This document shows positions 1-64,000 of a stretch of 64,000 nucleotides of DNA, piece after piece; positions within the stretch are counted from its first letter, which is position 1, and every line of letters begins with the position of its first letter. The translations under genes were made by a program, and so were the position numbers. Origin of the DNA: an uncultured Prevotella sp. (lineage in GTDB: Bacteria > Bacteroidota > Bacteroidia > Bacteroidales > Bacteroidaceae). The stretch lies in assembly GCA_944320355.1 (NCBI GenBank), contig CALUHC010000022.1:62001-126000 (forward strand), in the 5' to 3' direction. The notes beneath the pieces are model-generated. The model saw only the letters and a program-made list of their open reading frames with translations, searched no databases and was not told the DNA's origin.

Positions 1-14
1 TGGCAAAAGTAACT

Positions 15-42
15 CTTTTTTGGCGGTTGGCCAAAGAAAAAG
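15..42 (-). terminator. possible weak terminator after dinB
   Basis: The arms TTTGGC and GCCAAA pair around a 5-nt loop, flanked by T- and A-rich tracts, about 70 nt downstream of the dinB stop. The stem is short, so this is tentative. Confidence 0.3.
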
Positions 43-111
43 CGCAAAAAGTGTGCCTGCGCTTCCTATTCGGCGGTTGTCCGTGGCGGTATGTGCTGGG
101 CGGCTCTTGCT

Positions 112-1203
112 TCAGTCTTCGAATTCGAGGTAGCCTTCCACCCATTCCGCGCGGTGCAGTTCGGCTTCGGGCGACGGGTTTGACACTGCCAGCCCTATGA
201 GCCTTATGGGATGGGTGGCTGACACTTCGACCTGTTTGAGCAGCCGTTTTGCCGGGGCTAGAATGTCGTCTTTGGTCTGCAGGACATTGTGGAGAGTGAT
301 GCTGCGCGTTATCTGCGTGAAGTCGCCGTACTTCACTTTGAGCGTCAGCGTGTGGCCTTCGAAGTGCCCTTTGGCTATGCGCTCCACGAGTTCGAGCACA
401 GTGTGGTAAAGCTCTATCAGTGCCGTGGAGCGCAGTCCGGTGTCGCTTTCGAGTGTGTGCTCGCACCCGACAGACTTTCTTACGTATTCCGTCTCCACGG
501 GGCGGTTGTCCACTCCGCGCGCAAAGTCGTAGTATGTGCGCCCCATCTTGCCGAACACTTCGGTGAGATGGGCCAGCGAGCATTTCCTGAGGTCGGCCCC
601 GGTGAAGATTCCCATGTAGTGCATCCGGTTGGCTGTGCGCGGCCCCACGCCCCAGAACTGCTCTATCTTCAGTCCCGCTATGAAGTCGAGGGCGCGGTCG
701 GGGTGTATCACTGTCATGCCGTCGGGCTTGCGGTAGTCTGAGGCTATCTTGGCCAGGAACTTGTTGTACGACACGCCTGCCGATGCCGTCAGCCCGAGTT
801 CGCTGCGTATGCGCTGCCTTATCTCGCGGGCGATGTCCACCGCTAGGTCGACGCCGCGCTTGTTTTGTGTCACGTCGAGAAAGGCTTCGTCTATCGACAG
901 TGGCTCGATTAGGTCTGTGTAGTCATGGAATATGGCGTGGATTTGCTCAGACACGGCCTTGTAGGCCTCGTGGCGGCCGTTCACTATGACGAGTGTGGGG
1001 CAGAGGCGCTTGGCCCGTGTCATGGGCATGGCCGACCGGACGCCATAGCGGCGGGCCTCGTAGCTGGCCGTGGACACCACCCCGCGCGGCCCGTCGTGGC
1101 CCACGGCCACGGGCAGTCCGCGCAGTTCGGGGCGGTCGCGCTGTTCAACGGATGCGAAAAATGCGTCCATGTCTATGTGTATTATCTTGCGCTCGGCGGT
1201 CAT
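112..1203 (-). CDS. dinB: DNA polymerase IV (Y-family translesion polymerase)
   Basis: A 363-aa Y-family polymerase that copies past damaged bases in the cytoplasm. The palm starts with HIDMDAFFASVEQ (metal ligand Asp11) and holds the second catalytic pair in LSIDEAFLD (Asp105, Glu106). The fingers motif YEARRYGVRSAM and a helix-hairpin-helix thumb (FWGVGPRTANRM) follow, then the little-finger domain. Length matches the family (about 350-365 aa). The ATG overlaps the TGA of the upstream phosphopantetheinyl transferase by 4 nt, which fixes the start and shows translational coupling. It is the last gene of a rmuC-PPTase-dinB group, so two DNA-repair genes flank a biosynthetic one. No beta-clamp motif was examined in detail. 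Confidence 0.95.
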   Translation of the reverse strand: MTAERKIIHIDMDAFFASVEQRDRPELRGLPVAVGHDGPRGVVSTASYEARRYGVRSAMPMTRAKRLCPTLVIVNGRHEAYKAVSEQIHAIFHDYTDLIEPLSIDEAFLDVTQNKRGVDLAVDIAREIRQRIRSELGLTASAGVSYNKFLAKIASDYRKPDGMTVIHPDRALDFIAGLKIEQFWGVGPRTANRMHYMGIFTGADLRKCSLAHLTEVFGKMGRTYYDFARGVDNRPVETEYVRKSVGCEHTLESDTGLRSTALIELYHTVLELVERIAKGHFEGHTLTLKVKYGDFTQITRSITLHNVLQTKDDILAPAKRLLKQVEVSATHPIRLIGLAVSNPSPEAELHRAEWVEGYLEFED

Positions 1204-1763
1204 CTCTCAGTGCAAATGGTGAACACGTAGCCCCGTTCCTCGTTCACGGTGGTGGCAAAGCGGGCTGTGCATCCGCAGAGCACGCCCTTCAGCTCGCGGC
1301 GTATGCCCTCGCCGGTCAGCTTGAGCAGGCTTTCCTTCATGGTCCACAGGCGGATGAAGGCCACGTCGGGGCGCGGGTCGGCCGTGACTGATGCCAGTTC
1401 GCCGGCGTTGAGCACGCGCTCTGCCAGCCGTTCCTTGAAGGGGCGTATGCGCTCTATGTCGGCTCCCACCGGCTCGCTGCCTATGGCGCACAGGGCGGCC
1501 GCGGGGCAGTGGCTGAGGCTGAAGTGAATGTCGGGGCGGCCTGCGATGAACGGTTTGCCGCCGTCTGCGTAGCCGAACTCTGGCGGCTCTGCGATGCCGT
1601 ACTCGGCTCTGAGCCCCTGCCACAGCAGCATATATGCCGCGGCGCACAGGCGGCGGTCTGTGTCGTGGCGGTGGCGCAGGGCCTGCTCGCGCCGCCATGC
1701 TGGCAGCTGCCTGAGGGCTGCCGCGAGGTCGAAAGAGCTGATGTCGTCGTTGATGTAGAGCAT
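1200..1763 (-). CDS. 4'-phosphopantetheinyl transferase superfamily protein
   Basis: A 187-aa enzyme of the Sfp/AcpT type, which moves the phosphopantetheine arm of CoA to a serine of a carrier protein. The magnesium-binding motif GADIER is at residues 100-105 (Asp102, Glu104) and the second signature WTMKES at 140-145. SLSH at 82-85 also fits the family. Length is at the short end of the Sfp group (about 190-240 aa). It starts 83 nt after rmuC and its stop overlaps dinB. No carrier protein or NRPS/PKS gene is in the window, so its target is unknown; in Bacteroidetes it could be the main activator of acyl carrier protein or an accessory one. Confidence 0.88.
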   Translation of the reverse strand: MLYINDDISSFDLAAALRQLPAWRREQALRHRHDTDRRLCAAAYMLLWQGLRAEYGIAEPPEFGYADGGKPFIAGRPDIHFSLSHCPAAALCAIGSEPVGADIERIRPFKERLAERVLNAGELASVTADPRPDVAFIRLWTMKESLLKLTGEGIRRELKGVLCGCTARFATTVNEERGYVFTICTER

Positions 1764-1846
1764 GGGCGTGGTGGGAATGGGGTGGAGTGGGTGGGTTTCT
1801 TAGGCTTCTTAGGCGGCCTATAGATGCCTGAAGGCGGCCTGAAGGG

Positions 1847-3259
1847 CTATTCCTCCTGCCCGTCTTCCGGCTTTTCTGCCTTTTCGAGCAGTGCTTCGCG
1901 CGGTTGCGGAATCTTGCGGTTGGGGTTCTCCTTCGCGCCGAGGTCAATCAGTTCGCGGCCTTTCTTGACCACGCTCTGGTTGCCGCTCACGAGCTTGTTG
2001 TCGGCAAAGTCGTAAGCCTTGCGTGCCTTCTCTATGGCCTCGCCGAGGTCTTTGTACCGCTTTATGAAGTCGCCGAGGCGGTCTATCAGCTGCTCCGCCA
2101 GCCCGAACACGCGCTCCTGGTTCTCTGCCTGCTGGTTCTGCACCCACGCAATGTGTATGATGTGCAGTATGCCGAGCAGGTTCTGCTCGCCCGTTATGAA
2201 CACTTTGCGCTCGAAGGCGTCTCGCCACAGCGTGGGGTCGTTGGCCAGGGCGAGCTGTAGCGACGACTCGAACGGCACGAACATGATGACGAAATCGACG
2301 GCCTCGCGCGGCGACTTGACGTACTTGCTGTAGTCCTTGCGGGCCAGTTCGTTGGCGTGCTGGCGCACGCTCTTTATGTGTTCCTGCAGGTAGCGGTCTC
2401 TCTCCTCGGGCGTGGTGGCGTTGACATAGCGCTCGTAGGCCACGAGCGACACCTTCGAGTCTATTATCGCGTCCTGCCCCTGCGGGTAGTGCAGTATGAC
2501 GTCGGGCTGCATCTCGCGCCCTGTCTCGTCGTTTTTCAGGGCGCGGCCCATGTCGTCGCGCAGCCGTGCCTGCACTTCGTAGTGAATGCCTTCGGTCAGC
2601 CCCTGCGAGGCGAGCAGGTCGCCGAGTATGATTTCGCCCATGTTTCCGGCGGCCTTGTTGTCGCGGCGCAGCACGTTGGCCAGGCTCTCCGCTTTCTCGC
2701 CTATCTTCTGGCTGCTCTCCATCATGAGCCTTATCTGCTCGCGCAGCGAAGCCGAGTTGCGCTCGGAGTCCTTCATGCTCTCGCCTATGGCGCGGCGCAC
2801 CTCGCCTATGGCATCCTTGAGCGGCTGTGTGATGTTGCCCATGCTCTCGGTGTTTTGCTCCTTCAGCTTGGCCGCGCTTTGCTCCAGCAGCCGCCCCGCC
2901 ATGTTGGCAATCTCCTCCTTGGCCACGCGCAGCTGCTCGTTGAACCGCTCGTTGTTCAGGCGCATCTCTTCGGCGGCGTGCTTCCGCAGCAGCTCCGTCT
3001 CGTGCTGCAGGGCCTCGGCTCTGGCGCATACGGCCTTGTTCTCGGCCTCGGCCTGCGCCAGTTGCTTGTCCCGCTCCTGCAGCTCGTCTTTCTTCTCCTG
3101 CAGCAGTCCGCTGACGAGTCGCAGCTCGGTGGTGCACTTCTCAAGTTCTATCTCAAGCCGTGCTGTCTCTTTTCTGGCTTTCAGCAGGCGGCGCTCAGCG
3201 AGAGCCACGGCGGCAATGAGGATGGCGCTGATGCCTGCCAATATATATATCGCTATCAT
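1847..3259 (-). CDS. rmuC: DNA recombination protein RmuC
   Basis: A 470-aa RmuC-family protein. An N-terminal membrane segment (residues about 1-20, IAIYILAGISAILIAAVAL) is followed by a long coiled coil (about 25-170) rich in Glu, Lys and Gln, and then the RmuC domain, a restriction-endonuclease-like fold with PDVILHY and IIDSKVSLVAYERY. RmuC limits recombination between inverted repeats in E. coli, which is notable given the many inverted repeats here. An in-frame start lies 57 nt further upstream (3316), but a TAATTTTG promoter box at 3281-3288 falls inside that extension. The ATG at 3259, which opens the membrane anchor, is therefore preferred. Confidence 0.92.
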   Translation of the reverse strand: MIAIYILAGISAILIAAVALAERRLLKARKETARLEIELEKCTTELRLVSGLLQEKKDELQERDKQLAQAEAENKAVCARAEALQHETELLRKHAAEEMRLNNERFNEQLRVAKEEIANMAGRLLEQSAAKLKEQNTESMGNITQPLKDAIGEVRRAIGESMKDSERNSASLREQIRLMMESSQKIGEKAESLANVLRRDNKAAGNMGEIILGDLLASQGLTEGIHYEVQARLRDDMGRALKNDETGREMQPDVILHYPQGQDAIIDSKVSLVAYERYVNATTPEERDRYLQEHIKSVRQHANELARKDYSKYVKSPREAVDFVIMFVPFESSLQLALANDPTLWRDAFERKVFITGEQNLLGILHIIHIAWVQNQQAENQERVFGLAEQLIDRLGDFIKRYKDLGEAIEKARKAYDFADNKLVSGNQSVVKKGRELIDLGAKENPNRKIPQPREALLEKAEKPEDGQEE

Positions 3260-3280
3260 TGCAGAGTGTGTTAGTTTCTG

Positions 3281-3288
3281 CAAAATTA
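3281..3288 (-). promoter_or_regulatory. -7 promoter box of rmuC
   Basis: TAATTTTG on the minus strand matches the Bacteroidetes -7 consensus TAnnTTTG. It lies 22 nt before the ATG at 3259 and supports that start. Confidence 0.55.
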
Positions 3289-3576
3289 ATAATTTTGCCC
3301 GATATGGCCAATACACGCGAGCAGATTTGTGGTCTGTCCGGCTGCCTGTGGTGGCGCTTCAGGAGCGTCGGCGCGCGGTGTCCGGCATAGGCTTTCCCGC
3401 CAGTGGCGCACAGGCGGATTGTGCGGGCGTGGCTGTCTGCGATCGGCATCTGGCGCAGATACGTGCGCAAGCCTGTGTTTGCGGCATCGGCCGGACTTGC
3501 GTTGCTGTTGGTGTCTATGCGCAGTAGACCGCAAGAGTGGCATCGTGCTTAACACGTTGGCGCTCAGTGTGTTGCA
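3289..3576. other. intergenic stretch without recognised gene
   Basis: The stretch is GC-rich between the rmuC promoter and the first palindrome array. Open frames exist but show no family motif, ribosome-binding site or plausible protein composition. I see nothing else. Confidence 0.4.
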
Positions 3577-3680
3577 AAAGGCTGTTGTGCCGTTTTCCAA
3601 AACGTGCCGTTTCAGGCGATGAAACGGGTCGTTTCGCAATGCAAAACGTGCCGTTTCGCAACGCGAAACGGCACGTTTTG
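3577..3680. repeat. 22-bp phased palindrome array 1
   Basis: Four 13-bp cores start at 3600, 3622, 3644 and 3666, exactly 22 bp apart, with centres TGC, GGT, TGC and GCA inside AAACG-NNN-CGTTT. A degenerate unit precedes them. The last two cores pair as a 17-bp perfect hairpin with loop AAC (3643-3659 with 3663-3679). The array lies 3' of the DUF5686 gene. Confidence 0.85.
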
Positions 3681-3709
3681 TAAAACTATGTCGCGGAGAC
3701 TGCTTACCG

Positions 3710-6247
3710 TCAGAATGTCATGCGGAACATGAAGCGCACTCCGTGCTTGTGTGCGGTGGGCAGGTTGAGGTAGTTGAACCTGTGCACATACTCCACATGG
3801 AGTATCTTGAAGATGTTGTGTATGCCGAACGACATCTCCACGTATGGTTTCTTGGGGTCCATGACATAGCAGCCCTCGGGGAACTCCATGAGCAGGGGGT
3901 CGCCGGCGTTCTGCGCCAGATAGGGGTTGTTCTTGCTCGAAAGGTCGCCCCAGAGGCATTTCACGGCTATGTATTCGCGCCACTTCAGCTTCTTTATGAG
4001 CGGTATGCGGTTGAACAGCTTGCCGTTGAGGTCCCACGATATGTCGGCGCTGACAAAGCGGTCGTTGAGGAACTCCATGTTGTTCACGAGCTGGAATGTC
4101 TGGTCCTGGATGATGTATGAAAGGTTTGTGGCGGGCATGCAGAGCAGCGGGAACGGCACCTTGTTCCACTGTACGCCGCCGCGCACATAGCAGTCCACCT
4201 TTCCCCAGCTGTTGAGCCAGAAGCGCTTGTAGATGCTGGCCTCGGAGTAGTTGTAGTTGTAGTCGCCCCCCAGCACGTCTTTCAGGCCTACCGTGTGGCT
4301 GATGGTGAACACCGGCGCGTCGAGGTTTATCTTCAGCCGGCGTTGCTTCGTGTTGATGTATGTCTCGCCGGGGGCGAAGCGCAGCTCGGCGCGCACTTCG
4401 GTTGTGCGGAACTTCACGCCGTCGGTTGCTGACAGCGGGCGGAAGTACAGGTAGCCGCAGGCCTCGTTCTCCTCGGCCTTCACGGCGACGGTGGTCTTGA
4501 AGCCCCAGTCCTCCTCGCGCTCGAAGGTCAGTTCCTGCCTGTTGTAGAACATCATCTTGTCCACCTTCGTCCATTTCAGGGCTGTGAACACGTTGTCCTT
4601 GTCGGTGTGCATGAACTTGTCGGAAGGCGAGCAAACGTCGTAGGTGGACGAGAACGTGAGCGTGCGCTTTGGGAACTCGCGCGGCAGGTATTCCTTCTTG
4701 TTGAACGAGTATGTCACTTCGCCCTTGTAGTAGTTCTTGTGGCTGTCCCACCCGCGGGCGTAGTAGCCGCTGAGGAAGAGCTGCGGGTGCAGCTTCGCGG
4801 TGGTCTGCGCGCTTACGCGGGTGCGCACTCCGTCGATGAAGTTGCTCGATATCATCGTGTTTATCGGGCCTATGTCCACCTTGCTCGGGTCGCCGGTTTC
4901 CACAAAGTTCTCCACGAGGGCCTTTGCGAAGAAGATGATATACTTGAATCCTTTTATCTGCTCAAGGTTGTGCACGAAGGCATCCATCTTGCCCTCGCTC
5001 TGTGTGAGGTGCACCTGCCTGTACTTGTTCCAGAAATCATCGTCGCGCATCATCGCGTCGGCTTCCCTCACTTCGCGGGCCTTGCCCTTGAAGAGCTGCT
5101 TTGGCAGCTCGTCGAAGGCATAGTCGCTCAGCCGCGTGGTGCGTATGACCACGGCCTTGGCTATGAAATTGGTCACCTTCATCTCGGCCACCATGTCGTC
5201 TTGCGTGAGCACCCAAGTGCCGTCGGCCAGCTTTGTAAACTGCTGCAGCACGCGCAGGTTCTCGACGAAGTTGACGTCGCTGCGCTTGGGGATGGTGAGC
5301 TCGCAGCGTTTCACCTGGTATGACGAGTCGGCCATGATGTATATGTCGCCGCGGAAGCCGAAGTCCTGCTGGTTGTTGGGCAGGAAGTGCAGGTGGAAGC
5401 ACTTGTCGCGGTCCACGTAGACGGTGTCCTCGATGTAGAAACGGTAGAAGGCGATGGCGTCCTTTCCTATCGGCGAGGTGAACGGATACTGCAGCAGGCG
5501 CACCTGGTCGTCGTAGATGTTGACGTCGGTGAACACGTCCTTTAGGGCCACGGTGAGTATGTTGCCCGTCTGGAACAGGTCGTTCACGCCGCTGGAGTTC
5601 TGCCCCTTGATGATGTCTTTTTCGTTGTGGGGGTCCTTGCGGTATATTTTCTGCGTCACGGTCTCGTCGACCGAGAGCGGCAGTATGAGCTTTCCGTTGT
5701 ACTGGCACTTCTCCACCTGGTCCTTGAGCCACGGCATCTTCTTGAACCTTGGCGTCTCCAGCTTCTCGGGTGTGATGTCGTTGATGGCCAGTGTTATCTT
5801 CTGGTACTTGTTGTATTGGTAATAGTCGCGGTTCTTCAGGTCGGTGAGCTTCTTTGCGGCGATGACTTTCTTCATCAGTTCCACCGCCGGGTTGTTCTTG
5901 CGGCTGTACTTGCCGCGCTTGGACCTCACCGTCACTTCCTTCAGCGAGCGCGTGTCTGGTTTCAGCCTTATGTCGAGCCTTGACTTTGTTTTAGGCCCTA
6001 TGGTGACGGTCTGCGGCAGGTAGCCGACAGAGCTGAACGTGAGCTGCCAGCCGTTGTGGCGCTCTATGGTGTAATGGCCGCTGAGATTCGAGGCCACGGC
6101 GACGTTATGGCTGCGGTAGATCACGCTGGCATACGGTATGCTGTCGCCGGTGGCATCATCAATGATATAGCCGGAGATCTGCGCTTTAAGCGGCAGTGCC
6201 ACAAATAAAAGCAGCAACAGGAAGTATGTTATTCTGTTTATTCTCAC
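3710..6247 (-). CDS. DUF5686 / carboxypeptidase-regulatory-like outer-membrane protein (paralogue 1)
   Basis: About 845 aa. A signal peptide (MRINRITYFLLLLLF... ending LKAQ) leads into a carboxypeptidase-regulatory-like beta-sandwich (ISGYIIDDATGDSIPYASV, residues about 24-105) and then the DUF5686 region (VTVRSKRGKYSRKNNPAVEL onward). The C-terminal half alternates aromatic and polar residues and ends GVRFMFRMTF, a beta-barrel-like aromatic terminus, so outer-membrane location is likely. Function is unknown. No ATG fits: GTG at 6247 gives the best signal peptide and TTG at 6262 is an alternative. It follows the inositol-phosphate synthase gene by about 200 nt. It is a clear paralogue of the protein at 19825-22224, sharing RKNNPAVELMKKVIAAKK and FGFRGDIYI. 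Confidence 0.85.
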   Translation of the reverse strand: MRINRITYFLLLLLFVALPLKAQISGYIIDDATGDSIPYASVIYRSHNVAVASNLSGHYTIERHNGWQLTFSSVGYLPQTVTIGPKTKSRLDIRLKPDTRSLKEVTVRSKRGKYSRKNNPAVELMKKVIAAKKLTDLKNRDYYQYNKYQKITLAINDITPEKLETPRFKKMPWLKDQVEKCQYNGKLILPLSVDETVTQKIYRKDPHNEKDIIKGQNSSGVNDLFQTGNILTVALKDVFTDVNIYDDQVRLLQYPFTSPIGKDAIAFYRFYIEDTVYVDRDKCFHLHFLPNNQQDFGFRGDIYIMADSSYQVKRCELTIPKRSDVNFVENLRVLQQFTKLADGTWVLTQDDMVAEMKVTNFIAKAVVIRTTRLSDYAFDELPKQLFKGKAREVREADAMMRDDDFWNKYRQVHLTQSEGKMDAFVHNLEQIKGFKYIIFFAKALVENFVETGDPSKVDIGPINTMISSNFIDGVRTRVSAQTTAKLHPQLFLSGYYARGWDSHKNYYKGEVTYSFNKKEYLPREFPKRTLTFSSTYDVCSPSDKFMHTDKDNVFTALKWTKVDKMMFYNRQELTFEREEDWGFKTTVAVKAEENEACGYLYFRPLSATDGVKFRTTEVRAELRFAPGETYINTKQRRLKINLDAPVFTISHTVGLKDVLGGDYNYNYSEASIYKRFWLNSWGKVDCYVRGGVQWNKVPFPLLCMPATNLSYIIQDQTFQLVNNMEFLNDRFVSADISWDLNGKLFNRIPLIKKLKWREYIAVKCLWGDLSSKNNPYLAQNAGDPLLMEFPEGCYVMDPKKPYVEMSFGIHNIFKILHVEYVHRFNYLNLPTAHKHGVRFMFRMTF

Positions 6248-6410
6248 AATCTTTAAGCTCAAATGGCGGCAAAAACAAGATTAGGCGACGAGAACGGAAG
6301 CCATGCTTGCGCCAGCCTTGTGGGCCGTGGTGTGCGTTGCGGCCTGTGTGCTGATGCAATATGCACTTAGCGGCGGCTGTGCGCAATGCGTGGCTTCCCT
6401 CTCCAAGCAT

Positions 6411-6445
6411 AAAAGATTCCGTGGCGGAGCTGCCGTCACGGAATC
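6411..6445 (-). terminator. intrinsic terminator after inositol-phosphate synthase
   Basis: On the minus strand GATTCCGTG and CACGGAATC form a 9-bp stem with additional inner pairing, followed by TTTT. It begins 8 nt after the stop of the upstream gene, so DUF5686 transcription would need read-through or its own promoter (a near-consensus TAATCTTG occurs before it). Confidence 0.65.
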
Positions 6446-6452
6446 GGCACAA

Positions 6453-7760
6453 TCAGTCAATCTCTTCGTCGGCTTCGTATCCGCCCATCTCGCGGATGGC
6501 GTTCTTCAGCATCGTGTACTGCTGGTAGAGGTTGTTCACAGCCTCCTCTCCCTTGGTGTAGTCGTGCATGGGGCTCTTCAGGAAGAAGCTGAGGAAACGC
6601 TGTATGCCGTAGCGTCCGGCGCGCGCGGCGAGGTCGCTGAGCAGCGTGAGGTCGAGCAGCAGCGGGGCGGCGAGTATGGAGTCGCGGCAGAGGAAGTTTA
6701 TCTTGATCTGCATCGGGTAGCCCATCCAGCCGAATATGTCGATGTTGTCCCAACCCTCCTTGTTGTCGTTGCGCGGCGGGTAGTAGTTGATGCGCACCTT
6801 GTGGTAGTAGTCCGTGTAGAGGTCGGGCTGCACCTCGGGCTTCAGTATGGTCTCAAGCGTGGAGAGCTTGCTCACCTCCTTGGTGTGGAAGTTGGCCGGC
6901 TCGTCGAGCACGAGGCCGTCGCGGTTGCCCAGGATGTTTGTCGAGAACCATCCGCTCAGGCCCAGGCAGCGCGTGCCGATGATGGGGGCGAATCCGCTCT
7001 TGACGAGAGTCTGGCCGGTCTTGAAGTCCTTGCCGGCTATGGGCATACGGGTCTTCTCGGCCAGTTCCCACATGGCGGGTATGTCTACGGTCGTGTTTGG
7101 TGCGCCCATGATGAACGGGGCGCCTTCGGTGAGGGCTGCGTAGGCGTAGCACATCGACGGAGCCACGTGCTCGCGGTCGTCGTCTTTCATTGCCTGCTCG
7201 AGCGCGGCCAGCGTTCCGTGAACCTTCTCGTCTACCGGAACGTATATCTCTGTGGATGCGGCCCAGATGACAACAACACGCGCGCAGCCGTTCTTCTGCT
7301 TGAAGTCGCGTATGTCCTGGCGTATGGCCTCTGCCATCTCCCAGCGCGTCTTGCAGTCCTTGACGTTGTCGCCGTCGAGGCGCTTCGCGTAGTTCTTGTC
7401 GAAAGCGGCTTTCATCGGCACAATCTTCTCAAGCTCATCCCTGACTGGGTCAATGTCCTTCTCCTTCAGGACCTCGGCGTACATGGCTGCCTGATAGGCG
7501 TTCTGGGGGTAGACATCCCATGTGCCGAAGACAATGTCGTCGAGCTTTGCCAATGGAACTATGTCGCCGTAATGCAGGTATTGCTTGTCTGCGCCGCGTC
7601 CGACACGTATCTTGTCATATTGTGTCATAGAGCCAATGGGCTTGGCCAATCCGCGGCGCGCCATGAACACGCCTGTCATGAACGTCGTGGCAACGGCACC
7701 GTTGCCAACGATCATAATACCCAACTTGCCGTCAGCCGGCTTTACATCAGTTTGTTTCAT
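6453..7760 (-). CDS. ino1: inositol-3-phosphate (myo-inositol-1-phosphate) synthase
   Basis: A 435-aa NAD-dependent isomerase/cyclase that converts glucose 6-phosphate to myo-inositol phosphate. The Rossmann nucleotide motif is GNGAVATT (residues 19-26). Further family segments include VVIWAASTE, the substrate loop KDFKTGQTLVKS, and DNIDIFGWMGYPMQIKINFL in the C-terminal half. Length fits the bacterial/archaeal-like branch. In Bacteroides an equivalent gene opens the inositol-lipid cluster (BT_1522-BT_1526, recalled, not checked). Here its neighbours are an ATP-grasp protein and a HAD protein upstream, and DUF5686 downstream. The substrate glucose 6-phosphate links it to pgi in this window. 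Confidence 0.93.
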   Translation of the reverse strand: MKQTDVKPADGKLGIMIVGNGAVATTFMTGVFMARRGLAKPIGSMTQYDKIRVGRGADKQYLHYGDIVPLAKLDDIVFGTWDVYPQNAYQAAMYAEVLKEKDIDPVRDELEKIVPMKAAFDKNYAKRLDGDNVKDCKTRWEMAEAIRQDIRDFKQKNGCARVVVIWAASTEIYVPVDEKVHGTLAALEQAMKDDDREHVAPSMCYAYAALTEGAPFIMGAPNTTVDIPAMWELAEKTRMPIAGKDFKTGQTLVKSGFAPIIGTRCLGLSGWFSTNILGNRDGLVLDEPANFHTKEVSKLSTLETILKPEVQPDLYTDYYHKVRINYYPPRNDNKEGWDNIDIFGWMGYPMQIKINFLCRDSILAAPLLLDLTLLSDLAARAGRYGIQRFLSFFLKSPMHDYTKGEEAVNNLYQQYTMLKNAIREMGGYEADEEID

Positions 7761-7842
7761 TGCAATGAATATTAAATGTAGATGTTATTTTTTTGTTTGT
7801 GAACACATCGTTTGTATGTATGGCGTGCGTTTTGCCATACGG
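7761..7842. promoter_or_regulatory. HAD-inositol synthase spacer with small hairpin
   Basis: The 82-nt gap contains GTATGGC and GCCATAC arms about 10 nt apart (about 7815-7842). There is no T-tract and no clear -7 box, so the two genes may be co-transcribed. Confidence 0.3.
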
Positions 7843-8550
7843 CTACAGCAATTCGTCGAGGCTGCCAATCACCGCGTCGGCCGCCGAGGTGTCTGCCGGG
7901 TCGGTTCCCGTCCAGCTCTCGCCGCGCATCCACACCGTGCGGCATCCGGCCAGCCGTGCCGGCACAATGTCCTTGTCGTAGCTGTCTCCCACCACGGCCA
8001 CGCGCCCGGCTTCCATGCCGAGAGCCTCCACCCCGAGGGTGAAAATGCGCGGGTCGGGCTTGCGGACGCCCACCACAGCCGATTCCACGATGCTGTCGAA
8101 GATGCCTTCGAGGCCGAACTCAGCGAGCACCGTGGCTATGTTGCCGTAGAAATTGCTCACCAGTGCCAACGGCCTCTCTGCCTTGATTGCGTCGAGCACC
8201 CTGCGGCTGCGCGCCGTCTCGGCCCGCACGGCGGCATATAGGTCGGCGAGCACAGCGTCGTGCCACAGTGCGGGGGCGAATCCCTCGTTGTGTGCGGCTA
8301 TATATTCCATTTCTATGCGTAGCTTAGCTGAGAGCGTCTGCCGGAACGTATAGTCCGGCTGTATGATGGGGTTGCGCCCCAGTTCGCGCTCTGCGTGCAC
8401 GTATGCTTCACGGAACAGCGGCTCGCCCACCGGCACCCGTTGCCGCTCATAGGCGTGCCAGATGACGCGCCCCCAATGGTGCCCGCCCGTGTCGAGCGTG
8501 CCTCCGTAGTCGAATATGCAGCCGTCGGTCTGCTCCAATATTTCTGTCAT
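7843..8550 (-). CDS. HAD-superfamily protein with a DYGGTLD nucleophile motif
   Basis: A 235-aa HAD protein. Motif I is FDYGGTLD (Asp14), motif II VSNFYGN, the lysine motif VGVRKPDPRIF, and motif IV VVGDSYDKDI. The second aspartate of the usual DxD, the general acid/base of HAD phosphatases, is glycine (Gly16). Either this branch uses another acid or it is not a standard phosphatase. I recall related Bacteroidetes proteins with the same DYGG, so it is probably a family trait. The ATG overlaps the stop of the ATP-grasp gene by 4 nt, which rejects a longer frame starting at 8670. Position before the inositol synthase suggests action on inositol phosphates or lipids (inference). Confidence 0.85.
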   Translation of the reverse strand: MTEILEQTDGCIFDYGGTLDTGGHHWGRVIWHAYERQRVPVGEPLFREAYVHAERELGRNPIIQPDYTFRQTLSAKLRIEMEYIAAHNEGFAPALWHDAVLADLYAAVRAETARSRRVLDAIKAERPLALVSNFYGNIATVLAEFGLEGIFDSIVESAVVGVRKPDPRIFTLGVEALGMEAGRVAVVGDSYDKDIVPARLAGCRTVWMRGESWTGTDPADTSAADAVIGSLDELL

Positions 8551-9371
8551 AATGCTCTTTTCTCTATATGCAGGCAGGCCATGCGCAGCTCTGTCATGTC
8601 TGCGATGGCCTCGGCGGCCTCTTCGCGGCATCGGGAGAAGCTGGGCCAGTCGTTGAAGTCTATGATGCACAGGCTGCCGTCGCAGCCCACAATGCAGTCG
8701 CCGCCATAAACGTCCACTCCGGCGATGGCCGCCGCGCGGCCCGCCGTCGCCCGCAGTTCGTCCACGCTGAACGGATAGTGGTGCGGAAGGCCGTTGCGAA
8801 GCTCGTCGCTGAACTTGGTCAGCCCGTCGTCGCCGGGATAGAAGAAGCGGAAAAAGTGCGTTCCGCGAACGCCATAGAACTTTACCAAGTCGCCCGGGAC
8901 GTGCGCCTGGACCATAACCTCGCCAACGCCGTTGGCGGCCATCAGCGACATTGTTGCGTCCACGTCGTCACGGTCGGCGGCATATCTCACGTCCCACGGG
9001 CTTTCGGCCACGCCGTGCGCGCGCTTCAGCCAATATCCGTGCGCGCCCTCCTCGGGCGGCACAGGCACGCCGCCCGCGCTCAGGGCGGCAGTGAGCCGCT
9101 GCCTGTCGCAGCACAAGGCGACTCCAGCCGGGCTGTTCACCACAACCGCGCCGTCTTTCTGCCGCGCGGCTAGAAAAGCCAATGTGGCCGGGTTGCGGCC
9201 CATGGACAAATAGACATCAGCATCGCTATCGGGTGCCATCCGGCTTTCGCCAACACACTCGACATCGATACCCCTGCGACTGAGCGCCTCGCTCACGCAA
9301 CCAATTATGGCAGCGTCCTTGCCCACCGAGTTTGGGGAATAACGCTCTGCCCTGCCTATGGCCAATATCAT
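8547..9371 (-). CDS. ATP-grasp protein (RimK / inositol-phosphate-kinase-like)
   Basis: A 274-aa protein with an ATP-grasp layout. An N-terminal Rossmann-like half (1-80, VYLSMGR, VVVNSPAGV) is followed by a phosphate-binding lysine in GYWLKRAHG (about 116), the strand VMVQAHVPGDLVKFYGV (152-168) and the metal-binding end CIIDFNDWPSF (Asp238, Asn240). The VQ...H..K.Y.V and ID.N..P pattern resembles inositol 1,3,4-trisphosphate 5/6-kinases as well as RimK-type ligases. Given the inositol-phosphate synthase two genes downstream, kinase or ligase action on an inositol derivative is attractive but unproven. First gene of the operon, with a consensus promoter 29 nt before its ATG. Confidence 0.75.
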   Translation of the reverse strand: MILAIGRAERYSPNSVGKDAAIIGCVSEALSRRGIDVECVGESRMAPDSDADVYLSMGRNPATLAFLAARQKDGAVVVNSPAGVALCCDRQRLTAALSAGGVPVPPEEGAHGYWLKRAHGVAESPWDVRYAADRDDVDATMSLMAANGVGEVMVQAHVPGDLVKFYGVRGTHFFRFFYPGDDGLTKFSDELRNGLPHHYPFSVDELRATAGRAAAIAGVDVYGGDCIVGCDGSLCIIDFNDWPSFSRCREEAAEAIADMTELRMACLHIEKRAL

Positions 9372-9399
9372 TTGTCCGGATTAGTTATATTCCGGGCGA

Positions 9400-9407
9400 C
9401 AAAGTTA
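9400..9407 (-). promoter_or_regulatory. -7 promoter box of the ATP-grasp operon
   Basis: TAACTTTG on the minus strand is a full match to TAnnTTTG, placing the start site near 9393 and giving a leader of about 20 nt. Confidence 0.6.
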
Positions 9408-9599
9408 GATAAAATATGTCTTATATCAGAAAACTTTGCGGCCATTTTAATTTTTCTTAGCAATATATTTCAGTAAAGTGTTCTAAACTTCTTGAAATAT
9501 GCTCTTTATGCCGTATATCTGCATTATATGCCGTCTGACGCCGGCAAATACTCAAGTATGAATGTCCGCAAGTTGCCAAACGTGTTTGAAAGAGTTTCA

Positions 9600-9735
9600 C
9601 TTGTCCCATCCTTTTCCAAAGGAGGGGCGGGGGTGGCTTGTCAAAATAGGTTTATACATAATACGTTTCATCATAGATTATGGCATTATTCTACAAACCA
9701 CCCATGCCCCTCCTTTGGAAAAGGAGGGGACAATG
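9600..9735. repeat. long inverted repeat (CCTTTTCC.AAAGGAGGGG family)
   Basis: Arms at about 9600-9641 and 9693-9735 are near-perfect reverse complements, sharing CCTCCTTTGGAAAAGG-type sequence plus GGGTGG / CCACCC. They surround an AT-rich 51-nt interior. It could form a large hairpin and is not associated with a gene. Confidence 0.7.
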
Positions 9736-9840
9736 CGTTTCTATTTGGCAATATGCGGACATTCATTTACTCAAGAAGTCAGGCCTTCACCATGCAAGAA
9801 CGTCCTTAACTGTTTCTGCGTCCGCATTCGTAGTTGGGAG

Positions 9841-9859
9841 TGACCTATTTGGGTTAAGG
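9841..9859. repeat. solo end of element B
   Basis: TGACCTATTTGGGTTAAGG equals the right terminal repeat and flank of the 192-bp element B, but no partner end lies nearby. It is likely a remnant or recombination product. Confidence 0.5.
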
Positions 9860-9981
9860 TACGTCCTTGTGTGGAATGAAGCCTTTTGCATACTGGCCAA
9901 TATCACATCACAAGGCCTTATTTTACGGTTATGTTTTCTTGCAGAGGTAAAAAATCCATGCGGAAATAGTGTGACAGCCAT

Positions 9982-10068
9982 GCGCACGAGCCATTGTCAG
10001 AACTCCTGCAACTACAGAAATTCTGACAACAGGACAATCGTTTGCACCCCTGTCTTCGCCTTCTGACT
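9982..10068. repeat. degenerate copy of the menB-flanking repeat
   Basis: The segments CAGAACTCCTGCAACTAC, GACAATCGT and CTGACTCCTTA follow the same order as in the tandem repeat at 39868-40031, with many substitutions. Confidence 0.5.
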
Positions 10069-10160
10069 CCTTAATTTTAACATTTAAGAAAATGCTGAAA
10101 TAGGAAACGAAAAGCTTCGTGGAATAGATTGTCTTGACAAAAACGGCTCTCTTTTTTGTG

Positions 10161-10483
10161 ATATATGCCGTTTTGAAATCCGAAACGGCATGTATTGCGT
10201 CGCGAAACAGGCCATATCGCAGGGTAAAATGGCACATACGGCAGGCCGTTTTTGGCCAAAATGCGTCGTTTCGGGTAGCTTTTCGCCGGATATTGGGGCG
10301 CTCTTTGTTGCGCAGTGTGCTCAAACCTTCTGCTAATCGTGTGGTTTACAGCAGCTTGCGATTGCACATCCATTTTCGCGTTATTTGCAGCCGTGGCAGT
10401 CTTTTCGTTTGGAAATGCGATTTCTGGGAGCCTTTTTCTTGCGGCGATTAACATAATTAACAATCATTGACGCGCGGCTGGCT
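10161..10483. repeat. composite repeat, copy 1 (palindrome array 2 plus tail)
   Basis: Palindromic 13-bp cores at 10161, 10183, 10205 and 10227 keep the 22-bp step, though the halves are degenerate (TGTAT, CATAT and CATAC replace CGTTT). They are followed by GGCAGGCCGTTTTTGG, a conserved block at 10349-10393 (GCTTGCGATTGCAC, TTTTCGCGTTATTTGC) and an AT-rich block at 10448-10483 containing ATTAACA and TTGAC. The same order recurs at 61922-62240. Confidence 0.75.
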
Positions 10484-10534
10484 CAAGCTGCCTGTGCCCA
10501 TGCGGCATCCCGGCTGGGGGCAGGCAAACGAGAA

Positions 10535-10571
10535 CCGCCGCCCGCTGTCTGTTGTGATAGGCGGGCGGCGG
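10535..10571 (-). terminator. terminator of the phosphate transporter gene
   Basis: CCGCCGCCCGC (10535-10545) pairs perfectly with GCGGGCGGCGG (10561-10571). It lies 27 nt after the stop of the minus-strand transporter and has only a weak T-tract. Confidence 0.6.
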
Positions 10572-10597
10572 CGCTATGGTGTTGCGTAGGCTGTGCG

Positions 10598-12841
10598 TCA
10601 GTTGCCGTAGAAACGGTTGGCAGCGCGCAGCTGGTGGCGCATTATGCTGAGGAATTCCTGGCTCTCTTGGAGTATGTTCAGGTAGACGAGCGATATCTTG
10701 AGGTTCTTCACGTCGTGGTCGCTCTGCATACGGTCGTAGTGGTGCTTGCGTATCACGGACAGCTCGTCTTTCAGTTGGTCGGCCTCTGTGAGCACGGAGT
10801 CATACTCGTCGAAGTGGGTCGTGGAGAGCATTGCCTCTGTTCGTGTCATAAGGTCGGCAATCTTCTCGCGCACTGGTCGGTATTCGTCCACGAACACTTG
10901 TGGCATCGGGTTGAAGTTGTTGTCCACGTGTTCCTTTATCGGGTCGAGCATACGCTTCAGGCAATAGATGAACTGCGAGTCGCTGTTCACGCCCAGATGG
11001 TACCATGTGTTGCGCTCGGCGGCCACTGCCATTGGCACGCGGCGCAGCGCGAGCAGCTCCTTGCGGCGGAACTTCTTGAGCTGTTCCTGCTCGTTCTTCA
11101 GCTCGCGCTGGCTCTTGGAGAGTGTGTGCAGGTTCTCGTTGGCCAGGCCGTCTATTATCTTGTTGAACTGGTCGAGGGCGAAGCGGTTCACGAAACTCTG
11201 CGTGCGCGACACGTGCTTGATGAGCAGGTCCCACACAATCTCGGGGTCGCGTGTGCGCATCATCAGGCGGAACACGTCGTCCTTGCCTTCCTCCTTGGCC
11301 TTCTTGCCATACTGTATGTTGCTCCTCACGAGCATTATCACCACGATGGCCATGAAGATGAACATGGCCACAAAGCCTCCGTAATACATCAGCAGGCACA
11401 CTATGGCGCAGGCTCCGAAGGCCACGCCGGCGGTGATGAACCAGCCGCCGATGACGGAGATGACACCTGTGACGCGGAACACGGCGCTCTCGCGCGACCA
11501 AGCACGGTCGGCAAGGCTCGAACCCATGGCCACCATGAAGGTGACGTAGGTCGTTGACAGCGGCAGCTTGTAGTTGGTTCCGAAGGTTATCAGCATGGAG
11601 GCCAGCACAAGGTTGACGGCGGCGCGCACCACGTCGAACGCCGCGCCGTCGGCCAGTATGGCGTCTTCCTTGCGGAAGCGGGAGTCTATCCACGCCGAGA
11701 CTGACTTCGGGATGTACTTCGACACGAAGCCTCCGGCATCCTGCGTGGCGCGCACTATGCTGCGTGCGGCCCTCGACGTGCCGAACATCTCGTCGCCCTC
11801 GTCCTGGCGCGACAGGTCTACGCTGGTCTTTATCACGTTCTGCGCCTTCTTCGATGTGGTCATGGCGACAATCATTATGATGCCCGCCAGCATGAGATAC
11901 AGCAGAGGTGTCTTGGCCGAAGTCATCAGCGAGGACATGAAGAAGGTCTCGTCGTTGCCGTTGCCGTTGGCCACAAAGTCCTGGTAGGAGTCCAGGCCGG
12001 CCAGCGGAACGCCGATGAAGTTGACGAGGTCATTGCCGGCAAAGGCCATGGCCAGGGCGAAAGTGCCCATCAGCACCACCAGCTTGAACACGTTGACGCG
12101 CAGCAGGTGGATTAACTCCATGACGACGGTGGAGGCCACAAACGTCCATGCCAGCAGCATATTGGTGTTCTCCGTTATCCACGCCTTGCTTTCTTCGCTG
12201 ATCAGCGGCGACTTGGCCAGGCCCTGGATGAAGATGAAATAGGCAAGGCAGGTGAACGCGATGCCGCCGAAGACGGCCACCGTGTAGCGCAGGTGCTTCT
12301 TGTAGTTGAAGGTGAAAATGACGCGCGAAATCCACTGGACTATTATTCCGAACACGAAAGCGATGGCCACGCTCACGAATATGGCTATGATGACGCTCAG
12401 GGCCTTGTTGCTGTTCAGCAGGTCGTCAAAGCCGAGCGACGGGTCGCCGCTCATCTTCAGTATGGCCAGAACGAACGTGCCGCCGAGCAGCTCGAACACA
12501 AGCGACACCGTGGTCGACGTGGGCAAGCCCAGCGTGTTGAACATATCGAGGACGATGACGTCCGTGACCATCACCGCGAGGAATATCGTCATCACCTCGT
12601 GGAAGTTGTAGTTCGCGGGGTGCATGATGCCGTGCCGCGCCACGTCCATCATGCCTGCGCTCATCACCGAGCCTACAAGCACGCCTATGGACGCGATGAA
12701 AATGACGGTCTTGAACTTCGCCACCTTGGCTCCGATGGCGGAGTTTAGGAAGTTCACAGCGTCGTTGCTCACTCCCACAAACAGGTCAAACACCGCCAAC
12801 ACGAGCAGGAAGACCACGATAACCAAATAAATTGCTTCCAT
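10598..12841 (-). CDS. pitA: inorganic phosphate transporter (PiT) with PhoU-like C-terminal domain
   Basis: 747 aa. The two PHO4 signatures are present: GVSNDAVNFLNSAIG near residue 23 and AFAGNDLVNFIGVPLAG near residue 268, each at the start of a repeat of membrane helices. LPTSTTVSLVF and LPLSTTYVTFM are the matching inner motifs. After about residue 520 the protein becomes soluble, charged and helical (PhoU-like), a common Bacteroidetes fusion that probably gates transport. It acts in the inner membrane, importing phosphate with a cation. It is a single gene with its own promoter and terminator. No pho two-component or Pst genes are nearby. Confidence 0.92.
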   Translation of the reverse strand: MEAIYLVIVVFLLVLAVFDLFVGVSNDAVNFLNSAIGAKVAKFKTVIFIASIGVLVGSVMSAGMMDVARHGIMHPANYNFHEVMTIFLAVMVTDVIVLDMFNTLGLPTSTTVSLVFELLGGTFVLAILKMSGDPSLGFDDLLNSNKALSVIIAIFVSVAIAFVFGIIVQWISRVIFTFNYKKHLRYTVAVFGGIAFTCLAYFIFIQGLAKSPLISEESKAWITENTNMLLAWTFVASTVVMELIHLLRVNVFKLVVLMGTFALAMAFAGNDLVNFIGVPLAGLDSYQDFVANGNGNDETFFMSSLMTSAKTPLLYLMLAGIIMIVAMTTSKKAQNVIKTSVDLSRQDEGDEMFGTSRAARSIVRATQDAGGFVSKYIPKSVSAWIDSRFRKEDAILADGAAFDVVRAAVNLVLASMLITFGTNYKLPLSTTYVTFMVAMGSSLADRAWSRESAVFRVTGVISVIGGWFITAGVAFGACAIVCLLMYYGGFVAMFIFMAIVVIMLVRSNIQYGKKAKEEGKDDVFRLMMRTRDPEIVWDLLIKHVSRTQSFVNRFALDQFNKIIDGLANENLHTLSKSQRELKNEQEQLKKFRRKELLALRRVPMAVAAERNTWYHLGVNSDSQFIYCLKRMLDPIKEHVDNNFNPMPQVFVDEYRPVREKIADLMTRTEAMLSTTHFDEYDSVLTEADQLKDELSVIRKHHYDRMQSDHDVKNLKISLVYLNILQESQEFLSIMRHQLRAANRFYGN

Positions 12842-12872
12842 AAAAAATTAAGTTTCGTTCTGAAAATCGCTG

Positions 12873-12880
12873 CAAAATTA
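12873..12880 (-). promoter_or_regulatory. -7 promoter box of the phosphate transporter
   Basis: TAATTTTG on the minus strand, 31 nt before the ATG, matches TAnnTTTG. The rest of 12842-13200 holds only this promoter and the terminator at 13008-13044. Confidence 0.55.
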
Positions 12881-13007
12881 AGAAACGTATTTTACATCTT
12901 GAATACACGTGTGTTTCATTTATGTTACAAAAGTCGCGCAGCCTGCAAACCGGCAATGCCTTGCTGGCATGATTGCCACGGTGTTGAGGCGTTGCCGTGT
13001 GCCTGTG

Positions 13008-13044
13008 AAAAAAGTCCCGGCACAGTCGTCTCGACTGTGCCGGG
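13008..13044 (-). terminator. intrinsic terminator of the LemA/TPM operon
   Basis: CCCGGCACAGTCG (13016-13028) pairs perfectly over 13 bp with CGACTGTGCCGGG around a 3-nt loop. On the minus strand it is followed by CTTTTTT. It lies about 155 nt after the TPM gene stop. Confidence 0.85.
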
Positions 13045-13200
13045 GCATGGATGATTCAAAAAAAATGTAACCTATGAAAATGTTTTCGTTGCGTTTCTTA
13101 TGTTTCTGTCTGCCGGTCCAGCCGGGCTGCGACGGCTTTCGGATGCTGCGTTCTGGGCCGGTCAGGAGCCGGCAGTGGCTTGCATTGCGCCGCGCCTGGT

Positions 13201-14142
13201 CTACCAGCTCGACTCCGAGCCGCCGCCGCCGCTGTCGCCTCCGCCAAAGCTGCCTCCGCTGAAGCCGCCGCCTCCGCCGCCATATCCGCCGCGCCCGCCA
13301 TGCAGAAGCGAGCCGAGCATCATGCCTGCAAGGAACGAGCCCAGGCCCGAGCCGCCGTGCCTGTCGTCATCTGCGGGCGTGTTCTCTACCGTCACCTTGC
13401 CGCAGTGGGCGCAGACGTAGACATCCTTGCGCATACGCCGGCCGTCGGCCGCGCGGTAAAAGTCGGTTGACATGAGGCTCAGCTTGCGCATCCCGCAGTT
13501 GGGGCAGCGCCGTTTGCGCTGGCCGAACACGCCGGTGGCGGCAAGCACCACGGCCAGGATGATGATGAACATCACTATCGGTGCCATCCCTATGCCCTCG
13601 TCTGCCGGGGCCTCGGGCTTCATGGTGCCATCGAGCACGGCGCACACCGCCCCTACTCCGGCCACAATCCCGCTGCTGACATCGCCCCGGCGGAAGGCCG
13701 GAACCATATAGCGCGACTGGATGCGCTTGCCCATCGCGTCGGTGAGGTGGCCCTCTATGCCATAGCCGGTGTGGAATCTTATCTTGCGCTGGTCGCCCAC
13801 GTAGAGTATCAGCAGGCCGTTGTCGCTCTCAGCCTTGCCTACGCCCCAATGGCGGAACAGGCTCTGCGCGAAGTCGAACGGCGCGGCTTCGCCTATCGAT
13901 GGCAGCACCACCACGGCGGTCTCAATGCCTGTAGTGGCTTCAAGGCGGGCAAGGAGCGCGTTCACTGTGTCGCGGGCGGCGGCCGACATCAGCCTTGCCG
14001 GGTCGGAGACATACTGCCTGCGGTCGGCCACGTGGACGTTGGGCACACTCTCCACGGTGTATGCCCTGCCGCCCTCCTGCGCCACGATGGGGAGCAGGAA
14101 GGCGAATGCCATGATCAGCGCCAGTGCTGTGCGTCTTGCCAT
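13201..14142 (-). CDS. TPM-domain membrane protein with zinc ribbon and Gly-rich tail (YgcG-like)
   Basis: A 313-aa protein: signal peptide (1-22), TPM domain (about 40-165, with LLILYVGDQRKIRFHTGYG), a membrane helix (about 187-205), a zinc ribbon with CPNC at 213-216 and CAHC at 244-247, and a tail rich in glycine and serine ending SESSW. TPM proteins are linked to membrane protein or photosystem repair in plants and to the envelope in bacteria; the bacterial role is unclear. The inserted zinc ribbon faces the cytoplasm if the helix spans once. It lies 8 nt after lemA, the classic LemA-TPM pairing. The Gly-rich end makes strong antisense open frames that are not genes. Confidence 0.88.
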   Translation of the reverse strand: MARRTALALIMAFAFLLPIVAQEGGRAYTVESVPNVHVADRRQYVSDPARLMSAAARDTVNALLARLEATTGIETAVVVLPSIGEAAPFDFAQSLFRHWGVGKAESDNGLLILYVGDQRKIRFHTGYGIEGHLTDAMGKRIQSRYMVPAFRRGDVSSGIVAGVGAVCAVLDGTMKPEAPADEGIGMAPIVMFIIILAVVLAATGVFGQRKRRCPNCGMRKLSLMSTDFYRAADGRRMRKDVYVCAHCGKVTVENTPADDDRHGGSGLGSFLAGMMLGSLLHGGRGGYGGGGGGFSGGSFGGGDSGGGGSESSW

Positions 14143-14150
14143 TGTGCCTG

Positions 14151-14744
14151 TCAGAATTTCACTTCGGGAGCCTTCTCTGCCCCCTCGGCAGCCTCAAAGT
14201 AGGCTTTCTTGTCGAATCCGAAGATGCCGGCAAGTATGTTTTTGGGGAAGCGGCGTATGGCCACGTTGTATGCCTTGGCCGCGTCGTTGAAGTCCTTGCG
14301 GGCCACGGTGATGCGGTTCTCTGTGCCTTCGAGCTGCGACTGCAGTTCGAGGAAGTTCTGGTTGGCCTTCAGCTGCGGGTAGTTCTCGGCCACCATGAGC
14401 AGCCGTCCCAGCGCGGCCGAGACGTTGCCCTGCGCCTTCTGGTAGGCGGCCAGCCGCTCGGGGCTGAGGTCGGTGGGGTCAACGGTCACCTGCGTGGCCT
14501 TGCTCCGCGCCTCTACCACCTGCGCGAGGGTGGTCTGCTCGTGCGTGGCGTAGCCCTTGACAGTGCTGACGAGGTTTGGTATGAGGTCGGCCCGGCGCTG
14601 GTATTGCGTCTCTACGTTGGCCCACTTGCCGGCCACCTGCTCGTCCATGGACACGAGGCCGTTGTATCCTGTGACACACCACAGCAGGAGAACAACCACG
14701 ATTGCCCCTGCAATTATCCATCCCAAATGTTTCTTTACGTTCAT
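14151..14744 (-). CDS. lemA: LemA family protein
   Basis: A 197-aa LemA protein. A short basic N-terminus and membrane helix (about 8-26) lead to a helical bundle with the family signature VETQYQRRADLIPNLVSTVKGYATHEQ (about 45-71), written here as two adjacent segments VETQYQRRAD and LIPNLVSTVKGYATHEQ, then RLLMVAENYPQLKANQNF and FNDAAKAYNVAIRRFP. Membrane-anchored, function poorly known. A frame extending upstream to 14810 is rejected because the ATG at 14744 opens a basic N-terminus and membrane helix typical of LemA. Third gene of a four-gene operon. Confidence 0.9.
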   Translation of the reverse strand: MNVKKHLGWIIAGAIVVVLLLWCVTGYNGLVSMDEQVAGKWANVETQYQRRADLIPNLVSTVKGYATHEQTTLAQVVEARSKATQVTVDPTDLSPERLAAYQKAQGNVSAALGRLLMVAENYPQLKANQNFLELQSQLEGTENRITVARKDFNDAAKAYNVAIRRFPKNILAGIFGFDKKAYFEAAEGAEKAPEVKF

Positions 14745-14787
14745 TTTCTTTATCTGTTGTTGGTTTGTTTGACTCTTGCCGGTAGCG

Positions 14788-14940
14788 TCAGCGGCCGCCC
14801 GCGGCCACACTGTCAGTGCCGCCGCCGGGCTGCGTGCCGCCGTGGGCCATGCCCCCGGTGACGCTCCTCACGCATATCCACAGCAACAATAGTGCCACAA
14901 TGGCCAGCGCGGCGTTTATTAGTTTCTTTTCACTAAGCAT
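14788..14940 (-). CDS. small membrane peptide, 50 aa, in the LemA operon
   Basis: An open frame too short for usual lists: ATG at 14940, TGA at 14788-14790. The peptide begins MLSEKKLINAAL, has one hydrophobic helix (about residues 8-24, ALAIVALLLLWICV) and a Gly-rich hydrophilic tail. The start lies 1 nt after the stop of the 160-aa gene and the stop 43 nt before lemA, typical operon spacing. The single helix and Lys-rich N-terminus suggest an N-in inner-membrane peptide, possibly a partner of LemA or TPM. No family recognised. Confidence 0.6.
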   Translation of the reverse strand: MLSEKKLINAALAIVALLLLWICVRSVTGGMAHGGTQPGGGTDSVAAGGR

Positions 14941-14941
14941 C

Positions 14942-15424
14942 TTAATAATTCTCAATGGCCTCTATCCGCTCGCGCGTTTTCTTGCGCTTCTTGGAGCCGA
15001 AGATGGAGAAGAAGTCGAATGTGGCCAGCGGAGTGGGCCGCGGCGTGGCGCGCATCTCATCGTACATCTTCTGCAACGAGCCTGCCAGGCTGAAGCCCAT
15101 CTGCGGCATCGAGCCATAGATGACCACCTCGCTCAGCGCTCTGTACTTGCGCAGCAGCTCCAGGGTGTCTGTCAGTTCGTCAGTGCGCAGGCACAGGGTC
15201 TCGTATCCCGGGTGGCCGAATATCAGGCTGTCAACGCCGGCCGGGATGGTAACCCCTCCCTTGTAGTCGGTCATCAGCTGGCTGAAGTTGGCATCGTCGA
15301 GCGTCACCACCACGCTGCCCACCGGCACTTTCGTCTCCATATCTATCACCACCACATCCCTCTGGGCGTGCGAGCAAAGGCTCACGGCGGCGAACATCGG
15401 CACTATCAACCACTTCATTGACAT
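14942..15424 (-). CDS. secreted 160-aa protein with a carboxypeptidase-regulatory-like domain
   Basis: A signal peptide (MSMKWLIVPMFAAVSLCSHAQ) precedes a small beta-sandwich of the carboxypeptidase-regulatory/TonB-plug type (DMETKVPVGSVVVTLDDANF, KGGVTIPAGVDSLIF, GYETLCL). After it come a helical part with MGFSLAGSLQKMYDEM and a very basic end (SKKRKKTRERIEAI). It is periplasmic or lipid-exposed, with unknown function. GGAGG lies 6 nt before the ATG at 15424; a second ATG two codons in (15418) is possible. First gene of the operon with the 50-aa peptide, lemA and TPM, behind a TAACTTTG promoter. Confidence 0.75.
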   Translation of the reverse strand: MSMKWLIVPMFAAVSLCSHAQRDVVVIDMETKVPVGSVVVTLDDANFSQLMTDYKGGVTIPAGVDSLIFGHPGYETLCLRTDELTDTLELLRKYRALSEVVIYGSMPQMGFSLAGSLQKMYDEMRATPRPTPLATFDFFSIFGSKKRKKTRERIEAIENY

Positions 15425-15457
15425 GATTGCCTCCTTCCTTCTGTAAGATTATATATA

Positions 15458-15465
15458 CAAAGTTA
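15458..15465 (-). promoter_or_regulatory. -7 promoter box of the LemA/TPM operon
   Basis: TAACTTTG on the minus strand fully matches TAnnTTTG, 33 nt before the ATG at 15424. Confidence 0.6.
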
Positions 15466-15599
15466 CGTTTTTTGTCCGAACGCCGCAAGCCACCCGTGGC
15501 AGCGTTTTCTATTTTTTTGATGTTTTAATCTTTATTTCGCGCATTTTCGCTACCTTTGTATTGGGTAGCAATGCCCTGTATAATATAATGTGTCATAAA

Positions 15600-15785
15600 A
15601 GTAGGCAGGTTGCCAAGTAGTTATATGGAGTTAACGGGAGTTAGGCTCCCTTACGGTCGCCCGGAGTTAGCGGACACGTGTTGTTGAGCTTGCGAAAAAT
15701 AGCTTTAGTGGGTAATGTCCGCTAACTCCATGAACGAGCGCAGCGAGTGATAACTTCTGCTAACTCCGGCTAACTCCTCACATTT
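15600..15785. repeat. GCTAACTCC inverted repeat cluster
   Basis: GGAGTTAGCGGACA (15663-15676) and TGTCCGCTAACTCC (15716-15729) are perfect 14-bp inverted arms. Further GTTAACGGGAGTTAGG and GCTAACTCCGGCTAACTCC copies flank them. A related run (CTCTAACTCC, AGCGATAATTTCC) occurs at about 39800-39865. This fills most of the 400-bp gap before the helicase; no gene seen. Confidence 0.65.
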
Positions 15786-15821
15786 GGCAGAATGCGGATA
15801 TTTATTAATGTGTAAAACGGC

Positions 15822-17309
15822 ATGATTGGCGACGAACTGAAACGGATGATACTCGGCGCGATGGGCTTCAGCCCCACCGCCGACCAAGAACGGGCGGCAG
15901 AGGTGTTCTGCAGCTTCATGACCGACCGCCCCGACCGCGCGGCGATGATAATGCGCGGCTCGGCCGGAACGGGCAAGACCACGCTGGCGGCGGCCATTGT
16001 GCGCGCGCTGGCCTCGTTGGGATGGCGCATGGTGCTGCTCGCCCCCACGGGGCGGGCGGCCAAGGTCTTTGCCCTGAACGCCGGCCACCCGGCCTACACC
16101 ATCCACCGCCGCATATACCGGCAGAGGGCTCTCTCGGCCGACATGACGGGCTTCAGCCTGAACCACAACGGCTACGCCGACACGCTGTTCATCGTTGACG
16201 AGGCGTCGATGATATCCAACATGAGCCTGGGCGAGGCCGCATTCGGCAGCGGCTGCCTGCTCGACGACCTCGTGGAGTACGTATATAGCGGGCGCAACTG
16301 CCGCCTGATGCTCGTGGGCGACCGCGCGCAGCTGCCCCCGGTGGGCGAAGACGAAAGCCCGGCGCTGCTGGCCGGGGCAGTGGGCGCGTACGGACTGGCG
16401 GTGCGTGAGGCCGACCTCGACGAGGTGGTGCGCCAGGGCGAAGGCTCGGGGATACTGACCAACGCCACCATGATACGCCGCATGATAACGCACGACGCGC
16501 CCACCGGCCTGCCCATGATCCGCTTCAAGGGCTTTGCCGACATCTGCGTCGTGACGGGCGACGAGCTGATAGAGACACTCGCGTCGAGCTACAGCCGCGT
16601 GGGCATCGACGAGACCACCGTGATAACGCGCAGCAACAAGCGGGCAAACATATACAACCGGGGCATACGCGGCATGGTGCTCGGACGCGAGGAGGAGCTG
16701 TGCACGGGCGACATACTCATGGTAGTGAAGAACAACTACTACTGGACGGAGATGGAGCGCGAGGCCGCCAAGGCCGCAGGGGAGCCGACCGCGCAGGCCG
16801 ATGACGACGCGGCGGGACTGCCGTCGTTCATTGCCAACGGCGACAGGGCCATAGTACGCCGCGTGCGGCGCTGCCGCAGCCTGTACGGGTTCCGCTTTGC
16901 CGACGTCACCATGACGCTGCCCGACTATGACGACTATGAGCTTACGGCCACCACGCTGCTCGATACGCTGGGCTCCGACGCGCCCGCACTGACGCGCGAG
17001 CAGCACGAGCTGCTGTTCAACGCCGTGATGGACGACTATGCCGACACGCCGCTGAAGGCCGACAGGCTGAGGCAGATGAAGCAGGACGGGCACTACAACG
17101 CCCTGCAGGTGAAGTATGCCTACGCCGTGACCTGCCACAAGGCGCAGGGCGGACAGTGGGCGCACGTGTATGTGGACCAGGGCTACATGACCGACGATAT
17201 GCTCACTCCCGACTATCTCCACTGGCTCTACACGGCTTTCACCCGTGCCACCGAGCGGCTGTTTCTTGTCAACTGGCCGCGCACGCAGAACGCCGACGCG
17301 CAGCCTTAA
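15822..17309 (+). CDS. ATP-dependent RecD-like DNA helicase
   Basis: A 495-aa superfamily 1B helicase of the RecD/Pif1 group. Walker A is GSAGTGKT (46-53), motif Ia LLAPTGRAAKV, Walker B LFIVDEASMI, motif III LMLVGDRAQLPPVGED, motif V YAVTCHKAQGGQW and motif VI YTAFTRATERLFLV. It is shorter than RecD2 (about 700 aa) and has no N-terminal HHH region; this compact form is common in Bacteroidetes. It probably unwinds DNA 5' to 3' in repair or replication. It stands alone. Its stop codon touches the left end of a MITE-like element (17310). Confidence 0.9.
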   Translation: MIGDELKRMILGAMGFSPTADQERAAEVFCSFMTDRPDRAAMIMRGSAGTGKTTLAAAIVRALASLGWRMVLLAPTGRAAKVFALNAGHPAYTIHRRIYRQRALSADMTGFSLNHNGYADTLFIVDEASMISNMSLGEAAFGSGCLLDDLVEYVYSGRNCRLMLVGDRAQLPPVGEDESPALLAGAVGAYGLAVREADLDEVVRQGEGSGILTNATMIRRMITHDAPTGLPMIRFKGFADICVVTGDELIETLASSYSRVGIDETTVITRSNKRANIYNRGIRGMVLGREEELCTGDILMVVKNNYYWTEMEREAAKAAGEPTAQADDDAAGLPSFIANGDRAIVRRVRRCRSLYGFRFADVTMTLPDYDDYELTATTLLDTLGSDAPALTREQHELLFNAVMDDYADTPLKADRLRQMKQDGHYNALQVKYAYAVTCHKAQGGQWAHVYVDQGYMTDDMLTPDYLHWLYTAFTRATERLFLVNWPRTQNADAQP

Positions 17310-17501
17310 CCCCAATCGGCCGTTAGACCGCCGGATGCTCATTCTTTGTCTGTGTTCGGCTTCCCAAACGCTTCCTTCCCCTTGTCGGCATCTTGTCTGC
17401 CGCCTCGTCTCGACGTAGCCCGCTGCGCCTTCTACAAAGGCGGCTGCCAATCTGCGCGACAATGGAAAGGAATCGTTTTGGTTTCTAATGACCTATTTGG
17501 G
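17310..17501. mobile_element. element B copy 1 (about 192-bp MITE-like)
   Basis: Ends CCCCAATCGGCCGTTAGA and TCTAATGACCTATTTGGG are inverted repeats. The interior holds CATCTTGTCTGCCGCCTCGT and GTAGCCCGCTGCGCCTTC, shared with copies at 29462 and 45117. No transposase frame fits inside. The left end abuts the helicase stop codon. Confidence 0.75.
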
Positions 17502-17612
17502 ATTAAGGCGTATGGCCAGAGGCCGCTGCCGGTCTTTTCAGGCGCGCAGCGGGCACCACTCCCGGACGGTTTGGCTCGGGTCTAGTAACTGTCTGATATT
17601 CAGTTGGTTGTA

Positions 17613-17695
17613 AAACGGCCCGTTTCGGCCTCTGAAACGACCCGTTTCACCATGCGATTCGTGCCGTTTTGCAATGCAAAACGGCACGAATCGCA
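17613..17695. repeat. 22-bp phased palindrome array 3
   Basis: Cores start at 17613, 17635, 17657 and 17679 (centres GCC, ACC, TGC, GCA). The last two form a perfect 20-bp stem with loop AAT (17653-17672 with 17676-17695), in which ATTCG and CGAAT replace the usual halves in a compensatory way. It lies between convergent genes. Confidence 0.85.
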
Positions 17696-17818
17696 ATGGC
17701 GTGTGTGCGCCATTGTTTTCCGGTGGGTTTCCGTTATCCTTTTCGGGCGGTTGCAGGCATGGCGTGTCGCCGTTGCCACTGTCGTAGTGTTCCTGCGGCC
17801 TGCGTGGGCAGCAGGCGT

Positions 17819-18850
17819 TCATGGCTCAGTCCTTATCTTGGCCGATGTCTCGCGTATGACCAGTTGCTGCGGCACCACCTCTCGGCACACGGACGTGTCG
17901 CCGCCTATGTTGCGCAGCAGCATCCTGCAGGCCGTGACCCCCATCAGGTGCGACTGGTCAACGATTGCCGACAGGCGCGGCGTCACGTAGGCCGCGTGCG
18001 CGTCGTCAGTGAAGCCTATCAGTGCCACGTCGTCGGGTATCCTCAGCTTCATCCGCTTTATGGCGGCAAATGCGGCAAAGGTCATTGTGTCGTTGAAGGC
18101 TATTATCGCGTCAGGCCGGTCGTCTCTGCCCAGCATCTCCATGGCCGCGCCCAGCGCCACGCCATAGTCTATCTTGCCGCAGGCCACGAGCGTGCGGTCG
18201 ATGGCAATCCGGTTGTCGCGCAGCGCCTCAAGGTATCCGTGCTTGCGCCGCCTCACCATGTCGAGATGGTTGGGGCCGCCTATGAACGCTATGCGGCGGC
18301 TGCCAGTGTCTATCAGGTGCTGCGTGGCCATGCGGGCGGCCTCGTCGCCGTTGGCCGTGACAGACGAGAACCGCTCTGGCAGGCAGGTGCGCCCGCAGAA
18401 CACGAGGGGTATGCCCATGTCGGCCAGCTCTACGAAGTGAGAGTAGTCGGTGGTGCTCTGCGCGAGGCAGGCCACTATGCCCTCCACGTGCAGACTTATG
18501 AAGTTGTCTATCGCGCGGGCCTCGGTGGCAAAGTCCTCGTGGCTGTTCGCGCTGATGACGGAGTATCCGGCAGTGGCCGCCTCGTCCTCTATGCCGTCGA
18601 GCACGGCGGCATAATAGTGCGAGACGAGGTTGGGCATCACCACGCCTATTATCCTCGGGGACTCGCGGCGCAGGCTCCGCGCAAAAGGGTTGGGGCGGTA
18701 GTTGAGCCGCTTGGCCAGCTCCTTCACCTTCTGCTGCATATCCTTGCCTATCTCGGGGCTGTTGCGCAGTGCCCGGCTTACGGTGGCTATGCTCACCCCG
18801 AGTTCCTGCGCCAAGTCTTTGAGAGACACTCTTCGTCTGTGGTCTGGCAT
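17819..18850 (-). CDS. LacI-family transcriptional regulator (1)
   Basis: 343 aa. An N-terminal HTH (VSLKDLAQELGVSIATVSRALRNSPEI, about 8-34, in two parts VSLKDLAQELGVS and IATVSRALRN) with the hinge helix YRPNPFARSLR precedes a periplasmic-binding-like sugar domain (IIGVVMPNLVSHYYAAVLDG, MALIG-type end DDVALIGFTDD). It is a cytoplasmic repressor of unknown ligand. A palindrome GCAAACGTTTAC overlaps its own -33 element, so autoregulation is likely. No sugar operon adjoins it, so its targets are elsewhere. Confidence 0.9.
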   Translation of the reverse strand: MPDHRRRVSLKDLAQELGVSIATVSRALRNSPEIGKDMQQKVKELAKRLNYRPNPFARSLRRESPRIIGVVMPNLVSHYYAAVLDGIEDEAATAGYSVISANSHEDFATEARAIDNFISLHVEGIVACLAQSTTDYSHFVELADMGIPLVFCGRTCLPERFSSVTANGDEAARMATQHLIDTGSRRIAFIGGPNHLDMVRRRKHGYLEALRDNRIAIDRTLVACGKIDYGVALGAAMEMLGRDDRPDAIIAFNDTMTFAAFAAIKRMKLRIPDDVALIGFTDDAHAAYVTPRLSAIVDQSHLMGVTACRMLLRNIGGDTSVCREVVPQQLVIRETSAKIRTEP

Positions 18851-18897
18851 AGGGCTTTGTTTTTGTTATGGTAAAAAAATGATAGGGTTTCTGTCTG

Positions 18898-18940
18898 CAA
18901 AAGTACGCAAAGTTGCGTAAATTGCAAACGTTTACGTAAC
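18898..18940 (-). promoter_or_regulatory. LacI promoter overlapping a LacI-type operator
   Basis: On the minus strand a -33 TTTG and a -7 TACTTTTG (18898-18905) are 19 nt apart. The TTTG is part of the near-palindrome GTAAACGTTTGC (18924-18935), close to the PurR/LacI consensus GCAAACGTTTGC. Occupancy would block the -33 element. Confidence 0.7.
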
Positions 18941-18981
18941 TTTTTTGCCATTCCGGGGCATATATTGGTGGGATAATTTAA

Positions 18982-19154
18982 TATCTTTGCAATACGGTTT
19001 GTATGATGCGCGGGCGGTGGGGTCAGGCCTGCCGCCTTGCGGGCGACGCGGTGACGCGCCTTGTCGTATGTGATAGATGAGTAATGAATAGTTGATAATA
19101 TTTTATAGGTTGAGGATTAAGACCGTCGTGAGACGCTCTTAATCTTTTTGTTTT
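18982..19154 (+). ncRNA. candidate intergenic small RNA with its own terminator
   Basis: A plus-strand -7 box TATCTTTG (18982-18989) is followed about 125 nt later by GATTAAGA and TCTTAATC arms with inner CGTC/GACG pairing, then TTTTTGTTTT (19145-19154). No annotated plus-strand gene ends here, so the terminator implies a transcript starting near 18996. GGCGG/CCGCC and other arms allow internal folding. A 25-codon frame starting at 19003 is possible. The -33 element is poor. Confidence 0.45.
19115..19154 (+). terminator. strong plus-strand intrinsic terminator
   Basis: An 8-bp stem GATTAAGA/TCTTAATC plus 4 inner pairs is followed by T5-G-T4. The T-tract is only on the plus strand, while the flanking genes are on the minus strand. 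Confidence 0.75.
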
Positions 19155-19243
19155 CCCCATTCCGCTCATGTCTGGGCGCGGTCCGTGCTCGGCCCGCGCT
19201 GTGCGTCTTGCGGCTCGCCATGGCCGCCGTCGTGGTGGCGGTG

Positions 19244-19735
19244 TCACAGAGACAGCAGCTCGTCGCCCTCGGTGTCGCAGTGTGTGAAGCCCATCTCGCG
19301 CGCCTTCTCGGCGGTGAAGGTGAAATAGGTGGCCTCGCCCTCGGCGCACGTGCGCCCCATGCTGTTCTCTATCTTCACGTCGATGATGGCGAGGTTGCGC
19401 CTCATCTCGCGCAGCCGGGCGCGGATGGTGAGCTGTGTCTCGGTGGTCATTATCGGGTGGCGGTAGCGCACTTCGAGCTTGCTGGTCACGCCGGTGGTCT
19501 GCAGCTTGCGGAACATCACCCACGAGGCGCACTCGTCTATGAGCGTGGCCTGTATGCCGCCGTGCAGCGTGTCTATCCATCCCTGATAGTGTTCCTGCGG
19601 CTTCCAGAAGCAGACAATGTCGTCGCCGTCCTCGTAGAACTCCATCTTGAGCCCCAGCGGGTTGGAGGGGCTGCAGCCAAAGCACTCGTAGCCGGGCTTG
19701 GCCAGCCAGTGGTTCTTTATCTTTCGCATAAGCAT
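19244..19735 (-). CDS. hotdog-fold thioesterase (PaaI type)
   Basis: About 163 aa. The thioesterase signature WIDTLHGGIQATLIDECASW carries the usual HGG turn and acidic residue. CFGCSPSNPLGLKMEFYEDG at the start is typical of small acyl-CoA thioesterases of Bacteroidetes. It hydrolyses acyl- or aroyl-CoA, substrate unknown. ATG at 19735 or 19729; a TACTTTTG box at 19755-19762 excludes the long upstream frame. It stands alone, transcribed toward the LacI gene but separated from it by the sRNA candidate. Confidence 0.85.
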   Translation of the reverse strand: MLMRKIKNHWLAKPGYECFGCSPSNPLGLKMEFYEDGDDIVCFWKPQEHYQGWIDTLHGGIQATLIDECASWVMFRKLQTTGVTSKLEVRYRHPIMTTETQLTIRARLREMRRNLAIIDVKIENSMGRTCAEGEATYFTFTAEKAREMGFTHCDTEGDELLSL

Positions 19736-19754
19736 TGATGTTTGGTTGTATGCG

Positions 19755-19762
19755 CAAAAGTA
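19755..19762 (-). promoter_or_regulatory. promoter of the hotdog thioesterase
   Basis: -7 TACTTTTG with a TTG 19 nt upstream on the minus strand; the leader is only about 13-19 nt. Confidence 0.6.
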
Positions 19763-19824
19763 ATGAAAAAACGGCAGAATGCAAGCCGTGGCGCGATGGA
19801 AAAACACAGCCGTAGGGCAATTTC

Positions 19825-22224
19825 TCAGAACTTGAGGGTGAACTTGAACCTCACTCCGTGCTTTGTTGCCGTGGGCAAGTCGAGGTAGGTGAGCCTCCTT
19901 ACATATTCTATGTGGAAGAAGCGGAACACGTTGTGGATGCCGAAGGCCACCTCTACGTAGGGCTTCTCGGGGTCCATGACGTAAGAGCCTTCGGGGAACC
20001 GCATCAGCACTGTGCTGCCTGCGTTGCGCGCCAGCGTGGGGTTGTTCTTGTCGGTGAGGTCGCCCCATAGGGCGCGCACGGCCAGATACTCGCGCCACTT
20101 GAGGCGGTTGATGAGCGGCAGGCGGTTGAACAGCTTGCCGTTGAGGTCCCACGACAGGTCGAGGCTGGCGTAACGGTCGTTGAGAAACTCCATGTTGTTG
20201 ATCAGCTCGAACGTTCCGCGCTGCACAATGTATGACAGGTTGGCCGCCGGCATGACCAGCAGCGGGAATGGAACCTGGTTCCACTGCGCTCCGGCACGCA
20301 CGTCGAGGTCTATCTTTCCCCAGCTTTTCACCCAGAAACGCTTGAAGAACGTGGCCTCGGTGAAGTTGTAACGGTACTGCCCGCCGAGCGCTCCTGTGAT
20401 GCCCAGGGCGTGGCTGAGCGTGACGACTGGCACGTCGCGGTTTATCGGTCGGCTGTGTTGCTTGGTGTTCACGAGCTTCTCTCCGGGGGCGTAGCGCAGC
20501 TCGGCGCGCAGTTCTGTGGTGCGGATGGAGCGCGACAGGGCCGCCGGTGCCATCCCCGAAGCCTCGGCGCGGGCGGCGTCGGCCAGCGTGACGAAGGCCA
20601 GTTGGCCGCAAGGCTCGTTCTCTTCGGCGGTCAGCGTGAGCGTGGAACGCAGCCCGAAGGTCTCCTCGCGCTGCAGGGTGAGCTGCTGTCGGTTGTAGAA
20701 CATCATCTTGTCAACCGTGGTCCACTTGAGCGAGGTGAACACATTGTCCTTGTCGGTGGACAGGAACTTGTCCGTAGGGGCGCACACATCGTAGGTGGAC
20801 GAGAACGTGATGTTGCGCAGGAGCTGCTCGTGGGGCAGGTATTCCTTGCGGTTGAACGAGTAGGTAAGCTCGGTTTCGTAATAGTTTTTCTTGCTTTTCC
20901 AGCCGCGGGCGTAGTATCCGCTGAAGAAGAGATGTGGGTTGAGGTTGGCCGTTGTTTGCGCGCTGATGCGTGTGCGCAGTCCGTCTATGAAGTTGGAGGT
21001 GAGCATGGTGTTCACCGGTCCGATGTCAACCTTGCTCGGACGTCCCTTCGTTCCCGTCTCGATATAGTTCTCCACGAGCAGCTTCAGGCCGAGCATGATG
21101 TATCGGAAGCCGCCTCCGCCGCGCAGCCTTCCGAGGAAATTGTCCATGCGGCTCTCGCCCCTTGTCAGCTCCACGCGGCGGTTCCGCTGCCAGAATTGGT
21201 CGTCGCGTCGCTTTGCGCCGTCGTCCTTGCTCATGGCTGGGCGGCCGCTGAACTCGCTGTCGGCTATCGGGTTGAAGTCGTAACCGTCGATGCGCGTGGT
21301 GCGGATGACCACGCCTTTCTGTAGGAAGTCGAACAGGACAAGCTCCACTATCATGTCGTCGGTGGTGAGGAGCCAGTCGCCAGAGGCCGTCTTGGTGAAC
21401 TCCTGGACAATCTTCATGCCGTCGACGAAGTTCACCTCGCTGCTCTGCGGTATGGACAGCTCGCACCGCTTGACCTGATACGAGGAGTCTTTGAGGATGT
21501 AAATGTCGCCCCGGAAACCGAAGTCGCGCTGGTTGTTGGGCAGGAAGTTCAGGTGGATGCAGCTGTCGCCGGCCACGGAGAGCGTGTCTTGTATATAGAA
21601 ACGGTAGAAGCGGATGGCATCCTTGCCTATCGGAGAGGTGAAGGGATGCTGCAGAAGGCGTATCTGGTCGTCGTATATGTTGACGTCGGTGAAGAAGTCC
21701 TTGAGGGCTTCCGTGAGTATGTCGCCCGACTGGAAGAACTGCTCTATGCCCGCCGACCGCTCGCCTTCCACGATGTCGCGCGTGGCGCGTGGGCGCTTGC
21801 GGTAGATGCGGCGCGTCACTGTCTCGTTCACTGTGACGGGAAGTATGAGCTTGTCGTTATACGGACACAGCTCAATCTGCTCGTAGAGGCCGGGTATTTT
21901 GCTTAGCAGTCCGCTCTGGAAGTCGGCCGGCTCCACGTCGTTGGCGGCGAAAGTGATTTTCTGGTACTTGCGGTAGCGGTAGTAATCTCGGTTTTCGAGG
22001 TCGGTCTTCTTTTTCGCGGCGATGACCTTTTTCATAAGTTCCACGGCCGGATTGTTCTTCCGGCTGTAGCGCGAACGCTTCGACCTCACAGTTATTTCGC
22101 TGACGCGGTGGGTGCGGTTGAACCACTTTGTGGTGTCGCGGCTAACGTCGGGGTTGGCCTGTGCCGCGGCCTTCAGGCCGCAGAACGACACGAAAAGCAA
22201 TATGAGCCACCCCCGCCAGCCCAT
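19825..22224 (-). CDS. DUF5686 outer-membrane protein (paralogue 2)
   Basis: 799 aa. The signal peptide MGWRGWLILLFVSFCGLKAAAQ is followed almost at once by the DUF5686 start (RVSEITVRSKRSRYSRKNN), so the regulatory-like beta-sandwich of paralogue 1 is missing. The rest runs parallel to it (RDFGFRGDIYILKDSSYQVK, FSGYYARGW, SLDLSWDLNGKLFNRLPLI) and ends GVRFKFTLKF. The ATG overlaps the upstream phosphatidyltransferase stop as TGATG, so translation is coupled; the longer frame to 22533 is a shadow of that gene. Barrel-like outer-membrane protein of unknown function. Confidence 0.87.
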   Translation of the reverse strand: MGWRGWLILLFVSFCGLKAAAQANPDVSRDTTKWFNRTHRVSEITVRSKRSRYSRKNNPAVELMKKVIAAKKKTDLENRDYYRYRKYQKITFAANDVEPADFQSGLLSKIPGLYEQIELCPYNDKLILPVTVNETVTRRIYRKRPRATRDIVEGERSAGIEQFFQSGDILTEALKDFFTDVNIYDDQIRLLQHPFTSPIGKDAIRFYRFYIQDTLSVAGDSCIHLNFLPNNQRDFGFRGDIYILKDSSYQVKRCELSIPQSSEVNFVDGMKIVQEFTKTASGDWLLTTDDMIVELVLFDFLQKGVVIRTTRIDGYDFNPIADSEFSGRPAMSKDDGAKRRDDQFWQRNRRVELTRGESRMDNFLGRLRGGGGFRYIMLGLKLLVENYIETGTKGRPSKVDIGPVNTMLTSNFIDGLRTRISAQTTANLNPHLFFSGYYARGWKSKKNYYETELTYSFNRKEYLPHEQLLRNITFSSTYDVCAPTDKFLSTDKDNVFTSLKWTTVDKMMFYNRQQLTLQREETFGLRSTLTLTAEENEPCGQLAFVTLADAARAEASGMAPAALSRSIRTTELRAELRYAPGEKLVNTKQHSRPINRDVPVVTLSHALGITGALGGQYRYNFTEATFFKRFWVKSWGKIDLDVRAGAQWNQVPFPLLVMPAANLSYIVQRGTFELINNMEFLNDRYASLDLSWDLNGKLFNRLPLINRLKWREYLAVRALWGDLTDKNNPTLARNAGSTVLMRFPEGSYVMDPEKPYVEVAFGIHNVFRFFHIEYVRRLTYLDLPTATKHGVRFKFTLKF

Positions 22225-23168
22225 CAGCAGTACTTCTTGGTGAGGCGGAGGCACAGTGCCTCGTGCGTGGAATGCATGTGGCGGTACATCAGGGAGAACA
22301 CAACAATCTCCACGAGAGGGTAGACGTAAGGCACGCCGAGCAGGCACGTTACGTAGATCAGTATGGCGCGTGAGTTGAATGTGAGCAGGTTGGCATACTT
22401 CATCAGCGGCAGCGAGCCTTGGCGGAAGTCGTCGCGGAGGCTCTGCGGGATGTCTCCCGCGTTGGGATACTTGGCCCGCAGGGCTGCGTAGAACCGCTGG
22501 AAGGCGGGCGTGCGCCGCTCCTGGCTGCGGCAATAGTTGGTGTAGTTGTAGTAGAACTTGCGCGCCCAGAAGGCTCCGTGGCGCGGCAGCGAGTCATAAA
22601 TGGCGCGCTGCGTCTTGGAGTCGTCGAGCTCACTGCCCTCCTTGCCGAGCAGGAAGAAGAGGTGTATCTGGCGGTAATAGTCGGAGAGCGAGCTTTGGGG
22701 CGAGTGGCACAGGAACCCCGCCACGCCGCAAAGCACTATCGCGGCCGGCCCCCACTGCAGCTCGGTGAACGGAATTGGCTGCGGCCAGAGGCGCAGGGCG
22801 ATGGCCAGATAGATGGCGAAGAACCACACGTCGCCCGAGAATCCGTCGAGCATGCGGCCTATTAGTGTCTTTTGCCCTGTGAGGCGGGCCAGCTGTCCGT
22901 CGGCCGAGTCGCAGAAGTTGGCCAGCATGAGCAGCAGCACGCCGAGCGCGTTGTGCCACAGCTCGGTGGAGTAGAACATCGCTCCGGCTCCCAGTCCGAG
23001 GAATATCGAGACTATGGTGATGGTGTTCGGGTGTATGCGCAGCCGCTCGCAGGCCAGGGCTATGGCCAGGCCCACGGGGCGTGTGAAGTGTATGTCGAGC
23101 CACTCCTCGGTGTCTTCCGACTTGAACGAGGCGTGGAGCAGTTGCCTGAAATTGCGTCTCATTGTCAT
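22224..23168 (-). CDS. CDP-alcohol phosphatidyltransferase family protein
   Basis: A 314-aa integral membrane enzyme. The CDP-OH-P signature is present as DSADGQLAR, eight residues, GRMLDGFSGD, with several hydrophobic helices around it. The last aspartate is spaced by four residues rather than the usual three after the previous one. Such enzymes join a CDP-activated alcohol to a second alcohol, for example making phosphatidylinositol phosphate. The start overlaps the nucleotidyltransferase stop by 4 nt, suggesting that gene makes its CDP-linked substrate (for instance CDP-inositol, inference). The hydrophilic stretch around residues 165-245 is longer than in PgsA. Confidence 0.85.
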   Translation of the reverse strand: MTMRRNFRQLLHASFKSEDTEEWLDIHFTRPVGLAIALACERLRIHPNTITIVSIFLGLGAGAMFYSTELWHNALGVLLLMLANFCDSADGQLARLTGQKTLIGRMLDGFSGDVWFFAIYLAIALRLWPQPIPFTELQWGPAAIVLCGVAGFLCHSPQSSLSDYYRQIHLFFLLGKEGSELDDSKTQRAIYDSLPRHGAFWARKFYYNYTNYCRSQERRTPAFQRFYAALRAKYPNAGDIPQSLRDDFRQGSLPLMKYANLLTFNSRAILIYVTCLLGVPYVYPLVEIVVFSLMYRHMHSTHEALCLRLTKKYC

Positions 23169-23890
23169 TCTCCGGCTAAAAATTCCTCTGCTTTCTTTAT
23201 GTCTCCGGCGTGGTCAACGTCGAGGACCTTAGAGAACGGGTACGCCTTCAGCCTCAGTCCGTCGGCTATCAGCGCGCGCTGGAAGTTGCGCATACGGCTC
23301 TCTCCGCGCGCCAGGCAGCCGTCGAGCGTGGTGAGCGACTGGGGCGTGAGCCCGTATATGCCGCCCGATATGTGGCGGCACGTGTCTGAGCTGTCAAGGA
23401 ATGAGGTGATGTTCAGCTCGCTGTCGGTCTCCACGTAGAGCGGCTTCTCGTCGTCGATGTAGTCGGTGACACCCATCATGCCGTCACACTCACCGCGCTT
23501 TACGGCTGCGGTGAAGGCGCGTATGTACTCCCCGAACTCGCTCTCGCGGAAGATTGTGTCCACCGTGGTGAGGCAGAACGCCCCTCCGCCCACGTAGCGG
23601 CTTATCTCGAAAAAGCTGTGCATGGAGCTGGGGGTGCTCTTCACGACGTAGCGCAGCGGCAGCTTGCGGCCGTCGAGCCCGAAGCGCTGCAGCTCCTTGA
23701 GGTGGGCGGCCACTGCCGGCATACGGTCGTTGCATATCACGGCTATGCTCTCGGCATCGTTATCCATGAACACTCTCAGCAGGCGGTCTATGAGCGGTTC
23801 GCCCCCGATTCGCACAAGAGGCTTGTGCTCCGTCACCCCTTCTGCTGCCAACCGGCTGCCATGCCCGGCGGCAATAACGGCATATTTCAT
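23165..23890 (-). CDS. sugar/alcohol-phosphate nucleotidyltransferase
   Basis: A 241-aa nucleotidyltransferase of the GT-A fold. The N-terminal signature is MKYAVIAAGHGSRL with the nucleotide loop GHGSR (9-13), followed by HKPLVRIGGEPLIDRLL. CLTTVDTIF supplies the metal-binding aspartate and ISGGIYGL the later substrate strand. It resembles inositol-1-phosphate or glycerol/choline-phosphate cytidylyltransferases. Overlap with a CDP-alcohol phosphatidyltransferase supports CTP as donor. The ATG at 23890 is chosen because a TAATTTTG promoter box lies at 23923-23930, inside the longer frame. Confidence 0.85.
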   Translation of the reverse strand: MKYAVIAAGHGSRLAAEGVTEHKPLVRIGGEPLIDRLLRVFMDNDAESIAVICNDRMPAVAAHLKELQRFGLDGRKLPLRYVVKSTPSSMHSFFEISRYVGGGAFCLTTVDTIFRESEFGEYIRAFTAAVKRGECDGMMGVTDYIDDEKPLYVETDSELNITSFLDSSDTCRHISGGIYGLTPQSLTTLDGCLARGESRMRNFQRALIADGLRLKAYPFSKVLDVDHAGDIKKAEEFLAGE

Positions 23891-23922
23891 CTCTAAAACT
23901 TGTATTTTCGTGTAACAGCAGG

Positions 23923-23930
23923 CAAAATTA
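23923..23930 (-). promoter_or_regulatory. -7 promoter box of the nucleotidyltransferase operon
   Basis: TAATTTTG on the minus strand, 33 nt before the ATG at 23890. The rest of 23931-24350 holds array 4 and the lysS promoter. Confidence 0.55.
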
Positions 23931-24135
23931 CACATTATTGGCGAGAACAGAAAGAAAATCGGCCTATTTTATTCCGGATGGTAACAAGGGCGGGGCATTG
24001 GGCCGCTGTGTGGTGTCGCGCAGGCCGTTTCACTTTCCACGCATGGCGCGGCGCGGCAGTCGGGGCCTTTGTTTTTGTCCCGTTGCCGGCAGTATGCACG
24101 CCCTGTGTAAGTGCCTGATAGTCAGTGGAGTTGCG

Positions 24136-24214
24136 AAACGTGCCGTTTTGCCTTGCGAAACGTGCCGTTTCACCGTCCAAAACGTGCCGTTTTGCCTTGC
24201 GAAACTTGCCGTTT
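24136..24214. repeat. 22-bp phased palindrome array 4
   Basis: Cores at 24136, 24158, 24180 and 24202. The first three are identical (AAACGTGCCGTTT) and the fourth differs by one base, so here the array is a head-to-tail direct repeat. Linkers are TGCCTTGCG, CACCGTCCA and TGCCTTGCG. It sits between divergent genes. Confidence 0.85.
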
Positions 24215-24293
24215 CGCACAGCCGTTTGGCAGGCTTTGTTTTTTGGCAGGCCTTTGCCCGGCACGCCAGCTTCATTATAATAAAAGTAAAAAA

Positions 24294-24325
24294 GAATGCG
24301 CATTCAAAATAAATTAGTAAATTTG
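24294..24325 (+). promoter_or_regulatory. lysS promoter with a 12-bp palindrome
   Basis: The -7 box TAAATTTG is at 24318-24325. GAATGCGCATTC (24294-24305), a perfect palindrome, overlaps the expected -33 position and could be an operator. Confidence 0.5.
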
Positions 24326-24350
24326 CAGCTACAATATAGAGAACATTCGA

Positions 24351-26111
24351 ATGACTATGAACGTTTTAGAACTGAGCGAACAGGAACTTGGCAGACGCCA
24401 GAGCCTGCAGGAGCTGCGCGAGATGGGCATCGACCCCTATCCCGCAGCCGAATATCCCACCAACGCTTTCTCCACCGACATCAAGGAAAACTTCCGCGAC
24501 GAGGACGAGCCGAGGCAGGTGTGCATCGCCGGGAGGATGATGAGCCGCCGCGTGATGGGCAAGGCCAGCTTTGCCGAGCTGCAGGACTCGAAGGGAAGGA
24601 TACAGGTTTACATCACCCGCGACGACATCTGTCCGGGCGAAGACAAGGACTTATATAATAAGGTGTTCAAGCGTTTGCTCGACATCGGCGACTTCATCGG
24701 CGTGCGCGGATTCGTGTTCCGCACGCAGACGGGCGAGATTTCGGTGCACGCCAAGGAGCTGACGCTGCTGTCGAAGAGCCTCAAGCCGCTGCCCATAGTG
24801 AAGTACAAGGACGGCGTGGCCTACGACAAGTTTGACGACCCCGAGCTGCGCTACCGCCAGAGGTACGTGGACCTGGTGGTCAACGACGGAGTGAAGGACA
24901 CATTCCTGAAGCGCGCCAAGGTGATAAGCACCATACGCCGCGTGCTCGACGGGGCCGGATACACCGAGGTGGAGACGCCAACGCTGCAGAACATACCGGG
25001 CGGTGCGAGCGCAAGGCCGTTCATAACGCACTTCAACGCGCTCGACACCGATATGTATATGCGCATAGCCACCGAGCTGTATCTGAAGAGACTGATAGTC
25101 GGCGGATTTGAGGGCGTGTATGAGATAGGCAAGAACTTCCGCAACGAGGGCATGGACCGCAACCACAATCCGGAGTTCACCTGCATGGAACTCTACGTGC
25201 AGTACAAGGACTACAACTGGATGATGTCGTTCACCGAGAAGCTGCTCGAAGAGGTGTGCGTGGCCGTGAACGGCAGCACGGAGCGCGAGATAGACGGCAA
25301 CATCGTCAGCTTCAAGGCTCCCTACCGCCGCCTGCCCATACTCGACGCCATAAAGGAGAAGACGGGCTACGACCTCACGGGCATGGACGAGGCACAGATA
25401 CGCGAGGTGTGCGGCAAACTCGGCATGGAGATTGACGACACAATGGGCAAGGGCAAGCTCATAGACGAGATATTCGGCGAGTTCTGCGAGGGCACGTTCA
25501 TACAGCCAACGTTCATCACAGACTATCCCGTGGAGATGTCTCCGCTCACCAAGATGCACCGCTCAAAGCCTGGATTGACCGAGCGCTTCGAGCTGATGGT
25601 CAACGGCAAGGAGCTGGCCAACGCCTACTCCGAGCTGAACGACCCCATAGACCAGGAGCAACGCTTCATAGACCAGATGCGGCTGGCCGACAAGGGTGAC
25701 GACGAGGCCATGGTGATAGACCACGACTTCCTGCGCGCCCTGCAGTACGGCATGCCGCCCACGAGCGGCATCGGCATCGGCATAGACCGCCTGGTGATGC
25801 TCATGACGGGCAAGACGTTCATACAGGAGGTGCTCTTCTTCCCGCAGATGCGCCCAGAGCACAAGGCTCCGCGCAGCTCGGCCGCAGAGTGGGCAGCCGT
25901 GGGCGTGCCGGAGGAGTGGGTGCCGGTGCTCAACAAGTGCGGCTACTACCTCGTGCAAGACATCAAGGACGTGAACCCGCAGAAGCTGCAACAGGATGTC
26001 TGCGGCGTCAACAAGAAGTACAAGCTGGGCTACGACAACCCCAAGGTAGAGACGTTTGCAGCCTGGATAGAGGCCGCGGCCGGACAGGCGGAAGGAGAGA
26101 AGCAAGACTGA
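24351..26111 (+). CDS. lysS: lysyl-tRNA synthetase, class II
   Basis: 586 aa. An OB-fold anticodon domain (residues about 58-170, [21 protein letters not shown]) precedes the class II core. Motif 2 is [19 protein letters not shown] and motif 3 [13 protein letters not shown], with EVETPTLQ before motif 1 residues. It charges tRNA-Lys. About 80 residues at the C-terminus (after the catalytic core, from RPEHKAP) extend beyond the E. coli enzyme and are typical of Bacteroidetes. ATG at 24351 or two codons later. Hairpin terminator follows. Confidence 0.97.
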
Positions 26112-26120
26112 AAAGGGCAC

Positions 26121-26162
26121 GGCCCGGCGCGATGCTGCCGCCATGCGGCGCCGCGCCGGGCC
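26121..26162 (+). terminator. GC-rich hairpin after lysS
   Basis: GGCCCGGCGCG pairs perfectly with CGCGCCGGGCC, and an inner GCCGC/GCGGC hairpin sits in the loop. There is no T-tract, so it may stabilise the transcript rather than terminate it. Confidence 0.5.
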
Positions 26163-26207
26163 ATCACCCACCATACACACTGCCCGTGGACACTAAGTGA
26201 TCAAGAA

Positions 26208-27203
26208 ATGTTCGACTGCGGAAAAATAGCAATCATAGGCGGAGGCAGCTGGGCTACGGCCATTGCCAAGATAGTGGTGAGCCACACTCACCACATCGGC
26301 TGGTATATGAGGCGCGACGACCGCATAGACGACTTCAGGCGACTGGGCCACAACCCGGCCTATCTCATGGGCGTAAGGTTCAACATCGACGAGATATTCT
26401 TCTCCAGCGACATCAACAAGATAGCCGAGAACTACGACACGCTGGTGTTCGTCACGCCCTCGCCCTACATCAAGAACCATCTCAAGAAGCTGCGCGTCAG
26501 GCTGAAGGACAAGTTTGTGGTGACAGCCATAAAGGGCATAGTGCCCGACGAGAACCTGGTCTGCTCGGAGTATTTCCACCAGGTTTACGACGTGCCTTAC
26601 GAGAACCTGTCGTGCCTCGGAGGGCCGTCGCACGCCGAGGAAGTGGCACTTGAGCGGCTGTCATACCTCACCGTGGGCTGCGCCGACCGTGACAAGGCGC
26701 AGGCCTTTGCCGACCTTCTGGCCTGCGACTTCATCAAGACGAAGACCAGCGACGACGTGATAGGCATCGAATACTCGTCGGTGCTCAAGAACGTATACGC
26801 CATAGCGGCCGGCATCTGCAGCGGACTGAAGTTCGGAGACAACTTCCAGGCCGTGCTCATGGCCAACGCCGTGCAGGAGATGTCGCGCCTGCTCACAGCC
26901 GTGCACCCCATAGAGCGCAACGTCTATGACTCCGTTTACCTGGGCGACCTGCTCGTCACGGGCTACAGCAACTTCTCGCGCAACCGCACCTTCGGCACCA
27001 TGATAGGCAAGGGCTACAGCGTGAAGAGCGCGCAGATAGAGATGGAAATGATTGCCGAGGGCTACTTCGGCACAAAGTGCATGAAGGAAATCAACCGCCA
27101 CCTGCACGTCAATATGCCCATACTCGACGCCGTTTACAACATACTCTACGAGCGCATCAGCCCGCAGATAGAGATAAAGCTGCTCACAGACTCGTTCAGA
27201 TAG
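26208..27203 (+). CDS. gpsA: glycerol-3-phosphate dehydrogenase [NAD(P)+]
   Basis: 331 aa. The N-terminal Rossmann motif is IAIIGGGSWATAIAK. FVVTAIKGI and the catalytic-lysine segment SSVLKNVYAIAAGI (Lys about 193) follow, then the substrate loop RTFGTMIGKGYSVKSA. It makes sn-glycerol 3-phosphate from dihydroxyacetone phosphate for phospholipids. It lies 96 nt after lysS and 79 nt before pgi, as in many Bacteroidetes (lysS-gpsA-pgi). A small TGTCGC/GCGACA hairpin directly follows its stop. Confidence 0.95.
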   Translation: MFDCGKIAIIGGGSWATAIAKIVVSHTHHIGWYMRRDDRIDDFRRLGHNPAYLMGVRFNIDEIFFSSDINKIAENYDTLVFVTPSPYIKNHLKKLRVRLKDKFVVTAIKGIVPDENLVCSEYFHQVYDVPYENLSCLGGPSHAEEVALERLSYLTVGCADRDKAQAFADLLACDFIKTKTSDDVIGIEYSSVLKNVYAIAAGICSGLKFGDNFQAVLMANAVQEMSRLLTAVHPIERNVYDSVYLGDLLVTGYSNFSRNRTFGTMIGKGYSVKSAQIEMEMIAEGYFGTKCMKEINRHLHVNMPILDAVYNILYERISPQIEIKLLTDSFR

Positions 27204-27282
27204 TGTCGCAGAAGCGACAGCGGCATTTCGCCACGAGACATCCGTATTGAGATATTAAGCAACAATATAAAGTAAAAAAGCA

Positions 27283-28641
27283 ATGAAAACCATCAGCTTA
27301 GACATCAGCAAGGCCGAGCAGTTCCTCGCAGAGGGAGCCGTGAAGGCCTACGAAGCAAAAGTGAACGAAGCCCGCAAGGCTCTCGAAGACGGCACTTGCC
27401 CGGGCAACGACTTCCTCGGCTGGCTTCACCTTCCGTCGTCCATCACGCCCGCGTTCCTGCAGGAGATACAGGACTGCGCCGACACCCTGCGCGCCAACTG
27501 CGACACCATCGTGGTGGCAGGCATAGGCGGCAGCTATCTCGGAGCGCGCGCCGTGATCGAGGCTTTGGGCAACTCGTTCGGATGGCTCGTGGCCGACGGC
27601 AAGAACCCCACCATCCTCTTTGCCGGCAACAACATAGGCGAGGACTATCTCTCTGAGCTTACCGACTATCTGAAAGGCCGCAAGTTCGGCGTGATCAACA
27701 TATCCAAGTCGGGCACAACGACCGAGACCGCACTGACATTCCGCCTGCTCAAGAAGCAGTGCGAGGACCAGCGGGGCAAGGACGAGGCCCGCAAGGTGAT
27801 AGTGGCCGTGACCGACGCCACCAAGGGAGCTGCCCGCGCAGCCGCTACCAAGGAGGGTTACAAGACCTTCGTCATCCCCGACAACGTTGGCGGGCGCTTC
27901 TCCGTGCTCACGCCGGTGGGCCTGCTGCCCATCGCCTGCGCCGGTTTTGACATCGCGCAGCTCGTAGCCGGAGCCGCCGACATGGAGAAGGCGTGCGCCA
28001 TCGACGTGCCTTTCGGTGAGAATCCCGCAGCCATCTATGCCGCCGTGCGCAACGCCCTCTACAACGAGGCCGGCAAGAAGATAGAGATAATGGTCAACTA
28101 TCAGCCCAAGCTCCACTACTTCAGTGAGTGGTGGAAGCAGCTCTACGGCGAGAGCGAGGGCAAGGACGGCAAGGGCATATTCCCCGCATCGTGCGACTTC
28201 ACCACCGACCTGCACTCCATGGGACAGTGGATTCAGCAGGGCGAGCGCACCATATACGAGACCGTGATCAGCGTGGAGGAGCCCAACACGCACCTGCTCT
28301 TCCCCTCAGACGAGGAGAACCTGGACGGCCTGAACTTCCTTGCGGGCAAGCGCGTTGACCAGGTCAACAAGATGGCCGAGTTGGGAACGCGTCTCGCCCA
28401 CGTGGACGGCGGTGTGCCTAACATACGCATCAGCGTGCCGAAACTCGACGAGCACTGCATCGGACAGCTCATTTACTTCTTCGAGATTGCCTGCGGCATC
28501 AGCGGCAACGTGCTCGGAGTGAACCCGTTCAACCAGCCCGGCGTGGAGGCATACAAGAAGAATATGTTCGCTCTCTTGGACAAACCGGGATACGAGGCCG
28601 ACAGCAAGGCAATAAAGGATAGGCTCGCCAAGGAGGCCTGA
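27283..28641 (+). CDS. pgi: glucose-6-phosphate isomerase
   Basis: 452 aa, the short PGI type (about 450 aa). The sugar-isomerase fold shows [38 protein letters not shown] and [18 protein letters not shown]. The catalytic glutamate region is [15 protein letters not shown]-like and the end carries [12 protein letters not shown]. It interconverts glucose 6-phosphate and fructose 6-phosphate in the cytoplasm. The substrate is also used by the inositol synthase in this window. Followed after 19 nt by a HAD hydrolase gene. Confidence 0.97.
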
Positions 28642-28660
28642 CACAACAATACGCTACGTG

Positions 28661-29386
28661 ATGTACGAGAAAGAAATAAATGAATACAAGCAGAAGTACG
28701 GCTTTGGGGAGTTCTGCCCCAAAGCCGTACTTTTCGATATGGACGGCGTTCTCTACGACTCCATGCCCAACCACGCGCAGAGCTGGCACCGGTCGATGGC
28801 GAGCTTCGGCATTAGGATGTCGGAAGCAGAGGCTTACAAGTACGAGGGTATGCGCGGGGTGGAGACGATAAAGATTGTGGCCCGTGAGCAGTGGCACCGC
28901 GAGATAAGCGACGAGGAGTCGCAGCGGATGTACGACGAGAAGTCGCGCCTGTTCGCCCTGTGCCCCCAGGCCAAGGTTATGGAGGGCGTGCAGGACTTGC
29001 AGCGCAAGATAAAGGCTGCGGGGATGAAGATTGTTGTCGTTACGGGCAGCGGCCAGCACTCGCTGCTCCAGAAGCTGGTGGAGGACTTCCGCGGCCTCGT
29101 AAGCCCCGACCTCATAGTGTCGAGCTTTGACGTTAGCCGCGGCAAACCCAACCCCGAGCCTTATCTCAAGGGGCTGGCCAAGGCGGGAGTGGAGCCGTGG
29201 CAGGCCGTTGTGGTGGAGAACGCGCCGCTCGGTGTGCGCGCCGCCGTGGCCGCAAGGATATTCACCGTGGCCGTGAACACCGGCCCGCTGCCATCCGAAA
29301 TGCTCTCTGCCGAGGGGGCGAGCTTGGTGTTCGGCCGCATGACCGACCTGCGCGACAGCTGGGAAGGCATAGCTGTCGCGCGTTAG
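28661..29386 (+). CDS. HAD-family hydrolase (beta-phosphoglucomutase-like)
   Basis: 241 aa. Motif I is LFDMDGVLYDSM (Asp26, Asp28), motif II VVTGSGQ, the lysine motif SRGKPNPEPYLKG and motif IV VVVENAPLGVRAA. The DxD pair and cap domain fit phosphoglucomutase or sugar-phosphatase types. ATG at 28661 is preferred to GTG at 28658. Location 19 nt after pgi suggests a sugar-phosphate substrate. A perfect 16-bp inverted repeat lies within codons 12-24, so expression may be attenuated inside the gene. Confidence 0.9.
   Translation: MYEKEINEYKQKYGFGEFCPKAVLFDMDGVLYDSMPNHAQSWHRSMASFGIRMSEAEAYKYEGMRGVETIKIVAREQWHREISDEESQRMYDEKSRLFALCPQAKVMEGVQDLQRKIKAAGMKIVVVTGSGQHSLLQKLVEDFRGLVSPDLIVSSFDVSRGKPNPEPYLKGLAKAGVEPWQAVVVENAPLGVRAAVAARIFTVAVNTGPLPSEMLSAEGASLVFGRMTDLRDSWEGIAVAR
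28694..28732 (+). promoter_or_regulatory. intragenic 16-bp perfect hairpin with T-tract
   Basis: AAGTACGGCTTTGGGG (28694-28709) and its exact complement (28717-28732) flank a 7-nt loop and end in TTTT. It starts 33 nt into the HAD coding region and 53 nt after the pgi stop, so it could terminate or attenuate read-through from pgi. Confidence 0.6.
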
Positions 29387-29461
29387 CGCGGATTGCCTGC
29401 CTGTGGCGCAGGCTTTGCTGTGGGCCGTGTTCCGGCCATTATGAGTGGCAGGTTGTGTAAA

Positions 29462-29653
29462 CCCAAATCGGTCATTAGGCCGCCAGGAATATATTTTTGT
29501 CACTTTTCAGGCTTTCCAAGTGCTTTCGCCCTGCCGGCGGCATCTTGTCTGCCGCTTTGTCTCGACGTAGCCCGCTACGCCTTCGACAAAGGCGACTGCC
29601 AATCTGCACGCCGGCAAGACGAAATCACTTTGGACTCTAATGACCGATTTGGG
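29462..29653. mobile_element. element B copy 2
   Basis: A 192-bp element with ends CCCAAATCGGTCATTAG and TCTAATGACCGATTTGGG, same orientation and length as copy 1. The interior again holds CATCTTGTCTGCCG and CGTAGCCCGCTACGCCTTC. No coding capacity recognised. Confidence 0.8.
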
Positions 29654-29658
29654 GTAAA

Positions 29659-29719
29659 CGTTTCGTTCCCGCGCGGTGCCAGGCGTGTGTGCGCCTGGTG
29701 GTCGTGCGGGAACGAAACG
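29659..29719. repeat. nested hairpin between elements B and C
   Basis: CGTTTCGTTCCCGC (29659-29672) pairs with GCGGGAACGAAACG (29706-29719). Inside, CCAGGCG pairs with CGCCTGG. It could be the terminator of the HAD gene or part of a mobile element. Confidence 0.6.
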
Positions 29720-29750
29720 TATTGTGCGTGGGCGCCTTGCGCGCCCTCTT

Positions 29751-29925
29751 AGAGGCTGCTTTGATTTTATCAACTGTCGGCTTGACTTGGATTTTCGAGG
29801 CAGATTGCCCGTTTGGTGATGAGCATAGCGGGCTATGTGACGAACCAAGACGGGGCGGATATGGCCGGAAATGCATTCAAAACGACATAGATATGTTCAG
29901 CTTTGATGAAATCAAAACGGCTTCT
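29751..29925. mobile_element. element C copy 1 (175-bp MITE-like)
   Basis: The ends AGAGGCTGCTTTGATTTTAT and GAAATCAAAACGGCTTCT are imperfect inverted repeats. The interior matches the reverse complement of copy 2 at 61658 (CATAGCGGGCTATGTGACG). Its right end touches the last base of the GH105 stop codon (TAA at 29925-29927). Confidence 0.75.
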
Positions 29926-31091
29926 TATTTTATCTTGGTTATCTCTGAGCCTGCCATGAGGAAGGCGCCGAGGCCGAAGTCGTCGAAGTCTGGCTCGCGG
30001 TCGTAGGTCACCGGCTGTGCCTCCTTGGGCTCCTTTCCGGTGCCCTGCACGTAGCCGAGGAATCCGTTGGGGTGCAGGCAGTCCTTCACCATGGCGTTCC
30101 AGGCGGTGTAGATGACCGGTGCGAACTCGTCGTGGTCCAGCAGGCCGTTGTTCACTCCGTATGCCATTCCGTAGATGAACATGGCCGTTCCGCTGAGCTC
30201 CTTGCCGCCATAGTTCGACGGGTCGTGCAGGCTCACGTTCCAGAAGCCGTCCTCGCGCTGCAGGGGCTTGAGCGCCTTGCACATGGACACGAGCATGGTC
30301 TCGTACTCCTTGCGGTGGCTCTCGTCCTTGGGCAGCAACTCAAGCATACGCGCCATGGCCACCACTATCCAGCCGTTGCCGCGCGACCAGTAGCAGTCCT
30401 CGCCGTTAGGCTCCTTGTATGGAGGGTCGAAGTCGGCGTCGCGCCACCACAGCGAGTCCTTGGGATTGTACAGACCGTTGTCGCCGTGCTTCGTCTTGGT
30501 GTACATATACATATCGTAGGCGCGGTCATAGTATGCCTTGTTGCCGGTCAGGTTGCCCATCTGCGCGAATATTGGCATGGCCATCTGCACCGCGTCTATC
30601 CACGACCAGTCGTCAATCTTGTCGCCGGCCATCATTGTGTCTATGGCCGAGCGTATTGCCTTGATGTACCTTTCGGGCTTCTTCGGGTCGCGCTGGTAGA
30701 GGTAGATGTAGGTCTGCCCGGCGCACAGGTTGTCGGCGTTGCGCGGCAGCACGCCGTTCTTGGTTCCGCGCAGCCCCCAGTTGTGCTTCTCGCCCCACTC
30801 CAGTGCATAGTCGATGTAGCGCTGCTGCGGGTCCACTTCATAGAAGTCCATCAGCCCCTCGAAGTAGTATCCGCGCGTCCACAGGTTGGCCTCGTAGTTC
30901 TTCTTGCGCGAGGGGTAGGGGATGACCTGGCCCGGGTCGCTCCACTTCTGCATGAAGTGGTCGTTGGCCACGCGCATGGCCGTGATGACGCTTTTCTTTG
31001 AAGGCTTGGCCGGATTGGCCGCAGCCGCCGGCACCGCGCCAGCGATGAGCACGGCGCACAGCACGGGAGAAATCATTTTCTTCAGTTTCAT
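29925..31091 (-). CDS. glycoside hydrolase family 105 protein (unsaturated rhamnogalacturonyl hydrolase)
   Basis: 388 aa. The signal peptide MKLKKMISPVLCAVLIAGA ends in AAAA. The six-hairpin (alpha/alpha)6 fold shows NLWTRGYYFEGLMDFYEV, the likely catalytic aspartate in DDWSWIDAVQMAMP, and the substrate motif YWSRGNGWIVVAMARML. It releases unsaturated uronic acid from pectin-derived oligosaccharides in the periplasm. The family call rests on motifs; GH88 is the main alternative. Start set by the signal peptide. It is not within a recognisable pectin locus (no SusC/SusD pair). A TACATTTG promoter lies about 160 nt upstream. Confidence 0.85.
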   Translation of the reverse strand: MKLKKMISPVLCAVLIAGAVPAAAANPAKPSKKSVITAMRVANDHFMQKWSDPGQVIPYPSRKKNYEANLWTRGYYFEGLMDFYEVDPQQRYIDYALEWGEKHNWGLRGTKNGVLPRNADNLCAGQTYIYLYQRDPKKPERYIKAIRSAIDTMMAGDKIDDWSWIDAVQMAMPIFAQMGNLTGNKAYYDRAYDMYMYTKTKHGDNGLYNPKDSLWWRDADFDPPYKEPNGEDCYWSRGNGWIVVAMARMLELLPKDESHRKEYETMLVSMCKALKPLQREDGFWNVSLHDPSNYGGKELSGTAMFIYGMAYGVNNGLLDHDEFAPVIYTAWNAMVKDCLHPNGFLGYVQGTGKEPKEAQPVTYDREPDFDDFGLGAFLMAGSEITKIK

Positions 31092-31253
31092 GATAGCATA
31101 TATTATATTAATTAATGTGTCGAAGCCTGCTTGGGCGGGCGGGCAGGCCGTGCCCCGGCCTTGCGGTTGTTTTTGATTTGCTTTGCGTAAATGTGCGCCT
31201 GCCTGTTGCGCGCGATGCCGCTTTCCCCTGCCGGGGCGTTGGCTTGTATGTTG

Positions 31254-31261
31254 CAAATGTA
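31254..31261 (-). promoter_or_regulatory. -7 promoter box upstream of the GH105 gene
   Basis: TACATTTG on the minus strand matches TAnnTTTG, leaving a leader of about 155 nt. The rest of 31092-31679 holds array 5 and no other gene. Confidence 0.45.
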
Positions 31262-31408
31262 CTACATAATTCCTGCAAACCGGAAAAACGTCTCCGGCTT
31301 TTAATTTTGTTTAACTTATGCCGCAGGGCGGTTCTGGCGCAGGTTCTCGCGGTATGTTCCAGCCTGATGCCGCTGGCTGTGTAACACGTTGATACACAAA
31401 GTGTTGCA

Positions 31409-31509
31409 AAATGGCCCGTTTCGGCTTGCAAAACGGCCCGTTTTAGGGCGCGAAACGGGTCGTTTCATCGTGCGAAACGGCACGTTTTAAAATACGAAAC
31501 GTTTGCGGC
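31409..31509. repeat. 22-bp phased palindrome array 5
   Basis: Five units start at 31409, 31431, 31453, 31475 and 31497, each exactly 22 bp apart. Centres are GCC, GCC, GGT and GCA. The fifth is AAACGTTTGCGG, which lacks the 3-nt centre and resembles a LacI operator. It lies between divergent GH105 and barrel genes. Confidence 0.85.
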
Positions 31510-31679
31510 GGTTTGGCAACGGGGATTCCGCGCAGCTTTTTCACCTCTTTTAATGTCTCGCGGCCACAGGCAGGCGTGGTGGCGGAAAAGCCGGAAAAAG
31601 AGTGAATAATCGTTGAAGTCGATTAAACGTTCTGCCGCCTTTGCCGTCAAAAACACGTAACAAATCCCTAAGCATAGAA

Positions 31680-34607
31680 ATGAAACGACTCTTACTGATG
31701 ATTGCCATGACAGTGGCAACTACTGCTATTTTTGCCCAGCGGGCCATTACCGGAACAGTGATAGAGAGCGACACGAAGGAGCCTCTGGCCCTGACCACAG
31801 TGAAGTTGCTCAAGGCAGATAGCACGATGGTGAAGGGAGTGCTCACCGCAACCAACGGCTCTTTCTCTGTCGAGGCGCCGGCTGACGGCAAGTACATACT
31901 GCAAGTGTCGTGCATCGGGTACAAGAACTACCACCGCAACGTGACGATAAGCGGCGGCAAGGGCGTGAAAGCGGGCACCATAGCCATGGAGCCTGACGCC
32001 ATAATGCTGAAGGGCGCCACCGTGACGGGGCGCGCTCTCAAGGTGACAACAAAGGAAGACACATTCGTATATAACGCCAGCGCGTACCGCACTCCCGCAG
32101 GCTCGGTGGTGGAAGAGCTGATAAAGCGTCTGCCGGGAGCCAAGGTGGACGATGATGGAAACATCACCATCAACGGCAAGAGCGTGTCGAAGATACTCGT
32201 TGACGGCAAGGAGTTCATGACCGGCGACACCAAGACGGCGCTGAAAAACCTGCCCACGTCGATAATAGAAAAGGTGAAATCGTATGACCAGAAGAGCGAC
32301 CTCGCCCGCGTCTCGGGCATCGACGACGGCGAGGAGGAGACCGTGCTCGACTTCGGAATCAAGAAAGGCATGAACAAAGGCTACCTGACCAACACCGATC
32401 TGGCATACGGAACGCACGACCGGTACGCCGCGCGGCTGATGGCGGCCCACTTCACCGACAAAATAAAAATCATGGGATTCGGCAATGCCGAGAACATAAA
32501 CGGACGCGGATTCGGCGGGCGCGGCGGGCGCTTCGGCGGCGGGCGGCGCGGACTTTCCGCCTCAAAGATGCTCGGGGTCAACTTCAACTACGAGGAGAAA
32601 GACAAGTTGAGGCTCGACGGAAGCGTGCGCTGGAACCACAGTGACGGCGACACCAGGACAGAAAACTCGTCGGAGAACTTCGTGAACACCGAAGGCTCGT
32701 TCTCCAACAGCGTCAACCAGAGCTTCTCGCGCAGCGACTCGTGGAACGCGCAGATGCGCTTCGAGTGGCACCCCGACACAATGACCACCATCATGTTCCG
32801 TCCCACCATGAGCTATTCCTACAGCGACGGCATCAGCATGAACCAGTCGGCAATGTTCAGCGACGACCCCTTCCTTTATGTGGACAACCCGCTCTCGGCC
32901 GAGTCGATAGCCTTGATGGACGCCGACTCACTGGCCGTCAACTCGCGCCAGAACCAGAGCATCACCTACAGCGACTCCAAGAGCTTCGGCGGAATGCTCA
33001 TGCTGAACCGCAGGCTCAACTCATCCGGGCGCAACATAACACTGCGCCTGAGGGGCAACTACGGCGAGAGCGAGAGCAAGAGCCTCAACACCAACAACGT
33101 GCACCTGTACAAAACGCTCAACGCCATGGGCCTGGACTCAACCTACCAGACCAACCGCTACAACACCACTCCGCAGAAAAACTGGGACTACAGCGTGCGC
33201 GCCACATACAGCGAGCCGATAATGAAGGCCACATATCTGCAGTTCAGCTATGAGTTCCAGTACAAATACACCAAGAGCGACCGCTCCACCTACGACTTCA
33301 GCAACCTCGGAGAGGACTTCTTCAGCGGCCTCTCGCCCATATACCGCGGCTGGGACGACTATCTGGCGCGCCTCGACAACCCGCTCGACAGCTACCTTGA
33401 CGATGACCTCAGCCGCTTCTCCGAGTACAAGAACTACATACACAACATCCAAGTGATGATGCGCATAGTGCGCCCCAAGTACAACCTCAACTTCGGCGTG
33501 ACCGTGATTCCGCAGAAGACCAACTTCAGGCAAGACTACCAGGGCGTGTCTACCGACACCACGCGGACCGTCACCAACATCTCGCCTTCGCTCAATTTCC
33601 GGTGGAAAATATCGAAGGTGAGCCAGCTCAGGGTGTGGTATCGCGGAACGACAAGCCAGCCGAGCATGACCAACCTGCTCGACATCACCGACGACAGCGA
33701 CCCGCTGAACATCTCGATGGGTAACCCCGGACTGCGCCCGTCGTTCACCAACACCTTCAGGATGTTCTACAACAATTACATACAGAAGCGCTACAAGACC
33801 ATCATGGCCAACCTCAACGTCACTACGACGAGCAACGCCATAAGCAACATGGTGCGCTACGACCCCGTCACCGGAGGCCGCACCACGCGCCCTGAGAACA
33901 TCAACGGCAACTGGAATGCCCGCGGACAGTTCATGTTCAACACCGCTATCGACACCGCCGGATACTTCAACATCAGCACGAACACCGAGATAAAGTACGA
34001 CAACAGCGTGGGCTACGTGAGTGTGGACAACCGTGACTCGGAGAAGAACACCACCCGCAGCCTTGGCATAGAGGAAGAGCTGACCGCCGGCTACCGCAAC
34101 GACTGGTTCGAGTTCGAACTGAACGGCTCGGTGGAATACAACCACGCGCGCAACCAGCTCATGACCAACGGCAACCTCGACACGTGGGAGTTCGCCTACG
34201 GTTTCAACTCAAACGTAAGGCTGCCGTGGGGCACCGAGGTGGCCTTCGACCTCAACATGAACAGCCGCCGGGGCTACACCGACGAGTCGCTAAACACGAA
34301 CGAGCTGATATGGAACGCGCAGATAAGCCAGAGTTTCCTCAAAAAGAACAACCTCATCGTGATGCTACAGTTCTACGACCTGCTCAACCAGCAGAGCAAC
34401 TTCAGCCGCACCATCAGCGCGATGGAGCGTAGCGACACGGAGTATAACGCGGTTACGAATTTCGCGATGCTTCACGTTGTTTACCGCATGAACATCTTCG
34501 GAGGCAAGGCGGCGCGCCAGGGTATGAACCAGGGAGGCCCCGGCAGGGAGGGACCCGGCGGCCGCGGCCCGCGCGGAGGCGGATTCGGAGGCCCGCGCCG
34601 CTTCTGA
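31680..34607 (+). CDS. outer-membrane beta-barrel protein (TonB-receptor-like, OMP_b-brl_3 type)
   Basis: 975 aa. Signal peptide MKRLLLMIAMTVATTAIFAQ, then a carboxypeptidase-regulatory-like domain (about 22-100, TGTVIESDTKEPLALTTVKL), a plug-like region (VEELIKRLPGAKVDDDGNIT, ILVDGKEFMTGD) and a large C-terminal barrel. Two Gly/Arg-rich segments stand out: RGFGGRGGRFGGGRRG (about 273-290) and a tail after residue 940 ending GGPRRF. The tail lies past the last barrel strand and does not end in the usual aromatic. No SusD partner. ATG at 31680 chosen for the signal peptide; the frame opens 39 nt earlier. Substrate unknown. Confidence 0.88.
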   Translation: MKRLLLMIAMTVATTAIFAQRAITGTVIESDTKEPLALTTVKLLKADSTMVKGVLTATNGSFSVEAPADGKYILQVSCIGYKNYHRNVTISGGKGVKAGTIAMEPDAIMLKGATVTGRALKVTTKEDTFVYNASAYRTPAGSVVEELIKRLPGAKVDDDGNITINGKSVSKILVDGKEFMTGDTKTALKNLPTSIIEKVKSYDQKSDLARVSGIDDGEEETVLDFGIKKGMNKGYLTNTDLAYGTHDRYAARLMAAHFTDKIKIMGFGNAENINGRGFGGRGGRFGGGRRGLSASKMLGVNFNYEEKDKLRLDGSVRWNHSDGDTRTENSSENFVNTEGSFSNSVNQSFSRSDSWNAQMRFEWHPDTMTTIMFRPTMSYSYSDGISMNQSAMFSDDPFLYVDNPLSAESIALMDADSLAVNSRQNQSITYSDSKSFGGMLMLNRRLNSSGRNITLRLRGNYGESESKSLNTNNVHLYKTLNAMGLDSTYQTNRYNTTPQKNWDYSVRATYSEPIMKATYLQFSYEFQYKYTKSDRSTYDFSNLGEDFFSGLSPIYRGWDDYLARLDNPLDSYLDDDLSRFSEYKNYIHNIQVMMRIVRPKYNLNFGVTVIPQKTNFRQDYQGVSTDTTRTVTNISPSLNFRWKISKVSQLRVWYRGTTSQPSMTNLLDITDDSDPLNISMGNPGLRPSFTNTFRMFYNNYIQKRYKTIMANLNVTTTSNAISNMVRYDPVTGGRTTRPENINGNWNARGQFMFNTAIDTAGYFNISTNTEIKYDNSVGYVSVDNRDSEKNTTRSLGIEEELTAGYRNDWFEFELNGSVEYNHARNQLMTNGNLDTWEFAYGFNSNVRLPWGTEVAFDLNMNSRRGYTDESLNTNELIWNAQISQSFLKKNNLIVMLQFYDLLNQQSNFSRTISAMERSDTEYNAVTNFAMLHVVYRMNIFGGKAARQGMNQGGPGREGPGGRGPRGGGFGGPRRF

Positions 34608-34655
34608 CGGTATGGCGCGGCTCGCCGTCCGCTTGGCCGAACATACGCAAAAGAC

Positions 34656-34703
34656 ACAATAGTTGAGGGGCGCAGCCAGTCGGCTGCGCCCCTCAACTAT
34701 TGT
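34656..34703. terminator. bidirectional intrinsic terminator
   Basis: A perfect 22-bp stem (ACAATAGTTGAGGGGCGCAG... with its complement at 34682-34703) and 4-nt loop, followed by TTTT on both strands. It separates the convergent barrel and gltD genes. Confidence 0.95.
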
Positions 34704-34774
34704 TTTTGTGCCGTTCATCAGCCAACGTCGTGCGGCACATCATCTCATGTCCGTATGCCTGTCGGCCGGCATTC

Positions 34775-36142
34775 TCATGCGTTTTCGTCGGCAGAGTCGT
34801 TTGCGGCAGGGGTCGCGGAGTCCACGGCCTGCAAGAGTTTTATGGCGTCCACATACTTGGCCATGCCCTCGGCCACGCGCTTGGCGTCGCGCATGGCCAG
34901 CACAACTGTTGACGGGCGGTTCACCACGTCGCCGCCGGCAAACACGCCTTTGCGCGTGGTCATGCCGTAAGGGTTCTCGCGCGTGAGCACATATCCGCGC
35001 TCATCCACCTCTATGCCCTTTGTGGTCGACACGATGCGGCTGGCAGGCAGCGAGCCGATGGCCATGAGAACCTTGTCCGCTTTCTCTATGCGCCGCTCGC
35101 CGCCGTGCTCTATCACGACTCCGCTGAGCACGCCGTTGTAGTCAAGTATCTCCACTATGCTCGACTCCCAGTTGAACTTCACGCCTTCCTCCACGGCTTC
35201 CTCATACTCCGAGCGCAGCGCACTCATGTCGTTTATGGTGCGGTGATAGACAATCTCCACGTCCTTGGCTCCCATGCGTATGGCCGTGCGGGCGGCGTCC
35301 ATGGCTGTGTTCCCGCATCCGATGACGAACACGCGGTCGCCCTCATGCACGGGCACGTCCTCGCGGGCTATGCTGCCCTCGTGGTAGAGGCTGACCTTTC
35401 GCAGGAAGTAGACGGCCTGGCGCACTCCGCGCAGGTTGCGCCCCGGGATGTCGGGCTTGCGTGGCTTCACGGTGCCGGTGCCCATGAATATGGCGTCGAA
35501 GCCTCGCTCGAAGAGCTGGTCGATGTTGATGTCGGTGCCCACGGTGATGTTGCAGTGGAACACCACGCCCAGTTCCTCTATCTTTTTTATCTCGCGGCGC
35601 ACCACGTCTTTGGGCAGGCGGTATTCCGGTATGCCGAACATGAGCACTCCTCCCGGCTCCGGTTCCATTTCCAGCACCTCCACGTTGAAGCCCATGCGGG
35701 CCAGGTCGCCGGCTATTGTCAGCCCCGCCGGCCCTGAGCCTATCACGGCCACGCGGCCGCGGGTCTTCGGTTGCAGCTTCTCGCGTATCAGGCTCATGTC
35801 TCCGTCGAAGTCGGCTATGAAGCGTTCGAGCTTGCCCACGTGTATGCCTTCGCCCTTCTTGGCGAGCACGCAGTGGCCTTCGCACTGCTTCTCGTGTGGG
35901 CACACGCGGCCGCAAACGGCCGGCAGGTTGCTCTTGTCGTTGATTATCTTCATGGCGTTGCCGAAGTTTCCCTTCGATATTTCGTGAATCCAGTCGGGGA
36001 TGTCTTGGCTGATGGGGCATCCCTTGCTGCACTGCGGGACCTTGCAGTGCAGGCAGCGCTTGGCCTCGTTGATGGCTTCGAGGATGGAATATCCCTCGTT
36101 CACTTCGTGGAATAAGTCTTTCTGATCCAGCTCTCTTTCCAT
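34775..36142 (-). CDS. gltD: NADPH-dependent glutamate synthase small subunit (GltD-like)
   Basis: 455 aa. An N-terminal iron-sulphur part has AKRCLHCKVPQCSKGCPISQ (4 Cys, about 28-47) and CGRVCPHEKQCEGHC. An FAD motif VAVIGSGPAGLTIAGDLARM and an NADPH motif VFVIGCGNTAMDAARTA follow, with the end GVFAGGDVV. The large subunit gltB is not in the window. Homologues also act as NfnB/SudA-type flavoproteins with a partner encoded elsewhere, so glutamate synthesis is likely but not certain. It is transcribed alone from a TATCTTTG promoter. Confidence 0.88.
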   Translation of the reverse strand: MERELDQKDLFHEVNEGYSILEAINEAKRCLHCKVPQCSKGCPISQDIPDWIHEISKGNFGNAMKIINDKSNLPAVCGRVCPHEKQCEGHCVLAKKGEGIHVGKLERFIADFDGDMSLIREKLQPKTRGRVAVIGSGPAGLTIAGDLARMGFNVEVLEMEPEPGGVLMFGIPEYRLPKDVVRREIKKIEELGVVFHCNITVGTDINIDQLFERGFDAIFMGTGTVKPRKPDIPGRNLRGVRQAVYFLRKVSLYHEGSIAREDVPVHEGDRVFVIGCGNTAMDAARTAIRMGAKDVEIVYHRTINDMSALRSEYEEAVEEGVKFNWESSIVEILDYNGVLSGVVIEHGGERRIEKADKVLMAIGSLPASRIVSTTKGIEVDERGYVLTRENPYGMTTRKGVFAGGDVVNRPSTVVLAMRDAKRVAEGMAKYVDAIKLLQAVDSATPAANDSADENA

Positions 36143-36186
36143 ATCTTAAAGTAGTTTATTTGGTTACTATGGCGATATATATACCG

Positions 36187-36194
36187 CAAAGATA
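36187..36194 (-). promoter_or_regulatory. promoter of gltD
   Basis: -7 TATCTTTG on the minus strand with a TTTG 19 nt upstream (in the reverse complement of 36207-36219), 45 nt before the ATG. Confidence 0.65.
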
Positions 36195-36257
36195 CGTTAA
36201 CTTTGACATTCTGCAAAATAATCGTTGGCTTTTATTTCACAACCGGCATATTTAGCG

Positions 36258-36265
36258 TACCTTTG
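36258..36265 (+). promoter_or_regulatory. -7 promoter box of aroB
   Basis: TACCTTTG, a full TAnnTTTG match, about 90 nt before the aroB ATG. It shows that the longer frame starting at 36203 is not the gene start. Confidence 0.6.
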
Positions 36266-36355
36266 CAGGGGATAAGCAGCACTCGGGTAACGGCGGGCAA
36301 GTCCGCTTTCAGCCCGTTTGCGCTGGCATTGCAACCACACAAACGCAACAGATAT

Positions 36356-37408
36356 ATGCAGAAACAAACTATCGTAATATCCGACGACATTGGCCGCTCG
36401 CTGGCCGATGCCATCGCCGAATGCCCTCACGACCGCCTCTTCGCGCTCGCCGACGAGACCACGGCGCGGCTCTGCCTGCCCGTGGCGCGCCGCTGCGGGG
36501 CCATGGCCTCGGCGCCGCTGATAACCATACCGGCCACCGACACCAACAAGACTCTCGACTCGCTGGCCCACGTGTGGGCTGAGCTGGGGCGGCTCGGGGC
36601 CACTCGCCACTCGCTGCTTGTCAACATTGGCGGTGGCATGGTGACCGACCTCGGGGGCTTTGCTGCCTCTACCTTCAAGCGCGGCATCAGCTACATAAAC
36701 ATCCCAACCACGCTGCTTGCCATGGTCGACGCGTCGGTGGGAGGCAAGACAGGCATCAACTTCGGCGGGCTGAAGAACGAGGTGGGCGTGTTCAGCAACG
36801 CCCGCAGCGTGATTCTGGACACCGAGTTCCTGCGCACCATGGATGCCGCCAACCTGCGATCGGGCTACGCCGAGATGCTGAAGCACGGCCTCATCAGCAG
36901 CGAGAGCGCGTGGGCCGACCTACTGTCGTTCGACCTCGACAGCCCAGACCTCGGCCGACTGCGCCAGATGGTGGCCGACTCCGTGAGGGTGAAGGAGCGC
37001 ATAGTGGAGCAGGACCCAACGGAGCAGGGCCTGCGCAAGGCTCTCAACCTGGGCCACACGGCCGGCCACGCCTTCGAGTCGCTGGCTCTCAGCCGCCGCC
37101 CTGTGCTCCACGGATATGCCGTGGCATACGGACTGGTGTGCGAACTCTACCTGAGCGCGGTCAAGGCCGGATTCCCCACCGACAAGATGCGCCAGACCGT
37201 GAGCTTCGTAAACGCCAACTACGGCAAGATGGACATCACCTGCGACGACTATCCAGCGCTCTACGAGCTTATGACCCACGACAAGAAGAACACCGCCGGC
37301 ACAATAAACTTCACGCTGCTCGGCGGCATCGGCGACATAAGGATAAACCAGACGGCTACGAAGGAAGAGATTTTCGAGGCCCTCGACTTCTACCGCGAGA
37401 GCAACTGA
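36356..37408 (+). CDS. aroB: 3-dehydroquinate synthase
   Basis: 350 aa. Family motifs are LVNIGGGMVTDLGGFAAST (NAD and metal region), INIPTTLLAMVDASVGGKTGIN, the zinc-binding GYAEMLKHGLI and ALNLGHTAGHAFESLA, and VLHGYAVAYGL. It converts DAHP to 3-dehydroquinate, the second shikimate-pathway step, leading to chorismate for aromatic amino acids and for the menaquinone genes 0.3 kb away. ATG at 36356 (MQKQTIVISD) follows a GATAT-rich leader. Confidence 0.96.
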   Translation: MQKQTIVISDDIGRSLADAIAECPHDRLFALADETTARLCLPVARRCGAMASAPLITIPATDTNKTLDSLAHVWAELGRLGATRHSLLVNIGGGMVTDLGGFAASTFKRGISYINIPTTLLAMVDASVGGKTGINFGGLKNEVGVFSNARSVILDTEFLRTMDAANLRSGYAEMLKHGLISSESAWADLLSFDLDSPDLGRLRQMVADSVRVKERIVEQDPTEQGLRKALNLGHTAGHAFESLALSRRPVLHGYAVAYGLVCELYLSAVKAGFPTDKMRQTVSFVNANYGKMDITCDDYPALYELMTHDKKNTAGTINFTLLGGIGDIRINQTATKEEIFEALDFYRESN

Positions 37409-37471
37409 CGGCCCGCTCGTGGGTGTGCTCGTGGGCAGCGGGCCATCCGCCCGGAAGCGTATCAAAAATCA

Positions 37472-37580
37472 AGGGCTGCCGTTTCGTCGTGCAATATGTG
37501 CCGTTTCGTGACGCGAAACGGCACGTTTCATCATGCAAAACGGGTCGTTTCGCACTGCGAAACGACCCGTTTTGCAACCC
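37472..37580. repeat. 22-bp phased palindrome array 6
   Basis: Cores at 37472 (degenerate), 37494, 37516, 37538 and 37560. The last two form a perfect 17-bp stem with loop ACT (AAAACGGGTCGTTTCGC and its complement). It lies between convergent aroB and menE; the rest of the 245-bp gap holds nothing else. Confidence 0.85.
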
Positions 37581-37653
37581 CACTGATTGTCAGCGATTTA
37601 CAGAGGCGGCGCGAGCCTTGTGCCGTGTGGCAAAAAACAAAGTCGCCCCGGCG

Positions 37654-38643
37654 CTATCCCGCCTCGCGTGCGGCCTCATCGGCGGCCATGCGCTCGGCCT
37701 CCTTGCGGGCGGGCTTGCCCGTGCCGGTCAGCGGGAGGCGGCTCACGGCCATATAGTGGCGCGGCTGCCAGTAGCGCGGCAGCACGGCGCGGCAGGCAGC
37801 CTCGGCCTCGGCCGTGCCGGCGGCCTGCACCATCAGCACCACGGCCTCGCCCAGCCGTGGGTCGCGCCGCTTGGTTATCATGAACGGGGCGGCTATATGC
37901 GGGGCGAGCATTCGCTCCACCTCCTCGGCCTGTATCTTTATGCCGCCGCTGCAGATGACGTTGTCCTTGCGCCCGATGATGCGGAAGCGGCGGCCGTCGG
38001 AGTCCAGGCGGGCAATGTCGTTGGTGGTTATCGTGGCCTCGCACACGGCCGGAGCGTCGATGACAAGGCAGCCCTCGGCCGACAGGCTGACGCTGACGCC
38101 GCTGAAGGGTGTGTACCACTGGCTCGCCCCGGGGCCGCTGAGGCGGCGCAGTGCTATGTGCGACAGCGTCTCGGTCATGCCGTAGGTGCTCCACACGGCG
38201 TTGGGGAAGCCGCGCAGCCTGTCGGCCATGGCCTCATCGACAGCACCGCCGCCAATGATGAGGTGGCGCACGGAGCGCAGCAACTCGCACTCGCGCTCTA
38301 CCTGCAGCGAGCCATACACCTGCATGGGTACCATGGCGGCAAACACGGGCGGAACCGAAAGACCGGCCAAGGGATGGCCCGACGGCGGCACGCAGACCAG
38401 CCGCAGGCCGCACACCTCGGCGCGCACCACCACCATCTTGCCCGCTATGTAGTCCAGAGGCATGCACAGCAGGGCGGTGTCGCCCCGGCGCAGGCCGAGA
38501 AAGGAGCACGTGATGCGGGCCGAGGCGGCCATGCGCCGCTTCTCCACCCACAGGGGCTTGGGGCTGCCCGTTGACCCGCTGGTGTGCACAAGCACACGAG
38601 GGGCGGGGCTGCGCCACTCTGCCAGAAACTCCTCTACGGTCAT
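37654..38643 (-). CDS. menE: o-succinylbenzoate-CoA ligase
   Basis: 329 aa, an adenylate-forming enzyme that activates o-succinylbenzoate with CoA. The P-loop is HTSGSTGSPKP (about 20-30). MLLDYIAGKMVVVRA-like, STYGMTETLSHIALR and the hinge IIGRKDNVICSGGIKIQAEE follow. It is shorter than E. coli MenE (451 aa), because most of the region before the P-loop is absent, as in Bacteroidetes homologues. The ATG at 38643 overlaps the menC stop by 4 nt; the long frame to 39297 is antisense to coding logic and rejected. Last gene of menB-menC-menE. Confidence 0.9.
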   Translation of the reverse strand: MTVEEFLAEWRSPAPRVLVHTSGSTGSPKPLWVEKRRMAASARITCSFLGLRRGDTALLCMPLDYIAGKMVVVRAEVCGLRLVCVPPSGHPLAGLSVPPVFAAMVPMQVYGSLQVERECELLRSVRHLIIGGGAVDEAMADRLRGFPNAVWSTYGMTETLSHIALRRLSGPGASQWYTPFSGVSVSLSAEGCLVIDAPAVCEATITTNDIARLDSDGRRFRIIGRKDNVICSGGIKIQAEEVERMLAPHIAAPFMITKRRDPRLGEAVVLMVQAAGTAEAEAACRAVLPRYWQPRHYMAVSRLPLTGTGKPARKEAERMAADEAAREAG

Positions 38644-39683
38644 AGCCCCGGATTGAACCATAGCGCGTCCTTCCTTATCTCTATCGGCATGGCCACGTTG
38701 TCGGTGTAGAGCAGGCCCGTGCCGAGGCCCTGCGCCATGGTGATATGGTCGCCATATACGTGGGCGGCGAGCTGAGCCACGGCGTTGAGGCCCACGTTGC
38801 TCTCCAGCGCGCTGGTTATCCACGAGCCAATGTCGCGCCACCGCGCCATGCGCACCCATTCCTCCACGCCGCGCATCCCGCCGTGGAGCGACGGCTTCAG
38901 CACTATGTAGGCCGGCTTTATGATGTTGAGCAGCTCCTCCTTCGTGGTCGGGTCGTTGACCCCGATGAGCTCCTCGTCGAGAGCTATGGGCAGCGGCGCG
39001 TCGCGGCAGAGCGCCGCCATGTCGCCCCAGCGGCGCGTGCGTATGGGCTGCTCGATGGAGTGCACGGCATACTGCGACAGCAGCTCCAGCTTGTACAGTG
39101 CCTCGTCTATGGCGAAGGCGCAGTTGGCGTCGAGGCGTATCTGCATGGTGCGGTGCGAGAAGCGGTCGCGAATGCGCTTCAGCAAGTCCAGCTCGGCATC
39201 GAAATCTATCGCGCCTATCTTCAGCTTTATGCACGTGAAGCCCTGCTCTATCTTCTGCTCCATGCGGGCCAGCATCTCGTCGTGCGAGCCCATCCACACC
39301 AGGCCGTTGATGGGTATTCCCTCCTCGCCGCGGCTGAATGCCGTGTCGAACAGTGCGGCCGAGCCGGCGTTGAAGCTGCGCATGGCCGTCTCCAGGCCGA
39401 AGAGCATAGACGGATAGTCTTCCATGGCGGCGTAGTCAATCTCGCCTTCCCGCTCCAGCCTGTCGCAGAAAGCGCGCAGCCGGCTCTCATAATCCGGCAC
39501 GGCGTCGCAGCTGAGGTCGGGCAGCGGGGCGCATTCGCCCACGCCGCGTCGGCCCGGCCGGCCTGGCGAGGTCAACTCGATGAACCACGACACGCGCTCG
39601 GTGTAGACCCCGCGCGAGGTGCCGGCCGGCTGCTTGAAGTGCAGCGTGCGCGGCGTAATCTTTATTTCAAACTTCTTTTCCAT
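38640..39683 (-). CDS. menC: o-succinylbenzoate synthase
   Basis: 347 aa of the enolase superfamily. It dehydrates SHCHC to o-succinylbenzoate. The acid/base lysine is in FTCIKLKIGAIDFD, the metal ligands in IRLDANCAF, SIEQPI and IALDEELIG, and the second lysine in YIVLKPSLHGG. ATG at 39683 (MEKKFEIKIT) is chosen; the extension to 39755 is encoded by an A-rich GGTAAAA repeat and has no homology. It lies about 350 nt downstream of menB across a repeat region, and its stop overlaps menE. Confidence 0.93.
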   Translation of the reverse strand: MEKKFEIKITPRTLHFKQPAGTSRGVYTERVSWFIELTSPGRPGRRGVGECAPLPDLSCDAVPDYESRLRAFCDRLEREGEIDYAAMEDYPSMLFGLETAMRSFNAGSAALFDTAFSRGEEGIPINGLVWMGSHDEMLARMEQKIEQGFTCIKLKIGAIDFDAELDLLKRIRDRFSHRTMQIRLDANCAFAIDEALYKLELLSQYAVHSIEQPIRTRRWGDMAALCRDAPLPIALDEELIGVNDPTTKEELLNIIKPAYIVLKPSLHGGMRGVEEWVRMARWRDIGSWITSALESNVGLNAVAQLAAHVYGDHITMAQGLGTGLLYTDNVAMPIEIRKDALWFNPGL

Positions 39684-39690
39684 CTTATAA

Positions 39691-39722
39691 AGGTAAAAAG
39701 GTAAAAAAGTAAAGAGGTAAAA
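39691..39722. repeat. GGTAAAA simple repeat before menC
   Basis: Four GGTAAAAA-like units. The complementary TTTTTACC type run occurs at about 61430-61457. Low complexity; it may place an A-rich leader before the menC start on the plus reading. Confidence 0.5.
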
Positions 39723-39789
39723 AGCCATGCGGCAGAATGCGCAGAAGTCCACCAAACTTCCACAGGGGGAGGCTCAGACTGCGCGATTA

Positions 39790-40031
39790 GCAAAGCACTT
39801 GTCCTCTAACTCCTCAGCGGAGTGCAACGAAGCGATAATTTCCTCTAACTTCTTTAACTCCCTAAGAGCATTTGTCTGAACTCCTGCAACTACCGAACTC
39901 CTGACTACTGAACAATCGTCCGCACTCCTGCCTCCAGTCTCCAGCCTCCTTACAAAGCATTTGTCTGAACTCCTGCAACTACTGAACTCCTGACTACTGA
40001 ACAATCGTCCGCACTCCTGCCTCCAGCTTCC
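39790..40031. repeat. tandem repeat flush with the menB stop
   Basis: Two copies of a unit beginning GCATTTGTCTGAACTCCTGC start at 39868 and 39957 (89-bp period). The second copy ends within a few bases of the menB TAA. A preceding stretch with CTCTAACTCC and AGCGATAATTTCC is related to the repeats at 15.6-15.8 kb. No gene between menC and menB. Confidence 0.8.
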
Positions 40032-40859
40032 TTATGGCAACTTGGGATATTTCTTGAAGTCTGGCTTGCGTTTTTCGAGGAAAGCGCGGCCGCCCTCCTG
40101 CGCCTCGTCGAGGAAGTAGTAGAGCATTGTGGCGTCGCCCGCCAGCTCCTGTATGCCCGCCTGGCCGTCAAGCTCGGCGTTCAGCCCTGCCTTGATCATG
40201 CGCAGGGCCAGCGGACTGCGCTCCATCATCGTCTCGGCCCACTCCACGCACTCGTCCTCAAGGCGGTCGAGCGGCACCACCTTGTTCACCAAGCCCATGC
40301 GCTCGGCCTCCTCCGCGCTGTACTGGCGGCACAGGAACCATATCTCGCGCGCCTTCTTCTGCCCCACGATGCGGGCAAGATAGCTTGCGCCGAAGCCCGC
40401 GTCGAACGAGCCAACCTTAGGTCCTGTCTGCCCGAAGATGGCGTTCTCGCTCGCGATGGTGAGGTCGCACACAAGGTGGAGCACGTGGCCGCCGCCGATG
40501 GCATAGCCGTTCACCATGGCGATGACTGGCTTGGGCAGGCGGCGTATCTGCATCTGCACATCGAGGACGTTGAGCCGCGGCACACCGTCCTCGCCCACAT
40601 AGCCGCCCCGGCCCTTCACGTTCATGTCGCCGCCCGAGCAGAATGCCTTGTCGCCCGCGCCGGTGAGTATCACCACGCCAATGCGCTGCGCCTCGCGGCA
40701 CCATGCCAGCGCACGCCCCATCTCCCACGTGGTGCGCGGCGTGAAGGCGTTGCGGTAGCGCGGCCGGTTGATGGTTATCTTCGCAATTCCGCCGTATTCC
40801 TCAAACAGTATCTCCTTAAAGTCAAACCCCTCGATGGGCTTCCATTCTCTTTTTCCCAT
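40032..40859 (-). CDS. menB: 1,4-dihydroxy-2-naphthoyl-CoA synthase
   Basis: 275 aa, crotonase fold. It closes the second ring of menaquinone from o-succinylbenzoyl-CoA. Specific MenB features are [32 protein letters not shown], the oxyanion segment [20 protein letters not shown] and the glycine/aspartate turn [35 protein letters not shown] and the end [16 protein letters not shown] are also typical. First gene of menB-menC-menE. Confidence 0.96.
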
Positions 40860-41391
40860 ATATAAACCGTTTTCTATCTGTCATTTCAATCCACCAAAGG
40901 CCGCAACCCGGCCCATTGCCGGGCGCAGCTTAGCTTATGCAAAGGTAATGCAAATTTGGCGAACAGGGAAAGGCAATAGATGTTTTTGCATGGATATAAT
41001 CCATAGTTGTGAAAAACAAAGTATGTTTCCATTGTCACTTAGGGATGTTTGGAAAGCCGATAGCAAACTCAAAAACGGGCATTCGGCAGTTTTGTGACCG
41101 ATTTGGGTTAAAAGGAATCGTGACAAAAAACTTGACGTTAAAAGTCTATGGCATTTTTTGAATAGTTGACACCGACCTGCTGATTCGCATATCGCGCATA
41201 CTGCAACACGACTTTTTCCACGATATTTCATGCTGCATAGCCAAGGCAGAACAAGGGCCTGCTGACAAAAAAGAAGACTGATCGGGAATAAATCAGAGCT
41301 AAAAACAAATCCGCCTTTCAATGTTTCAGCGGCATTGGAAGGCGGATTTGACATAGAATAACGCGCAAAACGCAACAAGAGAAATCACTAA
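40860..41391. other. menB-menD intergenic region
   Basis: 530 bp with no gene. It holds a solo element-B end (TGACCGATTTGGGTTAAAAG at 41095-41114) and the menD terminator at 41301-41350. AT-richer than the flanking genes. Confidence 0.5.
41301..41350 (-). terminator. terminator of the menI-menF-menD operon
   Basis: CAAATCCGCCTTTCAATG (41306-41323) pairs with CATTGGAAGGCGGATTTG (one mismatch) around a 9-nt loop. On the minus strand it runs into GTTTTT, 40 nt after the menD stop. Confidence 0.85.
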
Positions 41392-43077
41392 TCACCGGCC
41401 CTCGCCAATCGTTCTGCGCAGCCTGCGGTAGTATTCCCGCATCGCGCGGCCGTCTTCATCAGCATCGGTGAACACTTCGAGGAGCATGGGGCGGTCCGAC
41501 TGGCGGGTCATCAGCGTGACGATGCCGAGCTGCATCTCGGCCATATTGGCGGCGCGAAGATAGCCGATGTCGTTCTGGGTGCAGATGCCCCGTGAGTCGG
41601 CGTTATGGCCTGCGGCCACCATCGAGTCGCGTGCCGGACTGCCTTCGAGGCCGCGCAGGATGTGGAAGATGCCCCCGCAGCGGTTGTTGAGCAGCACTAT
41701 GCGCAGGTTGCCGCGCAGCGACGTGTTCCAGAGTGCGTTCTGGTCGTAGAAGAAACTGAGGTCGCCGATGACGCAAAACACCACATCCGGCACCGCCACG
41801 GAGAAGCCTGCGGCTGCCGACAGCGACCCCTCAATGCCGTTAACGCCGCGGTTGCACCACACGTAGTGGCCCGCATAGATGTTGGCAAGGCGCACGGCCG
41901 AGCTGTTGGCATAGTGCACATGGAAGTCAGCCGGATAGTCGTCGAGCTGTTCCTCGAAATACTTTACCACCGCCATCTGCGAGAACGGCGGCTCAAAGTC
42001 GGCGCGGTTGGCCTCGGCCAGGGCCGCCAGGGCTGCCCAGCGGTCTATATATGCCTGACGCTGCGGCTGGTTTTCGCCGTCTGAAGCCAGCGACTCAAGC
42101 ACACCGCTCACGCCGCCGAGGCTGCCGCAATCCACCACCCGGGCAAGGCTCATGGTGGGGTCGGCCGCCTGCGAGGCATCGGCAGAGAGCAGATAGGCTG
42201 GCGCACCGGCACGGCGCAGGAAGCCGCGCACGCGCTTGCTCACCACGGTATCGCCCGCATATACTGTCATGTCGGGCATCAGGGCGGCATCGTCGCCGAT
42301 GGCATAGAGCACCTCGTCGGCAGGTATAGCCCCGCGGTCGCTGCCCAACGGCTCACTTATCACCACGGCACGGCGCGAAAGCCGGTCGATGAGCCGCCTG
42401 CCAACAACTCCGGGCGGCATCTGCCCGATGACCACCATCGGCCTCTCTGCACGCTCGAAAGCCTCTTCGAGCGCTTGGCAACGGCACGGGCTGTCGTCCA
42501 ACGCCACGTGAGAGAAGCTGCGTTCGGCGGGCAGTTCGGCCACTGTGAAATCGAACAGCGGCTCGGTTATAGGCACGTTGATATGCACGGGAGCCGGCAG
42601 GCGTAGCGTGGCGAAGCTCAGAGCCTCGTTGACAAGACGGTTGCAGTGCCAGCGCGACACGGCATCGACAGGCTCGGGCAGGCTGACGGCACGGCGCACA
42701 AACCGCCCCAAGGCATCGCCCTGCGGCAGCGTCTGACCGTCGAGTTGGTCTATCCACGCCTGCGGACGGTCGGCCGAAACCACCACCAACGGCACGTGGC
42801 GATAGGCTGCCTCGGCCACGGCGGGCGCAAGGTTGAGCAGGGCCGAGCCTGAGGTGACGCACACCACGACAGGCCGACCCGTGGCCAGCGCGATGCCGAG
42901 AGCCACGAAGCCCGCCGAACGCTCGTCGGTGACGGGCACGCACCTCACCGTGCCGCACTCGTTGAGATTGTGCACTATTGGCGCGTTGCGACTGCCCGGG
43001 CACACCACGGCATCACTTATGCCGTGCGCCACGAGCAGTGCGGTGAGTATGTTTACGTTTTCTTTGTTGCTATACAT
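41392..43077 (-). CDS. menD: SEPHCHC synthase (menaquinone biosynthesis)
   Basis: 561 aa, thiamine-diphosphate enzyme that adds 2-oxoglutarate-derived succinic semialdehyde to isochorismate. The PYR domain begins ENVNILTALLVAHGISDAVVCPGSRNAPIV, split here as NILTALLVAHGIS and VVCPGSRNAP. The PP-domain segment is VVFCVIGDLSFFYDQNALWN (GDLSFFYDxNAL is the MenD-specific ThDP motif). It overlaps menF by 8 nt, so the two are translationally coupled. Confidence 0.95.
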   Translation of the reverse strand: MYSNKENVNILTALLVAHGISDAVVCPGSRNAPIVHNLNECGTVRCVPVTDERSAGFVALGIALATGRPVVVCVTSGSALLNLAPAVAEAAYRHVPLVVVSADRPQAWIDQLDGQTLPQGDALGRFVRRAVSLPEPVDAVSRWHCNRLVNEALSFATLRLPAPVHINVPITEPLFDFTVAELPAERSFSHVALDDSPCRCQALEEAFERAERPMVVIGQMPPGVVGRRLIDRLSRRAVVISEPLGSDRGAIPADEVLYAIGDDAALMPDMTVYAGDTVVSKRVRGFLRRAGAPAYLLSADASQAADPTMSLARVVDCGSLGGVSGVLESLASDGENQPQRQAYIDRWAALAALAEANRADFEPPFSQMAVVKYFEEQLDDYPADFHVHYANSSAVRLANIYAGHYVWCNRGVNGIEGSLSAAAGFSVAVPDVVFCVIGDLSFFYDQNALWNTSLRGNLRIVLLNNRCGGIFHILRGLEGSPARDSMVAAGHNADSRGICTQNDIGYLRAANMAEMQLGIVTLMTRQSDRPMLLEVFTDADEDGRAMREYYRRLRRTIGEGR

Positions 43078-44182
43078 CTGGCTTTCTGTCCTGATAACTG
43101 TAGTCTATTGCTTCGCCGAGCACGCGGCGCATGGTTTCCATCTTGGCCTCGGTTTCCAGCCATTCGTGCTCCTCCACGCTGTCGGCGAGCAGTCCGCCGC
43201 CGGCGTACAGATGGCAGCGGTCGCCGCAAACGGACATACAGCGCAGCGAGACATAGAGATGTGTGTCGCCGCCGATGCCCAACGGCCCCATGAAGCCGCT
43301 GTAATAGCTGCGCGGCGACGGCTCACAGGCCTGCAGAAAACCGTAAGCATCGGCCTTGGGCAGTCCGCAGACGGCGGGTGTGGGGTGCAAGGCCTGCACC
43401 ACCGCGCCGACACCTATACCCTTGGCGAGGCCGAACTCGAAGTCGCTGCGCAGGTGGACCACATCACCGGCGCGCACCGTGTGTGCCTCGCCACGGCTGA
43501 TATAGGAAACCAGCGGCCGCAGAGCGTCTTCTATATAGTCGGCCACGAGGCGTTGCTCGCGGCGGTTCTTGTCGTCCCAGGCAGGTCCGCCGGCGACCTG
43601 TCCGCCGGGCGCTGGCGGACAATCAAAGCCGAGACCGCTGCCACTGAGGCGCATAGTGCCGGCCAAGGCCATTGTGCGCCATCGCCCGCCGTCGCCACTG
43701 AGCAGTATCTCGGGCGTGGCAGCGAGCCATGTGCCGCAGCGTTCGGCCTCGACAAGGGTCACAAACATTCGTGGATACAGCCGGCAGGCGCGGCGGAACA
43801 GTTGCTCCGCCTCCACCCGCCTGGCCATGCGTTCCGTTGCCCGGCGCGCCAGCACCAGCTTGTCGAATCGCCTGCCGACGAGCTGCGCGTGGCACCGCGC
43901 AAAGCTCTCTGCGTAGCTCCTGCGGTCGCGTTCCTCCTCGTCAGCCGTCCGCAGTGTCCGCCCCGCCATCTCCGTTTCCGCTTCCACAGGGCGCGTCTCC
44001 ACGCGGTCGGGGCGCAACAGTAGCATCGGCTCGCCGTCAGTAGTGGCAAACGGCGCGATGACAAAGCCCTCGCGCCCGTCGAGCGCGGCCATCGATGCAA
44101 GTTCCTCGGGCTGCCCATAGGTTTGTTCCACCACCGTATAAGTCTCGGAGTATGGCAGCCTGAACAGTGCGCGCGCTGTCAT
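43070..44182 (-). CDS. menF: isochorismate synthase
   Basis: 370 aa, chorismate-utilising fold. It isomerises chorismate to isochorismate, the first committed menaquinone step. Motifs include FDKLVLARRATERMA, PEILLSGDGGRWRTMALAGTMR, the acidic region VADYIEDALRPLV, LHPTPAVCGLPKADA and YYSGFMGPLG. Length is somewhat short (E. coli MenF 431 aa) through a reduced N-terminal half. An isochorismate synthase for siderophores is the alternative, but adjacent menD settles it. Overlaps the upstream thioesterase by 4 nt. Confidence 0.93.
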   Translation of the reverse strand: MTARALFRLPYSETYTVVEQTYGQPEELASMAALDGREGFVIAPFATTDGEPMLLLRPDRVETRPVEAETEMAGRTLRTADEEERDRRSYAESFARCHAQLVGRRFDKLVLARRATERMARRVEAEQLFRRACRLYPRMFVTLVEAERCGTWLAATPEILLSGDGGRWRTMALAGTMRLSGSGLGFDCPPAPGGQVAGGPAWDDKNRREQRLVADYIEDALRPLVSYISRGEAHTVRAGDVVHLRSDFEFGLAKGIGVGAVVQALHPTPAVCGLPKADAYGFLQACEPSPRSYYSGFMGPLGIGGDTHLYVSLRCMSVCGDRCHLYAGGGLLADSVEEHEWLETEAKMETMRRVLGEAIDYSYQDRKPDV

Positions 44183-44604
44183 TCGGGAGCCTCCGTGGGT
44201 TTGTCGGTAATGAAGTTCATCACGCTCACCGTCGATATGGTCTTCCCGTCAGCGCCGGCCACAGTCACGTTCCACACGTGCAGTGTCCGTCCGCAGTGTA
44301 CTATATGCGCCGTGGCCGTCACCGTGTCGCCCTCAAAGGCACTTCTTACGTGGCTTCCGCTCACGTTGACACCCACCACGGCACGCCCCGGGCACAATGC
44401 CGACGACCCCACCCCGGCCAGATATTCGGCCAGGGCGAGCGTGGCTCCGCCGCTGAGCAGTCCCATGGGCTGGCACGTGCGGCTGTCCACTTGCATCTTG
44501 GCCACGCACGTATCTTCATCGGGAGTGGACACGAAGCTCATCCCGAGGGCGTCGGCAAGGTTGTGCTTGCGCCCTATGAGGTCTTTTATCTTTTCTAAAT
44601 CCAT
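44179..44604 (-). CDS. menI: hotdog thioesterase, probable DHNA-CoA thioesterase
   Basis: 141 aa, PaaI/MenI type. The signature VDSRTCQPMGLLSGGATLALAEYLAG carries the Q-P-x-G-x-L-x-G-G turn of this family and the catalytic acid in ALAE. It would release 1,4-dihydroxy-2-naphthoate from its CoA ester. The function is inferred mainly from the ATGA overlap with menF. ATG at 44604 (MDLEKIKDLIG) is used; a 130-nt leader from the promoter at 44741 contains a TGTGGCA/TGCCACA hairpin. Confidence 0.82.
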   Translation of the reverse strand: MDLEKIKDLIGRKHNLADALGMSFVSTPDEDTCVAKMQVDSRTCQPMGLLSGGATLALAEYLAGVGSSALCPGRAVVGVNVSGSHVRSAFEGDTVTATAHIVHCGRTLHVWNVTVAGADGKTISTVSVMNFITDKPTEAPE

Positions 44605-44740
44605 ATTGTAATATATATTATAATCTGTGGCATTCCATTTGTTGCCACACATATCTTTGTCCCATACCGATTGGGCAAGTCTGTGCAGGCGAGTGCAATG
44701 TGAGCTTGCCAATGCGTGGCCGAGTGCGGCCAGCATTATG

Positions 44741-44748
44741 CAAAGTTA
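44741..44748 (-). promoter_or_regulatory. promoter of the menI-menF-menD operon
   Basis: -7 TAACTTTG on the minus strand with a TTG 20 nt upstream, giving a leader of about 130 nt. Confidence 0.65.
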
Positions 44749-44940
44749 CTAAAATATTCAGGTGGTTGCAAGAGTTTCCTGGTTTTTAATCGTATATGGT
44801 TAGGATAAGGCTAATGAATTTCCGCAAACAGCCCAGACGCTCTGTGCCTGCCAACAGACACGCGTCGCCATTAACATTTTTATGTTAAAGACGGCGACAA
44901 GAGCAGTGTTGGCCAAACGCCTGATATCCAATGGGTTGCA

Positions 44941-45041
44941 AAACGGGGCGTTCTGCCTTGCGAAATGTGCCGTTTTGCAGGCCAAAACAAGCCATATTGC
45001 AGCGCGAAACAGGTCGTTTCAGAATGTGAAACGGCACATAC
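44941..45041. repeat. 22-bp phased palindrome array 7
   Basis: Five cores at 44941, 44963, 44985, 45007 and 45029. Several halves are degenerate (CATAT, CATAC). It lies 3' of the LacI gene. The rest of 44749-45541 holds element B copy 3 and no recognised gene. Confidence 0.8.
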
Positions 45042-45116
45042 GGAAAACCAAGGCTGCATAGATTGTTTTTTAGTTGCGTATTTGCAAGTACGGGCAGATT
45101 GCGGATATCCATTTAA

Positions 45117-45309
45117 CCCAAATCGACATTAGAGCCCCAAAACGAATCCTTTCTATTGTCGTGCAGATTGGCGGCCGCCTTGGTCGAAGGCATAGCGGGC
45201 TGCGTCGAGACGAGGCGGCAGACAAGATGCCGGCAAGAGGAGGAAAGCGTTTGGGAAGCCGGACGCAGACAAAGAATGGGCATCCGGCGGTCTAATGGCC
45301 GATTTGGTT
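45117..45309. mobile_element. element B copy 3 (inverted orientation)
   Basis: Ends CCCAAATCGACATTAGA and TCTAATGGCCGATTTGG. The interior is the reverse complement of copies 1 and 2 (for example ACAAGATGCCGGCAAGAGG). About 193 bp. No transposase. Confidence 0.8.
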
Positions 45310-45541
45310 TTAAGGTTATTGTGTGTGTCTTGTCTTTCGTGGCATCGCTATTATGTCCGTTGGGCTTGTGCTGTTGTGTGTGCGGCAATGCGTACCGCAG
45401 GCGGAGGAATGTGGGCGGTGGCCAGTATGGCGGGGCGTGGTTGCTATTTTGCCGTGGGGCGTGTTTCGTCTTTTGTACGCCGTTTGTGCTCAGTGGCATT
45501 GTTTTCCGTTTGTGTCCGGTCTGTTTTGGCTCGTGGCGTGT

Positions 45542-46570
45542 TTATGCCTCTTTTTTCTTCAGGCTGCTTTCGCGTATTTTTTGTATGGTGGGGATTATTT
45601 CCTTTATGGGTTTCATGTTGCCTTTTATGTGGGATATAAGGATGCGGCAGGCTGTTTCTCCCATCAGGCGGCTTTGGTCTTCGATGGTGGAGAGGGCGGG
45701 GGAGGTGTATTCGGCGTATTCCACGTCGCTGAATCCTATCAGGGCGATGTCAGACGGCATGGACAGTCCGTTCCTCTTTATGGTTTTCATGGCGGCGAAG
45801 AGCAGTGTGTCGTTGAGCGCGAGGATGGCGTCTGGGCGTTCAGGCAGCGCCAGCAGCCGCTCGGTGGCAGCCATGGCGGCTTCTGTGTTGATGTCGCTGT
45901 AGGCCACGTATTCCGGTTTTACGGGCATACGCAGGTCATGCAGTGCCTCTATATATCCGTGCTTGCGGTCTGTTACCATCTTCAGTCGGCCCGGTCCGCA
46001 CAGTATGGCTATGCGCCGGCACCCTTGTTCCGCGAGGTGGAACGTGGCTCTGTGGGCGGCTTCTGCGCAGTCGGCGGTCACAGACGAGTGTATGCAGGTC
46101 GGTATGTCGCGTGCCACGAATACCACGGGCAGCTGCTCGGCGGCCAGAGAGTCGAAGTGGCTGAAGTCGGCCGTCTGCTGTGTGACGCTGGCTATTATGC
46201 CTGCCACGTGCAGTTTGCGCAGGTTTCTGGTGTTGTCGCACTCCTCGTAGTAGTTCTCGTGGGAGTTCATGCTGATTACAGCATATCCTTCTTGTGCCGC
46301 CATGTGTTCTATTCCGTCGAGCACCGACGAGTAGAACAGCGTCACGGCGTGTGGCACTATCACCCCGATTAGTGGCAGTTGTCCGCTGCGCAGGCTGTCG
46401 GCTATGAAGTTCTTCGAGTAGTTCATCTCGCTTGCCGCCTGCATCACTTTCTCTCGTGTGGCCTTGCTTATCGCAGGGTTGCCTTTCAGCGCGCGGCTCA
46501 CCGTGGCAATGCTCAGTCCGAGCCTTGCCGCAATGTCTTTCAGCGATGCGTGTCTGTTTTGTTCGGTCAT
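45542..46570 (-). CDS. LacI-family transcriptional regulator (2)
   Basis: 342 aa. HTH ASLKDIAARLGLSIATVSRALK with hinge NYSKNFIADSLRSG, then a ligand domain with IGVIVPHAVTLFYSSVLDGI, ILALNDTLLFAA and PSDIALIGFSDVEYAEY. It is similar in sequence to the LacI protein at 17819-18850 (same SHF, ISMNSHE/ISANSHE and STIEDQSRLMG/SAIVDQSHLMG segments), so the two are paralogues. No nearby sugar genes, and no GCAAACGTTTGC-type operator seen upstream. Ligand unknown. Confidence 0.9.
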   Translation of the reverse strand: MTEQNRHASLKDIAARLGLSIATVSRALKGNPAISKATREKVMQAASEMNYSKNFIADSLRSGQLPLIGVIVPHAVTLFYSSVLDGIEHMAAQEGYAVISMNSHENYYEECDNTRNLRKLHVAGIIASVTQQTADFSHFDSLAAEQLPVVFVARDIPTCIHSSVTADCAEAAHRATFHLAEQGCRRIAILCGPGRLKMVTDRKHGYIEALHDLRMPVKPEYVAYSDINTEAAMAATERLLALPERPDAILALNDTLLFAAMKTIKRNGLSMPSDIALIGFSDVEYAEYTSPALSTIEDQSRLMGETACRILISHIKGNMKPIKEIIPTIQKIRESSLKKKEA

Positions 46571-46669
46571 GGTCAGGCGGTTTGCGGGGGTGTCGTTTTA
46601 GGTGGTTGGCGGTTGGCAGTCTGGGTTGGCGACTGAGGCAAGCCGCTGTCGCGTGGTGCTAGTGATAGT

Positions 46670-46702
46670 GCACCCGGACAGCCTGAGGGCCGCCCCGGGT
46701 GC
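46670..46702 (-). terminator. hairpin after the DUF5606 gene
   Basis: GCACCCGG and CCGGGTGC arms, 6 nt after the stop of the nusB operon's last gene, without a T-tract. Confidence 0.4.
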
Positions 46703-46708
46703 GCTTGT

Positions 46709-47179
46709 TCATTCCTTGGTCTCAGCCTCGTTGGCCTTCTCCTCCATGCGGTCGGCTATGTTGTCGCCTTCTGTCGGGCGCATGGACTCGTCGAAGTCGG
46801 TTATTCCGTTGGCCACGAGTATGTTGTACCACTGCAGCAGTTTCTTTATGTCGCTGTTGTGCACGCGCTCCCTGTCGAAGTTTGGCAGCACTTTGGCGAA
46901 GTACTCGCGCAGCTCGTCGTTGCCGGCCTTGCGGTAGTCTATGGATGCGGCCTTGCCGCCTTCCTGTTCCTTCAGGCTCGTGAGCACCTTGTGCAGTGGC
47001 ACGTCTTCGGTGTCGGTGTACATGGCAATGTCGGCGAGCGAGGTTATCTTGTCGGCGGCAAAGGCCGGCAACCTGCGGTGTGTCTCGTCGAGAGCTTCAA
47101 CGATGAGGCTGTTCTTTGTCCTTGAAACCAGCTTGTAGAGTCCCGGTTTGCCCGAGATTGATAAGATTGTCTGTAGCAT
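46709..47179 (-). CDS. DUF5606 domain protein
   Basis: 156 aa. It begins MLQTILSISGKPGLYKLVSR, typical of the Bacteroidetes DUF5606 family, with SLADIAMYTDTEDVPLHKVL and a region ELREYFAKVLPNFDRERV. The C-terminus is acidic. A role near envelope or RNA functions is only suggested by the conserved position at the end of nusB-yajC-ybbR-coaE. ATG at 47179, 8 nt after coaE; the long frame to 47695 is antisense noise. Confidence 0.85.
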   Translation of the reverse strand: MLQTILSISGKPGLYKLVSRTKNSLIVEALDETHRRLPAFAADKITSLADIAMYTDTEDVPLHKVLTSLKEQEGGKAASIDYRKAGNDELREYFAKVLPNFDRERVHNSDIKKLLQWYNILVANGITDFDESMRPTEGDNIADRMEEKANEAETKE

Positions 47180-47187
47180 TTTTGTCG

Positions 47188-47742
47188 TTATTTCAGTTTG
47201 TTGGTCATTGTGTCTATCTGGGTGTCTATGTCGCTCCGGCCGTCGTTTATTATTATGAAGTCGGCTCGTCGCGCCACGTCCTCTTGTGCCATTTGCCGCC
47301 GCATCCACTCTGCCGCCTTGGCTTCGCTGATGCCGTCGCGCTCGCTTATGCGCCTCAGCCTTACGTCTTCCGGGGCAGTCACGGCCACCACGCGGTCCAC
47401 GAGTCGGTCGAATCCCGACTCGTATAGTATGGCGCACTCCATCCACTGCAGGCCGCTGCGCTCGAAGTCGGCGGCGACGGCAGGGTGGACAATGGCGTCG
47501 ATGGCCTTGGCGTTGTCTTCGGAGGCGAGCAGGAATGCGGCCACTCTGGCCTTGTTCAGCTTCCCGTCGGTGTATGTGTCGGGCCCGATGAGGGCGGTCA
47601 GGGCTTCGCGCAAGTCGGCCGACGAGCGCATCAGCCGCTTGGCCGCGCTGTCGCAGTCGTACACTTCGATGCCACGGGCGGCCAGCCGGGCGCACACATA
47701 GCTCTTGCCGCTGCCTATGCCTCCTGTTATGCCTATCTTCAT
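47188..47742 (-). CDS. coaE: dephospho-CoA kinase
   Basis: 184 aa. The P-loop GITGGIGSGKS is at residues 4-14, followed by EVYDCDSAAKRLM (Asp36 region), VHPAV (the HP motif) and YESGFDRLVD. It phosphorylates dephospho-CoA at the 3' hydroxyl, the last CoA step. CoA is also needed by the men genes and the phosphopantetheinyl transferase. ATG at 47742, 2 nt after the ybbR stop. Confidence 0.95.
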   Translation of the reverse strand: MKIGITGGIGSGKSYVCARLAARGIEVYDCDSAAKRLMRSSADLREALTALIGPDTYTDGKLNKARVAAFLLASEDNAKAIDAIVHPAVAADFERSGLQWMECAILYESGFDRLVDRVVAVTAPEDVRLRRISERDGISEAKAAEWMRRQMAQEDVARRADFIIINDGRSDIDTQIDTMTNKLK

Positions 47743-47744
47743 TG

Positions 47745-48725
47745 TCAGTTCTCCTCTATGAGGTAGTCTACCTGCGTTACGCTTAGCTGTGGCTTGGATA
47801 TGCCGCCCGGCATTGTCTTCAGGTGTATGTCGCACTTGTCTGACGGGTTGTTGCGTATCTCGTTGTAGTCGGCCACCACAATGAAGTCCTCGGGCTTGAG
47901 GCTCTTGAACCGGCTTACGCCGGTGACAAACCTCACTGTCACTTTCGAGGGGAACGTGCGCAGCACCTTGCCTTCGGGCATATTGATGCCCTTGATGGGT
48001 ATGTCGCTGATGCTCTCCTCGGTCAGCACATCGGTGTGGAAAGCCACCTTCACCGTCTCTGGCACCGTCTTCACGCCCCTGGTCTTCTGCAGGCGGGCGG
48101 TCACGTTGAGCGTGTCGCGGAAGTTGGCGTAGTTGAGCGGCTCTGTGTACACTTCCTTTATGCTGTCAAGTTTCTCCTGCGATGCGTATATGTTCACGCT
48201 GTCGGGGAAGTAGCCCACGTGCGATATGAAGTAGAGGTGCTCGGGAATGACCCGCCCTGTCCATTTCACCGGCACGCGCTTGCTCAGCCCGTAGTTGTAG
48301 AACAGTTCGTATTTGTCGGGTTTTGAGCTTACTATTTTTGTCGATGCCGACAGTTGCTGGTATATCAGCTTTTGCAGTTCGGCGGCGGGTATTGCGGTGT
48401 ATCCGTTGCCCTTGGCGTATGTCTTGAAGTTTATCGAGACGGGGCGCGTGCCTTCGCCATACAGGTAGCTTATGAGCGTGAGCCCCTTGTCGCGCAGCGT
48501 CACCCTCACGGTGTCATACTCTTCAGATGTCAGCACGACGTTTTTCGGCACGTTGACCACCCTCACCGGTATCTCCACCTCCTGTTCGTAGGTCTCGTTG
48601 AGGGTCATCATCAGCCAGAATATGCCTGCGATGGCGAGGAAACACAAAAAGGTCAGGAAATTCTTGTTCACCGAACTGAACATGAATTTCCTGACCATTT
48701 GCATTATGTCGCGCGCGCTGCCCAT
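47745..48725 (-). CDS. YbbR-like domain protein
   Basis: 326 aa. One membrane helix (about 22-42, NFLTFLCFLAIAGIFWLMM) is followed by YbbR-like beta repeats: VEIPVRVVNVPKNVVL and GRVIPEHLYFISHVGYFPDSVNIYAS type units and PIKGINMPEGKVLRTFPSKVTVRF. CdaR of Gram-positives regulates diadenylate cyclase through such repeats; here no cyclase adjoins. It starts directly after the yajC stop. Internal Met8 or Met15 could be the true start. Confidence 0.85.
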   Translation of the reverse strand: MGSARDIMQMVRKFMFSSVNKNFLTFLCFLAIAGIFWLMMTLNETYEQEVEIPVRVVNVPKNVVLTSEEYDTVRVTLRDKGLTLISYLYGEGTRPVSINFKTYAKGNGYTAIPAAELQKLIYQQLSASTKIVSSKPDKYELFYNYGLSKRVPVKWTGRVIPEHLYFISHVGYFPDSVNIYASQEKLDSIKEVYTEPLNYANFRDTLNVTARLQKTRGVKTVPETVKVAFHTDVLTEESISDIPIKGINMPEGKVLRTFPSKVTVRFVTGVSRFKSLKPEDFIVVADYNEIRNNPSDKCDIHLKTMPGGISKPQLSVTQVDYLIEEN

Positions 48726-49046
48726 TTACTTTGTAAGCTGAGAGCTGGCCGGATCCTTGAAGATATAGTTCTTGTCAACGCGGATGATGACGCCCTTTGC
48801 GATTTCTATCTCCACGATGTTGGCTGCGAGGTCTATCTTCTTCACCGTTCCGTAGATGCCTCCGCCTGTCACCACCGACGTTCCTTCGGCGATGGAGTTC
48901 TGGAATTTCTGTATCTCCTTTTGCTTTTTCTGCTGTGGCCTTATCATAAAGAAGTACATGATGGCGAAGAGGGCTATCATCATTATGATGAAGCTCATGC
49001 TGCTTCCACCTTGCGCTGCCTGTGCGGCCAGAAGTGTAGTTGTCAT
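48726..49046 (-). CDS. yajC: preprotein translocase subunit YajC
   Basis: 106 aa. One N-terminal membrane helix (SMSFIIMMIALFAIMYFFMI) then RPQQKKQKEIQKFQNSI and TSVVTGGGIYGTVKKI, the YajC core. It joins SecDF at the Sec translocon. It lies between nusB and ybbR in the usual Bacteroidetes order. Confidence 0.93.
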   Translation of the reverse strand: MTTTLLAAQAAQGGSSMSFIIMMIALFAIMYFFMIRPQQKKQKEIQKFQNSIAEGTSVVTGGGIYGTVKKIDLAANIVEIEIAKGVIIRVDKNYIFKDPASSQLTK

Positions 49047-49068
49047 AATTTAATTGTGTTCTTTGTTA

Positions 49069-50148
49069 TTATTGTTCTTGTTTCTCTGTCGTCTCTACGC
49101 TGTCGGCCGGGCTGTCAGGCTCGCCTTCCTGCGGTGTCTCGGGCGTTTCTTCCATTCCGGCCGGTTTCTCTGCTGGCGCAGGCCTCTCCTCCTTGGCTGC
49201 GGCCTTGCGCTGGCGTGGCTCGCCGATGTGCTTCATCAGCCGCCCGGTGCTGATGAGGTGGCGCGCTATTGCGTCGAGCATGCCGTTTATGTAGCCTCCG
49301 CTGCGCGGCGTGCTGTACAGCTTGGCTATGTCAACGAACTCGTTGATGGTCACGCTGACGGGTATCGACGGGAACGACATCATTTCGGCTATGGCAATCT
49401 GCATTATCACGACGTCCATATATGCCAGCCGGTTGAAGTCCCAGTTGCGCGAAGCCTCGCTCATGAAGTGCTGGTACTCGTTGGCGTTCATTATGGTGGC
49501 GCGGAACAGCTTGCGGGCGAACTCGCGGTCCTCCTCGCTGTCGTATTCAGGCAGCAGTTCCTGCTTGGCGCCGTTCTTCTCGTCGAAGCGCTTTATGGTC
49601 TTCACCACGAAGGTGTCCACAATCTCCTTGTCGTCGTTCCAATACAGGCTCTGCTCCTCCAGCAGCGCGTCTATCTCGCTGTTGTCTTCTATGAGTGTGC
49701 GGTACAGCTTGCGCCACACCTCACGGTCGGCGGCATAGCTGTCCTCCTTGTCTGCCATGTAGTCGGTATATATCTGCGACTCCGTTATCTGCTTGTACAG
49801 TTTCCTTACAAACTCGATGTCGTTGTCCCATGTCTTCTTTTGGGTTTCCATGAAGTCGTTGAGCATCTTGTTCTCTTCAAGTTGCATGGCGAACCTGTTG
49901 TATGCGAACTTCTGCAGCGGCATTTCCTTGCCCTCGCGCCTTGCTCTCGCCTGTGCCACCTCAAGGTGCTTGCGGGCCTCTTTCGTCACGCTCACTATCA
50001 GTGACAGCATGTGGTTGTACAGGTCGTAAGCCTTCGACAGGCTGAAAAACAGCTCCTTTTCAGCCGAGTCTATGTTCTTGTTGCCGTTTTGATAGTACGC
50101 ATAGGTTAACTGGACTACCTTTACCCTTATAATTTCTCGGTTTATCAT
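49069..50148 (-). CDS. nusB: transcription antitermination factor NusB (extended form)
   Basis: 359 aa, against about 140 aa in E. coli. The NusB core is in the last third: LAYMDVVIMQIAIAEMMSFPSIPVSVTINEFVDIAKLYSTP and GGYINGMLDAIARHL (given as parts of one domain). The N-terminal two thirds (INREIIRVKVVQLTYAYYQN onward) hold a second NusB-like helical half plus a charged insert, common in Bacteroidetes. A Pro/Glu-rich tail (EERPAPAEKPAGMEE) closes it. It binds boxA RNA with S10 in rRNA antitermination. Confidence 0.92.
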   Translation of the reverse strand: MINREIIRVKVVQLTYAYYQNGNKNIDSAEKELFFSLSKAYDLYNHMLSLIVSVTKEARKHLEVAQARARREGKEMPLQKFAYNRFAMQLEENKMLNDFMETQKKTWDNDIEFVRKLYKQITESQIYTDYMADKEDSYAADREVWRKLYRTLIEDNSEIDALLEEQSLYWNDDKEIVDTFVVKTIKRFDEKNGAKQELLPEYDSEEDREFARKLFRATIMNANEYQHFMSEASRNWDFNRLAYMDVVIMQIAIAEMMSFPSIPVSVTINEFVDIAKLYSTPRSGGYINGMLDAIARHLISTGRLMKHIGEPRQRKAAAKEERPAPAEKPAGMEETPETPQEGEPDSPADSVETTEKQEQ

Positions 50149-50224
50149 ATATAACTACTTTATTGTAGGCGCGCACGTCATCGGCGTGCGGCGGGGGCTA
50201 TCGTGTTGTCAGCCTCACAAAGTG

Positions 50225-50232
50225 CAAATTTA
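50225..50232 (-). promoter_or_regulatory. promoter of the nusB-yajC-ybbR-coaE operon
   Basis: -7 TAAATTTG on the minus strand with TTG 20 nt upstream, leader about 70 nt. From 50233 to 50585 I see no gene or repeat. Confidence 0.65.
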
Positions 50233-50585
50233 GATAAAAATCTTTTATGGTGCAAGAAATGCGCCGTTTAATTGAGTTTTTTTATGAATATGTGTGTGCA
50301 AACGATGCCAGCGTGGCTTGTGCGTGACATTGCGCGTCGGGGCGACCGTGCCTGTCGTAGTGGGTTTAAGTGGCCTTTGGGCGTGTGTCTTTGTGCGCCA
50401 ATTGTGGGTGGAAAAGCAAAAAGATGTGAAAGCGAGGCGTTCCGTGGCGTGCCGGTTTTTCCGAATTGTTGACAAACGGAAGTCGTGAAATAGAGCGAAA
50501 AGCGGGTTGCATGGTGGTTGTCTCGACCGTGTTTTCTGCGCTTGCGGCTTTGTTTTGTGGTAAAATGGGCGGCAGACAGCTTTCC

Positions 50586-50664
50586 AGACAGGCTGTTTCG
50601 CTCTCCGAAACGCCACATACTGCAACCCGAAACGGGTCGTTTTGCGTTCCAAAACGGCCTGTCT
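50586..50664. repeat. 22-bp phased palindrome array 8
   Basis: Cores at 50586, 50608, 50630 and 50652, of which only the third is the full AAACG-GGT-CGTTT. It lies between divergent nusB and rplY. Downstream to 51000 there are scattered AAACGG words and a CCTCGCGC/GCGCGAGG hairpin (50904-50933) but no gene. Confidence 0.75.
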
Positions 50665-51019
50665 TGCGTTTCAACCGTGTCTAAATCGCTGTGCATATTG
50701 CCGTTTTCTGTGTTTAAACGGTTGTGTTTCAGGGTGTTGTGTCAGTATGCCCGTTTTGGTCGTATTTGCGGCCTGATGGCGGTTTCGCCGCAAAAACGGG
50801 CAAAATGAGCGGCTTTTTCATCGTGTGGGAGGTTGCCTTGTGAAACATATTTTCGTGTTTGTTGTGTTTCTGTAACCCTTGCTGCGCTCGCTTCCGGTAG
50901 CAGCCTCGCGCTGCCGTGGACTGTGGCGCGAGGTGGCACTTGTCTGTCGCCGGAGGTCAAAGAAGGGCACGGCGTGTGTTATTTTGCGTGAAATCCTTGC
51001 TCGTTTGGATAAAAAAACG

Positions 51020-51027
51020 TACCTTTG
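51020..51027 (+). promoter_or_regulatory. promoter of rplY
   Basis: -7 TACCTTTG with TTG at 50997-50999, a 20-nt spacer; leader about 90 nt. Confidence 0.7.
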
Positions 51028-51120
51028 CACCGCTTTTTCAGACACATCGAAAGTAGTGTTCGTGTGATGGTGAATTAAGCACAACAAGACAACTTAATTT
51101 TAGAGTAACACAGATTCAAG

Positions 51121-51723
51121 ATGAAAGAAATCGAACTCAAAGGCACCAAGCGTGCCGAGACAGGCAAGAAGGCCAGCAAGCTGCTGCGCAAGCAAGGACT
51201 CGTTCCCTGCAACGTTTACGGTGAGAAGAAAGGTGAGGACGGACTGCCCGAGGCACTCTCGTTCGCAGTGTCTGCACAGGACCTGCGCAAAATCGTCTAC
51301 ACTCCCCACATCTATGTGGTGAACCTCATCATAGACGGCGAGAGCCACACCGCCGTGCTGAAGGAGCTGCAGTTCCATCCCGTTACGGACCAGGTGCTCC
51401 ACGTGGACTTCTATGAGGTGAACGAGGAGAAGCCGCTCACCATTGGCATCCCCGTCAAGCTCAACGGACTGGCTCAGGGTGTGCGCGACGGTGGCCGCAT
51501 CAACCTCTCCATACGCAAGATCAATGTGCGCGCTCCCTACCAGACCATACCCGAGCACCTCGACATCGACGTCACGAACCTGCGTCTGGGCAAGAGCATC
51601 CGCGTGGGCGACCTCAGCTTCGAGGGCCTTGAGCTGGTGACACCGGCCGATGTTGTGGTTTGCTCTGTCAAGGCTACGCGTGCGTCCAAGTCGGCTGCGG
51701 CCGCTGAAGCAGCCAACAGCTAA
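51121..51723 (+). CDS. rplY: 50S ribosomal protein L25/Ctc
   Basis: 200 aa, the long CTC form. The N-terminal 5S-rRNA-binding L25 domain (MKEIELKGTKRAETGKKASK, LVPCNVYGEKKG, VLKELQFHPVTDQVLHVDFY) is followed by a TL5-type beta domain (IGIPVKLNGLAQGVRDGGRI) and an Ala/Ser tail. First gene of rplY-pth-S4. Confidence 0.96.
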   Translation: MKEIELKGTKRAETGKKASKLLRKQGLVPCNVYGEKKGEDGLPEALSFAVSAQDLRKIVYTPHIYVVNLIIDGESHTAVLKELQFHPVTDQVLHVDFYEVNEEKPLTIGIPVKLNGLAQGVRDGGRINLSIRKINVRAPYQTIPEHLDIDVTNLRLGKSIRVGDLSFEGLELVTPADVVVCSVKATRASKSAAAAEAANS

Positions 51724-51745
51724 ACCGGCAGCCACGGCTATATAG

Positions 51746-52315
51746 ATGGATAAGTACTTGATAGTGGGACTGGGAAACGTCGGCCAGGAGTACGACATGA
51801 CCCGCCACAACACAGGATTCATGGTATTGGACGCTTTCGCAAAGGCGTCCAATATTGTTTTTGACGACCGCCGTTACGGCTTCGTGGCCGAAACAAGCCT
51901 GAAGGGGCGCAAGCTCGTGCTGCTCAAGCCGTCCACCTTCATGAACTTGAGCGGCAACGCGGTGCGCTACTGGCTCGGCAAGGAGAAGATAGACGTGGAG
52001 CGGATGCTTGTCATCGTGGACGACCTCGCGCTGCCGCTCGGCGCGCTCAGGCTGAAGCCCTCGGGCAGCAATGCAGGGCACAACGGGCTGGGCAACATAC
52101 AGTCGGTGCTGGGCACCGACCGCTACTGCCGCCTGCGCGTGGGCATTGGCAACGACTTTCCGCGCGGAATGCAGGTGGAGTGGGTGCTCGGCCGCTACAG
52201 CGACGAGGAGATGGCCGTGCTGCGCCCCAGCATAGACACGGCCTGCGAGGTGATAAAGAGCTTCGTGCTCGCCGGCGTTGACATAACGATGAACCTCTAT
52301 AACAAGAAGAAGTGA
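51746..52315 (+). CDS. pth: peptidyl-tRNA hydrolase
   Basis: 189 aa. [20 protein letters not shown] holds the catalytic His21; [25 protein letters not shown] and [10 protein letters not shown] complete the family motifs. It recycles peptidyl-tRNA. It starts 22 nt after rplY, and its TGA overlaps the next ATG (TGATG). Confidence 0.97.
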
Positions 52316-52740
52316 TGGCAGACGAGGCAAGGATAGACAAGTGGCTGTGGGCGGCCCGCATATTCAAGACGCGCTCGCTCGCCGCCGATGCCTGCAAGAA
52401 CGGGCGCGTGACCAAGGGCGGGCAGAACGTGAAGCCGTCGCACACGGTCAAGGTGGGCGACGTGGTGAGCGTGCGCAAGCCCCCCGTCACTTACTCGTTC
52501 AAGATACTAAAGGCCATAGAGCAGCGCGTGGGGGCGAAACTCATACCCGAGATATACGAGAACGTGACCCCGCCCGACCAGTACGAACTGCTGGAGATGA
52601 CCCGCATCAGCGGCTTTGTGAACCGCGCGCGCGGCACCGGCCGCCCCACAAAGAAGGAGCGCCGCTCGCTCGATGCCTTCATAGGCCCGTCGCTCGAAGG
52701 CTTCGACGACTGGGACGACGGCGAAGAGGAGGACGACTGA
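52315..52740 (+). CDS. S4-domain RNA-binding protein (Hsp15-like)
   Basis: 141 aa. The S4 fold opens with RIDKWLWAARIFKTRSLA and contains GRVTKGGQNVKPSHTVKVGDVV, as in Hsp15 (HslR), which rescues stalled 50S subunits. It ends in an acidic tail (DDGEEEDD). The upstream GTG at 52312 is possible but ATG at 52315 in the TGATG overlap is preferred. With pth it forms a ribosome-rescue pair. Confidence 0.9.
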   Translation: MADEARIDKWLWAARIFKTRSLAADACKNGRVTKGGQNVKPSHTVKVGDVVSVRKPPVTYSFKILKAIEQRVGAKLIPEIYENVTPPDQYELLEMTRISGFVNRARGTGRPTKKERRSLDAFIGPSLEGFDDWDDGEEEDD

Positions 52741-52882
52741 CAGCGGCGGGCTGGCCCGGAGACGGCCGGCAGGGTGTGGCCGTCTTGCGCCTGTGCCCGG
52801 CCGCGTATGGCCGTGCGCCCCTCTGGTGAGGGCGGCCTGCGGCGTCTACTGATGTTCATACAATTACACAATTATTATATAA

Positions 52883-54019
52883 ATGATCAATCCTATGAGA
52901 CTTTTCAAGAAGCTGATGATGGCCGTCGCGGCAGTGCCGCTGTTCACGGCCTGCATGGACAACAGCAACACTTACTCTGCCATATTCGGCGTGAGCGCCA
53001 ATGGCGGCAGCCCTGTATTTGCCAACACCGGCCATGCCTTTGCCACGCTCGGCTCGTTCGGTTCGTGGCACATAGAGCAGAACTCTGGCAGCGACTGGTG
53101 CAGCCTCGACATGATGCGCGGCGCGGGCAATGCTTACTATTCCATCCCCGCCCGTTTCAAGCTCAACACCACCGACCAGTATCGCGTGGCCTCATTCACC
53201 GCCCGCGATGACGAAAATCCCGACGATGTCTATGCCACCATCACCTTCAGACAGTACGGTACGCGCATAGACGGAAGCCTTGGGTCGGCGGCTCTCGTCA
53301 CCGGCATCACCGGCGATGACGGCACCGAGATAACCATCGGGTATGACACGCTGTGCCGTCCTGTCGACCTCGAAATGAGAAAGAACGGCACACGGCTGCG
53401 CCAGTTGGCGGTGACGTATGCTGCCGACGACTCTTCTTACTTCATGAACGTGGTGGCAGACAACGACAGGAACAACGAACTCACTGCCGACTGCTCCTTT
53501 GCCTACCAGCCCAGCCAGCTTGTGTCGTCGACAGACACCGTGGGCTATTACGAGCAGAGCACTTGGATAGTGGAGGGCGATGCCTTCAACGTGGAGGAGC
53601 ACAGGCCGCGCGGCGAGGTGACGGCGCAGGCGTTGCTCTTCACCAAGGGCAGCATAAGCCAGAAAGGCCCCGACAGCCTGCAGACGGCCGACAGCCTGCG
53701 CTACCTGCACCGCTATACCGACGGCACGTCATATCGCGAGGACCTGAGGCTGAGCTACAGCCAGAACAGCAACCGCCGCCAGTCGGTGGACGTGAACCAG
53801 CTGCTGCTCGGCGTGGAGGAGTGCAACCCCTACCAGCTGATATCCCTCTTCCGCCTCGCGCGCAACAGCTATGTAATATCCGAGGCCGAGGCCACTGACG
53901 GCAAATATACCGTCGCGACGACGCTCAACGGCGACGGCAGCGTGAGCACGATGACCGTCACCGACAAGCAGGGCGGCACGGTGACATATACTTTCACCTA
54001 CGATACGACTCAGCCCTGA
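52883..54019 (+). CDS. lipoprotein with a BACON-like domain
   Basis: 378 aa. The lipobox LFTAC gives a lipidated Cys24. Residues about 50-135 (SWHIEQNSGSDWCSLDM, then RVASFTARDDENPDDVYATI) resemble a BACON domain, often carbohydrate- or mucin-binding. The rest has repeated beta-strand phrases (LRLSYSQNSNRRQSVDV) and ends TVTYTFTYD. No family named. ATG at 52883 or 52895. Its stop is 1 nt before purN, an unexpected pairing of surface lipoprotein and purine gene. Confidence 0.75.
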   Translation: MINPMRLFKKLMMAVAAVPLFTACMDNSNTYSAIFGVSANGGSPVFANTGHAFATLGSFGSWHIEQNSGSDWCSLDMMRGAGNAYYSIPARFKLNTTDQYRVASFTARDDENPDDVYATITFRQYGTRIDGSLGSAALVTGITGDDGTEITIGYDTLCRPVDLEMRKNGTRLRQLAVTYAADDSSYFMNVVADNDRNNELTADCSFAYQPSQLVSSTDTVGYYEQSTWIVEGDAFNVEEHRPRGEVTAQALLFTKGSISQKGPDSLQTADSLRYLHRYTDGTSYREDLRLSYSQNSNRRQSVDVNQLLLGVEECNPYQLISLFRLARNSYVISEAEATDGKYTVATTLNGDGSVSTMTVTDKQGGTVTYTFTYDTTQP

Positions 54020-54020
54020 C

Positions 54021-54596
54021 ATGGTCAACGTAGCTATATTCGTGTCGGGCAGCGGCACCAACTGTGAGAACATCATCCGCCACTTCAGCGGTAGCGGCTC
54101 GGTGCGCGTGGCCCTGGTGCTGAGCAACAGGGCCGACGCCTACGCGCTGGTGCGCGCCGAGAGGCTCGGAGTGCCGTCGGTGGTCATGCCCAAGGCCGAC
54201 TTCAACGACGAGCGGAAGCTCATGGCCGTGCTCGCGGAGCACGCCATTGACTTCATAGTCCTGGCCGGGTTCCTGCTCATGGTGCCGCCATTCCTCACGG
54301 AGCGTTACCCCCGCCGCATAGTGAACATACACCCTGCGCTGCTGCCGAAGTATGGCGGCAAGGGTATGTACGGCCACCACGTGCACGAGGCGGTGCGCGC
54401 ATCGGGCGACACCGAGACCGGCATCACCATCCACTACGTGAGCAACGTGTGCGACGGAGGCGAGATAATATTCCAGGCCAAGACCCCCGTCGGCCCCGAC
54501 GACACGCCCGACGACATAGCCGCATCGGTACACCGCCTCGAACAGCGCCACTTCCCCGAGGTGATAGAGCAGGTCATCGGGCGGGAGTTCGCATAG
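54021..54596 (+). CDS. purN: phosphoribosylglycinamide formyltransferase
   Basis: 191 aa. It transfers a formyl group from 10-formyl-THF to GAR. Motifs are FVSGSGTNCENIIRH (phosphoribosyl site), VLAGFLLMVPPFLTERYP, the catalytic NIHPALLPKYGGKGMYG and GDTETGITIHYVSNVCDGG. It starts 1 nt after the lipoprotein stop and is followed by a terminator. Confidence 0.96.
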   Translation: MVNVAIFVSGSGTNCENIIRHFSGSGSVRVALVLSNRADAYALVRAERLGVPSVVMPKADFNDERKLMAVLAEHAIDFIVLAGFLLMVPPFLTERYPRRIVNIHPALLPKYGGKGMYGHHVHEAVRASGDTETGITIHYVSNVCDGGEIIFQAKTPVGPDDTPDDIAASVHRLEQRHFPEVIEQVIGREFA

Positions 54597-54626
54597 GGCT
54601 TTCCTGCTTGACTGCATAGACATATA

Positions 54627-54660
54627 CGGGGCTGAGCCACTCACAGATGGCTCAGCCCCG
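54627..54660 (+). terminator. terminator after purN
   Basis: CGGGGCTGAGCCA pairs perfectly with TGGCTCAGCCCCG, then TTGCTTTC. 30 nt after the purN stop. Confidence 0.8.
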
Positions 54661-54790
54661 TTGCTTTCGGCTCAAATGGCTGGTGCAAATATATAGAATA
54701 GATGTGTCCTGATGTGCCTATTGCGTATCCTATTGCGGAAGTACGCACCAAAGTATGCGGCAGAAGCTGCCGAATACGGAAGATTTTTCG

Positions 54791-54798
54791 TACCTTTG
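54791..54798 (+). promoter_or_regulatory. -7 promoter box of the queuosine operon
   Basis: TACCTTTG, with the start site near 54805, 30 nt before the riboswitch. Confidence 0.6.
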
Positions 54799-54834
54799 CG
54801 GGCGAATAAAACATGACGGTCCCGCCGCAGGGCG

Positions 54835-54873
54835 GGTGGAGTGCTTGTCTAACCTCCATTAAAAAACAAGGAA
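54835..54873 (+). ncRNA. preQ1-I riboswitch
   Basis: The stem TGGAG/CTCCA encloses a loop with CTTGTCTAAC. An A-rich tail (TTAAAAAACAAGG) follows, and its ACAAG can pair with CTTGT of the loop to make the H-type pseudoknot. This closely parallels the known short translational preQ1-I aptamer (UAAC-stem-UUAACAAAACAAGG). The tail contains the AAGGA ribosome-binding site just before the transporter ATG, so ligand binding should block translation. A CCCGCC/GGCGGG hairpin precedes it. Confidence 0.85.
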
Positions 54874-55563
54874 ATGAACAAGAAAAGAGAACAAGTCAGT
54901 GTGCTGTTCATGCTGTTCGGCATACTGTTTTGCGTTTGCCTGATAACGGCAAACGTGCTTGAGACCAAGCAGATGGCCTTCGGGCCGGTGACGATTACCG
55001 GCGGACTCCTGGTGTTCCCCGTGTCTTATATCATCAATGACTGCGTGTGCGAGGTGTGGGGCTTCCGCCGCGCACGGTTGCTGATATGGACAGGTTTCGC
55101 CATGAACTTCCTCTTCGTGGCGTTCGGCGCGCTGGCCGATGCCATACCGGGAGCGCCCTATTGGGACAATGACCGCGGCTTCCACGCCGTGTTCGGGCTT
55201 GCCCCGCGCGTGGCTGCGGCCTCGTTTGTGGCCTTCCTCGTGGGCTCGTTCATCAACGCCTACGTGATGAGCCGCATGAAGCTGTCGCAGGGCGGCCGGC
55301 ATTTCTCAGTGCGGGCAGTGGTGAGCACGGTGCTGGGCGAGGCCGCCGACTCGGTGGTATTCTTCCCTCTGGCCCTATCGGGCGTGGTACCCATGAGCCA
55401 GATGCCGTCGCTCATAGTGTCGCAGGTGGTGCTGAAGACACTCTATGAGGTCGTGGCCCTGCCGCTGACACTGCGCGTTGTGGCCTTCACCAAGCGCCAC
55501 GAGGGCGAGGATGTATATGACAATGGCATCAGCTACAACATCTTCCGAGTGGGGAACTTGTAG
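54874..55563 (+). CDS. yhhQ: queuosine precursor transporter (VUT/YhhQ family)
   Basis: A 229-aa inner-membrane protein with about six helices. Family segments are ANVLETKQMAFGPVTITGG, VSYIINDCVCEVWGFRRAR and VSTVLGEAADSVVFFPLAL. It imports preQ0, preQ1 or related bases. The preQ1 riboswitch directly in front of it and queF behind it confirm the role. Confidence 0.93.
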   Translation: MNKKREQVSVLFMLFGILFCVCLITANVLETKQMAFGPVTITGGLLVFPVSYIINDCVCEVWGFRRARLLIWTGFAMNFLFVAFGALADAIPGAPYWDNDRGFHAVFGLAPRVAAASFVAFLVGSFINAYVMSRMKLSQGGRHFSVRAVVSTVLGEAADSVVFFPLALSGVVPMSQMPSLIVSQVVLKTLYEVVALPLTLRVVAFTKRHEGEDVYDNGISYNIFRVGNL

Positions 55564-55625
55564 AGAGTGAGCGGGAGATAATGCGCTTAATGCACACATA
55601 GACAAAAGGATAAGTAAACAGACAG

Positions 55626-56129
55626 ATGACAAATACAGACAACAGAAAGGATGAGGGGCTGCACGCCCTCGGCTCGAATACGAGATATTCCATGGACTAC
55701 GCGCCCGAGGTGCTGGAGACTTTCGCCAACAAGCACCCGGAGAACGACTACTGGGTGCAGTTCAACTGTCCCGAGTTCACGTCGCTCTGCCCCATCACCG
55801 GGCAGCCCGACTTCGCCGAGATACGCATAATGTACATTCCCGGCGAGCGTATGGTGGAGAGCAAGAGCCTGAAGCTCTATCTCTTCAGTTTCCGCAATCA
55901 TGGCGATTTCCATGAGGACTGCGTGAACATAATAATGAAAGACCTCGTGAGGTTGATGCAGCCCAAGTATATAGAGGTGACCGGACTGTTCACCCCACGC
56001 GGCGGAATAAGCATACATCCCTACGCCAACTACGGCCGGCCGGGCACAAAATACGAGCAGATGGCCGCGCGAAGGCTGGAGGCGTATGCCGGGAGCGGCG
56101 GCCTAGTCCAATCCAATCTGCCGAGATGA
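55626..56129 (+). CDS. queF: NADPH-dependent 7-cyano-7-deazaguanine reductase
   Basis: 167 aa. It reduces preQ0 to preQ1. The catalytic Cys55 and Asp62 are in [12 protein letters not shown], the NADPH motif is ESKSLKLY (78-85), and FHED (95-98) carries the substrate glutamate. Unimodular QueF of normal length. Co-transcribed with the transporter, 62 nt apart. No queC, queD or queE in the window, so the cell may depend on imported preQ0 or on genes elsewhere. Confidence 0.95.
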
Positions 56130-56175
56130 ACGAATAGAGCAGCCTTGCCTGCCACATTATAAATATATACGGGAA

Positions 56176-58521
56176 ATGCCAAATCTGCTTGCCTTTTGGG
56201 GCGGCAAAGCCCCTTTTGCCGCATTACTGTCCTCATCAATGGAGGAGGATAGGGGGCTGCTTGCGCCTGTGTTGGCAAGTGGCGGTCGTTTTGAGCGTGG
56301 CTTGTCCGTGCGGTGTCGTCGTGTGCTGCGGCTTGTGCTGCTCCTCGGAATGCTCTTTGTGGCAGCGGTTTCGTCTGCCGGTGAGCGCAAGAAGGTGGCC
56401 GTGGTGCTGAGCGGAGGCGGCGCTAAGGGCATGGCACACATAGGCGTCCTTAAGGTGATAGAGCGCGCTGGCATCCCGGTTGACTATGTCGTAGGCACGA
56501 GTATGGGCGCAATCGTGGGCGGACTCTATGCCATCGGCTATGACGCGCCTACGCTCGACTCGCTTGTACGCTGCCAGGATTGGCGCTATTTGCTGTCAGA
56601 CATGGTGGAGCCGCGCAACCAGAGCCTGCGCGAAAAACGCAACCAGAGCACCTATCTGCTGTCGCGCCCCATCATCAGGACCACGGGGCTGGCTGCCGAG
56701 GGAGGCCTTATCTCCGGTCACAACCTGTCGAACCTCTTCTCGTGGCTCACCGTCGGTTACCACGATTCCATCAGTTTCGACAACCTGCCCATACCTTACG
56801 CCTGCGTGGCCACCAACATGGTGGACTTCTCGGAGGTGGTCATGCGCAGTGGATGGCTGTCGCAGGCCATGAGGGCGAGCATGGCCATACCGGGCGTTTT
56901 TACCCCTGTCAGGGTCGATTCGATGGTGCTTGTGGACGGAGGACTGAAGAACAACTACCCCGTTGACGTGGCCCGAAGCATGGGAGCCGACGTGGTCATC
57001 GGCGTTACACTGCAGAAGCCGGCACGCACTGCCGATGAGTTGAAGAACACGGCTGACATACTTTTGCAGCTCGTTGACTTCAGTGTGAAGAACAAGTTCG
57101 ACGACAACGTGGCCCATACGGATGTCCAGATACCCATAGACGCGGGCAATTACAACTCGATGAGCTTCTCGCCTAAGGCCATCGACTCGCTAATCACAAT
57201 CGGCGAGCAGGCAGCCATGGAGCGCTGGGACTCGTTGCAGAGCCTGAAGCGGTCGCTCGGGCTCGACTCTGCGTTCGTGCCTAAGCGCATACACCGTCTT
57301 GTAGAGGCTTTCAGTCCGCAGATGATGCGCCTCTCTGTGGTGGATTTTGAGGGCGTGACCCCGGGTGACAGCAAGTACATAAGCCGCAAGTTCGGCATAG
57401 AGGAGGGCGACAGCGTAAGCTCGGAGGTGCTTGAGGCTGTCATGGCTTCGCTCCGCTCGGACCTGATGTACTCCTCGGCAGAGTACAGCCTGCACCGCAT
57501 CGCTGGAGGATATTGGCTCCGCATCGTTGCAGGGAGGCGCACGGTGACGCAACTGAACCTCGGAGTGAGGTTCGACACAGAGGAGACCGTGGCCTTGCAG
57601 GGCAACAGCGCGTTCCGCCTTCCTACGCGGCTGCCTGTCGAAGTGTCGGTGACCGGCAGGCTGGGCAAGCGCTACATGGCCGACGTGGCGGCCACCGTGA
57701 TGCCGGCGAACAGGCGCAACTGGACCATAAACTACACCTTCCGCTATAACGACATCAACGTATATAGCGGAGGCAACCGCGATTACAGCATCACTTACGA
57801 TTACCATTCGGCCAAGTTGGGCATCATACGGCTCAACCTGCGCAACTTCATGCTCGACCTTACTGCACGCTGGGAGAACTTCAACTTCGGCAATATGCTG
57901 CACGGCGAGGAGCACAACGGCCTGCTCATAGCCGACGAACACCTGTACAGCTACAACCTGTGGCTGCACTACAACTCGGAGAACGACCGCTACTTCACCA
58001 CCCGCGGCGCGATGCTCGAAGCCGGATATTCGCTCTATACCGACGATTTTGTGCACTATCGGTCGGGCGATCCGATACATATCGTGAGCGGACGGTGGCG
58101 CGTGGCCATGCGCTTGAACAGCCGCCTGACGCTCCAGCCTGCGGTGTATGGGCGGATTCTCATAGGCGGGGATATGCCTTGGTGCCTGGGCAACTTCATC
58201 GGGGGCGACTTTGCCGGCCATTACATGGAGCAGCAGCTGCCCTTTGCAGGCATCGGCAACGTGGAGATGGCCGACAATGCCTTTGTGGCCGCGGGGCTGA
58301 AGGTGCAGCAGCGCATCATGGACAACAACTACGTGATGGCGCGGGTGGCCTTTGCGCTCAATGCCGACAAGCCGCGCAACCTGCTGGACAGCCCATTGCT
58401 GCAGGGCTACCAGCTGTCGTGGGCCTACAATTCGTTCTTTGGCCCGGTCAATGCCAACGTGGGCTATTCGAGCAAGACACGCAGCGCATTTTTCTATCTT
58501 AACCTCGGCTACGAGTTCTGA
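56176..58521 (+). CDS. patatin-like phospholipase with C-terminal outer-membrane barrel
   Basis: 781 aa. A hydrophobic signal (about 50-67, VLRLVLLLGMLFVAAVSS) precedes the patatin domain: oxyanion loop SGGGAKG (79-85), nucleophile GTSMG (Ser109), catalytic Asp254 in VLVDGGLKNNYP. A POTRA-like linker (about 395-460) and a 16-strand-type barrel ending YLNLGYEF follow, the layout of type Vd (PlpD-like) autotransporters. It probably displays or secretes a phospholipase A. The first 45 residues look unconserved; the true start may be a later Met (for example residue 22). Confidence 0.88.
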   Translation: MPNLLAFWGGKAPFAALLSSSMEEDRGLLAPVLASGGRFERGLSVRCRRVLRLVLLLGMLFVAAVSSAGERKKVAVVLSGGGAKGMAHIGVLKVIERAGIPVDYVVGTSMGAIVGGLYAIGYDAPTLDSLVRCQDWRYLLSDMVEPRNQSLREKRNQSTYLLSRPIIRTTGLAAEGGLISGHNLSNLFSWLTVGYHDSISFDNLPIPYACVATNMVDFSEVVMRSGWLSQAMRASMAIPGVFTPVRVDSMVLVDGGLKNNYPVDVARSMGADVVIGVTLQKPARTADELKNTADILLQLVDFSVKNKFDDNVAHTDVQIPIDAGNYNSMSFSPKAIDSLITIGEQAAMERWDSLQSLKRSLGLDSAFVPKRIHRLVEAFSPQMMRLSVVDFEGVTPGDSKYISRKFGIEEGDSVSSEVLEAVMASLRSDLMYSSAEYSLHRIAGGYWLRIVAGRRTVTQLNLGVRFDTEETVALQGNSAFRLPTRLPVEVSVTGRLGKRYMADVAATVMPANRRNWTINYTFRYNDINVYSGGNRDYSITYDYHSAKLGIIRLNLRNFMLDLTARWENFNFGNMLHGEEHNGLLIADEHLYSYNLWLHYNSENDRYFTTRGAMLEAGYSLYTDDFVHYRSGDPIHIVSGRWRVAMRLNSRLTLQPAVYGRILIGGDMPWCLGNFIGGDFAGHYMEQQLPFAGIGNVEMADNAFVAAGLKVQQRIMDNNYVMARVAFALNADKPRNLLDSPLLQGYQLSWAYNSFFGPVNANVGYSSKTRSAFFYLNLGYEF

Positions 58522-58612
58522 GCCGCTGTCATCACTTTGCGTTTATAGAAACGATTTATCCGTTCGGCAAAAAATAAACGCCTACCGATATGTTTATTCC
58601 GATAATATTCCT

Positions 58613-58620
58613 TACCTTTG
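58613..58620 (+). promoter_or_regulatory. -7 promoter box of the carboxyltransferase gene
   Basis: TACCTTTG, about 130 nt before the ATG at 58753. Confidence 0.55.
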
Positions 58621-58752
58621 CGTTGGGATAGTCCGCACAATGGCTGTCGGCGCATAGTGTGTGCCGCAGGCTCCGGTGGCGGGCTCGCGTTAACTATTAA
58701 TTAATGTATGACTGAAGTGGGCGCGGCCCACAGACAAAAAATTAGAGACGTT

Positions 58753-60528
58753 ATGAAGAAAAGAATCCAGTTCAGTCTCGTTTACCGGGACATGTGGCAG
58801 TCTTCAGGTAAGTTCCAGCCACTCAAGGACCAGTTGGAGCGCATCGCTCCGGTCATAATCGACATGGGGTGCTTTGCCCGTGTGGAGACCAACGGTGGCG
58901 CCTTCGAGCAGGTGAACCTGCTGGCGGGCGAGAACCCAAACGCTGCCGTGAGGGCGTTCTGCAAGCCATTCAACGAGGTTGGCATAAAGACCCACATGCT
59001 CGACCGCGGACTCAACGCTCTGCGAATGTATCCCGTGCCCGACGATGTGCGCCGCCTGATGTACCGCGTGAAGCACGCTCAGGGTGTTGACATACCGCGA
59101 ATATTCTGCGGCCTGAACGATGTGCGCAACATAATACCCAGCATCAAGTGGGCCAAGGAGGCCGGCATGACTCCGCAAGGCACGCTCTGCATCACCACGT
59201 CACCTATACATACCGTAGAATATTACAGCGACATAGCCGACCAGCTCATAGCCGCCGGGGCCGAGGAGATATGCCTCAAGGACATGGCCGGCATAGGCCA
59301 ACCTGCCATGCTCGGCGCGCTGACCAAGGCTATAAAGACGAAGCACCCCGACATCATCATACAATACCACGGCCACTCGGGCCCCGGCCTCTCCATGGCT
59401 TCCATCCTTGAGGTGTGCAACAACGGTGCCGACATCATTGACACGGCCATAGAGCCGCTCAGCTGGGGCAAGGTCCATCCGGATGTCATCTCGGTCCAGA
59501 GCATGCTGAAGAACGAGGGCTTCGATGTTCCGGAGATAAACATGAACGCTTATATGCAGGCCCGGTCGCTCACGCAGGAGTTCATAGACGACTGGCTGGG
59601 CTATTTCATCAACCCTGCCAACAAGCACACGTCGTCGCTGCTGCTCGGTTGCGGGTTGCCGGGCGGAATGATGGGCTCCATGATGGCCGACATGGGCGGC
59701 ATACGCAACGTCATCAACGGCATACGCCGGGGCAAGGGCGAGAGCGAGCTGAGCATGGACGATATGCTGGTGAAGCTTTTCGACGAGGTGGCATACGTGT
59801 GGCCGCGCGTCGGCTATCCGCCATTGGTGACGCCGTTCTCGCAGTATGTCAAGAACATCGCCCTTATGAACCTGCTCACGCTGACGCAGGGCAAGGGGCG
59901 TTTCGTGATGATGGACGACTCGATGTGGGGCATGATACTGGGCAAGAGCGGCAAGGTGCCGGGAACGATAGCACCCGAGCTGGTGGCTCTGGCCGAGAAG
60001 CAGGGGCGCAAGTTCACCGACGACGACCCGCACACGCTGCTGCCCGACGCTCTCGACGGATTCCGCGAGGAGATGCAGAAGAACGGCTGGGAGGCCGGGC
60101 AGGACGACGAAGAGCTGTTCGAGCTGGCCATGCACCCCGAGCAGTACCGCAACTACAAGAGCGGGCAGGCCAAGAAAAACTTCCTGGCCGACCTGCAGAA
60201 GGCCAAGGACGCGCGCCTCGGCTCGCAGCTGACCCCCGAGCAACTGTCTGCGCTCAAGCACGCCAAGGCCGATGCCATAGTGGCTCCGCTGGGCGGGCAC
60301 CTGTACTACGAGTTTGGCGGCGCGAGCGAGTGCGCACCCTGTCTTGAGCCGTTCATAGGCCAGCGCTACAAGGAGGGCGACACCTTCTGCTACATACAGG
60401 CCAAGTGGGGCGAGATTGTTCCTGTGCCGTCCGACCTCGGCGGCAAGCTCGTTGAGGTCGTTGCGCGACAGGGAGCAAGTGTTCGCCGCGGCGACATACT
60501 CGGCTGGATAGAGCGAGAGGGCAACTAA
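58753..60528 (+). CDS. oxaloacetate decarboxylase alpha / pyruvate carboxylase subunit B-like protein
   Basis: 591 aa. The HMGL-type carboxyltransferase barrel begins FSLVYRDMWQSSGKF, with RVETNGGAFEQV, the carbamate-lysine region EICLKDMAGIG and metal histidines in YHGHSGPG. A PYC_OADA-like helical part follows. The C-terminal lipoyl/biotinyl-like fold (about 515-591, VAPLGGHLYYEF, then GDTFCYIQAKWGE) lacks the AMKM biotin motif; the lysine sits in QAKW. It may work unbiotinylated or use a separate carrier. No decarboxylase beta/gamma subunit adjoins. ATG at 58753 preferred over 58708. Confidence 0.85.
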   Translation: MKKRIQFSLVYRDMWQSSGKFQPLKDQLERIAPVIIDMGCFARVETNGGAFEQVNLLAGENPNAAVRAFCKPFNEVGIKTHMLDRGLNALRMYPVPDDVRRLMYRVKHAQGVDIPRIFCGLNDVRNIIPSIKWAKEAGMTPQGTLCITTSPIHTVEYYSDIADQLIAAGAEEICLKDMAGIGQPAMLGALTKAIKTKHPDIIIQYHGHSGPGLSMASILEVCNNGADIIDTAIEPLSWGKVHPDVISVQSMLKNEGFDVPEINMNAYMQARSLTQEFIDDWLGYFINPANKHTSSLLLGCGLPGGMMGSMMADMGGIRNVINGIRRGKGESELSMDDMLVKLFDEVAYVWPRVGYPPLVTPFSQYVKNIALMNLLTLTQGKGRFVMMDDSMWGMILGKSGKVPGTIAPELVALAEKQGRKFTDDDPHTLLPDALDGFREEMQKNGWEAGQDDEELFELAMHPEQYRNYKSGQAKKNFLADLQKAKDARLGSQLTPEQLSALKHAKADAIVAPLGGHLYYEFGGASECAPCLEPFIGQRYKEGDTFCYIQAKWGEIVPVPSDLGGKLVEVVARQGASVRRGDILGWIEREGN

Positions 60529-60529
60529 T

Positions 60530-60722
60530 TGATAATTGAGAATTGGGAATTGAGAATTATGATTACCTTTTTCCGGATGGAGGCTGTACCTGTTTCCATA
60601 CTGCAAATGCACCGAAAGCGTGACGCATCAAGGTAATCATAATTCTCAATTCTCCCTTCTTAATTCTCAATTTGCGCAAGCATAGGTTCTCAATTCCCAA
60701 TTTTCAATTCTCAATTTCCCCG
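60530..60722. repeat. AATTGAGAATT inverted repeat cluster
   Basis: 23-bp perfect arms at 60547-60569 and 60630-60652 (GAATTGAGAATTATGATTAC plus 3) with a 60-nt interior, flanked by further CAATTCTCAATT units up to 60717. It starts at the carboxyltransferase stop and reaches the HD gene start, so a 17-codon N-terminal extension of the HD frame is repeat-derived. Confidence 0.8.
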
Positions 60723-61256
60723 ATGTATCAGTCAATAATAGACAAGTATTACCCCGAAGACAACGCCTTGAAGCGGCTGTTGCTGCGCCACAGCCGCGAC
60801 GTGGCCGACCGTGCCATGGCCATAGCCGTGCGCCATCCCGAGCTGAAGCTCGACACGGCGTTCCTTGAAGAAGGAGCCATGCTACACGACATAGGCATAT
60901 TTATGACCGACGCGCCCGGCATACACTGCCACGGCACCGACCCGTACATACGCCACGGCATAGACGGTGCGGAGCTGATGCGCCGCGATGGGTTGCCCCG
61001 CCACGCCCGCGTGTGCGAGCGGCACACCGGCGCGGGCATAACGCTCGCGCAGATAGAGGCGCAGCGGCTGCCGTTGCCGCTGCAAGACTTCCTGCCCGAG
61101 ACCATGGAGGAGAAGGTGATATGCTATGCAGACAAGTTCTTCTCCAAGTCACATCCCGAGCGCGTTCGCACGGTGGAGCAGGCCGCCAAGAGCCTTGCCA
61201 AGTTTGGGCCGGACGGCGTTGACCGCTTCATGGCCTGGGCAGCCTTGTTCGAGTAG
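60723..61256 (+). CDS. HD-domain phosphohydrolase
   Basis: 177 aa. The HD motif residues are in LLLRHSRDVADRAMAIA (first His), AMLHDIGIFMTDA (His-Asp) and VCERHTGAGI (His). Later EKVICYADKFFSKS supplies the last Asp. Such proteins cleave phosphate esters, often nucleotides or 2',3'-cyclic phosphate. ATG at 60723 (MYQSIIDKYYPED) is taken because the upstream part is repeat sequence. Confidence 0.87.
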   Translation: MYQSIIDKYYPEDNALKRLLLRHSRDVADRAMAIAVRHPELKLDTAFLEEGAMLHDIGIFMTDAPGIHCHGTDPYIRHGIDGAELMRRDGLPRHARVCERHTGAGITLAQIEAQRLPLPLQDFLPETMEEKVICYADKFFSKSHPERVRTVEQAAKSLAKFGPDGVDRFMAWAALFE

Positions 61257-61352
61257 GGCGGGGCGTGGGCCTGACAGGACCACCTCCAGCCTTTCCCAAA
61301 AGCGTTCCTCCCTCCAAGTGGGTGTGCCGAAATGCACATCTTGTGGCTATAA

Positions 61353-61610
61353 CCCTCTCCCCAGCCCTCTCCCAAAGGGTGAGGGAGCAGTTAGCACGAT
61401 GCCCTTTGGCTTTCGCAGCCTTTGTTTTACCTTTTTACCCTTTTACTTTTTTACTTTTATGGGCGGCGAGGAAGTAGTTTGCCTGTGGGGCGAGCTTAAG
61501 AATGAATAGCCATAACGACTTGAATGACAATAAAATAAGATGTCTCAGAATGACTTCGGGGGCAAGCGGTAACTGCTCCCTCGCCCTTTGGGAGAGGGTC
61601 GGGGAGAGGG
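61353..61610. repeat. 41-bp inverted repeat (CCCTCTCCC..AAAGGG type)
   Basis: Arms 61353-61393 and 61570-61610 are reverse complements with about three mismatches (GGGAGCAGTTA / TAACTGCTCCC, CCCTCTCCC / GGGAGAGGG). The interior carries a TTTTTACC simple repeat and no gene. It is part of the 1.1-kb gene-free interval 61257-62404. Confidence 0.75.
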
Positions 61611-61657
61611 CTTGCTGAGAGGGACGAGCATTTTGATGTGTTCTCAGTGGAGGGCTT

Positions 61658-61832
61658 AGAAGCTGTTTTGATTTTATCATATATGCCTTTTACCCCTGCC
61701 GTCTTGAGTGCATTTTGGGTCATATTCGCCCGTTTGCTTCGTCACATAGCCCGCTATGCTTCCCAGCAAACGGACAAAAATGCCTCAAAAATCCAACACA
61801 ATCCGGCAGTTGATAAAATCAAAACAGCTTCT
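61658..61832. mobile_element. element C copy 2 (175-bp MITE-like)
   Basis: The ends AGAAGCTGTTTTGATTTTAT(CA) at 61658-61679 and its exact complement at 61811-61832 form a perfect 22-bp terminal inverted repeat. The interior contains CGTCACATAGCCCGCTATGC, opposite in orientation to copy 1. No coding capacity. Confidence 0.85.
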
Positions 61833-61912
61833 TAAAATTAACACTTCATTTTCCGACGAAATAGAAAACAAAAAGCGTGGTTTTGCGAAATATCCGCTCA
61901 AAAAAGCCGCCG

Positions 61913-62240
61913 CGCAATGCAATATGTGCCGTTTCGGTGTGCGAAACGGCACATATTGCATTGCGAAAAGGCCTGTTTCGCAAGCCGAAACGGCAGGTTT
62001 GGCAGGCCGTTTTTGGTCAAAAAACACTGTTTCTTGCCGATTTTTGGCAAATATCATGGCATCCGTTGTTGCACACTTATGCCATTTTCTCCATAACATC
62101 CCTGATGCTCAGCCGCTTGCGATTGCACGCCCGTTTTCGCGTTATTTGCCGCCGAGGTGCGGTCCGTCAGCGAGAACCGATTCTCCGAGAGCTTTTTCCC
62201 GTGACAATTAATATTATTAACACTTGTTGACACGCGGCGG
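61913..62240. repeat. composite repeat, copy 2 (palindrome array 9 plus tail)
   Basis: Cores at 61922, 61944, 61966 and 61988 (22-bp step). The first two form a 24-bp perfect stem (61913-61936 with 61942-61965, loop GTGTG). GGCAGGCCGTTTTTGG, GCTTGCGATTGCAC with TTTTCGCGTTATTTGC, and the AT-rich ATTAACA/TTGAC block follow in the same order as at 10161-10483. Confidence 0.8.
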
Positions 62241-62391
62241 CGGCACGCCTCCGAGTGTTTTTGCGGTCAACCGCCGTTGCGGGCCTGCGGTGCTGGGCAA
62301 AGCGGGCGGCAAAATGGTTGGAGTGGACAAATAAAGCAAGCTCTTAAAGTTAAATATCTGAAAGGCTACGTGATATTCGCCATTTTATAGC

Positions 62392-62399
62392 TAATTTTG
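62392..62399 (+). promoter_or_regulatory. -7 promoter box of lptD
   Basis: TAATTTTG matches TAnnTTTG and would start transcription within a few bases of the GTG at 62405. Confidence 0.5.
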
Positions 62400-62404
62400 C
62401 ACCC

Positions 62405-64000
62405 GTGAGAAAAAATACATTGATATTTTTGATGCTTTTCGCCTTCATCTTCGTGATGGCGGGTGTGCCTTTTGCGCCTTTCGCCGGAAGGGCGGGGGGC
62501 GGCGCGCCTGCCGATTCGGGCAAGCGTGGGGGCGACTCACTGGTGCTGAAGCCCATTGAGGCCGTGCCGCTGGTCGACATGACTGCCTTGTCGGGAGAGC
62601 TGGGCATTGAGGCCGCCATGCCTCTGGCGATGGGGGAGGATGCGGCTTCGGCCGGCCCGGACACCACAAAGATGGACTCGCTGCAACTGGCCATATACCA
62701 CCACAACAAGGCTATTGACGACTCGCTGGCCCTGGACAGCATGAACCGCCAGAAGAAAAACGGCATCGACGCGCCTGTGGTCTACTCGGCCGAGGACTCG
62801 CTCATATACGAAGGCTCCACCGGCCTGGCCTACCTCTTCGGCGACTCTCACGTGAAGTACGAGAACATGGACCTGACGAGCGACAAGGTTTCCATGTCGA
62901 TGGACAGCAGTCTCGTCCACGCCACCGGCTCGCAGGACTCTACCGGCAGGATGTACGGCACGCCCGTGTTCGTGATGGGCAGCGACACATACGAGAGCGA
63001 CACCATGTCGTTCAATTTCAAGACCAAGAAAGGACTGATAAGCGAGGTGTACACAGCCCAGCAGGACGGCTACCTGACGAGCGAGCTGTCAAAGCGCACC
63101 GCCACCGGCGAGCTGTACCTGCAGCACGGCCGGTACACCACCTGCGACCAGCCGCACCCCGACTTCTACGTGGCGCTGTCGCGGGCAAAGGTGAGGCCGG
63201 GCAAGGAGGTCATCTTCGGCCCGGCATATCTTGTGGTGGCCGACGTGCCGCTGCCCCTGGCCATACCCTACGGCTTCTTCCCGTTCACAAAGAGCTACTC
63301 CAGCGGATTCATCATGCCGACCTACGGCGACGAGACCTCGCGAGGCTTCTACCTGCGCGACGGCGGCTATTACTTTGCCATCAGCGACAAGATGGACCTC
63401 AAGCTGCTCGGAGAGATCTACACCAAGGGGTCGTGGGGACTGTCGGCCGCGTCGAACTACCGCAAGCGCTACCGCTTCAGCGGCAGCTTCTATGCCAGCT
63501 ACCAGAACACCGTGGAGGGCGAGAAGAATATGCCCGACTATTCGAAGCAGACCAGCTTCAAGATACAGTGGAGCCACCGCCAGGACGCAAAGGCCAACCC
63601 ATACCGCACGCTCTCGGCCAGTGTCAACTTTGCCACGAGCAGCTACGAGCGCAACAACCTGACCAGCATGTACAACCCGCAGAGCTACACGCAGAGCACG
63701 CGAACGTCGTCTGTCAGCATGACCAACACCTTCTCCAACATTGGCCTGACCATCAGCACCACCATGAACCTAAACCAGCGGATGCAGGACTCCACAATAT
63801 CGATGACCCTGCCCGACGTGAACATATCGCTGAGCCGCCTCTACCCGTTCAAGCGGAAGAAGATGGCAGGCAAGGAGCGCTGGTATGAGAAAATCTCGCT
63901 GAGCTACACCGGACAGCTGAGCAACTCCATAACGACCAAGGAAAACCAGTTGCTGCACTCCAGCCTGACGCGCGACTGGCGCAACGGTATGCAGCACAGC
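62405..64000 (+). CDS. lptD: LPS-assembly protein LptD, 5' part (runs off the window)
   Basis: 532 aa visible without a stop. A signal-peptide-like N-terminus (MRKNTLIFLMLFAFIFVMAG from GTG at 62405) and a Ser/Asp-rich linker lead to the OstA-like beta-jellyroll (SLIYEGSTGLAYLFGDSHVK, FNFKTKKGLISEVYT, LYLQHGRYTTCDQPHPDFY) and the start of the barrel (PLPLAIPYGFFPFTKSYSSG, FIMPTYGDETSRGFY). It inserts LPS into the outer membrane. Start uncertain: the promoter box implies an almost leaderless mRNA for GTG, and ATG at 62432 would lose the basic N-terminus. Confidence 0.9.
   Translation, partial: MRKNTLIFLMLFAFIFVMAGVPFAPFAGRAGGGAPADSGKRGGDSLVLKPIEAVPLVDMTALSGELGIEAAMPLAMGEDAASAGPDTTKMDSLQLAIYHHNKAIDDSLALDSMNRQKKNGIDAPVVYSAEDSLIYEGSTGLAYLFGDSHVKYENMDLTSDKVSMSMDSSLVHATGSQDSTGRMYGTPVFVMGSDTYESDTMSFNFKTKKGLISEVYTAQQDGYLTSELSKRTATGELYLQHGRYTTCDQPHPDFYVALSRAKVRPGKEVIFGPAYLVVADVPLPLAIPYGFFPFTKSYSSGFIMPTYGDETSRGFYLRDGGYYFAISDKMDLKLLGEIYTKGSWGLSAASNYRKRYRFSGSFYASYQNTVEGEKNMPDYSKQTSFKIQWSHRQDAKANPYRTLSASVNFATSSYERNNLTSMYNPQSYTQSTRTSSVSMTNTFSNIGLTISTTMNLNQRMQDSTISMTLPDVNISLSRLYPFKRKKMAGKERWYEKISLSYTGQLSNSITTKENQLLHSSLTRDWRNGMQHS

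What the first reader, a model, noticed from the sequence alone, without database searches (positions are those of the whole stretch)
3577..62013. Nine intergenic arrays of a 13-bp dyad at an exact 22-bp step
Seen directly: cores of the form AAACG-NNN-CGTTT start at 3600/3622/3644/3666, 10161/83/205/27, 17613/35/57/79, 24136/58/80/202, 31409/31/53/75/97, 37472/494/516/538/560, 44941/63/85/45007/29, 50586/608/30/52 and 61922/44/66/88. The step is 22 bp with no exception, while linkers (consensus about YGCNNNGCR) vary. Centres are nearly always TGC, GCA, GGT, ACC, GCC or GGC. The linker is also near-palindromic, so dyad axes alternate about every 11 bp, one helical turn. They occur after genes, between convergent genes and between divergent genes, so they are not simply terminators or promoters. 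Candidates: a REP/BIME-like element moved by a RAYT transposase, a multi-site protein scaffold on one DNA face, or structured RNA. I know of no named element with this design.
Basis: seen in the sequence. Interest (0 to 1): 0.9.

Follow-up and report, generated by a model that had tools for sequence, protein, structure and literature searches.

The report
Evenly spaced 22-bp DNA dyad arrays
Prevotella chromosomes carry short clusters of palindromes, always 22 letters apart and spaced several thousand letters from each other, whose spelling differs from species to species, which suggests docking stations for an unknown DNA-binding protein that organises the chromosome.

Summary
In detail: nine intergenic arrays of 4-5 AAACG-NNN-CGTTT dyads at an exact 22-bp step. 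They are genome-wide: 61 arrays in 456 kb of this Prevotella-like genome. They keep apart: 2 of 56 gaps are under 4 kb, against 22.9-24.2 expected for random intergenic placement (minimum 14 in 2,000 simulations per null). Relatives G112, G004 and, weakly, G101 agree; G016 and G218 do not show it significantly. The 22-bp step recurs in the genus while the core changes: AAAGG..CCTTT, ATTAC..GTAAT, AATATG..CATATT, TACGTC..GACGTA. Arrays with different cores sit at some of the same gene edges, for example upstream of lysS. Flanks are shared between arrays here, but not in G004 or G101, so the array, not a mobile element, looks like the conserved part. REP/RAYT, BrickBuilt/MITE, iteron-Rep_3, Rfam-RNA and general-hairpin explanations failed tests; one G016 transposase gene flanked by arrays is a counter-example. 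Best reading: docking arrays for an unidentified cooperative DNA-binding protein of fast-changing specificity, forming chromosome nodes every 6-10 kb. The protein was not found; the function is inferred.

The parts
3578..3678 (.). Array 1: five 22-bp units (the unit at 3578 is degenerate); lies between two minus-strand genes (1847-3316 RmuC family; 3710-6262 DUF5686)
10139..10239 (+). Array 2: units at 10139/10161/10183/10205/10227, degenerate cores, class C flanks
17613..17713 (-). Array 3: units at 17613/35/57/79 (+17701 degenerate), class C, between convergent genes
24136..24236 (+). Array 4: four TGC-centred units plus one degenerate, class A, between divergent genes, immediately upstream of lysS (24351-26111). 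Arrays lie upstream of lysS in several relatives with different cores
31409..31509 (.). Array 5: units at 31409/31/53/75/97, between divergent genes
37472..37572 (-). Array 6: units at 37472/94/516/38/60, class A (leader TGACAATCAGTGGGGTTGCA on the minus strand)
44941..45041 (+). Array 7: five units, class B
44871..44888 (+). Class B companion palindrome TTAACATTTTTATGTTAA, 70 bp before array 7; in the sampled G000 sequence the motif occurs only beside arrays (11 of 11)
45067..45090 (+). Class B companion tail TTTTTAGTTGCGTATTTGCAAGTA, 25 bp after array 7; motif near arrays 11 of 11 in sampled G000
50586..50686 (-). Array 8: weakest array in the window (PWM 49), class C, between divergent genes
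61900..62000 (+). Array 9: units at 61900 (degenerate)/61922/44/66/88, class C

Best explanation
Each array is a docking platform of about four to five dyad sites for one sequence-specific, dimeric, cooperatively binding DNA protein, encoded elsewhere. SHOWN: fixed 22-bp step (about two helical turns, so sites lie on one face), 4-5 units, strong conservation of the core and little of the linker, intergenic location irrespective of gene orientation, and a minimum spacing between arrays in G000, G112 and G004. SHOWN: in related species the same geometry, and partly the same positions, carry a different core. INFERRED: a single protein occupies all arrays of a genome, and when its specificity drifts, all sites drift with it. 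INFERRED, less certain: the filled platforms act as regularly spaced chromosome nodes (loop anchors, tethers or compaction points) about every 6-10 kb rather than as promoters or terminators.
For: 61 arrays in 456 kb of G000, 2 of 56 gaps under 4 kb; random intergenic placement gives 22.9-24.2 (minimum 14 in 2,000 simulations for each of three nulls); CV 0.42 against 0.83-0.88. At a threshold where reversed sequence gives 0 arrays: 57 arrays, 2 of 52 gaps under 4 kb, CV 0.44, 0 of 2,000 simulations as low. G112: 35 arrays, 0 of 28 gaps under 4 kb, null 9.0, minimum 2, CV 0.39 against 0.94; at the strict threshold 30 arrays, 0 of 23 (null 6.8, minimum 1), CV 0.59, 9 of 2,000 as low. G004: 20 arrays, CV 0.33 against 0.87, 0 of 2,000; G101: 10 arrays, p 0.0185. 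In 80 named loci (1.20 Mb) lag-22 seeds number 48 against 0-7 at ten other lags that are not multiples of 3 (lag 16: 22). Different cores. Positional orthology with different cores: 6 of 8 array edges against 4 of 30 control edges, p 0.0017; within 750 bp upstream of lysS 11 of 75 loci against 2.3 expected. G112 against G000: both 5, G112 only 5, G000 only 14, neither 94, p 0.0097. At the five shared edges the array stays while linkers and flanks differ. Contexts tandem 35, divergent 13, convergent 11; 1 of 61 overlaps a called gene.
Against: No binding protein was identified. There are no expression, ChIP or contact-map data. Spacing is not significantly even in G016 or G218. In G069 no array was detected in the sampled 200 kb, although 5 exact pairs exist genome-wide with core ACGTC..GACGT, so density varies strongly. 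In G000, 37 of 61 arrays share flank sequence with another array, so many spread inside longer repeats. In G016 a Y1 transposase gene lies between two arrays. A weak excess of complementarity between adjacent units (u1-u2 z 3.5, u2-u3 z 3.7, non-adjacent between -1.7 and 1.2) is not predicted by simple protein binding. The lag-22 seeds of the 80 named loci are only modestly more dyadic than those at other lags (9 of 48 against 1 of 16 with 9 or more of 10 pairs), so some may not belong. Evenness in bp cannot be told from evenness in transcription units (CV 0.42 and 0.40).
Confidence: 0.5

Rival explanations
1. Non-autonomous mobile or dispersed repeat (MITE- or REP-like) whose insertion is subject to target immunity: new copies cannot land within about 4 kb of an old one, which gives the spacing, and the array is the transposase-binding part.
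For: In G000 arrays sit in dispersed repeat classes A, B, C with sharp edges; 37 of 61 share flanks; two class C copies are 86% identical over 548 bp. G016 has 9 of 15 and G088 5 of 11 with shared flanks. One of two G016 Y1 loci examined has an array on each side, 0.17 and 0.38 kb away, the other one array at 0.36 kb.
Against: No terminal inverted repeats in the class consensus. Arrays in G004 (0 of 20), G101 (0 of 10) and G112 (4 of 35) lack shared flanks, yet these three show even spacing. Cores are uniform within a genome while linkers differ; copies of one element should resemble each other throughout. Y1 genes are missing from G000, G101, G107 and G156. A TIR-bearing 209-bp MITE exists in the same genome and looks quite different.
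Confidence: 0.2
2. Structured RNA or bidirectional terminator/attenuator: adjacent units pair into hairpins in the transcript.
For: Adjacent units are more complementary than swapped ones. Some arrays contain perfect 18-bp arms with a 3-nt loop (G004 and G101 axes of 18/18).
Against: Only 21 of 366 axes in G000 and 6 of 120 in G004 reach 16 of 18. Linker halves do not co-vary at most positions. Arrays also lie between divergent genes. No Rfam match in the window. RNA pairing does not explain one uniform core per genome.
Confidence: 0.08
3. Self-marks read by a defence, repair or DNA-uptake system, so that any few-kb piece of own DNA carries a mark; fast core change reflects an arms race or speciation.
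For: Even spacing and species-specific cores. Two pattern scans of the viral collection gave 1 stretch each; the first is a single terminator-like hairpin, not an array.
Against: The second viral-collection match is a real four-unit AAAGG-type array in a 4.2-kb contig, either host DNA or a virus that carries one. No cognate system identified. Rarity in the viral collection is weak evidence, because only two cores were scanned and viruses of these species are probably poorly sampled.
Confidence: 0.1
4. Sites for a conserved enzyme or nucleoid factor such as gyrase, used as supercoil sinks, as reported for BIME in enterobacteria (recalled).
For: Intergenic, context-independent, evenly spaced.
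Against: A conserved enzyme would not need a different core in each species within one genus.
Confidence: 0.08

Closest known systems
REP/BIME elements with RAYT (Y1) transposases
   Same: Many intergenic palindromic units per genome, in clusters, with species-specific sequence (REP features recalled); one G016 Y1 gene lies between two arrays
   Different: Exact 22-bp step and 4-5 units, even spacing, Y1 absent from G000, G101, G107 and G156, most Y1 loci read without a nearby array
BrickBuilt of Porphyromonas gingivalis (PMC4596501; part 1 of 9 of the text and passages seen)
   Same: Bacteroidales, intergenic, short tandem units inside a larger repeat with leader and tail
   Different: 23-nt unit AGAYCATARTATCCTCTCRTRTG, 1 to 22.8 copies, 19 loci, terminal inverted repeats; here 22 nt, dyadic, 4-5 copies, 61 loci in 18% of the genome, no TIR
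Iteron arrays of plasmid origins bound by Rep_3 initiators (recalled)
   Same: About five binding units at 22-bp phase on one DNA face
   Different: Many chromosomal loci; Rep_3 found in 4 of 13 genomes searched
SegB sites in Sulfolobales (PMC12284271; abstract and section list seen)
   Same: Scattered sites of one DNA-binding protein that compacts and loops the chromosome; a model for how it may work
   Different: Archaeal; the abstract describes sites predominantly in intragenic regions and mainly close to segAB; no even spacing is mentioned there
ParB-parS
   Same: G000 half-site CGTTTYGC resembles the parS half-site GTTTCAC (recalled)
   Different: One ParB in 10 of 11 genomes (four ParB_N matches in G218); canonical parS is present separately in 6 of 6 near-complete genomes

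Membership tests
REP/BIME (RAYT-associated) | A cognate Y1 transposase gene in the genome | tested here: not met
   0 in G000 (80% complete, so not decisive alone); 0 in G101, G107, G156; present in the other 12 of 15 genomes searched
REP/BIME (RAYT-associated) | Y1 gene flanked directly by its own repeats of this kind | tested here: not met
   12 Y1 loci read of 18 matches listed: 22-bp arrays somewhere in the 5-kb stretch in 5 of 12. Exception: one G016 Y1 gene has arrays at 0.17 and 0.38 kb on its two sides, its paralogue one at 0.36 kb. Where palindromes abut the genes (for example G004) they are of other kinds
REP/BIME (RAYT-associated) | GTAG-type tetranucleotide 5' of the hairpin (recalled) | tested here: not met
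   The unit and class consensus of G000 contain none beside the units
MITE / BrickBuilt | Terminal inverted repeats | tested here: not met
   None in the consensus of classes A, B, C of G000, whereas an unrelated 209-bp repeat in the genome has them
MITE / BrickBuilt | Target-site duplication at the element ends | not tested
   Ends are not sharp enough in single copies; no empty sites were compared
MITE / BrickBuilt | BrickBuilt 23-nt unit and variable copy number | tested here: not met
   Different unit; 4-5 units in 49 of 58 arrays at the first threshold, 2-3 in 9
Iteron origin | Rep_3 initiator in the genome | tested here: not met
   4 of 13 genomes (G069, G084, G107, G218); none in G000, G004, G016, G082, G088, G099, G101, G112, G156
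ParB-parS | ParB as the binder of these sites | tested here: inconclusive
   Canonical parS exists separately in 6 of 6 near-complete genomes; binding itself not testable here. G000 and G112 (80% and 77% complete) showed no parS
Rfam structured RNA | Match to a curated family | tested here: not met
   0 matches at gathering score in the 64-kb window
Cooperative multi-site protein array | Sites in constant helical phase, linker free to vary | tested here: met
   22-bp step in G000 and relatives, core information high and linker low
Cooperative multi-site protein array | A protein that binds the arrays | not testable with these tools
   Needs pull-down or ChIP

The most novel reading that the evidence does not exclude
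A genus-wide chromosome-organising system in Prevotella: one fast-evolving DNA-binding protein per species reads a private palindrome code, installed as 4-5-unit, 22-bp-phased platforms every 6-10 kb around the chromosome. The geometry and many positions persist while the code is rewritten at hundreds of loci between close species, a bacterial analogue of rapidly changing centromere-protein systems.
Probability: 0.3. Interest if true: 0.95.

Novelty: categorically new. Interest (0 to 1): 0.85.

Why it matters
In ten open-access full-text searches I found no described element with this combination: exact 22-bp phase, near-fixed unit number, minimum spacing of several kb and a core sequence rewritten between close species. 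If the arrays are protein platforms, Prevotella, a common gut genus, has an undescribed genome-wide nucleoprotein architecture, and the concerted change of hundreds of sites gives a natural experiment on how a DNA-binding specificity and all its targets can change together.

Tried and rejected
RAYT/REP: rejected as the general explanation, with the G016 exception. BrickBuilt: rejected by unit sequence and structure. Known RNA: no Rfam hit in the window. Iteron initiators: rejected. ParB as binder: disfavoured. General hairpin model: weakened. G069 as an array-free control: I used it so at first, because 200 kb of it showed none; one search showed a dyad array elsewhere in it and five exact pairs with core ACGTC..GACGT, so that argument is withdrawn. 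Large array-free gaps as mobile islands: the two largest gaps, both in C10, were inspected by ORF lists only; one holds a 3,886-aa gene and a degenerate array, the other a run that looks by eye like a SusC/D-type operon. Class as a function of gene context: no clear link except a lean of class B to one orientation (7 of 11). Unit orientation: adjacent units are not opposite more than chance (66 against 65.1). Leader TGATAATCAGTGNGTTGC as an invariant companion: 2 of 200 genomes, so not general. Blastn synteny: too few hits, replaced by protein orthologs. Order-level families: no lag-22 excess in 272 kb, but several contigs were tiny or masked.
Full report
OBSERVATION. The nine arrays are present at the stated coordinates at a strict 22-bp step. 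AAACGNNNCGTTT with up to one mismatch occurs 28 times in the window against 1.9 expected, and 0 of 100 shuffles reach that. The window is G000:C22:62001-126000 of a 2.48-Mb, 80%-complete genome. The best named lysS matches, at 90-94% identity, include uncultured Prevotella MAGs and Xylanibacter caecicola. The whole genome has 287 perfect adjacent pairs and none in the backwards-pattern control.

ANATOMY. I fetched 392 kb more of this genome, 456 kb with the window, 18% of it. A PWM scan (symmetrised by me, so its symmetry is partly imposed) found 61 arrays at threshold 18; shuffled contigs score at most about -52. Reversed sequence, which keeps the periodicity, gives 20 at that threshold; at 50.5 it gives 0 against 57 real. 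At the first, cruder threshold 49 of 58 arrays had 4-5 units; by flank register a fifth, degenerate unit is usual. The ten outer core positions carry 1.15-1.90 bits, the three centre positions 0.42-0.62, linker positions 0.16-1.01. There are two dyad axes 11 bp apart, at core and linker centres, in G000 and in four relatives. The core centre is directional (GSN or NSC). A 19-bp dyad centred on the linker, CGTTTYGC-NNN-GCRAAACG, repeated every 22 bp, is the simplest protein site (inference).

SPACING. Of 56 gaps 2 are under 4 kb, most lie between 5.4 and 8.7 kb, and a cluster sits at 10.3-12.2 kb. Placing the same numbers at random in intergenic spaces gives 22.9-24.2 gaps under 4 kb (minimum 14 of 2,000 for each of three nulls) and CV 0.83-0.88 against the observed 0.42. 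With the strict threshold: 57 arrays, 2 of 52, CV 0.44, 0 of 2,000 as low. A 2-kb hole in the fetched C22 could hide an array. Replicates: G112, 35 arrays in 409 kb at a lax threshold (13 in reversed sequence), 0 of 28 gaps under 4 kb (null 9.0, minimum 2), CV 0.39 against 0.94; strict, 30 arrays (0 reversed), 0 of 23 (null 6.8, minimum 1), CV 0.59, 9 of 2,000 as low. G004, 20 arrays in 140 kb, CV 0.33 against 0.87, 0 of 2,000; G101, 10 arrays, CV 0.46, p 0.0185. Against: G016 (15 arrays in 200 kb, empty stretches of 27 and 43 kb) and G218 (10 in 100 kb) are not significantly even. G088 and G099 were not tested. Whether the ruler is base pairs or transcription units cannot be told.

LOCATION. 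1 of 61 arrays overlaps a called gene, by 22 bp. Of 59 with two neighbours 35 are tandem, 13 divergent, 11 convergent. Genes come from a simple caller of my own. Of ten window genes beside arrays scanned with Pfam, nine had hits, all ordinary (RmuC, a helicase, two LacI regulators, GH88, ribosomal L25 and others); lysS was named from its translation.

RELATIVES. The exact AAACG pair is in 15 of 398 genus genomes, own included, and in none of 59 others in an earlier set. A core-free test shows the architecture elsewhere. In 80 named lysS loci (1.20 Mb) stretches self-similar at lag 22 number 48, against 0-7 at ten other lags (multiples of 3 left out because of coding periodicity); lag 16 gives 22, unexplained. 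31 of 80 loci have at least one. They are only modestly more dyadic than other-lag stretches (9 of 48 against 1 of 16), so some may not belong. Learned cores: G101 AAAAGG-CNG-CCTTTT, G004 AAAGGCGGCCTTT, G016 ATTAC-NNN-GTAAT, G088 AAAGGTGGCCTTT. Read by eye: G006 AAAAGCTATGCTTTT, G082 TTGGCAGCGGCCGCTGCCAA, G084 with CAAATT half-sites, Hoylesella AAAAGCATTGCTTTT, L036 AATATGNCCCATATT. G069 showed none in 200 kb, but has 5 exact pairs genome-wide with core ACGTCNNGACGT, one of them about 1 kb upstream of lysS. Order-level families show no excess in 272 kb.

SAME PLACE, OTHER CODE. Gene edges with an array in G004, G101, G088 or G016 also have one in G000 in 6 of 8 cases, against 4 of 30 edges without (p 0.0017). 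G112 against G000: both 5, G112 only 5, G000 only 14, neither 94 (p 0.0097). Upstream of lysS 11 of 75 loci have a lag-22 stretch within 750 bp against 2.3 expected (13 against 2.9 at a looser threshold; at least three of those 13 look like noise), with unrelated cores. At the five shared G112-G000 edges linkers and flanks differ; four keep core identity 0.69-0.74 against linker 0.44-0.53, the fifth (0.52 against 0.60) does not.

MOBILE ELEMENT? In G000 many arrays sit in dispersed repeats: class A about 185 bp, B about 265 bp, C over 370 bp; 37 of 61 share flanks with another array, and two class C copies are 86% identical over 548 bp. There are no terminal inverted repeats. In G004 0 of 20, G101 0 of 10 and G112 4 of 35 share flanks; in G016 9 of 15 and G088 5 of 11 do. 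The array, not the flank, is common to all six. Y1 transposases are missing from G000, G101, G107 and G156 and present in 12 of 15 relatives searched. Of 12 Y1 loci read, 5 have an array in the 5-kb stretch. The closest are in G016: one Y1 gene has arrays 0.17 and 0.38 kb away on its two sides, and its near-identical paralogue one at 0.36 kb. That is the best evidence for the mobile rival; it did not change my odds, because it is one genome and a duplicated segment.

RNA? Adjacent units are more complementary than swapped ones (u1-u2 z 3.5, u2-u3 z 3.7, u3-u4 1.8, u4-u5 0.5, others -1.7 to 1.2), and a few arrays hold perfect hairpins, but 345 of 366 axes do not reach 16 of 18, and linker halves pair no better than chance at most positions. 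Shared ancestry of class C copies and quasi-palindrome repair (recalled) could explain the excess. No Rfam match in the window.

OTHER BINDERS AND VIRUSES. One ParB in 10 of 11 genomes (G218 has four ParB_N matches); canonical parS found separately in 6 of 6 near-complete genomes. Rep_3 in 4 of 13. Of the two viral-collection matches one is a single hairpin, the other a four-unit AAAGG-type array in a 4.2-kb contig of unknown nature. The binder remains unknown.

VERDICT. The geometry points to a phased multi-site protein platform; the uniform core per genome, changing between species at partly conserved positions, points to one fast-evolving binder; the even spacing points to a whole-chromosome role. 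The last two steps are inference. Novelty rests on ten full-text searches of an open-access library, so a subscription-only description cannot be excluded.

Noticed in passing
window 9558-9766: A copy of a separate 209-bp repeat with clear terminal inverted repeats (ATGAATGTCCGCA...TGCGGACATTCAT), a MITE by structure; other full or partial copies in C22, C4, C6, C9 and C10 of the same genome, none in the fetched parts of 8 relatives.
   Followed up: partly
window 44871-44888 and class B elements elsewhere in G000: The palindrome TTAACATNNTTATGTTAA beside class B arrays contains TTATGTTAA, which resembles the XerD half of a dif site (recalled). It occurs only beside arrays in the sampled sequence (11 of 11).
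   Followed up: no
L036-L115: Lag 16 also shows an excess of short self-similar stretches (22 seeds against 7 at lags 17 and 19) in the named loci.
   Followed up: no
L231 1582-2839 (G016:C1): A Y1 transposase gene lies between two 22-bp arrays, 0.38 and 0.17 kb away; its near-identical paralogue in L230 has one array 0.36 kb away.
   Followed up: partly
L227 1152-1240: A contig of the viral collection (4.2 kb) carries a four-unit AAAGG-type 22-bp array.
   Followed up: partly
L233 near 6443 (G069:C1 about 3309443) and L288: G069, which showed no array in 200 kb, has dyad arrays with core TACGTCNNGACGTA elsewhere (5 exact pairs), like the Segatella copri locus L076; one lies about 1 kb upstream of lysS.
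   Followed up: partly
L157 and L159 (G069:C1): Near-perfect, apparently non-dyadic tandem 22-mers at 28686 and 60226 of the joined stretch.
   Followed up: no
L025 2929-14589 (minus strand): A 3,886-residue open reading frame fills much of one of the largest array-poor gaps of contig C10.
   Followed up: no
L238 (G112:C6:1-5000) near 1684: Tandem repeats built on CTCCCACGCTTTCTCCCGCGTTCA beside a Y1 transposase gene.
   Followed up: no
L228 (G004:C6:148500-153500): A Y1 gene flanked by its own palindrome GGCCTCGAAGAGGTCGAA, a likely genuine RAYT-REP pair in a genome that also has 22-bp arrays.
   Followed up: partly
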